Part shown: piece by piece, positions 1 through 37,826 of the stretch
How the letters are laid out: each line of letters begins with the position of its first letter
How positions within the stretch are numbered: the first letter of the stretch is position 1
Assembly (NCBI GenBank): GCA_001790815.1
Contig: MGDU01000002.1
Location: 1-37,826, forward strand
Direction: 5' to 3'
Source of the DNA: Candidatus Uhrbacteria bacterium RIFCSPHIGHO2_02_FULL_46_47
GTDB taxonomy: Bacteria; Patescibacteriota; Patescibacteriia; GWA2-47-26
Length of the DNA stretch: 37,826 nt
Translations under genes and position numbers: made by a program
The notes under the pieces: model-generated
Told to the model about the DNA's origin: nothing
Database searches by the model: none
Seen by the model: only the letters and a program-made list of their open reading frames with translations

Positions 1-548
1 CCTCGCAAAAAATATATGATCGCGCAGCCGGCGAGCGATACCAGAACGAGGAATTTTATCAACCCTAATCCTGTTTGCAAGACCGGGAGAGAAAACAGAT
101 AAAAGCCAATATCCTTGCCGAAAATGGGGTCTACCGTGCCGAAAGCCGTACTGGAAATGTACTTCAGTATCTCCTGCCAATTACTAGCGGCTACAAGTCC
201 GAAAAAAACCGCGATTACCAAGCTAAAAACAACGGTTAATTTTTTAACAACGCGATTGTCAAAACTTACTGGTCGGCCGATTAACGCCGCCGGTAACATT
301 GCCGTCCAAGAAATTTTCGAGCGAATCGCCAAAGAGAAGTTGGCAAGCAAAAAAATCGCGGCAAAAACTCCCGCTGACGAAAACAACGCTATTTTAGCAA
401 CCAGAGATGTAATAAAGATTTGCGTGTGGCCAACCTCGGAAAACCACCACCAGTCAGTAACGAAAGCAACAATACTTGAAAAAAGTATAAAAACGACAAA
501 AAGCCCAATAAAGAAAATCCACGCAAGATACTTTGGGATAGTGGTCAT
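1..548 (-). CDS. UPF0182 family (COG1615) membrane protein, N-terminal part, truncated by the left window edge
   Basis: Manual minus-strand translation from ATG at 548 gives MTTIPKYLAWIFFIGLFVVFILFSSIVAFVTDWWWFSEVGHTQIF...DPIFGKDIGFYLFSLPVLQTGLGLIKFLVLVSLAGCAIIYFLR, open to the edge; the WWWFSEVGxTQIF and DPIFGKDIGFYLFSLP motifs are typical of UPF0182. Absent from the ORF track because it has no stop inside the window. Confidence 0.85.
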   Translation of the reverse strand, partial: MTTIPKYLAWIFFIGLFVVFILFSSIVAFVTDWWWFSEVGHTQIFITSLVAKIALFSSAGVFAAIFLLANFSLAIRSKISWTAMLPAALIGRPVSFDNRVVKKLTVVFSLVIAVFFGLVAASNWQEILKYISSTAFGTVDPIFGKDIGFYLFSLPVLQTGLGLIKFLVLVSLAGCAIIYFLR

Positions 549-632
549 AGTATTCGACAATTATAGCACCATTCCTCTGCTGAGTCAAAAAATTATGCCG
601 GCGGAACGACATCTCTTTTCATTTTTATATCT

Positions 633-722
633 TTAATAACCAACCGCTAAGGGCAAAACAAAAGCCAAGAGAAGCAAGGTAATAATGGCGATAAAGACAA
701 TTCTTTTGACTTTGTCAGACAT
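633..722 (-). CDS. possible 29-aa single-TM peptide (MSDKVKRIVFIAIITLLLLAFVLPLAVGY)
   Basis: Short ORF between the UPF0182 gene and the multicopper oxidase gene with charged N-terminus then one hydrophobic stretch; no clear SD. Confidence 0.35.
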   Translation of the reverse strand: MSDKVKRIVFIAIITLLLLAFVLPLAVGY

Positions 723-733
723 GTTTATATCAA

Positions 734-1966
734 TTATTGATCCATCATCATGCGATGTTCGCTTTCGGGCAATGACTCTTTATTTTCCGGCTCTGTGATT
801 GTGGATAATGAAAACCCTTCGTAGACAATCGACACGATCATTCCGTCGTCAGCGTGATGAAGTTCGTGGCAATGAAAAAGCCAAATGCCGGGATTTTCCG
901 CGACAAATTCAATATCATAGGTTTCTCCGGGATGTAGAGTGATGGTGTTGCGAATAAGCTCGGTGCCGGACGGCACAGGATTCCCGTCCACTGCGACAAT
1001 TTTGAATTGATGGCTATGCAAATGCATCGGGTGAATTGTTGAAGTGCCGGCATTGATGAGACGCAGACGCACTCGGTCGCCTTTTTTCACTTCAATCGGA
1101 TCGCTCGCCGGAAATGATTTTCCGTTGATAGTGAAAAGATTGTAGTCCATCGCATGGCCTCCGCCCATAGTCATGGACATATTCATCATGCTCTCATGTT
1201 CACCATCTTCGGTGTGAGCTGAGGCTTCTTTGAGAAGATTTGAAAGCGGCCGCGATTCAGCCGCGATCGGCATGGTCTGCCATTCATCAAGAATAAGTGT
1301 GTATTCCTTATCTGGTTTGCTCCGAGCATAATCGAGGGAGTCAATAATAAACGCGCCCGATAGTCCCATATCAAGCTGCTCTGCCTCATCGCCCATCGCC
1401 ACGCCGCCGTGGGTGTGGTAAAAACGGGTGCCGGCAGGACTCGCGATAAATTCGTAAGTATAAATTTCGCCGGGGTTTATGGCTTTTTGCGTCACGCCGG
1501 GAACTCCATCTTGCTCAAACGGCACATCAATGCCATGCCAATAAATAGTGGTGGCTTTAGGCAAATTATTGGTAAAGATAATGCGAACCTTGTCGCCTTC
1601 GTTCACTCGAATCTCCGGCCCGGGAATTTGGCCGTTGTATCCCCATGCGAGTAAGGTTTTCCCCTCGGCGTATTCAAAGCGGATGGGCTCGGCAGAAAGA
1701 CGAAACTCCTTGACGCCATCTTTGACGCTGAATTCCAAACGCTCTTTTCTCTCGCTCGCGGTTTTGAGCGGAAGCCGCTCGGCGCTCGAAACCCCCATCA
1801 TTTCGGTCATCATTTTTGTCATCTCGCGCTCATTTATTGCGCCGACATTATTCGGGGGAAATGAAGTAAACCCGCCAAATCGCGCGCCCAAAAAGAAAAC
1901 AAGTGATGAAACCACCGTGGCGGTAACTGCAGAGAGAATGAGTGAGTTGAGATAATGCTTGTCCAT
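734..1966 (-). CDS. multicopper oxidase (laccase/CueO-like)
   Basis: ORF 410 aa with copper-ligand motifs HWHGIDVPFEQDGVPGVTQ, FYHTHGG, HPMHLHSHQFKIV, HCHELHHADDGMI; N-terminal TM/signal. Confidence 0.92.
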   Translation of the reverse strand: MDKHYLNSLILSAVTATVVSSLVFFLGARFGGFTSFPPNNVGAINEREMTKMMTEMMGVSSAERLPLKTASERKERLEFSVKDGVKEFRLSAEPIRFEYAEGKTLLAWGYNGQIPGPEIRVNEGDKVRIIFTNNLPKATTIYWHGIDVPFEQDGVPGVTQKAINPGEIYTYEFIASPAGTRFYHTHGGVAMGDEAEQLDMGLSGAFIIDSLDYARSKPDKEYTLILDEWQTMPIAAESRPLSNLLKEASAHTEDGEHESMMNMSMTMGGGHAMDYNLFTINGKSFPASDPIEVKKGDRVRLRLINAGTSTIHPMHLHSHQFKIVAVDGNPVPSGTELIRNTITLHPGETYDIEFVAENPGIWLFHCHELHHADDGMIVSIVYEGFSLSTITEPENKESLPESEHRMMMDQ

Positions 1967-1975
1967 AAAGATACT

Positions 1976-2977
1976 TTAACTTGAATTTGCCTGTTTTACA
2001 AAAAATCGTTCCATAAACTGACTCCCAATAATCGCTCCGCCAAGGATAAAAAGATAGATCAAGAGCAAAGACGAAAATTCAATCGGCAATGTACGGAGCA
2101 TGCCGAGGATAAATGCGGAATACCAAGAAACAATGGAAATTGCGCCGAGCGCAAAAGCGATTTTGCGAATATGATGCAATTCCCCGGTTGCGTGTCTGTG
2201 TTTTTCGCCAAAAGATATTTTGACGAGTTTGGGCGCGACCAAAAGATTCAAAAACGCGCCGTTGATAATGATTACCGCTACCACAACCATCTTCACCAGA
2301 AACTTGGCGGATTGATTCAATTCCTCTGCTTCGGGCAGATAAAGACCAAGACCGGTGAGCACCAAAAGCGCGAGCGCAAACCATATTATCTGCGAGAGCG
2401 TACGCATCACCTCGGCCTCCCATTCGGAGATGCGAAAATCTTTTAAGAATTTAAAAAAGAAGATGTCGGTGATGGTGGCGGCGCCAAGACCAAGAGCGAC
2501 TCCCAAGAAATGTCCGATGACGATAAGATCATGATAACGGTCAAGAAGCGAGATAAATCCGAATTCGGAAACCGAAAGCGCGGTCGCAAAAATGATGGCG
2601 CAAATACCGGCCGACATCAAACACCAAGTGCACCACTGCTTAAGCGCAAATGCTTGGATGAAAGTAAGGTAGAGCGAAAATAAAAAAGCCGTGATGGTTA
2701 GCGTAAGAACGCCGAATACCGCAAGCGGCGAGGCAAACGCCGGAAACGCCAAAAACAACGCGTAGCCAACCGCCACGATTCCGTAGTAAAGAAGACCGAG
2801 AATTTCAAGGGGGATTCCAAAGAATTTGGAGTATTCGCTATAAATCACCGCGTCACAGTCAGAGTCAAGAGGGCAGATCATTGTTTCGCGCGCCTGCTTT
2901 TTGTGACGAATATAAAAAGCAAGGAGGAATCCTCCGAAAGCCGCGAAAATTAAAATAATGTGCCAGGCGCTATCCAT
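1976..2977 (-). CDS. VKOR-family membrane oxidoreductase with a C-terminal multi-TM extension
   Basis: N-terminal CPLDSDCDAVIYSEYSKFFGIPLEILGLLYYG and CTWC (CxxC) typical of vitamin K epoxide reductase homologs; about 170 further hydrophobic residues. Confidence 0.8.
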   Translation of the reverse strand: MDSAWHIILIFAAFGGFLLAFYIRHKKQARETMICPLDSDCDAVIYSEYSKFFGIPLEILGLLYYGIVAVGYALFLAFPAFASPLAVFGVLTLTITAFLFSLYLTFIQAFALKQWCTWCLMSAGICAIIFATALSVSEFGFISLLDRYHDLIVIGHFLGVALGLGAATITDIFFFKFLKDFRISEWEAEVMRTLSQIIWFALALLVLTGLGLYLPEAEELNQSAKFLVKMVVVAVIIINGAFLNLLVAPKLVKISFGEKHRHATGELHHIRKIAFALGAISIVSWYSAFILGMLRTLPIEFSSLLLIYLFILGGAIIGSQFMERFFVKQANSS

Positions 2978-4049
2978 ATTGGTTTAATTGATCTTTGTGT
3001 TCTTTGCTGATCGCGGAATAAATCCCAAGGAGAGCGAAGAGTAAACTCAAGACGAGCGGTCCCAGTAAGAATCCGAGAGGCCCGAAAAAGCCAACACCGC
3101 CCAAGACAGAAAGAAGAATCAGAAATGGATGAAGTCGCATTCCTTGGCCAGCGAGTTTCGGTCCCAAAAAGTTGTCAACGAGTCCCACGGCCGTCATCCC
3201 CCAAAGAAGAAGACCGACCGCAAAAAGTGTTTCTCCGCTAAAGAAAAGATAAATGATTCCGGGGAGAAGCACCAAAACCGTCCCGACGCCGGGGACTAGC
3301 GCGGTTATTGCCGCAATACTGCCCCAGAGTGTCGCGTTGGGAACTCCGAAAATAGCGAACCCGACTGCTGTTAGTACACCTTGAACAAGCGCCACTGTAA
3401 GCTTGCCCTTGACGACCGAATTGATCGCCAGAGCAAGTTTATTGAAGATTGTTTCATCGTGAATATCTTGGAGGGGACTTAAAGCGATAACAGCCGCTTT
3501 GAGTTTGCGGCCGTCTTTAAACAAGTAATACAGCGCGACAAGAAACACAAAGACACCCATTATTACTTTTGCCACATTCGAAAAAAGAGGGCCAAGATGC
3601 TGGAGCAACCAACTTAATCCCTGCTTTAAGTACTGGCTAACATCGGGATCGTCTATCGGCACAGGAGAAAATCTTGCGAGGCTCTGTATGGTATCGCCTA
3701 TGCTGTGAGAAAGGTCGGTTGCGCCGCCGTTCTCGATGAGAGAAGAATAAAGCCCCGTTGCTTCCTGAAAAATCTGTATGCCTAAAAACGCGATAGGCGC
3801 AACAACAACGATGAGAACGGAGATGGCGGCGAGAAGTGCCGCCAAGCCCTTTCTCTCGCGCGTAATGACAAGCGCCATTTTGTGAACCGGCTCAAAAACA
3901 GTCGCAAAAACTATTGCCAAGATAAGAGCGTAGAGAAAAGGCTTAAAAATGAAAAAAGCGAGGATAAAGATTCCCGCAAGGAGAATAAGCAAAAAATAAA
4001 GCTCTGATTTTTGGTGGTTCACCCCGTTAGAAATTTTCATGGTATTCAC
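2970..4049 (-). CDS. AI-2E family transporter (PerM/UPF0118)
   Basis: 359 aa polytopic protein with ALVPGVGTVLVLLPGIIYLFFSG and GLVDNFLGPKLAG motifs. Confidence 0.88.
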   Translation of the reverse strand: MNTMKISNGVNHQKSELYFLLILLAGIFILAFFIFKPFLYALILAIVFATVFEPVHKMALVITRERKGLAALLAAISVLIVVVAPIAFLGIQIFQEATGLYSSLIENGGATDLSHSIGDTIQSLARFSPVPIDDPDVSQYLKQGLSWLLQHLGPLFSNVAKVIMGVFVFLVALYYLFKDGRKLKAAVIALSPLQDIHDETIFNKLALAINSVVKGKLTVALVQGVLTAVGFAIFGVPNATLWGSIAAITALVPGVGTVLVLLPGIIYLFFSGETLFAVGLLLWGMTAVGLVDNFLGPKLAGQGMRLHPFLILLSVLGGVGFFGPLGFLLGPLVLSLLFALLGIYSAISKEHKDQLNQYG

Positions 4050-4078
4050 AAAAGAAGGTTATACCCGTCACAAACTCT

Positions 4079-4520
4079 ATTAAGCTCTGCAAGACTAAGC
4101 GCGGGTATGTGAAGCGCAATCATTGCCAGCGCCAGAAGAGCTTAAAGCAACTACGGAAGGAAATCGGCATTATTACCGGCTTCTATCAACTCCAACCTGC
4201 TTACCGCTTATCCCTTGATCTAGGCATTGATTATCAGGCGGTTACTCGAGTGTACCATAGACTGCGAGAATCGATCTACCATGTGGCCGAACTATAAGCT
4301 GGCAAGCCTTAAGGGAGAAATTGGGGTGGATGAGGCTTACTTTGGCGGCAGACGCAAGGGCAAGCGCGGACGGGGCGCCACAGGCAAAAGCATTTATCGC
4401 GGGGTTTCCAAATATCACTTTCCCATGTATCTTAAAGAGGTGGAGTACCGCTTCAATCATCTAAAAGACAACTTATTCAAACTATTCTTAAAGATCTATT
4501 TTGGCTGCGTTTCCAACTAA
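4079..4520 (+). pseudogene. IS1595-type transposase remnant (frameshift plus internal deletion)
   Basis: Split over two frames: FYQLQPAYRLSLDLGIDYQAVTRVYHRLRESIYHVAEL then LKGEIGVDEAYFGGRRKGKRGRGATGKS joined directly to RGVSKYHFPMYLKEVEYRFNHLKDNLFKLFLKIYFG; the central DDE-core segment is missing. Confidence 0.78.
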
Positions 4521-4530
4521 TTACCAAAAC

Positions 4531-4971
4531 ATGAAACGATATTTTTCTAAAAATGAACGCGAGACGATTGGTCTTGCAAAAAAGATTGCCGGCCGCCTGA
4601 AGGGCGGCGAGGTACTGTTGCTTCAAGGCGAGCTGGGGGCCGGTAAAACGACCTTTGTTAAAGGCCTGGCACAGGCGTTTGGAATTAAAGAACGCATTAC
4701 CAGTCCAACCTTTGTGTTGATGCACCAACATAGGATTAAGGATAAAGGATTAAGGATTAAGTACTTTGTGCATTGTGATGCGTACAGAGTGAAAAGCGCG
4801 CGCGAGCTAGGCGATGTGGGACTAATAGATTGGCTTGGAAAGCCTGACACGCTCGTTGTTGTGGAGTGGGGGGAAAAAATAAAACCCCTACTTCGGGGCA
4901 AAAAATATACTACTATCAAATTCCAGCACGGAAAAAAAGAAAACGAACGAATTATAACAATACGTGCTTAA
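4531..4971 (+). CDS. tsaE: tRNA threonylcarbamoyladenosine biosynthesis ATPase TsaE
   Basis: GELGAGKTTFVKGLAQAFGI (Walker A), TSPTFVLM, HCDAYR, VVVEWGEKI; start MKRYFSKNERE inside ORF 4501..4971. Confidence 0.92.
   Translation: MKRYFSKNERETIGLAKKIAGRLKGGEVLLLQGELGAGKTTFVKGLAQAFGIKERITSPTFVLMHQHRIKDKGLRIKYFVHCDAYRVKSARELGDVGLIDWLGKPDTLVVVEWGEKIKPLLRGKKYTTIKFQHGKKENERIITIRA
4731..4761 (+). repeat. low-complexity AGGATTAAGGATTAAGG-type repeat, in frame in tsaE
   Basis: taggattaaggataaaggattaaggattaag encodes RIKDKGLRIK between TSPTFVLMHQH and YFVHCDAYR. Confidence 0.7.
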
Positions 4972-5573
4972 GAAAATTGGGCTTCTTCTTCAAAACGCGG
5001 CGGAGCTTTTCGCATACGATTTCGCCGTTCAAGCTCATCATGTATTCTCTCAATGATTTCCCCAGCATACTTATCAATTTCCCTTAAATACTCCTCTTCA
5101 TTCTCGCGAGGATCTGCTACTTCTCCAATAATAACCTGCGCTTTTGCCCCGCGCATAACCTTTTCTGGATTTGCTGTAACATCCATGGTAATAAGAATTT
5201 CCCCACCGCTTGATTGATACGTTGCAAATCCATCAACACCGTGAAATTTATCAAGTGGAGTATTTACTGCGGTGTATACTTTTACACTATCACTTGTGTC
5301 CGGTGCAAGATTGAGTTGATCAACTATTGCCAATCGTAATTCGCGTAAAAAATCTTTATTAGGATTTGTTGGGTCAGAAGACTGAAAACGCTTTGCGAGT
5401 TCAACTGAGTCCTTAAAGTCAACATATCGTCCGCCCTCACGAATCTGGATTTTATCTGCAAGTGCTCTTTTATAGTTTGGGTCACTTATATTTGCTTCCC
5501 CAAATAAACTCAATTCTAAATCACGCCCTGCGTGTATTCCGTGCTCAATTGATTTCCATTCTGCAGCGCGCAT
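4968..5573 (-). CDS. hypothetical protein (201 aa)
   Basis: Complete ORF, soluble composition, tightly packed upstream of the pilB-like gene's stop. Confidence 0.6.
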   Translation of the reverse strand: MRAAEWKSIEHGIHAGRDLELSLFGEANISDPNYKRALADKIQIREGGRYVDFKDSVELAKRFQSSDPTNPNKDFLRELRLAIVDQLNLAPDTSDSVKVYTAVNTPLDKFHGVDGFATYQSSGGEILITMDVTANPEKVMRGAKAQVIIGEVADPRENEEEYLREIDKYAGEIIERIHDELERRNRMRKAPPRFEEEAQFS

Positions 5574-5576
5574 ATT

Positions 5577-7250
5577 TTATTCTGCAACACTAAAGACTTC
5601 TTCAACCGTGGTAATTCCATCCAAGGCCTTGAGTAATCCGTCTTGTACCATAGTAATCATTCCGTTTTTTACGGCGATTTCCTGCATCACATATTCAGAT
5701 ACTTTTCCTGACAAAATTACTTCTTCTATTTCTTTATTCATCACCATAATCTCATAAATGCCAATGCGGCCTTTATAACCCAAGTCAAAACATTTGGCAC
5801 AACCGCGTCCGTGATAGAATTTTAGCGTATCCAAGGACAGTCCTTGCGGCAAAGGACTGTCCTTGAGTATTTCTTTCACGCGCTGTAATGTTTCTTCATC
5901 CAATTTTATTTCCTCCTTGCACTCCTGATGAATCTTGCGCGCCAGCCGCTGGCCAATAATCGCGTTTAAAGCTGGCGCAAGCAAAAATTGTTTTGCCCCC
6001 AGCGCTAAAAATCGCGGGATGGCTCCGGAAGCAGAATTGGTATGGATTGTGGAAAGAACAAGATGTCCGGTAAGCGCGGCTTGAACTGCAATATCCGCGG
6101 TTTCCAGATCACGAATTTCTCCAATCATCACCACATCTGGATCTTGGCGCAAAATAGAGCGCAGTCCAGTAGCAAAAGTATAGTTTTTGGAAGAATCAAT
6201 CTGGCTTTGAGCAATACCGGCCAGCTTATACTCTACCGGATCTTCAAGAGTAATGATTTTTGTTTCCGGATCATTGAGTTTATTTAAAATCGCATACAAA
6301 GTTGTAGTTTTTCCAGAACCGGTAGGACCGGTTGTAATAATCATGCCATTGGGGCGCTCCACTTCCCGCTTGAGTTGTTCATAAGCGCGGCCGCGTATTC
6401 CAAGATCTTCAAACTGGAGTCCTACGGCAGTAGAACGTAAAAGCCGCATCACGACCGATTCGCCATAGGTTGTGGGAATTGTTGAAACACGCACGTCCAC
6501 GTTTCCTGTTTTTGCAAATATCGTAAACCGGCCATCTTGGGGACGATCCGTTACATTTATTTTCAAACCGGAAAGCAATTTTAGACGCGAAATTATTTTT
6601 GGCCAATCCGCCATGCGGAGTTTTGCCACCACGTGCAAAATCCCATCCAGACGAAAACGAACTACAATCTCTTTCTCCTCGGCTTCAATATGCGCGTCCG
6701 ATGCTTGCGCGGAAAGAGAAGCCCCAACAATAAGAGTAACCAGATCTGTTACGGAAACGCCTTTAAGGCGCGCCTGAAGTTCATCAAACGAACGAAATTC
6801 CTCTCCAAATTTTTTAAGATCATCCTCGGTAATCGCGACACCTTTTGCCAGCGGACGAATTTTGGGAAGTTTTTCATAGAGCTCAAGGGCGTAATTTAAA
6901 CTCTGCTCTGAGATCATATAAATGACCCCACGCGCTTGCGTCCGTTCGCTTATTTGATAGACAAGCTCATCTACAGCGGGATCTTTAGGCGAAAGCGCGC
7001 CAACTCTAAATTCACTTCCTGAATAAAAAAAACATACCGCGTTTGCGGCACGGGCTTGCGTCTCCGGAACAAGGCTAATCGCCTCCGGAGACACTGGAAA
7101 ACCTTTTAAATTTAGATAGGGAGTGCCGGTTGCGGCGGCGGCTCGTTCTACTTCGCCTTCTTTGGCCTTGAGCGCGAGCTCTTTCATTTTTTCTTCAAAT
7201 TTCTCACGCGCTTCTTGCGATGTAACCTGAGGAAGTTGGCTGTTTGCCAT
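5577..7250 (-). CDS. pilB: type II/IV secretion ATPase (GspE/PilB family)
   Basis: GPTGSGKTTTLYAILNKLNDPETKIITLEDPVEY, RSILRQDPDVVMIGEIRDLETADIAVQAALTGHLVLSTIHTN, zinc motif CKEE...CAKC; start MANSQLP preferred over the ORF-track start. Confidence 0.92.
   Translation of the reverse strand: MANSQLPQVTSQEAREKFEEKMKELALKAKEGEVERAAAATGTPYLNLKGFPVSPEAISLVPETQARAANAVCFFYSGSEFRVGALSPKDPAVDELVYQISERTQARGVIYMISEQSLNYALELYEKLPKIRPLAKGVAITEDDLKKFGEEFRSFDELQARLKGVSVTDLVTLIVGASLSAQASDAHIEAEEKEIVVRFRLDGILHVVAKLRMADWPKIISRLKLLSGLKINVTDRPQDGRFTIFAKTGNVDVRVSTIPTTYGESVVMRLLRSTAVGLQFEDLGIRGRAYEQLKREVERPNGMIITTGPTGSGKTTTLYAILNKLNDPETKIITLEDPVEYKLAGIAQSQIDSSKNYTFATGLRSILRQDPDVVMIGEIRDLETADIAVQAALTGHLVLSTIHTNSASGAIPRFLALGAKQFLLAPALNAIIGQRLARKIHQECKEEIKLDEETLQRVKEILKDSPLPQGLSLDTLKFYHGRGCAKCFDLGYKGRIGIYEIMVMNKEIEEVILSGKVSEYVMQEIAVKNGMITMVQDGLLKALDGITTVEEVFSVAE
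5832..5865. repeat. double palindrome, in frame in the pilB-like gene
   Basis: CAAGGACAGTCCTT-gcggca-AAGGACTGTCCTTG: perfect 14-bp inverted repeats; encodes KDSPLPQGLSL. Confidence 0.75.
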
Positions 7251-7254
7251 ACAC

Positions 7255-8235
7255 TCATGCGATTCGGCGATGCAAAATATGCGCAAAACGGGAAGTGAGG
7301 CGAACTATTTTTGCAACTGCGCGCGTCTCCCGAATACGCAGATACAAAAGAACCCAGGCGGCGTATTGAAATGTGACAAAAATGGCTCCTGCAACAATAA
7401 GAAGTAGGATTCCCAAAATCGCGGCGGGAATAATTACAGTCATTAGCCCGCCCGGCACTTTAAGGGATGTAAAGATTAATCCCAGAAGCACAAAAGGAAT
7501 TCCAGCCGCGAAAAGTCCGGCAAGTATGGCTATCCCGACCAGCAGATTAATCACGTAAAGAATAAGCGCGAGCTCTAAAGACACCAGCCAATTACGCGCA
7601 AATAGGCGGATACTTTGACTAAGTGCGCTAAGAAATGGTACTCCCTCAAGAACCACCAGTGCTGACGCATAAATTCCAAGAAGCCCCAAGATGATAGAAA
7701 TCACCGTGACTACAACAAATACGCTGACATATAAAAATAGCTGCGCGGGCGCGGCAGGCCCGGACACAATGGAATTCAGCAAATATATGTACAGCGGAAT
7801 ATCCAGCCGAGTAATAATGCCAATGCCCAAAAGCGGCCAGAATACCTCTGCGCCGCGGCGCAGCGCAACGCGAAGTTGCGCAGGCCGATTTTCATGCCTG
7901 CGCGCCAGTGCGAAAATAAGTCCTCCGCGCGCGGAGGTAACCAGTACGATAAACCCGCCCAATAGCGCAAGCGTTATTAATAAAAAAACCGCGAGTGTTG
8001 CGAGACTTCCCGGAGTAAAATTACTAAGTTGAGGAATCCAGCCTGCGCCACGGCCTTGGATAAGACGTTCTGAGATAGTCGGTCCAACATTTTCAAGCGC
8101 GCGATTAAAAGGCTGGTAAGCGCCAATGCCTCCCCAAAATACCGAGAGAAGCCCAAGCACCCATAACGCTCGATTGCGCCAGGTAAGCTTCCAGGCATTT
8201 CCTAAAATATGACGATATAATGTTCCCTCCTTCAT
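7255..8235 (-). CDS. hypothetical polytopic membrane protein
   Basis: 326 aa with about six hydrophobic segments, lies between ftsH and the pilB-like gene. Confidence 0.7.
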   Translation of the reverse strand: MKEGTLYRHILGNAWKLTWRNRALWVLGLLSVFWGGIGAYQPFNRALENVGPTISERLIQGRGAGWIPQLSNFTPGSLATLAVFLLITLALLGGFIVLVTSARGGLIFALARRHENRPAQLRVALRRGAEVFWPLLGIGIITRLDIPLYIYLLNSIVSGPAAPAQLFLYVSVFVVVTVISIILGLLGIYASALVVLEGVPFLSALSQSIRLFARNWLVSLELALILYVINLLVGIAILAGLFAAGIPFVLLGLIFTSLKVPGGLMTVIIPAAILGILLLIVAGAIFVTFQYAAWVLLYLRIRETRAVAKIVRLTSRFAHILHRRIA

Positions 8236-8244
8236 ATAATTATA

Positions 8245-10152
8245 TTATACCACAGCTCCGCCAAGCTGAGGAATTATTCGTGCTGATTTCTTTATCATCT
8301 TTTGAGGTCCCTTTGCCTTTTTTTCAACTTCCGCCTTTCCTGAAGTGAAAAATGAATCAAACTCCTCTTGTTCAATAGTTTCTTTTTCCAGCAAGCGCGC
8401 CACAATGCGATTAAGAATATCGCGTTTTTCGCGAATGACGCGCTCGGCCGTATAGCGCGCTCCTCGAATAATTTTATCAATCTCTTGGTCAATTACGCGA
8501 GCGATCTCCTCAGAATAATCACGCTGTTCAGTAATTTCACGGCCCAAAAATATCAACTCATCGCGCTCGCCAAAGGTTCGCGGCCCAAGCGTTTCTGACA
8601 TTCCATATTCGGTTACAAGTTTTTTAGCAAGACCAGTCGCGACTTTTAAATCATTCGATGCGCCAGTTGTCACATCGCCAAATACTTCATGCTCCGCAAC
8701 ATACCCGCCTAAAAGCGCTGCGATCTCATCGAGAAATTCCGCGCGCGTTTTCAAATGTCTGTCCTCCGATGGTAATTTAAGCGTATAACCTGCCGCCCGG
8801 CCGCGCGAAACAATGGAAATTTTGCGCACCGGATCCGCGCCGGGAAGTTCGTGACCCACAATCGCATGGCCTCCTTCATGGTAGGCAGTCACTTTTTTTT
8901 CGTTTTCGCTTAGAATATGGCTCTTGCGCTCTGGCCCCAGCATTACCTTTTCAATTGCCTCAATCATCTCTGCCATTCCCACTTCTTTTTTGTTGCGCCG
9001 CGCGGTCAAGATCGCGCCCTCATTAATAAGGTTGGCAAGATCCGCTCCGGAAAATCCCGGCGTGCGCTGGGCAATGGTTTTGAGATTAACATTTTTGGCA
9101 AGCGGCTTTCCTCGAGCATGGATTTTTAAAATTTCCTCGCGATCTTTGATATCCGGAAGATCAAGCACTACTCGGCGATCAAACCGCCCCGGACGAAGCA
9201 GCGCCGGATCAAGAATATCCGGCCGGTTGGTTGCCGCCATAACGATAATTCCCACATGCGGATCAAACCCGTCCATCTCCACCAGGATTTGATTAAGCGT
9301 TTGCTCACGCTCATCATGGCTACCGCCTAGTCCTGAGCCCCGCTGACGGCCAACCGCATCAATCTCATCAATAAAGAGAATGCAAGGCGCGGCTTTTTTT
9401 GCTTTACGGAAAAGGTCGCGCACCCGGCTGGCGCCTACTCCCACAAACATTTCCACAAACTCTGATCCGGCAATATGAAAGAACGGCACGTTCGCCTCTC
9501 CGGCTACCGCGCGGGCAAGAAGCGTCTTGCCGGTTCCCGGAGATCCCATGAGCAACACTCCTTTGGGAATTTTTGCGCCAAGTACGGTAAACTTTTTTGG
9601 ATTTTTTAAAAACTCAACAATCTCGCGCAGCTCTTCTTTTGATTCTTCAAGTCCGGCGACATCTTTGAATGCTACGCGATTCTTTGCCTCCGGCGTTACT
9701 TCGCGCGCGCCGGATTGTCCAAACGACATCGCGCGATTGTTCACCCCCTGGACTTGACGCATCATGAAAAAAATTACCAGTCCAATCAAGAAAAACGGAA
9801 TTAAAAATGGCAAAAGCACGGAAATCCAGTAACCGAATCCACTCTGCCTTTTGACCGCAACTTCAATCCCCTGCACTGCCTCAGGGGCAACTCCATAATT
9901 TTTAAGAAGCGAAGAAAGTGACTCGCCGGATTCTTTTTGTGCCACTTCTTTAGCTCCGCTTTTCAGTTCTATAAGTAAAGAGTCGCCTTTTATTTCAATG
10001 CGGCGCACTTCGCCTGAACGTACTTGCGTTATAAGCTTTCCAACATCAATACGCTCCGCAGTTGCCCCACCCATTTGAAAAGTGGAAAGTACTCCGGCAA
10101 TAACAAGAAGCGCAAGGATGAACAAAATAAAATTACGGAAAAGAGTAGGCAT
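8245..10152 (-). CDS. ftsH: ATP-dependent zinc metalloprotease FtsH
   Basis: [49 protein letters not shown] region, HEGGHAIVG zinc motif. Confidence 0.98.
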
Positions 10153-10160
10153 AGGTATGG

Positions 10161-10232
10161 AACCACAGATATTGTTGACACAGATCGCACAGATGAGTAT
10201 CTGTGTTATCTGTGAGGATTTAATCTGTGGTT
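10161..10232. repeat. ACCACAGAT...ATCTGTGGT repeat (imperfect long hairpin)
   Basis: aaccacagatattgttgacacagatcgcacagatgagtatctgtgttatctgtgaggatttaatctgtggtt; tandem CACAGAT and inverted ATCTGTG units. Confidence 0.75.
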
Positions 10233-10239
10233 TTGCTTA

Positions 10240-11400
10240 TTATACCACAGGCTCGGTAGAAGCAACAACTGGAGGTTCGGAAGATGGCTCTTCCACCACA
10301 CTTTCCTCTTTCTTTAGGGCTTTTTCAGAAAGCCCTAAACGATGATGTTCAAGTTCAATAGAAACAATCTTAAAGGTTCTGGTATCGCCCGGTTTGATCT
10401 GATCCTCAAGAGTAATACCGGGTTTAATCGTAAGTTCTGAAACGTGCGCAAGACCATGAATCTCCGGGTCAAGTTCCACAAAAAGTCCGAACGGATTGAC
10501 TTTGAGCACGCGCCCAGATACCTCTTGCCCTACTGCGTACCGCTCATGCACGTTTTTCCAGGGATCGGTTTGGAGCGCTTTTATAGAAAGGAAAATTTTT
10601 GATCCTTGTATATTTAAGATCTGCGCGCGCGCCTTGTCGTCCACTTTTACCAAATCGGATGGATTATCAATTCTTTGCCAGGCGATTTCAGAAATGTGCA
10701 CCAGCCCTTCCAGACCGTCAAAACCTACAAACACTCCAAAATCCGCAATCGCGGTAATCACGCCCTCAACAACGTCGCCTACCTTATATTTAGTAAGGAG
10801 ATCTTTTTGTTCTTCTTCCCAAAGCGCCTTTTCGGAAAAAATCAATTTGTCCTCTTTAGGATCACAATCAAGAACTTTTGCTCGAATAGTTGTTCCAATA
10901 AACGAACGAAGTTTCTCAAGAATTTTTCCTTTGTCGCCTCCGGGTACCCGCGGATAATGTTCGGGTGAAAGCTGGGACACCGGAATAAATCCGGTCATTT
11001 GAGACCAAATTGCCATTAGCCCGCCGCGATTAGCATCAACTATCTTTACATCCACCGTCATCCCGGTAATTTTTGCGTCAAGCGCGGTTTGCGCGGCGCG
11101 AACTTTGCCGGCAAATTTAAGCGAAAGCTCAACGTGTCCCTCTTCATTTTCAAGATCAAGTACGGTTGCCTCAACTTGGTCACCCACCTTAAGACGCGAG
11201 GCCGCTTCTTTATCCTGAAGCTCTTCCCCGCGCACAATCCCGGTCTTATATCCGTCAATATCAATAAGGACCTCGCGGGGTGAGATTGCAATAATCGTAC
11301 CTTTGACCGTATCGCCTTCCTTGGGAACTTGTACAAAATCTTTAGTCGAAAATAACTTTTTTAATTCCTCCGAAACTGGAGTCGCAATAATTGTTGGCAT
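10240..11400 (-). CDS. rpsA: 30S ribosomal protein S1 (multiple S1 domains)
   Basis: Four S1-like repeats including VGDVVEGVITAIADFGVFVGFDGLEGLVHISEIAW and VGQEVSGRVLKVNPFGLFVELDPEIHGLAHVSEL. Confidence 0.9.
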   Translation of the reverse strand: MPTIIATPVSEELKKLFSTKDFVQVPKEGDTVKGTIIAISPREVLIDIDGYKTGIVRGEELQDKEAASRLKVGDQVEATVLDLENEEGHVELSLKFAGKVRAAQTALDAKITGMTVDVKIVDANRGGLMAIWSQMTGFIPVSQLSPEHYPRVPGGDKGKILEKLRSFIGTTIRAKVLDCDPKEDKLIFSEKALWEEEQKDLLTKYKVGDVVEGVITAIADFGVFVGFDGLEGLVHISEIAWQRIDNPSDLVKVDDKARAQILNIQGSKIFLSIKALQTDPWKNVHERYAVGQEVSGRVLKVNPFGLFVELDPEIHGLAHVSELTIKPGITLEDQIKPGDTRTFKIVSIELEHHRLGLSEKALKKEESVVEEPSSEPPVVASTEPVV

Positions 11401-11405
11401 GTTAG

Positions 11406-11509
11406 TTAAGAATTATGCCCGCCCAAATTTTTGCTCCCGCCCCAACTCGCTCAAACGAGTTACAGTCGGGCAGGTCGCAAAAACTTCAGTCGGGTGTATT
11501 AAGAATTAT
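11406..11509. repeat. small inverted-repeat element flanked by 11-bp direct repeats (TTAAGAATTAT), MITE-like
   Basis: TTAAGAATTAT at 11406-11416 and 11499-11509 bracket gcccgcccaaatttttgctcccgcc...ggtcgcaaaaacttcagtcgggtgta, whose ends are inverted. Confidence 0.6.
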
Positions 11510-11538
11510 AAATAGGGGTATTCCCCTAATGCTCCCGT

Positions 11539-11567
11539 ATTCTATACTATAATATAACTTGCGTCAA
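11539..11567 (-). promoter_or_regulatory. sigma70-like promoter for rpsA
   Basis: Minus strand TTGACG (11567-11562), 17-bp spacer, TAGAAT (11544-11539). Confidence 0.55.
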
Positions 11568-11583
11568 GAGGGTGGGCAAGGTA

Positions 11584-11750
11584 CACTATTACACTATGCC
11601 CGCGCTAAACTTTTCCGCAGGCATATCCAAGAACCACTATGCCCTATGTATAAACAGCCCAACACTGTAAAGCTTACTCTTAAAGAATCCGCCCGATTAC
11701 GAACACGAGGCGGAAAAGTTTAGGCGGGTATGCATCCCCACTATTACACT
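11584..11750. repeat. small inverted-repeat element flanked by 12-bp direct repeats (CACTATTACACT), MITE-like
   Basis: CACTATTACACT at 11584-11595 and 11739-11750; internal ends ATGCCCGCGCTAAACTTTTCCGC and GCGGAAAAGTTTAGGCGGGTATGCAT are inverted. Confidence 0.6.
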
Positions 11751-12422
11751 CTTTCAATTCTCAAGCATTTGCTTGATAAAAGCGAGCATACGTTGTTTCC
11801 GGCTGAGCGCCTTTCCGCGCTGAAAGCAGAGTATGAGAAGCTTACAAGCAACCCGGCGGCTTCTCTGGAAACCATTGAGAAAAGCATTGCCGCTTTTGGC
11901 CGCGAAATCTGGCCTTATCACGAGGCACTTGAAGAATTGTACTTCCGGCATGGCAAGAAAAAAGAAGAAGAGCGCGTGCGCGAAAAACTTACCGCGGAAA
12001 CGCGCCAAAAATACGAACAATTTTTATCCGCCGGAGGCAACTTGTCGGATTTTCGCCATGGCGCGGATATTGAAGTTTATTTTACTCCGGAAGAAAAATA
12101 TGAGATTGGCCAAGCCGTGCTGGACGCTCATACAACCACACTCCAAGAGATTGCCGGCTCCTGCCGCGCTGATAAAAAGAACGAATGTGAAGAAGTAATT
12201 GCCGACCATAAGCAAAAACTTTTCCGCATTGACCAAAAACTTACTGTACTCAAAGATATGGCCGCGCGCTCAGACAAATGGCGCGCGGAAATTTTAGATA
12301 AAGTGCATACCTTTGAAAAGGCCTTTGGATATTTAGAAAAAACTTTCCATGAGGAAGATCTAAATGGCGCAATTGACTACTACCTTGGCGTCCTTGATCT
12401 TTCTGAAGGTGAATTACCATAA
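11730..12422 (+). CDS. hypothetical coiled-coil protein
   Basis: 230 aa ORF rich in E/K; start codon overlaps the terminal inverted repeat of the upstream element. Confidence 0.65.
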   Translation: MHPHYYTLSILKHLLDKSEHTLFPAERLSALKAEYEKLTSNPAASLETIEKSIAAFGREIWPYHEALEELYFRHGKKKEEERVREKLTAETRQKYEQFLSAGGNLSDFRHGADIEVYFTPEEKYEIGQAVLDAHTTTLQEIAGSCRADKKNECEEVIADHKQKLFRIDQKLTVLKDMAARSDKWRAEILDKVHTFEKAFGYLEKTFHEEDLNGAIDYYLGVLDLSEGELP

Positions 12423-12451
12423 AACCTCAAACTAGAGTATACTAAAAAACT

Positions 12452-13081
12452 ATGGCGCAAGAATTGCATACATTTATCAAAGAGGCCTTGGATAAAAAGA
12501 TTCCGCGCGATGAAATAAAAAAAGCATTGCGCAAAGCCAGCTGGCAAGAAGATGAGATTGCCGCGGCATTGGCTTCGTTTGCGGATGTTAATTTTCCGAT
12601 TGCTGTTCCTAAACGCAAACCGTATTTGTCCGCGCGCGAGGCATTCTTATATCTTTTAATGTTCCTTTGCCTTTATCTCTCGGCCTTTAGTTTTGGTTCG
12701 CTCATCTTCCATTTTATCAATCGCTGGATTCCTGACCTGCTAAACCCTTATCATTCCGAATCCGTGCGCGAACTGCGCTTTGCAATTGCCTCACTTATAG
12801 TTACCTTCCCTCTTTATTTTTATCTTACCCTGCGCGCCGTAAGCGCCGTGCGGCGCGATCCTGAAAAGAAAGTATCCAAAGTCCGCAAATGGCTTACCTA
12901 TCTTACCTTATTTGTGGCCGCCGGAATTATCATTGGTGATCTTATCGCGCTTTTAACAAATTTGCTTGGCGGCGAACTTACCTTGCGCTTTGTACTAAAA
13001 GTATTGACCGTGCTGGCCATTGCCGGAAGCATTTTTGGCTATTATCTTTGGAATTTTAGAAAAGAAGAAAAGGAATCCTAA
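12452..13081 (+). CDS. DUF5671-like membrane protein
   Basis: SAREAFLYLLMFLCLYLSAFSFGSLIFHFINRWIPD and four TM segments resemble DUF5671 proteins common in CPR. Confidence 0.7.
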   Translation: MAQELHTFIKEALDKKIPRDEIKKALRKASWQEDEIAAALASFADVNFPIAVPKRKPYLSAREAFLYLLMFLCLYLSAFSFGSLIFHFINRWIPDLLNPYHSESVRELRFAIASLIVTFPLYFYLTLRAVSAVRRDPEKKVSKVRKWLTYLTLFVAAGIIIGDLIALLTNLLGGELTLRFVLKVLTVLAIAGSIFGYYLWNFRKEEKES

Positions 13082-13082
13082 T

Positions 13083-13535
13083 ATGAAAAAAATATCCGGC
13101 CTTCATATTTTTGTCAGTATTATCATTGCGGCAGTCATTGCGGTTACAATAGTAGGATTATATATTGCCGGCGCGCCTGGTAAGCAGCGTCTGCGGCGTT
13201 TTGACGATGGGCGCATAAATGACTTACAACAACTATCGTTTGCGATACAAGCATACTTTGATCGCGCTGACGCCCTGCCTGCTTCTTTTGCAGATCTTCA
13301 AGGGCGCCCGGATTATTACATTCGCTCAACCACCGACACTGAAACCGGAATTTCGTATGAATATCAAATCACTGGCGCTGAGCAATATGAACTTTGCGCC
13401 ACCTTCAACCTTCCTTCTCTTGATACCGCCGCGGACGCACACCTGCCAAAATCATTATATGGATCGGCGGATTTTTGGAAACATGACGCTGGCCGTGCTT
13501 GTTTCAGTTTTAACCTAAAAAAGAATACTAGATAA
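13083..13535 (+). CDS. hypothetical membrane-anchored protein
   Basis: MKKISGLHIFVSIIIAAVIAVTIVGLYIAG N-terminal TM, extracytoplasmic-type remainder; ATG 2 bp after the preceding stop. Confidence 0.7.
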   Translation: MKKISGLHIFVSIIIAAVIAVTIVGLYIAGAPGKQRLRRFDDGRINDLQQLSFAIQAYFDRADALPASFADLQGRPDYYIRSTTDTETGISYEYQITGAEQYELCATFNLPSLDTAADAHLPKSLYGSADFWKHDAGRACFSFNLKKNTR

Positions 13536-13627
13536 AGGAGGCCGCTTTTTTTAAAAAAATTCCCCGCACAAGTTTGAAACTCATGCGGGCTGGAACAGAA
13601 GCTACTTGCACATAATGCGTAATGCGC

Positions 13628-14095
13628 TCAGAAGCTTCTATGCAGAAGAATGTCGTAAACTCTATTGAAAGTGCGTTGATCTTCCAGAATTTGCTCTGGA
13701 AGCGGCGGCGAAACTACCACCCAAAGAAGTTCAAAGCCTCCTTGTCCCAGTACAATGTGCAGGACTCCCTCCAAATCTGTGTAAAGCCGCTTTGGCTTGG
13801 TTTTTGCATCCCACAAAAAGACCATTGGGTCGCCATCGCGTTTGCGGTCCCATCCTTCAATACGCTGGGGGTATTTCTGCACATAGTTGCGCGCAAACGC
13901 AAGGATGCGATAATGGAAAAGTTTTACCTGTACTTCAAGGTGCCGCTTGAGAAGCGCCAAGCGTTCCTGCGAAGTTGTGCACCGCTCATAGTCCGCAAGA
14001 TTGAAGCGAAGCGTGTGCAGAAGGAAGTTGAAATTCCAAATTCCGCGCAGATAAAACCCCAGCAGAAACACAAGAAGCAATAGAATGAGGTCCAT
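13628..14095 (-). CDS. hypothetical protein with N-terminal TM
   Basis: MDLILLLLVFLLGFYLRGIWNFNF... 155 aa; favoured over the overlapping plus-strand ORF because of a plausible TM anchor and composition. Confidence 0.55.
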   Translation of the reverse strand: MDLILLLLVFLLGFYLRGIWNFNFLLHTLRFNLADYERCTTSQERLALLKRHLEVQVKLFHYRILAFARNYVQKYPQRIEGWDRKRDGDPMVFLWDAKTKPKRLYTDLEGVLHIVLGQGGFELLWVVVSPPLPEQILEDQRTFNRVYDILLHRSF

Positions 14096-14252
14096 CTGTT
14101 TATTCCCTCCGGTTAAAGAACCCTTTCTCTATATCAAGAAAAGTAGTTTTTGTCAATAAATGACTCCACCACGCCGTTTCTTTTATTATCCACTTGACAA
14201 TGTAATATGAATATTGTAACATAATGTAATAATAAATATTACAAAATATCTT

Positions 14253-14468
14253 ATGCGTAATGTCATTAATATCTCTCTTCCTGAACCATTGGTAAAAAAA
14301 GTTACACAAGCAACTCAAAAACACCACTTTGCTTCTAAAAGCGAGTTCTTTCGCTATCTTCTGCGCGAGTGGATGGCTGGCAAACTTGCGAAAGATCTTG
14401 AAGAAGGAAGAAAAGAACATCGCGCTGGAAAGACAAAAGTTCTGCGATCTATGAAGGATCTTTGGTAA
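14253..14468 (+). CDS. ribbon-helix-helix antitoxin
   Basis: MRNVINISLPEPLVKKVTQATQKHHFASKSEFFRYLLREWM, typical RHH/CopG fold sequence, immediately upstream of a RelE-like ORF. Confidence 0.8.
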   Translation: MRNVINISLPEPLVKKVTQATQKHHFASKSEFFRYLLREWMAGKLAKDLEEGRKEHRAGKTKVLRSMKDLW

Positions 14469-14480
14469 TCTTCATAGCAT

Positions 14481-14738
14481 ATGGAGGTTCTTTATACATC
14501 GCGTTTTGAACGTGAATCGAAAAAAGTTCCGCGCCATTTGCGCAAAATAGTTGAAATTCGCGTGGAAATTTTTAAGCAAAACCCCTTTGATACTCGCCTT
14601 AAAACTCATAAATTGACCGGCGCCTTAAAAGGGTTCTGGTCATTTTCTATTGACTATCATTATCGTATTCTCTTTGAATTTATAAATTCTCAAAAATCCC
14701 TTTTTCATTCTATTGGCGATCATTCTATTTATGACTAG
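14481..14738 (+). CDS. RelE/ParE-family toxin (YafQ/mRNA-interferase-like)
   Basis: YTSRFERESKKVPRHLRKIVEIRVEIFKQNPFDTRLKTHKLTGALKGFWSFSIDYHYRILFEF. Confidence 0.85.
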   Translation: MEVLYTSRFERESKKVPRHLRKIVEIRVEIFKQNPFDTRLKTHKLTGALKGFWSFSIDYHYRILFEFINSQKSLFHSIGDHSIYD

Positions 14739-14772
14739 CCCTTACAATAATTTGATGATACACTAAAGGGCT

Positions 14773-16305
14773 ATGTCTACGAAAATTCTTTCAGTGGCGC
14801 TGGTGGGATTAGAAGCCGCGCAGGTGGAAGTGGAGGCCGGCATTACTCCTTCGCTTACCGCTTTTACCATTGTGGGTCTGCCGGACACAGCTGTGCAGGA
14901 AGCGCGTGAACGCGTGCGTCTGGCCATTCGCAACTCCGGGCTGGAATTTCCGCCCATGAAAATTACGGTAAATCTTGCGCCGGCGGATTTGAAAAAAGAA
15001 GGACCGGGCTATGATTTGCCAGTGGCGCTCGCCGTACTCCTAGCTTCTGAGCAATTAAAACCTGCCGCCGGACTGGGCCCGAATTTTTTCGGGCGCTTTT
15101 TATTTTTGGGCGAGTTGGCCTTGGACGGCCGTTTGCGGCCAGTTTCCGGAATTTTGCCGGCGGCGCTCTTTGCCGCCCGCTCTAAGATGGAGGGAATTTT
15201 TGTGCCGGAGCAAAACGCGGCTGAAGCGGCGCTGATTAAAGAAATTAAAGTTTATCCGGTGCGCGATTTGCGCGGACTTATTGAACACATTCGCGCTATG
15301 GAAGAAATTGTACCCGCGCCGCCGACAGATATTGCGCCAACTGCCCATGAATTTGAGGTAGATATGGCTTATATTGCCGGGCAAGACCATGCCAAACGAG
15401 CACTGACCATTGCCGCCGCTGGCCATCACAATGTTTTAATGTCTGGCCCGCCTGGCTCAGGCAAAACCTTGCTGGCCCGCGCCGCGGCGGGAATTTTGCC
15501 GCCAATGTCTTTTTCCGAAATGATTGATGTAACCAGAATTTATAGCATTGCCGGACTTCTGCCGCCCGGTACTCCGCTTATTACCAAGCGTCCTTACCGC
15601 GCGCCGCACCATAGCGCTTCCTCGGCCGCCCTTATTGGCGGGGGCTCGCAAGTCAAACCCGGAGAAATCACGCTCGCCCACCGCGGCGTTTTATTTTTGG
15701 ATGAGATTGTGGAATTTCATCGCGATGTTTTGGAATCTTTACGCGAACCTTTAGAGACCGGCGCCATTACTATTTCCCGCGCCTCCGGTTCTTTGCGCTT
15801 TCCGGCAAAAGTAATGCTGGTGGCCGCGCGCAATCCCTGCCCTTGTGGCTATTTTGGCGATCGCGAAAAACCTTGCACCTGCATGCCCGGACAAATCGCG
15901 AAATACAGCAAAAAATTATCCGGGCCGATTTCCGATCGTATTGATCTGCATATTGAAGTGCCGCGTTTAAAGTTTGATAAGCTGACCGAAGAGCGCGTTG
16001 CTACTCCTTCCTCTGAAATTCGCGCCCAAATTGAAACCGCGCGCGAAATTCAACGGGAGCGTTTTGCCGGCCGCAACTACGGCACCAACGCGGAAATGCC
16101 TGTCCAAGATATTAAAACCTTTTGCGCCGTAGATGCCAGTACCCAAGATATCTTGCGCAACGCGGTTGACCGCCTGCATTTATCGGCCCGCGCCTACCAT
16201 CGCGTACTTAAACTTTCTCGCACCATTGCCGACCTTGTAGGCGCGCCCTCTATTGCACAAGGCCATGTAGCTGAAGCACTTCAATATCGTCCCCGAAACG
16301 ATTGA
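14773..16305 (+). CDS. comM: YifB/ComM family Mg-chelatase-like AAA ATPase
   Basis: [82 protein letters not shown]. Confidence 0.95.
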   Translation: MSTKILSVALVGLEAAQVEVEAGITPSLTAFTIVGLPDTAVQEARERVRLAIRNSGLEFPPMKITVNLAPADLKKEGPGYDLPVALAVLLASEQLKPAAGLGPNFFGRFLFLGELALDGRLRPVSGILPAALFAARSKMEGIFVPEQNAAEAALIKEIKVYPVRDLRGLIEHIRAMEEIVPAPPTDIAPTAHEFEVDMAYIAGQDHAKRALTIAAAGHHNVLMSGPPGSGKTLLARAAAGILPPMSFSEMIDVTRIYSIAGLLPPGTPLITKRPYRAPHHSASSAALIGGGSQVKPGEITLAHRGVLFLDEIVEFHRDVLESLREPLETGAITISRASGSLRFPAKVMLVAARNPCPCGYFGDREKPCTCMPGQIAKYSKKLSGPISDRIDLHIEVPRLKFDKLTEERVATPSSEIRAQIETAREIQRERFAGRNYGTNAEMPVQDIKTFCAVDASTQDILRNAVDRLHLSARAYHRVLKLSRTIADLVGAPSIAQGHVAEALQYRPRND

Positions 16306-16343
16306 CGCAAGCAACAATCCATGGTACACTCCCGTGTACCACT

Positions 16344-18317
16344 ATGAATGTTGCGGAATTAGCACGACGACTTCGCGTATCTCCAAATGAGCTCAAGACT
16401 ATGCTTCCTGAGCTTGGTTTTCATATTGGTATGCGCGCGATCAAAGTTGATGATCGCACGGCCTGGAGAATTATTGAAAATTGGCCGGCCCTGATGCGGC
16501 AATGGCGCGCAAAACATGGCACTCCCGAAGTAGCAAAAGTAGAAGAAGGTCCAAAAGTTAAAAAAGAGGTAATGCTTCCGGCCGTACTTACCGTTCGCGA
16601 TTTTGCCGCCCGCCTTGGCCTTCCCATCACCCGCGTTATGGGAGAGCTTATGAAAAATGGCATTCTTGCGGCAATGAACGAGCGCATTGATTTTACAACT
16701 GCTTCCATTATCGCGCAGGATCTTGGCTTTATCGTAAAAGAAGAAAAAAAAGATCAAATTGCTGAAGAAATAACCACGGATGTCATTCGCGAGCGCATTT
16801 TGCAAGAGCAGGAGGATAACCTTGTGGCGCGGCCGCCAGTTGTGGTTGTTATGGGTCATGTTGATCACGGCAAAACTACTCTTCTGGATGCCATTCGAAA
16901 AACCAATGTGGTTTCAGGCGAGGCAGGCGGCATTACTCAACATATTGGCGCATATCAGACTATAAAAAAAGATCGTCCCATAACCTTCATAGATACACCC
17001 GGGCATGAAGCCTTTACCACCATGCGTAGCCGCGGGGCGCGGGTGGCCGATGTGGCGATTTTAATTGTGGCGGCCGATGATGGAGTTCAACCGCAAACGC
17101 GTGAAGCGCTTAAAATTATTGAAGCCGCAAAACTTCCCTTTGCCGTGGCTGTCAATAAAATAGATAAGCCCGGCGCGGATCCTGATAAAGTAAAGCGCGA
17201 ATTGGGAGAATTAGGAATAATTCCGGAGCAGTGGGGCGGCAAAATTCCGTTTGTGCCAATCTCCGCTAAAGCCGGCACAGGCATTGATTCGCTGTTAGAC
17301 GTAATTCTCCTTCTTGCGGATTTGGAAAAAGAGCGCACTCTTGCCAATCCGGATGCTTACGCGCTGGGCACCGTTATTGAATCGCATGTTTCTTCGGGTG
17401 AAGGAGCAGTGGCAACTGTGCTTATTCAAAATGGAACGCTTAAACGCAATGACGCCCTCGCGATCGGCTCTTCTCTTTATGGACGCGTGCGGGCCATGAA
17501 AGATTGGTCAGGAAAAACGATTGCGAGCGCTCCTCCGGGCATGCCAGTTAAAATTTTGGGTTTCAAAGTCGCTCCTGAAGTTGGAGATATTGTTGAGGTA
17601 CCGCTTGACGTAAGGAAACTGGAAACTAAAAAAGTCGTACCGACCTATAAAGAAGGAACGGCAAAAATTTCCAAGGTGATTGAGGCAAGCGAGGCGCAAA
17701 CTTTCGTCAACGTGATTGTAAAAGCCGATGTGCTGGGGTCGCTGGAGGCAGTTTTGGCTTCTCTTGAAAAACTGCAAACCCCGGAGGTCGCGGTAAAAGT
17801 GGTTGCCAAGGGTCTTGGCAATATCAATGAAGCAGAAGTGCTCCAAGGAGCAGTATCAAAGGCGATTGTATATGGATTTAACGTGGCCATCCTTCCACAA
17901 GTCGCAGACCTTGCCCGCGAGAAAGCGGTGGAGGTCCAAAACTACAAAATCATTTATGAATTGCTAGATGATGTGCGTGGACGGCTTGAAGCGCTTCTTA
18001 AGCCTGAGGTTATTCGCATGAGTCTTGGCAAACTGAAAGTTCTTGCCATATTTCGCGCGGAAAAAAATTATGCTATTATAGGAGGGCGTGTTGAGGATGG
18101 AAAAGCAGTGAAGGGAGCAAAGGTAAAAATTGCGCGCGCAGGTTCAGAGATCGGCGAAGGAACAATTACCGAATTGCAATCTGCTAAACAGCCGGTAGCT
18201 GAAGTTCCAGGCGGATCTGAATGTGGACTGCGCGTTACTACCAAAATCACAATTGAGGTTGGCGACGTGCTTGAGATATATAAGGAAGATAAAAAAGAGA
18301 GAAAATTACAATTATGA
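16344..18317 (+). CDS. infB: translation initiation factor IF-2
   Basis: VVVMGHVDHGKTTLLDAIRKTNVVSGEAGGITQHIGAYQ, FIDTPGHEAFTTMRSRGARVADV; start MNVAELARRLRVSP preferred over 16302. Confidence 0.97.
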   Translation: MNVAELARRLRVSPNELKTMLPELGFHIGMRAIKVDDRTAWRIIENWPALMRQWRAKHGTPEVAKVEEGPKVKKEVMLPAVLTVRDFAARLGLPITRVMGELMKNGILAAMNERIDFTTASIIAQDLGFIVKEEKKDQIAEEITTDVIRERILQEQEDNLVARPPVVVVMGHVDHGKTTLLDAIRKTNVVSGEAGGITQHIGAYQTIKKDRPITFIDTPGHEAFTTMRSRGARVADVAILIVAADDGVQPQTREALKIIEAAKLPFAVAVNKIDKPGADPDKVKRELGELGIIPEQWGGKIPFVPISAKAGTGIDSLLDVILLLADLEKERTLANPDAYALGTVIESHVSSGEGAVATVLIQNGTLKRNDALAIGSSLYGRVRAMKDWSGKTIASAPPGMPVKILGFKVAPEVGDIVEVPLDVRKLETKKVVPTYKEGTAKISKVIEASEAQTFVNVIVKADVLGSLEAVLASLEKLQTPEVAVKVVAKGLGNINEAEVLQGAVSKAIVYGFNVAILPQVADLAREKAVEVQNYKIIYELLDDVRGRLEALLKPEVIRMSLGKLKVLAIFRAEKNYAIIGGRVEDGKAVKGAKVKIARAGSEIGEGTITELQSAKQPVAEVPGGSECGLRVTTKITIEVGDVLEIYKEDKKERKLQL

Positions 18318-18403
18318 TACGAATCAGCGAATGAGTGACGAATCTACAAATATACAAATTCGCATATTCGTTGATTCGCCAAAAATTCGTAAATTCGTAT
18401 CAT
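18314..18403. repeat. GAATTCG-type inverted repeat filling the infB-trxA gap
   Basis: Ends ATGATACGAAT (18314-18324) and ATTCGTATCAT (18393-18403) are perfect 11-bp inverted repeats; interior has repeated GCGAAT/AATTCG words. Confidence 0.75.
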
Positions 18404-18406
18404 ATT

Positions 18407-18727
18407 ATGCTTACACTCACCGATCAAAATTTCCAAACTGAAGTGCTTAACTCAAAAAAACCTGTTCTTGTAGATTTTTGGGCGCCGTGGTGCGGACCTT
18501 GCAAAATAATGGGGCCGGTAGTTGAGGAGCTGGCCAAAGAATACGCTGGCAAGCCCGTAAAATTTGGCAAAATGAATGTGGATGAAAATTCCGCCATACC
18601 TTCAAAATTCGGAGTAATGTCCATTCCCACTTTTATTCTTTTTAAAGACGGCAAACCTGTTGAACAATTCGTGGGAGTACAGAAAAAAGAATATCTTCAA
18701 AAAAAGCTTGATGCTTTGATTAAATAG
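18407..18727 (+). CDS. trxA: thioredoxin
   Basis: VLVDFWAPWCGPCKIMGPVVEELA, FGVMSIPTFILFKDGKPV. Confidence 0.96.
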   Translation: MLTLTDQNFQTEVLNSKKPVLVDFWAPWCGPCKIMGPVVEELAKEYAGKPVKFGKMNVDENSAIPSKFGVMSIPTFILFKDGKPVEQFVGVQKKEYLQKKLDALIK

Positions 18728-18765
18728 TGTGGTCTGCGCCGGCTAAAGACCGGCGACTACCTATT
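18728..18765. repeat. GCGCCGGctaaagaCCGGCG hairpin between trxA and trxB
   Basis: gcgccggctaaagaccggcgactacc; same style as the tgtagtcgcaggtcttcagcctgcg unit at 28723. Confidence 0.6.
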
Positions 18766-18774
18766 GCGCACACT

Positions 18775-24395: not shown

Positions 24396-26510
24396 ATGTC
24401 AAAACGCCGCCGCAAATCCCAACCTCCTCCGCTTATCCAGCCCGAATCGCGCCGGGAAATTGTCATGATTTTTTTGTTTACTTTGGCCGGACTATTCCTT
24501 CTTTCATATTTTGGCATTGCCGGGCAAGCCGGAACATTTATTGACAGCGCGCTTAAAGGATTTTTGGGAATATTGCGGCCAGCCCTTCCGCTTGCCATCA
24601 TTGCCGCCGGCGCGTTTTTTGGAAGCACTAAGCCGCGCGGCGCCGCTATTTTTGGCAGTATTTTATTTCTTGCCAGCACCGCCGGGCTTTTGCATCTTAT
24701 TGAATATCCCGGGGAAGCCGGAATAAAGGCCGTGGCGCAAGGATTGGGCGGCGGTTATGTAGGGCTTTTTCTGGCCTACCCGCTTTTTCAAATTTTTGGA
24801 CCTTGGGCTGGCTTGATAATTCTCACGGCCCTGCTTTTGGTTTCACTTTCGCTAATTTTTTCCGCGCCGCTTACCGCGTTTCTTTCATCCGGGCATAAAG
24901 CTTTGCGCGCTATTGGTAAACTCAGCGCGTTTTTTGTGCGCTTATTTACTCGACCAAAAATTCATGGTGAATATGAAGATAAACCAGTACAGCAGGAATT
25001 GGAATTTGAGGAACATACGATTGCAGAACCAGAAAAAGAGGCAAAACCACAGATTGGGGAAAACACAAATAACACTGATACATCCATAGAATCTGTGCCA
25101 AAAATATCTGTGGCTCCGCGCCGTCGCCTTGGACGCATTGAATTGCCGCTTGATCTTTTGGAAAAAAATGGGAGTAAACCGGTTTCTGGAAATATTCGCG
25201 AGCGCCAAGAAATAATTGAAAAAACCCTTAAAAATTTTGGCATTGATGTTGATATGGGGGATGTTTCGGTTGGCCCAACGGTTACGCAGTATACTTTGCG
25301 GCCGGCTGACGGGGTAAAACTTGCGGCAATAACCGCTCTTTCCAATGACTTGGCCCTTGCTCTGGCCGCGCATCCCATTCGCATTGAAGCCCCAATTCCA
25401 GGCAAATCTCTGGTTGGCATTGAAGTGCCTAATGAGCAAGTTGGCGCCGTGCGCTTGCGCGAAATTTTAGAGTCGCCAGAATGGCAAAAGCGCGCCTCGC
25501 CATTAAACATTGTGCTGGGTCGTGATGTTTCAGGAAAACCTTGGTGCGCGGATTTGCCGCGCATGCCGCACCTCCTGGTTGCGGGCTCAACTGGCTCGGG
25601 GAAAACCGTGTGTTTGAATACCATTATTCTTTCCCTACTTTATCAAAATAGTCCGGATGATTTAAAACTAATGCTTATTGACCCCAAGCGAGTGGAGCTT
25701 CCGGCCTACAACGGCATTCCGCATTTGATCAGTCCAGTTATTACGGATGTAAAACAAACTGTGCAGGCCTTGCGCTGGGCTATTATGGAAATGGAAAGGC
25801 GTTTTGAAACTTTGTCCGACTCCGGCTCGCGCGATATAAAAAGTTTTAATGAAGGACATCCGGCTGAGGAACGCATGCCGTACCTTGTGATTGTCGTTGA
25901 TGAGCTGGCGGATCTGATGGTTGCCGCGGCCTCCGAAGTGGAAGGATCAATTATCCGCTTAGCACAAATGGCGCGGGCAGTTGGCATTCATCTTATTTTA
26001 GCCACCCAGCGTCCTTCAGTTGACGTTATTACCGGACTTATCAAAGCCAACATTACCTCGCGCATTGCGTTTTCGGTTGCCTCACTGATTGATTCGCGCA
26101 CCATTCTTGATACCTCCGGCGCGGAAAAACTTTTAGGGCGCGGCGACATGTTATTTATCAACTCCGAGCTGGGCAAACCCAAACGTTTGCAAGGCGCTTA
26201 TATTTCCGAACAAGAAATCCGACGCGTAGTTGAATATTTGAAAAAAGCCGGGTCTCCGGAATATCTTGATCTGCAAGTACAAAGCAGTTTGGCCATGACT
26301 CCAGCCGGAGGCAGTAGCGATGAAAATGACGACTTGCTTCCGGAGGCCAAAGATATTATTTTGCAAGCTGGCAAAGCCTCGGCATCACTGCTTCAGCGCC
26401 GTTTAAAAGTCGGCTATGCCCGCGCCGCACGCATGCTTGATCTTCTTGAAGCCGAAGGCTTTATTGGCCCTGGCGAAGGCGCTAAACCGCGAGAAATACT
26501 AGCCCCGTAG
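24396..26510 (+). CDS. ftsK: DNA translocase FtsK/SpoIIIE
   Basis: HLLVAGSTGSGKTVCLNTIILSLLY, LMLIDPKRVELPAYNGIPHL, VIVVDELADLMV, ATQRPSVDVITGLIKANI, C-terminal gamma-like winged helix; start MSKRRRK chosen after the terminator. Confidence 0.96.
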   Translation: MSKRRRKSQPPPLIQPESRREIVMIFLFTLAGLFLLSYFGIAGQAGTFIDSALKGFLGILRPALPLAIIAAGAFFGSTKPRGAAIFGSILFLASTAGLLHLIEYPGEAGIKAVAQGLGGGYVGLFLAYPLFQIFGPWAGLIILTALLLVSLSLIFSAPLTAFLSSGHKALRAIGKLSAFFVRLFTRPKIHGEYEDKPVQQELEFEEHTIAEPEKEAKPQIGENTNNTDTSIESVPKISVAPRRRLGRIELPLDLLEKNGSKPVSGNIRERQEIIEKTLKNFGIDVDMGDVSVGPTVTQYTLRPADGVKLAAITALSNDLALALAAHPIRIEAPIPGKSLVGIEVPNEQVGAVRLREILESPEWQKRASPLNIVLGRDVSGKPWCADLPRMPHLLVAGSTGSGKTVCLNTIILSLLYQNSPDDLKLMLIDPKRVELPAYNGIPHLISPVITDVKQTVQALRWAIMEMERRFETLSDSGSRDIKSFNEGHPAEERMPYLVIVVDELADLMVAAASEVEGSIIRLAQMARAVGIHLILATQRPSVDVITGLIKANITSRIAFSVASLIDSRTILDTSGAEKLLGRGDMLFINSELGKPKRLQGAYISEQEIRRVVEYLKKAGSPEYLDLQVQSSLAMTPAGGSSDENDDLLPEAKDIILQAGKASASLLQRRLKVGYARAARMLDLLEAEGFIGPGEGAKPREILAP
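25046..25113. repeat. degenerate ACCACAGAT...ATCTGTGG repeat, in frame in the ftsK linker
   Basis: accacagattggggaaaacacaaataacactgatacatccatagaatctgtgccaaaaatatctgtgg. Confidence 0.6.
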
Positions 26511-26537
26511 TGAAGCTTCACTCTACTACAGGGCTAG
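26499..26537. repeat. CTAGCCCCGTAGTGAAGCTTCACTCTACTACAGGGCTAG hairpin at the ftsK stop codon
   Basis: Near-perfect palindrome; contains the ftsK TAG stop. Confidence 0.8.
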
Positions 26538-26546
26538 CGCCGAAAG

Positions 26547-26936
26547 ATGGGGTATGATAGGATAGTAAAATATATGACGATTGGCCGCGTAGTTACGCTT
26601 GTCTTTATCCTTACAGTTTTGGGCTATATTGGAAGTCATCTTAGGAGTCTTCTGGCGCCGCCGCCCCTTGAGCTTGCCTCGCCGCTTCAGGGACTGACAA
26701 CTTCAAATAATATTATTGAAATAAAAGGGAAAACGCTTCCGGGCGCAACCGTAGAAATCAATGGAAGTCCACTGACGACTCTAACGGACGGCCAGTTTAG
26801 CCATCTGCTTGTGTTAAATGGCGGAATCAATACTATTGTGGTCAGCGCGAAAAAACGTTATAGCAGACCAACCGTTATTCAACGTCAAATCTTTATTCTT
26901 GAAGGAGGAAAAATATCTTATGGCCCGTCAATCTGA
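26547..26936 (+). CDS. hypothetical membrane-anchored protein with Ig-like/glucodextranase-type fold signature
   Basis: TM then [71 protein letters not shown]. Confidence 0.65.
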
Positions 26937-27984
26937 CGCACTTAAAGAAAAACTTAAAGCCGCGCAAGAAGCGGTTTCTTCAATTAAAGAAAAGTTCGGG
27001 GAAGGATCAATAATGAAACTTGGCGATGCCCGAAAAATGGCAATTGAGTCAATCCCAACCGGTTGCTTATCGCTGGATATCGCGCTGGGGGTTGGCGGAG
27101 TTCCGCGCGGACGCATTATTGAAATCTACGGACCGGAGTCCTCCGGAAAAACTACTTTGGCCCAGCACATTGTGGCGGAAGTTCAAAAACTGGGCGGGAT
27201 CGCGGCGTTTGTTGACGCGGAACACGCCCTTGACCCCGAGTATGCTAAAAAAATCGGCGTGCGCGTGGAGGACATGCTAATTTCCCAGCCGGATAATGGC
27301 GAACAAGCTCTGGATATTGTGGAGACACTGGTGCGATCCGGCGCGGTTGATGTAATTGTGGTGGATTCGGTCGCGGCGCTTACCCCCAAGGCGGAAATTG
27401 AAGGCGAAATGGGCGACTCGCACATGGGATTGCAAGCGCGTCTGATGTCGCAAGCTCTTCGCAAACTTACCGGCATTATTTCAAAATCAAATACCTGCCT
27501 TATTTTCATCAACCAAATCCGCATGAAAATTGGAGTGATGTTTGGCAACCCGGAAACCACCACCGGCGGAAATGCCTTAAAATTTTACTGCTCCATTCGC
27601 ATTGACGTGCGCCGCGCCGCGCAAATCAAGCAAGGCGATATGATTATTGGCAATCGCGTCAAAGCCAAGGTGGTAAAAAACAAAGTGGCGGCGCCTTTTC
27701 GCTTTACCGAATTTGATATTATGTACAATGAAGGAATTTCCATTCCGGGAGATGTGCTGGATACCGCGGTTGTCTACGGCGTGGTGGACAAATCCGGAAA
27801 CTCTTATATCTTTGACGGCTCGCGTCTAGGGGTTGGCCGGGAAACCGCGAAAAAATTCCTTAAAGACACCCCGGCAACTCTTGCCTCCATCCGCGCCAAA
27901 GTTTTGGAAGCGGTGCAAGAAAAAGAGCACGCGGTGATTGAACCGGAAGAAGCCCTGGCGGGAGTTGGAGCAGAGGTAGAATAG
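26920..27984 (+). CDS. recA: recombinase RecA
   Basis: [71 protein letters not shown] gaaggagga upstream of ATG 26920. Confidence 0.98.
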
Positions 27985-28013
27985 TATGTAGTATGTAGTG
28001 GGTGGTATGTAGA

Positions 28014-28039
28014 CAAAAAGGCGGCTAGCCGCCTTTTTG
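28014..28039. terminator. bidirectional intrinsic terminator between convergent recA and efp
   Basis: CAAAAAGGCGGCTAGCCGCCTTTTTG, perfect 26-bp palindrome. Confidence 0.92.
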
Positions 28040-28061
28040 TTGCTTTCTATGTTTCTACCTA

Positions 28062-28625
28062 CTACGTACTACGTTCTACATACTCCCCCGTATCCGTATT
28101 GATAATCACCAGATCCCCTTCTTTAATAAACATCGGCGCGCGGACTTTCAGGCCGTTTTCCAGCACAATTTCCTTGGTTACATTGCCGGAAGTATCCCCT
28201 TTGACTGCCGGCGGCGCCTCCGTTACTTTGAGCGTTACTTTTTTGGGAAAATCCACGGTAATCGGCGTGCCGCTCTCGTCCACCAAAAGCGTTACTTCCA
28301 CTCCTTCTTTCAAAAATTTTGCCGCCTCGCCAACAACATCCGGCCCAATTGAAAACTGCTCGTAGGTTTTCATGTCCATGAAAGTATGTTCGGCAGGAGT
28401 CCCGTACAGATACTGCACTTTTTTGCGCTCCATTTCCACAAACTCCACGGCCTCATCGGATTTAAAAGTATTTTCTACCACTTTGCCGGTCTTTAAGGCT
28501 TTAAGTTTTGAACGCACAAAGGCCGAGCCCTTGCCTGGGTTTACATGCTGAAAATCAACTACCAAATGTGGCTCATTTTTATAATTGATGATAAGCCCTC
28601 GTGAAATTTCATTTGCTTTGGACAT
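28062..28625 (-). CDS. efp: elongation factor P
   Basis: MSKANEISRGLIINYKNEPHLVVDFQHVNPGKGSAFVRSKLKALKTGKVVENTFKS...TGEYVERST; modifiable Lys in the PGKG loop. Confidence 0.97.
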   Translation of the reverse strand: MSKANEISRGLIINYKNEPHLVVDFQHVNPGKGSAFVRSKLKALKTGKVVENTFKSDEAVEFVEMERKKVQYLYGTPAEHTFMDMKTYEQFSIGPDVVGEAAKFLKEGVEVTLLVDESGTPITVDFPKKVTLKVTEAPPAVKGDTSGNVTKEIVLENGLKVRAPMFIKEGDLVIINTDTGEYVERST

Positions 28626-28722
28626 AAATATAATGCCAATATACAAATTTCATGCCAATCTACGAATTGCGAATAATGTGGACACTGTACATGAATATGC
28701 GATTTTTGACAAGTATATATGT

Positions 28723-28831
28723 TGTAGTCGCAGGTCTTCAGCCTGCGCAATTGTAGCGCGGGGTTTTATGCCCCGCTAAGATTGCGGCACACAAGGTGCC
28801 GCGCTACGCAACCTAAAGAGTTGCGGCTACA
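28723..28831. repeat. composite of several hairpins (TGTAGTCGCAGG...TTGCGGCTACA) between epmA and efp
   Basis: tgtagtcgcaggtcttcagcctgcgcaattgtagcgcggggttttatgccccgctaagattgcggcacacaaggtgccgcgctacgcaacctaaagagttgcggctaca. Confidence 0.8.
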
Positions 28832-29942
28832 TTTTTTTAAATATTTCGCTTGCCGGAAACGCCAGCACATCCTCAATTCGCGCGGCATTTGTTAAAAGCA
28901 TTACCAAACGATCCACGCCAAAGGCAATTCCGGACGAGGGCGGCATGTGGCCAACCGCGTCCAGAAAATCCTCATCCAAGGGAATGGGTTCTTTGCCCAA
29001 TTGTTTGCGCAGTTTCTGCTCTTCTATAAATCTACGGCGTTGCTCTTGTGCATCATTAAGCTCTGAAAATGCATTACCAAGTTCTATGCCGGCAATATAG
29101 ACCTCAAACCGCTCTGCCACCCCTTCACCGGTCCTTCGTCCTTCCTCTCCCTCAGGGAGAGGAACCTGTTTTTCCCCCTCTCCCTTTATGGGAGAGGGTT
29201 GGGGTGAGGGTTTTAGCCGCGCCAGCGCGGCCATAGATACTGGATAATCATACAAAATGGTTGGCTTTGGATATCCAAGCTTTGGCTCTATTTCATTTAA
29301 AAATATCTTGAAAAATAAATCATCATAGGTATCATTGGCTTTTACCGCGTATCCACGCTCCCCACACAAACGACTCAAATATGTGCGATCGCAAATAGTT
29401 GAGCCGTTTGAAATGTGGGCGTATTTCTCCCACGCCTGCTGCATGGTCAGCCGCTCCCATGGAGAAGAAAGATCAATCATCTTTCCCTGATACTCAGTTG
29501 CTTCAATGTTTTTATGTCCTAGTGCGTTGATGACATAGGTTACCATCTTCTCGACATCTTCCATAATCAAATAGTAGTCCGCGTTCGCGCGGTACCATTC
29601 AAGCATGGTAAATTCCGGGTTATGCAATCCGCCAAAATGCTCGCCGGCGCGAAACGCGCGGGTAATTTCAAAAGTTTTTTCAAATCCCGCGGCCAACAAT
29701 TTTTTATGACTATACTCCGGCGAGGTAATTAAATATCCTTGTTTGCGGTGGCCCTGCTCATCCCAAAATTCTATTTTGAACGGATTTAAATATGGCTCTT
29801 GGCCGGCCGACGGCACAACTATCGGCGTTTCCACTTCCAAAAATCCCTCTTTAATAAAAAACTCGCGGATGAGTTGTACAATCCGCGCGCGCGTCTTTAA
29901 CCTTTCTTGTAGTTGTTTATCCTGCAACCTTTTCCATGACAT
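28827..29942 (-). CDS. epmA: EpmA-type (PoxA/GenX) class II lysyl-tRNA synthetase paralog, predicted EF-P beta-lysine ligase
   Basis: Catalytic core only (371 aa, no N-terminal OB anticodon domain): ITSPEYSHKKLLAAGFEKTFEITRAFRAGE, HNPEFTMLEWYRANADY, TILYDYPVSMAALARL, VAERFEVYIAGIELGNAFSELNDAQEQRRRF, SGIAFGVDRLVMLL. Confidence 0.85.
   Translation of the reverse strand: MSWKRLQDKQLQERLKTRARIVQLIREFFIKEGFLEVETPIVVPSAGQEPYLNPFKIEFWDEQGHRKQGYLITSPEYSHKKLLAAGFEKTFEITRAFRAGEHFGGLHNPEFTMLEWYRANADYYLIMEDVEKMVTYVINALGHKNIEATEYQGKMIDLSSPWERLTMQQAWEKYAHISNGSTICDRTYLSRLCGERGYAVKANDTYDDLFFKIFLNEIEPKLGYPKPTILYDYPVSMAALARLKPSPQPSPIKGEGEKQVPLPEGEEGRRTGEGVAERFEVYIAGIELGNAFSELNDAQEQRRRFIEEQKLRKQLGKEPIPLDEDFLDAVGHMPPSSGIAFGVDRLVMLLTNAARIEDVLAFPASEIFKKM
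29119..29212. repeat. GC-rich palindromic insert, in frame in the epmA-like gene
   Basis: cccccttcaccggtcc...cctctccctcagggagagg...ccccctctccctttatgggagagggttggggtgagggt; encodes KPSPQPSPIKGEGEKQVPLPEGEEGRRTGEG. Confidence 0.88.
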
Positions 29943-29945
29943 ACC

Positions 29946-30161
29946 TTATTCCGGCATATAGGGCATCAAGGCCAGTGTGCGCGCGTGCTTGATTGCTCGG
30001 GCAACTTTGCGCTGATGTTTGGCACAAAGACCGGATCTTCGCTGAGGCATAATCTTCATGCCAGCGGAAACAAAACGCTTGAGTAAATTTACGTCCTTAA
30101 AATCAGGACCGGTACTATTATTCACGCAAAAATAACATGGTTTTTCTTGAATTGATGCCAT
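29946..30161 (-). CDS. rpsR: 30S ribosomal protein S18
   Basis: CYFC...DFKDVNLLKRFVSAGMKIMPQRRSGLCAKHQRKVARAIKHARTLALMPY. Confidence 0.95.
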   Translation of the reverse strand: MASIQEKPCYFCVNNSTGPDFKDVNLLKRFVSAGMKIMPQRRSGLCAKHQRKVARAIKHARTLALMPYMPE

Positions 30162-30163
30162 AA

Positions 30164-30607
30164 TTAAAATGGAATTGCTTCTACTTTAATTCCCTCATCA
30201 TCATCAGGGGGTGGCGGAGAACTTACTGGCTCAGCCATTGCCGCAGGATGTATGGCTGGGCTTCCAGCACTTGTACCGCCGGCGCGATCAAGCATTTGCA
30301 TGCTCTCCAGCACAATTTCAGTGCGCTGTTTTTCACTGCCGTCCTGAGCTTGCCATTTGCGAGTTTGCAAACGCCCCTCGGCATAAATCTTTTTGCCTTT
30401 GGTTAAATATTGTCCACAAATTTCCGCGAGCTTGCCCCAGGCCACGATATTATGAAACTCGGCTTGATCTTGTTTCACACCTTCTTTATCAGTATAGCGG
30501 CGATTGGTTGCCAAACCAAATGAGCACACGCTTTGTCCGCCCGGAGTGGTGCGCACCTCAGGCTGTCGCGTGACATTTCCAATTAGCATTGCTTTATTCA
30601 AATTCAT
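30164..30607 (-). CDS. ssb: single-stranded DNA-binding protein
   Basis: MNLNKAMLIGNVTRQPEVRTTPGGQSVCSFGLATNRRY...EFHNIVAWGKLAEICGQYLTKGKKIYAEGRLQTRKW. Confidence 0.95.
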   Translation of the reverse strand: MNLNKAMLIGNVTRQPEVRTTPGGQSVCSFGLATNRRYTDKEGVKQDQAEFHNIVAWGKLAEICGQYLTKGKKIYAEGRLQTRKWQAQDGSEKQRTEIVLESMQMLDRAGGTSAGSPAIHPAAMAEPVSSPPPPDDDEGIKVEAIPF

Positions 30608-30634
30608 AATTTTACATTTTGCATTTTACATTTT

Positions 30635-31135
30635 TCATTCTCCAAGAATCTGCTCTAGTCGTTTATCAAGCTCTTCCATAGAAACTTTGGGCGTAGCTTC
30701 TTTTACTATAGTTTCTTGACTCAGAGTTGAGGGGGCAACTGGAGAGGTCGGCATAGGAGCTTTAAATACTCCCGCAGAAACTGGTTGAGGTACGCGTGGC
30801 GTGCGTCCCGGTGCAACCCGTGGCTGAGACGGTGCAAATGCTTTAAACTCCCCGGCTAATTTTGAAATGGTAAACCGCAGTACTTCGCCTGAAAGAATAA
30901 GCGCGCGTCGAAATTCCGCAACTACTTTTGGCTCCATCTCAAACTGAATCATCTGGTAATATCCTTGACGCACTGTTTCTAAAGCATAGGCCAGCGGGCC
31001 TTTTTGAAGCGACGTGCTTGCGTGAACCGTGCCGTGAGCGCCGCTAATTCGCTCTTCAATCTTTAGCGCAAGTGCTTTCATTTCCTCATCCGTGCCGGTC
31101 AAAGGAAATAGTGCCAATAATTCATATTTCTGCAT
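30635..31135 (-). CDS. rpsF: 30S ribosomal protein S6 with C-terminal extension
   Basis: MQKYELLALFPLTGTDEEM...KGPLAYALETVRQGYYQMIQFEMEP; position in canonical rpsF-ssb-rpsR order. Confidence 0.9.
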   Translation of the reverse strand: MQKYELLALFPLTGTDEEMKALALKIEERISGAHGTVHASTSLQKGPLAYALETVRQGYYQMIQFEMEPKVVAEFRRALILSGEVLRFTISKLAGEFKAFAPSQPRVAPGRTPRVPQPVSAGVFKAPMPTSPVAPSTLSQETIVKEATPKVSMEELDKRLEQILGE

Positions 31136-31204
31136 AGTGGGGCTATAATAACATGGCCTTAAAACCCTGTCAATATGAACTAAGCCATGGTATGATGCGA
31201 CAAT

Positions 31205-32656
31205 ATGAAGCACTTCTTTATTCTCGGCAGAAATCCAGAACTTAGTCTTGCGGAGCTTCATGCAGTACTGCCAAGCGGATGGAAACCGGTGGCAGTCTCA
31301 CACGAAGTGCTGATGGCAGAGTGTGCGGAGTTTGATGTGCAAGAAATAATGAAAAGATTAGGAGGGACAGTAAAGATGGGGAAAATTATTTCTCATAACC
31401 CCTCCCAACCTCCCTCGCCTCGCTTTGCGGGCGAAGCGGGCCTTATCTCCGACGCTACGGTACGGAGTCCGACTGAAACGTCGGACTTAAGGGGAGGGAA
31501 ACCGCTAGAACCCCCTCTTAGGGTAAGAGGGGGTGGGGGGAGTTACGAAGATGTGCTTGCTGCACTCTCTGCACTACATCTTCACGATAGAAAAATCTTC
31601 TTTGGTCTTAGCGCTTATGCTCTTGATGAAAAAACGCGTTTGCCCAATGTGCGACAACTCCGTGAGCTTGGCATTGAAGTAAAACGTGCACTTCAAGAAT
31701 CCGGACACAAGGTGCGTCTAGTTACTTCACGCGAAGTTGCCCTTTCCTCAGTTATAGTGAAAAAAGAAAAATTGCTTACCCAGGGCGCAGAAATTGTTTT
31801 GTTTTATGGCACTCCTAATACAAATCAATCTTCTACGTCCTACATACTACGTACTAACTTTATCGGCCGCACGCTTGCGGTGCAAGAATTTGAAGAAGCA
31901 AGCATACGCGATTTTGGCCGACCAGCACGTTCTATGCGGGTCGGTATGTTGCCGATTCAATTGGCCAAGATTCTTATCAATCTTGCCCGTGCTCCGCGTA
32001 CCGCGACTCTGCTTGATCCCTTTTGCGGCTTAGGCACAATTCTAACTGAAGCAACGCTCATGGGTTATAAAAATTTAATTGGTTCTGACATTGATCCGCA
32101 TATGATAGACGCGACTCGCCGCAACCTCGAATGGCTTCGCCAATTTCCTCCCCTTAAGGTAAGGCCCGCTTCGCCCGCAAAGCGAGGCGAGGGAGGTGAG
32201 GAGGGGTTACGAGATGCTCATAACCTACCCCAGCCCTCCCTTACCTTAAGGGAGGGGGCTGTGGAGGAACTTTCAAAACATCTTACCCCGCGATCAGTTG
32301 ACGCAATTATTACCGAGCCGTATATGGGACCAACCAGGGGAATTAGGAATTATGAATTAGGAATTATGAATGAATTAACTAAATTGTATGTTTCTGCATT
32401 CTATGAGTTTGCAAAAATACTGAAATCTGGCGGAAAAGTGGTCTTCATCTTCCCCGCCTTTAACAACGCCGGACAGATCACTAAAACCTCTGCCCAAGTT
32501 TTACCCCAAATAAAAAAATTGGGCTTCACCCCAACCCCCCTCCTCCTTCAAAATATTTCTACATCCTACCTACTACCTACTACCTACTCAATAACCTACT
32601 CCCGCCCTGACCAACGCGTCCTACGCGAGATTTTCGTTTTCACATTTCAATCTTAG
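31205..32656 (+). CDS. Trm11/TrmG10-like (UPF0020) RNA methyltransferase carrying multiple repeat-derived inserts
   Basis: MKHFFILGRNPELSLAELHAVLP, DFGRPARSMRVGMLPIQLAKILINLAR, LLDPFCGLGTILTEATLMGYKNLIGSDIDPHMIDATRRNLEWL, ITEPYMGP. Confidence 0.85.
   Translation: MKHFFILGRNPELSLAELHAVLPSGWKPVAVSHEVLMAECAEFDVQEIMKRLGGTVKMGKIISHNPSQPPSPRFAGEAGLISDATVRSPTETSDLRGGKPLEPPLRVRGGGGSYEDVLAALSALHLHDRKIFFGLSAYALDEKTRLPNVRQLRELGIEVKRALQESGHKVRLVTSREVALSSVIVKKEKLLTQGAEIVLFYGTPNTNQSSTSYILRTNFIGRTLAVQEFEEASIRDFGRPARSMRVGMLPIQLAKILINLARAPRTATLLDPFCGLGTILTEATLMGYKNLIGSDIDPHMIDATRRNLEWLRQFPPLKVRPASPAKRGEGGEEGLRDAHNLPQPSLTLREGAVEELSKHLTPRSVDAIITEPYMGPTRGIRNYELGIMNELTKLYVSAFYEFAKILKSGGKVVFIFPAFNNAGQITKTSAQVLPQIKKLGFTPTPLLLQNISTSYLLPTTYSITYSRPDQRVLREIFVFTFQS
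31399..31541. repeat. composite GC-rich palindromic insert, in frame in the methyltransferase
   Basis: cccctcccaacctccctcgcctcgctttgcgggcgaagcgggcc...tccgacgctacggtacggagtccgactgaaacgtcggacttaaggggaggg...ccccctcttagggtaagagggggtgggggg. Confidence 0.88.
32142..32266. repeat. second composite GC-rich palindromic insert, in frame in the methyltransferase
   Basis: Includes 38-bp exact reverse complement (32160-32197) of 31408-31445 plus ccctcccttaccttaagggaggg. Confidence 0.9.
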
Positions 32657-33200
32657 CGCTCCTCCATATACTCGTAAGTGCTTGCGCTTCAACCTGTTGC
32701 TTAATATATTTCATGTCTAACGCGTCACCAGCCCGCTTAAGAACTGAACGCGCATCTTCCAAGTGGTGCTCACCACCACCGAGCTTGTGCCAACGCATCT
32801 TGCTTAAAATCAGATCTTCCGCTGAAATAAAATAAACTTTCACCCCGCGAATCGTCATGACTTTTCTGCGAGCCAATTCTCGCGCGGCATACGTATCGCC
32901 TTTTGATATAAAAAAATCTATTTTTATTCCACTCTCCGGGTGTATAACATTAAATTCACTCCGTAAAAGTAACGCGGACCTCATCATCTGTTCATCGGCA
33001 TATACATCCTTGCCGATTTTTCGCAACTCTTTTGCGAGTTTAGCAATGTCAGGGTGTGCGAGCTGAATCACCACATCAATATCAAATGTAGCTCGCGGTC
33101 TTCCCCAGACAGACACGGCATAGCCGCCCGTCACAAAATAAGGGGTCCCAAGCTTATTCAGCGCTTTCGCGGTTCGTACGAGAAGTTGTTCGAAATCCAT
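32640..33200 (-). CDS. nucleotidyltransferase (AbiEii/DUF6036-like)
   Basis: LGTPYFVTGGYAVSVWGRPRATFDIDVVIQLA (GG...D.D motif), DLILSKMRWHKLGGGEHHLEDARSVL. Confidence 0.8.
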   Translation of the reverse strand: MDFEQLLVRTAKALNKLGTPYFVTGGYAVSVWGRPRATFDIDVVIQLAHPDIAKLAKELRKIGKDVYADEQMMRSALLLRSEFNVIHPESGIKIDFFISKGDTYAARELARRKVMTIRGVKVYFISAEDLILSKMRWHKLGGGEHHLEDARSVLKRAGDALDMKYIKQQVEAQALTSIWRSAKIEM

Positions 33201-33336
33201 GTTTATGTGAATTTGAGAGTCGTATTAAAAATATTGAGAAATCCGAGGCAAGCTTTATTGTCTTTGCTCCCGTCATTTTGCGCCAAATATTATATTGTTG
33301 ATCTTCTACATTTAATACCACCTTCGTGTGTGCCAT
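33154..33336 (-). CDS. small protein preceding the nucleotidyltransferase
   Basis: MAHTKVVLNVEDQQYNIWRKMTGAKTIKLASDFSIFLIRLSNSHKHG; 3' end overlaps the nucleotidyltransferase start in another frame. Confidence 0.55.
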   Translation of the reverse strand: MAHTKVVLNVEDQQYNIWRKMTGAKTIKLASDFSIFLIRLSNSHKHGFRTTSRTNRESAE

Positions 33337-33355
33337 ATTTACATATCATACCACA

Positions 33356-34444
33356 TTAAACCGTAACCCTGAAATGCACCACATCGCCGTCTTGCATTTC
33401 GTAATCTTTTCCCTCCAGCCGTAGTAATCCTTTTTCTTTAGCCGCGGATTCTCCGCCGCTTTGCACAAAATCTTTGGAATTAAAAACTTCCGCCCGAATA
33501 AATGCCTTTTCAAAATCTGAATGAATTACCCCGGCGGCTTGCGGGGCTTTGGTACCTTTGGGCACAGTCCAAGCCCGGGTTTCTTTTGGCCCGCTGGTAA
33601 AAAAAGTAATAAGTTCAAGCAATTTGTACGCGGCAACAATCAGTTGATCCAGACCGGATTGCGTCATTCCTAAATCTTTCATCATTTGCTGTACATCTTC
33701 TTGCGGCAATTCGGCCAACTCGCTTTCAATCTTGGCCGACACCACCACGCGCGGTCCAGGAAGTGTATTGTCCAGGGCTAAGCCCTGTGCATCTTTAGGG
33801 CTTAGCCCTGTGTCGGGTTCGTCCACATTATAAACATACAAAACCGGCTTTACCGTCAAAAGATGCAGATCGCGCACAACCTCTTGTTCATCTTCACTTA
33901 AAATTCCGCGCACCCATTTGCCTTGATTCAAACCATCTTTGGTTTTGTCCAAAATTTCTTTCAGTTTAATTGCGTCTTTGTGTCCGGACTTGGCTTCGCC
34001 GGAAACATCAGATAACCGCTTCTCCACAGTTTTCAAATCTGCCATAGCCAGCTCAATTCCAATTACTTCAATGTCGCTTTTCGGATCAGGTTTGCCGTGC
34101 ACATGAATAACATTAGGATCAGAAAACACGCGCACCAATTGCGCAATAGCATCCACCTCGCGAATATGCGATAAAAATTGATTGCCCAGGCCTTCGCCAG
34201 TACTGGCCCCGCGCACGAGTCCGGCAATATCATAAAATTCAATGGTGGTTGGAATAATTTTTTCCGATTTGGAAACCCGCGCTAGATCTTGCAAGCGTTC
34301 ATCCGGAACTTCAACCACGCCCACATTGGGGTCAATGGTGGCAAAGGGATAATTGGCAATCAAGACGCTCTTTTTTGTAAGCGCCTTAAATAAAGTTGAT
34401 TTGCCAACATTAGGAAGCCCAACAATACCAATGGAAAAACTCAT
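33356..34444 (-). CDS. ychF: ribosome-binding GTPase YchF/OLA1
   Basis: MSFSIGIVGLPNVGKSTLFKALTKK, PFATIDPNVGVVEVPDERL, GEGLGNQFLSHIREVDAIAQLVR, TGS-type C-terminus. Confidence 0.97.
   Translation of the reverse strand: MSFSIGIVGLPNVGKSTLFKALTKKSVLIANYPFATIDPNVGVVEVPDERLQDLARVSKSEKIIPTTIEFYDIAGLVRGASTGEGLGNQFLSHIREVDAIAQLVRVFSDPNVIHVHGKPDPKSDIEVIGIELAMADLKTVEKRLSDVSGEAKSGHKDAIKLKEILDKTKDGLNQGKWVRGILSEDEQEVVRDLHLLTVKPVLYVYNVDEPDTGLSPKDAQGLALDNTLPGPRVVVSAKIESELAELPQEDVQQMMKDLGMTQSGLDQLIVAAYKLLELITFFTSGPKETRAWTVPKGTKAPQAAGVIHSDFEKAFIRAEVFNSKDFVQSGGESAAKEKGLLRLEGKDYEMQDGDVVHFRVTV
33773..33810. repeat. double palindrome, in frame in ychF
   Basis: CAGGGCTAAGCCCT-gtgcatcttt-AGGGCTTAGCCCTG, perfect 14-bp inverted repeats; encodes TGLSPKDAQGLALD. 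Confidence 0.85.
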
Positions 34445-34478
34445 AGTGCCAGTAGCGTATCACACCTGCTGAAAAAAA

Positions 34479-34512
34479 TGAAGGCGCTACCTTTCGGCAA
34501 CGCCCCTGGAAC
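34479..34512 (-). terminator. minus-strand intrinsic terminator
   Basis: Minus strand GGGGCGTTGCCGAAAGGTAGCGCCTTCATTTTTTT. Confidence 0.65.
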
Positions 34513-34591
34513 TTGTACCTCCATGCCTTCTTGTTGTGGCATGCTTACCGCACGCCGGTTACGAGCCAGTAATAAAAAGCAAGCGCCCCAG

Positions 34592-34663
34592 TTACGGAAG
34601 CGCTTTTCTCTCCTGTCTTACTTGAAGTTCGCGGCGCACGGCCCAGGTTGAAAGTGTGATCAT
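34592..34663 (-). CDS. possible 23-aa ORF just after pyrC (MITLSTWAVRRELQVRQERKALP)
   Basis: taggaggcagtgATG 10 bp after the pyrC stop; its stop codon lies in the loop of a GCGCTT...GGCGCTTGCTTTTT hairpin. Confidence 0.35.
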   Translation of the reverse strand: MITLSTWAVRRELQVRQERKALP

Positions 34664-34672
34664 CACTGCCTC

Positions 34673-35671
34673 CTATTTTACTTGCCATTCCAGCATCTCA
34701 CCGGCTTTTAATGGGACCACGCCGCCAATCTCCTCCGGCACTTGCCACGGCTCTTTGACCAAAGTCAAAGTGCCGTTGTTAAGCGGCAGGCCGTAGAACT
34801 GCGCGCCAAAGCGTGAGACAAAATTCTCCAACCGCTCTAACCGATAGAAGGCCTCAAACTGCTGGGCAAGAATTGCAAGCACAACTGGCGCGGTAAACAC
34901 TCCTGCTTCTCCTTCCGCACATTCCTTTTTTTCACGTGGATGCGGCGCGCTATCACTGCCAAAGAAAAACTTCGGATTTCCACTCGTAGCGGCTTGCATA
35001 AGCCACATCAAATCCTGCGGCCGCTTGGGAATCGGCTTGCAGAAGTTGTGCGGCTTAAATTTTCCACCCAGCACATGGTCAAGCGTGAGCACCAGATGGT
35101 GAGCAGTGATGGTAGCGGCAACTGTAGAGGGAAGTTTTTCTATCTCGGTTCCGATTTCCTCGCCAGTGATGTGCTCCACCACAATCTTGAGCTCAGGAAA
35201 CTGTTCCGTAAGCCAATACAACACACTCAAAAAAGTGGTCTCCCGGTAAAAACAAAACACATCCGGGATCTCGCCATGCAGGCAAAGCACCATCCCCAGC
35301 GCTTCCATTTCCTCAAACACCGGGCGAAGCTTTCCGAAGTCGCTTACTCCATCTTCGGCATTGGTTGTTGAGCCAGTAGGGTACACTTTGCCGGCGATCG
35401 CGCCATCCTGAAATGATTCGGACACGCTATCAGGCGTAGTTTCATCCGTGATCTTGATCGTCATGAGCGGCGTCAGATCAGTGCCTTGTGCAAGAATGCG
35501 TGCTCGATAGCTAATCAAATCTTGGGCCGTACGTATTGCTTCCGGCTTAAGGTTGGGCATAATGAGCGCGCGCGCAAACTGTTTTGCGGTATAGGGCAGG
35601 ACAGTTGCAAGCATTTCGCCATCGCGCAAATGCACATGAAAATCATCTGGCTTGCGAATGGTGAGTTCCAT
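34673..35671 (-). CDS. pyrC: dihydroorotase, class II homodimeric type
   Basis: RKPDDFHVHLRDGEMLATVLPYTAKQFARALIMPNLKP, LCLHGEIP, VVEHITG, ITAHHLVLTLDHVLGGKFKPHNFCKPIPKRPQD, FFGSDSAPH; SD aggagg upstream. Confidence 0.96.
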   Translation of the reverse strand: MELTIRKPDDFHVHLRDGEMLATVLPYTAKQFARALIMPNLKPEAIRTAQDLISYRARILAQGTDLTPLMTIKITDETTPDSVSESFQDGAIAGKVYPTGSTTNAEDGVSDFGKLRPVFEEMEALGMVLCLHGEIPDVFCFYRETTFLSVLYWLTEQFPELKIVVEHITGEEIGTEIEKLPSTVAATITAHHLVLTLDHVLGGKFKPHNFCKPIPKRPQDLMWLMQAATSGNPKFFFGSDSAPHPREKKECAEGEAGVFTAPVVLAILAQQFEAFYRLERLENFVSRFGAQFYGLPLNNGTLTLVKEPWQVPEEIGGVVPLKAGEMLEWQVK

Positions 35672-35727
35672 GAAAGGTACTTCCTCCTGCCACTACCTTA
35701 TTCTATTTTGATAAAAAAATCAATATG

Positions 35728-35759
35728 CAAAAACTCCCGATTGCAATCGGGAGTTTTTG
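35728..35759. terminator. bidirectional intrinsic terminator
   Basis: CAAAAACTCCCGATTGCAATCGGGAGTTTTTG, perfect 32-bp palindrome. Confidence 0.92.
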
Positions 35760-35805
35760 GTGGTGTTTGTTTGAAAAAGTCAGAACCCATTTTACGGAGA
35801 ATCCT

Positions 35806-35870
35806 GATTGACCGCCTCCGCTTCCCGCCTGCGCCGAGGCTTCGGCGGGCAGGCGCTCCGGCGGAACGCT
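35806..35870. repeat. GC-rich hairpin repeat (CCCGCCTGCGCCGAGGCTTCGGCGGGCAGGCG)
   Basis: gaccgcctccgcttcccgcctgcgccgaggcttcggcgggcaggcgctccggcggaacgctcgg; nested self-complementary blocks. Confidence 0.65.
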
Positions 35871-35914
35871 CGGGCATTTCGGCGAAAAAATCCGGCGGCT
35901 ATTGAATTTTACTC

Positions 35915-36589
35915 CTATCCAGTCCGTTTTTTCAAAAGGAAGCGTTCTTGTAACCCGACAGCAATTAATCCGACAACCAAAAGAATTAACCTCGCATAGG
36001 TAGCGATAACTATGCCCCTTGTTCCCATATCACCAATATAGCTATATGCCGATTTGGCTAAAGTTCCCAAAAAAATTGGCAGTATAAACCTTTTAAATCC
36101 TATTGGGCCAGCGGCAACAATATAAGTTAACTCATCATCAGGCGTGAGTGGTAAAACATAAACGACTAACAATGTAATCGGACCTATCTTTTGGGTAAGT
36201 TGGTCAAATCGATCATAAAAATTTTCCGAGATAACTCTTTGCAGCAAAGGGCGACCGTATCTTTTTACGAGAAAAACTATCAGAAATAATCCCAGAGTTG
36301 TTGCAAAGAAATTAATTGCAAAACCCACATGACCACCAAAAATGTACCCAGAGGCAATTAAAATAGCCGTATTAAAAAGCGGGGTAAGTGTTACATACAC
36401 AACTTCAATTAAGAAGTAAACAACTATTCCCAAACCACCGCTATTTTGAACCAGTGCTTGTAAACTCTCTCTGTCAATGTATTTACTAAATACTACCGCA
36501 GCAATAACCATTAGAGCGACATAAATGCTAATGGATGCGAGGCTCTTTAATTTTTTTCTATCAGATAATAACTTAGTTATTGTGCTCAT
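35915..36589 (-). CDS. VTT-domain (TVP38/TMEM64, DedA-like) membrane protein
   Basis: IEVVYVTLTPLFNTAILIASGYIFGGHVGFAINFFATTLG, VYVLPLTPDDELTYIVAAGPIGFKRFILPIFLG. Confidence 0.85.
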   Translation of the reverse strand: MSTITKLLSDRKKLKSLASISIYVALMVIAAVVFSKYIDRESLQALVQNSGGLGIVVYFLIEVVYVTLTPLFNTAILIASGYIFGGHVGFAINFFATTLGLFLIVFLVKRYGRPLLQRVISENFYDRFDQLTQKIGPITLLVVYVLPLTPDDELTYIVAAGPIGFKRFILPIFLGTLAKSAYSYIGDMGTRGIVIATYARLILLVVGLIAVGLQERFLLKKRTG

Positions 36590-36717
36590 ATCATGATGGA
36601 CTGCTTAAAATATACTCAATTAAATTTGAAATTTGATTTTTGCTATCAATGGCTAACAATCTCTTTAAGACATTCTGTTTAACGTTCTCTAATCTTTTTC
36701 GCACTGGCGCGCCGCCC

Positions 36718-37826
36718 TTAACTCTGATTTTGAATTACTTCTAAACCCCTTCTCTTAAAAATCTTATCATAAAGAGTTATTATCAGCACTCCCAACAAAG
36801 TAGTTACCACAAAAACCTGTTCTTTCAAAATCGGGAAAAGAACAAACAAAACAATGGAAGGAATTAAAATTGAATAGAAACACGCGTTTGCTGAAATCTT
36901 TTTTGAATAAATTCCAGCAAAAATAGGCGGCACAAAAATTAACGCCAAATATGTAACCAGTAATGACAAAGTAACTATATTGGGAATTATAAACGCCAAC
37001 CCAAACCCAACAACACCAAAGGCGGCGGTGAGCAATCGGGCATATATCATTTCTTTTCTGCTATCAAGATTTTTCTGACTAAACAAGGCTTTGTAGATAA
37101 TTGTAGAACCGCCGACAAACAAACTATCAAGAGAGGACATGATAACTGCTAGAATTGACGCAAAACCAAATCCAACTAACCATGGCGGTAAAATTCCTTT
37201 CATCAGTGTAAATATGGCGGTTTCTTTCTGAATTCCAACTGGCAATTTAACTGCCGCAACAAGACCCAAAAACAAAACTAAAAATCCGAGAAAAGCGGCA
37301 ATTGGAATCGCAAGGTAAAATGATTTTTTGGCAGTGCTTTGGCTTTCGGCGGAAAAAATTCTTTGCCAATGCGTAGTATTGCCGAGATACAAAAATCCGC
37401 TTACTAGAATTACTCCGATGAACCAACTTAATCCGCCGAAAGCCAGCGGGTCAAGATGGCCTTTTGGTAACTGCGCGAACAAATCGCCAAAACTTCCTAT
37501 ACTTTGATATCCAACAATTGCCATAGCGATAAACACCAGAACGATTATCCAAAATTGAATAAAGTCGGTGATAATATCAACTTTTAATCCGCCCATCGCG
37601 GTGTAAAGAATTGTAATGGCCGCAGAAAAGAACAATGCAATTACATAATCAACTCCTATAAGAACGGACGCGAGCGATGCAATGGCAATTGCTTGAATTC
37701 CAATCCAAATAACAAGCAAAAATAATTGTAACCAACCCGTTAAGATTTTGTTTTTTCTTCCAAACCTTTTTTCAAAAAAATCAACAATAGTATGCGCGCC
37801 GTATTGATCGCCAATTTCTTTTATTT
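36718..37826 (-). CDS. sodium:solute symporter family protein, cut by the right window edge
   Basis: Frame stays open upstream of 37719: IKEIGDQYGAHTIVDFFEKRFGRKNKILTGWLQLFLLVIWIGIQ...; DYVIALFFSAAITILYTAMGGLKVDIITDFIQFWIIV typical of the SSS family. Confidence 0.88.
   Translation of the reverse strand, partial: IKEIGDQYGAHTIVDFFEKRFGRKNKILTGWLQLFLLVIWIGIQAIAIASLASVLIGVDYVIALFFSAAITILYTAMGGLKVDIITDFIQFWIIVLVFIAMAIVGYQSIGSFGDLFAQLPKGHLDPLAFGGLSWFIGVILVSGFLYLGNTTHWQRIFSAESQSTAKKSFYLAIPIAAFLGFLVLFLGLVAAVKLPVGIQKETAIFTLMKGILPPWLVGFGFASILAVIMSSLDSLFVGGSTIIYKALFSQKNLDSRKEMIYARLLTAAFGVVGFGLAFIIPNIVTLSLLVTYLALIFVPPIFAGIYSKKISANACFYSILIPSIVLFVLFPILKEQVFVVTTLLGVLIITLYDKIFKRRGLEVIQNQS

Follow-up and report, generated by a model that had tools for sequence, protein, structure and literature searches.

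Short repeats that lie in frame within conserved genes raise the question of whether one process or several placed them there, and how they come to survive in coding DNA. The window, by which we mean the whole 37,826 nt stretch of Candidatus Uhrbacteria bacterium RIFCSPHIGHO2_02_FULL_46_47 analysed here, is contig C2 of its own genome (designated G000; 1.02 Mb in 27 contigs), which looks Patescibacteria-like in size and gene content, and a first-pass annotation had described such DNA in at least eight of its genes. Two genomes representing other genera of the same family, G001 and G002, formed the comparison set; proteins of these sister genera share only about 50–80 % identity. About 438, 361 and 396 kb of G000, G001 and G002, respectively, were sampled, and most G000 counts rest on the 438 kb sample out of 1.02 Mb.

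Repeat blocks in the genes of the window

Repeat features of the window are collected in Table 1. Repeat or palindromic DNA was confirmed in seven of the eight genes named by the first-pass annotation (tsaE, pilB, trxB, gdhA, epmA, ychF and the gene for a Trm11-like methyltransferase) but not in ftsK (24270–26510), where neither repeat blocks nor strong hairpins were found and the motor region aligned without an insert. Residues had been said to be added in all of these proteins; a net gain was clear for tsaE, trxB, gdhA, epmA and the Trm11-like gene, whereas pilB and ychF contain palindromes with no net gain in length. Alignment with close homologues had been proposed as a check; alignment with solved homologues mapped unmatched stretches in TrxB (residues 89–118 and 243–272), GdhA (about 160–172 and 209–230), the EpmA/LysS-like protein (245–273) and TsaE (about 6 residues). 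The Trm11-like protein contains five repeat blocks; its core alone matched solved relatives, and the extra segments were visible in alignment with class homologues. YchF, at 362 aa against 363 aa in solved YchF, is colinear with it and yet contains an R2 REP doublet, and the corresponding slot in G001 holds a long insert. PilB is colinear with solved PilB despite the perfect 34-nt palindrome in its gene, the core of which occurs at five loci in the G000 sample, one of them in ileS. The ychF and pilB blocks replace loop sequence and do not lengthen the loops; this does not look like clean insertion and counts against the insertion reading that we favour below.

An Rfam scan across the window returned no match. 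The interval 21200–24200 is nearly repeat-free and has a foreign look, and a GC-rich block at about 22590–22985 contains short ORFs, one of which encodes a possible zinc-ribbon protein (CPRCGEDLL).

Table 1. Repeat features of the window, with positions counted from its first letter
Feature	Position	Strand	Evidence and remarks
tsaE heptamer array, AGGATTA x4, peptide RIKDKGLRIK	4731–4766	+	TRF; lag-7 scan; about 6 extra residues against solved TsaE
pilB perfect 34-nt palindrome, 14-bp stem	5832–5865		Repeat inventory; PilB length unchanged
ftsH–rpsA intergenic CACAGAT-type repeat, halves inverted	10160–10236		Self-repeat coverage
infB–trxA intergenic imperfect palindrome, AATTCGT-like units	18311–18411		Inverted repeat; repeat coverage 13
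trxA–trxB GTAG-tagged REP (R3)	18733–18766	-	Cognate RAYT L132, contig C27
trxB insert 1, triplex-type doublet	19025–19122	-	Strict TM_ECO match 19036–19070; pLDDT<50 at residues 89–113
trxB insert 2, related C/G-rich doublet	19499–19590		Alignments; pLDDT<50 at residues 252–270
gdhA heptamer array, AAAATGT, peptide QCKMKNVECKN	20329–20359	+	Lag-7 scan; extra residues
gdhA C/G-rich triplex-like hairpin	20477–20541		Repeat coverage 41; extra residues
recA–efp junction heptamer array, ACGTACT	28052–28084		Lag-7 scan
AATTCGT-class repeat, efp start/upstream	28618–28677		Repeat inventory
efp–epmA cluster of GTAG-tagged REPs (R3)	28717–28834		Sequence reading; repeat inventory
epmA insert, triplex-type doublet	29118–29214		Strict TM_ECO match 29176–29210; extra residues
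epmA 41-nt imperfect palindrome, centre GCGATCGC	29369–29409		Repeat coverage 3
rpsF–ssb heptamer array, TTTTACA/TTTTGCA	30601–30644		TRF; lag-7 scan
Trm11-like insert 1, composite C/G-rich element, inner hairpin	31391–31549		Inverted repeat; alignment; pLDDT<50 at residues 66–111
Trm11-like heptamer-like CTACNTA units, STSYILRTN	31830–31858	+	DNA reading; extra residues; pLDDT<50 at 206–215; under array threshold
Trm11-like insert 2, C/G-rich composite that repeats part of insert 1 in inverted orientation	32146–32259		Alignment; pLDDT<50 at 325–339
Trm11-like heptamer array, GAATTAG/GAATTAT, GIRNYELGIMN	32337–32374	+	TRF; lag-7 scan
Trm11-like heptamer array, CTACCTA, STSYLLPTTYS	32556–32594	+	Lag-7 scan; pLDDT<50 at 452–459
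ychF inverted REP doublet AGGGCTAAGCCCT/AGGGCTTAGCCCT, family R2, loop	33770–33811		Cognate RAYT L089, contig C25

Several further claims held up: the inserts comprise unrelated classes (REP palindromes, C/G-rich triplex-type repeats and heptamer arrays), the same DNA types also lie between genes, the reading frame is kept across the inserts and these are placed in probable loops. The last point was checked by AlphaFold2 for two proteins. In the TrxB model, pLDDT fell below 50 only at residues 89–113 and 252–270, both inside inserts and each between two beta strands, and the rest of the model matched thioredoxin reductase (8cci/5uth) with a target-normalized TM-score of 0.96; the model thus keeps the TrxB fold intact and places the inserts in turns predicted to be disordered. 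Low-confidence segments of the Trm11-like model overlapped four of its five repeat blocks. An alignment of 13 TrxB sequences lacked both inserts in all 10 class homologues from outside the window's family, whilst at site 2 the window has a C/G-rich doublet, G001 has a C/G-rich block unlike it and G002 has a short stretch resembling heptamers. Judged from these alignments, the inserts are lineage-specific.

No gene split at a repeat was found in the G000, G001 and G002 samples; genes that seemed to be split had the look of antisense or rRNA artefacts and showed no repeat at the break. This bears on whether the blocks might be removed before or during translation by ribosome bypass or splicing, which we regard as extremely improbable. 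The blocks do contain strong hairpins, and hairpin bypass elements have precedent in other systems, but the copies checked keep the frame open, which bypass would not need, and no conserved gene was broken at a repeat in the three genomes.

Repeat families and their candidate sources

Three Y1_Tnp (PF01797) genes were identified in G000, and the palindrome families R1, R2 and R3 were each found to have a Y1 (HUH) transposase gene flanked by their own palindromes. The gene at L073 has GGAAGCTGAGCTTCC on its flanks and an in-frame copy inside, as does the gene at L089 with CAGGGCTTAGCCCTG (family R2), and the gene at L132 lies among GTAG-tagged REPs (R3) like those of the trxA–trxB and efp–epmA intervals of the window. 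On reading, the GTAG tag was clear at the hairpin foot in R3; neither GTAG nor GGAG was evident in R1 and R2. The R2 core AGGGCTNAGCCCT occurred at 40 sites genome-wide in G000 (reversed pattern, 0), mostly as inverted doublets spaced by 18–24 nt; 19 of the 23 loci seen were in ORFs longer than 200 aa, and the doublets flanking the transposase gene were outside long ORFs. The hairpins, the inverted doublets, the single cognate Y1 gene per family and the GTAG tag of R3 liken these families to the REP/REPIN-RAYT (TnpA_REP) system, although REPs elsewhere are mostly intergenic (PMC3733652) and the R2 copies here are mostly intragenic.

Approximately 10 of the 17 RAYT genes examined in related genomes contain an in-frame, palindrome-like sequence that also occurs in their own flank, as published for RAYT subclass 2.4, where REPs lie in frame inside the transposase gene (PMC6006769). 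In L073:2778–3524, L089:152–838, L147, L152 and L155 an in-frame copy of the gene's own flanking palindrome lies in a similar position upstream of the MPNHFH motif; the genomes share this slot but differ in the palindrome sequence. Whilst the pairing of REP family and gene was observed directly, movement of R1–R3 by the resident RAYT/Y1 single-strand transposases would follow the REP/RAYT literature, and the analogy with RAYT systems already published supports it well. No RAYT flanked by triplex-type repeats or heptamers was seen among the G000 RAYT loci, and G002, a 100 % complete genome, had no Y1_Tnp matches.

The C/G-rich class matches, strictly or loosely, TM_ECO (CCCTCNCCCN3-6GGGNGAGGGN3GGGNGAGGG), an intrastrand triplex motif (Holder et al. 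2015, PMC4666352), and on the strength of this sequence identity its members would be expected to fold as triplexes. Exact matches numbered 22 in G000, 22 in G002 and none in G001 (reversed control, 0). Two strict matches fall in the window, in trxB and epmA, and more loosely related to the motif are trxB insert 2 and the blocks of gdhA and the Trm11-like gene. Both the exact motif and the inverted tandem arrangement are shared with TM_ECO of E. coli, a motif said to be present in more than 260 genomes. The core is patchy over the class (G000, G002, G009 and G013), so that it was probably not inherited from an ancestor of the class. Some E. coli genomes also contain the triplex-type element, as do some enterobacterial plasmids, and on plasmids it lies mostly outside annotated genes. 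An intragenic case on E. coli chromosomes is a doublet inside the ornithine lipid gene olsF, and a doublet lies under cas3f on plasmid NZ_CP022424.1 of Vitreoscilla filiformis.

Period-7 arrays numbered 57, 23 and 68 in the samples of G000, G001 and G002. In the 438 kb of G000, other periods up to 15 gave 0–6 arrays, except for the harmonic 14 (25 arrays), and shuffled DNA gave none. Periods other than 7 and 14 were likewise rare in G001 and G002, except that G002 also displayed 19 period-8 arrays and some of period 9. Units were of many types, with about four to six copies per array. Heptamer abundance was ruled out as a class trait because arrays were few outside the family, with ~22 period-7 arrays per Mb in 39 other class genomes (17 in 781 kb) compared with 64–172 in the window's family. 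Exact copies of one array, GTGAACT x4, were found in no fewer than 115 stretches, which belong to many phyla. Inverted pairs of arrays a few bases apart were common (e.g. L082:12176–12247, L075:17983–18061 and L079:7564–7645) and would fold as long hairpins. In their period of 7, frequent four-unit length, many sites and inverted pairs, the arrays resemble the heptamers of Xanthomonas and Nostoc (PMC4692102) and TAACTGA of Beggiatoaceae (PMC4679880). Those published heptamers also favour four units, yet they lie mainly between genes and involve one or a few unit types in each genome, whereas many types occur here and more than half of the arrays are in ORFs. Polymerase slippage has been proposed for heptameric simple repeats (PMC4692102), and the arrays of about four units may have arisen through slippage or copying.

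R1–R3 have their own RAYTs, and G002, without any Y1_Tnp match, is still rich in triplex-type repeats and heptamers, so that the same outcome arises from at least two processes and probably from three. That the repeats are an artefact of assembly or binning is hardly credible: the contigs are draft, but the pattern recurs in three separate genomes that represent different genera, reading frames would not survive such errors, the R2 REP has its matching RAYT, and the same heptamer and triplex-type motifs are present in isolate genomes.

Insertion slots shared between genera

Across the three genera, 171 ortholog groups, with antisense ORFs removed, yielded 121 slots, defined as places between conserved flanks where lengths differed by 5 residues or more. 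Repeats were recognized via within-genome self-similarity or period 7, and very low-copy families are therefore missed. Repeat DNA was present in 89 of 207 slot rows (43 %; rows of at least 7 residues) compared with 35 of 2,176 random in-ORF segments (1.6 %), an odds ratio of 46. G000 displayed 45 inserts in 30 of the 171 conserved genes sampled, including those for LepA, IleS, ArgS, Tgt, UvrA and TsaD. Repeat DNA within genes is accordingly a genome-wide and family-wide pattern.

Comparison with sister genomes had also been proposed, and in G001 and G002, which belong to different genera, the same slots often hold other repeats. Repeat-filled slots common to G000 and G002 numbered 19, against 1.8 expected under uniform placement (maximum of 7 in 2,000 simulations), and none of the 19 slot pairs shared an 11-mer, which implies that inserts arrived independently, or were wholly replaced, at shared tolerant sites. 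In the Trm11-like gene, for example, the slot of the GAATTAG/GAATTAT array holds a GAGATTC array in G002. Related genera thus often refill one slot with an unrelated repeat. A null in which inserts of a gene are placed within whichever of its slots vary in length gave 19.9 expected against 20 seen, a comparison that is partly circular because the slots are partly defined by the inserts themselves. In a probable 23S rRNA segment (L095:2365–2498, compared with L091:15198–15308), hairpin length differs between G000 and G001, possibly owing to repeat insertion in rRNA.

The occupation of the same slots by unrelated classes could be taken as the mark of a single general machinery, and the first-pass annotation had drawn one general insertion process from the variety of classes. 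This was not supported, and we consider it very improbable, as each of the three REP families has a cognate RAYT of its own, G002 contains triplex-type repeats and heptamers with no Y1_Tnp match, and slot sharing equals the expectation among length-variable slots of the same gene, with the circularity noted above. Slightly less improbable is that the inserted peptides are useful, as adaptive loops or interaction tags, and were kept by selection. Persistence of the inserts in conserved, mostly essential enzymes of a 1-Mb genome would fit such a role, but the peptides in the same slots of sister genera are unrelated, outgroups have none, and the models are disordered at the inserts.

Coding location and its meaning

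We consider it likely that several independent families of short repeats inserted recently and specifically in this lineage, and that these copies survived in frame in tolerant loops. Insertion would occur regardless of gene borders, and purifying selection would then keep only those copies that leave the frame intact, contain no stops and lie in tolerant loops. As such loops are few, different families would come to occupy the same slots across lineages. What the classes share is this filter, survival in frame within loops that tolerate inserts; they do not form a single new mobile family. Sense-strand heptamer units were found in the stop-free orientation in 31 cases versus 12 (p about 0.005).

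A model with the filter only predicts that genes are depleted of repeats, and the counts stand against it. With triplex-type repeats counted as intragenic when they lay in an ORF of 150 aa or more and had 20 aa or more on either side, strict copies were intragenic in 17 of 17 cases in the G000 sample and 8 of 10 in G002, and 47 of 49 copies were intragenic under the looser pattern in the G000 sample. Random 40-mers fell in ORF calls at a rate of 83.6 % (at a limit of 120 aa, slightly unlike the 150 aa used for the triplex type), and the excess of the triplex type had a p of about 0.01. R2 repeats and heptamers were close to random; 63–83 % of heptamers were inside ORFs, with no depletion in conserved genes. 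Taking 47 of 49 at face value, genic copies have been kept about 4.6-fold better than intergenic ones, and frame alone gives at most one third. A second factor is needed because intergenic copies are so scarce, and this may be fast intergenic loss in a streamlined genome or coding-biased insertion.

Insertion that is itself biased towards coding DNA, for instance through transcription, a single-stranded template or microhomology, is possible but unlikely. The triplex-type excess, the location of most R2 REPs in long ORFs and the lack of heptamer depletion in conserved genes all favour it. However, R3 REPs of G000 follow a more classical pattern with just 43 % intragenic, so that the bias is not general, the heptamers of G000 are mildly depleted in ORFs (37 of 54), and differential loss of intergenic copies gives the same picture. 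We hold with similar doubt the broader proposal that, family-wide, repeats are placed preferentially in coding DNA or kept there several-fold better, so that essential proteins would go on gaining new loops through in-frame repeat capture.

Insertions of several repeat families surviving in tolerant loops, the reading we favour, have precedents. Several in-frame palindrome families (RPE) were already known in one genus, Rickettsia (PMC3733652, citing Ogata and Claverie). As described in that source, RPE and their Wolbachia equivalent resemble the present families in being palindromic, in frame in unrelated conserved genes and also intergenic. They differ from the present case, which concerns another lineage, also includes non-palindromic heptamer arrays and a TM_ECO-matching motif, and displays re-use of slots by unrelated families in sister genera. 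Intragenic GTAG/CGTC REPs, including in uvrA, have been reported in Opitutus terrae and Rickettsia conorii, with tolerance in linkers or loops suggested (PMC3733652); only a minority of REPs are intragenic there, in contrast to a majority of R2 and triplex-type repeats here, and several repeat kinds are involved. The triplex-type motif presents a reversal of location, as 23 of 23 TM_ECO copies are intergenic in E. coli MG1655 (PMC4666352), whereas all sampled strict copies of G000 are in long ORFs, many in conserved enzymes. In sum, the repeat kinds themselves are known, and what is new is their coding location, the re-use of slots and the in-frame heptamers.

The reversal, from all intergenic in MG1655 to nearly all intragenic here, lets one ask whether genes are targeted or intergenic copies are purged, and the finding also lets one ask what makes heptamer arrays. 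The shared slots also map, without any experiment, which loops tolerate insertion. In a streamlined genome, selection against repeats within genes can break down on a broad front, for several repeat kinds and in essential enzymes.
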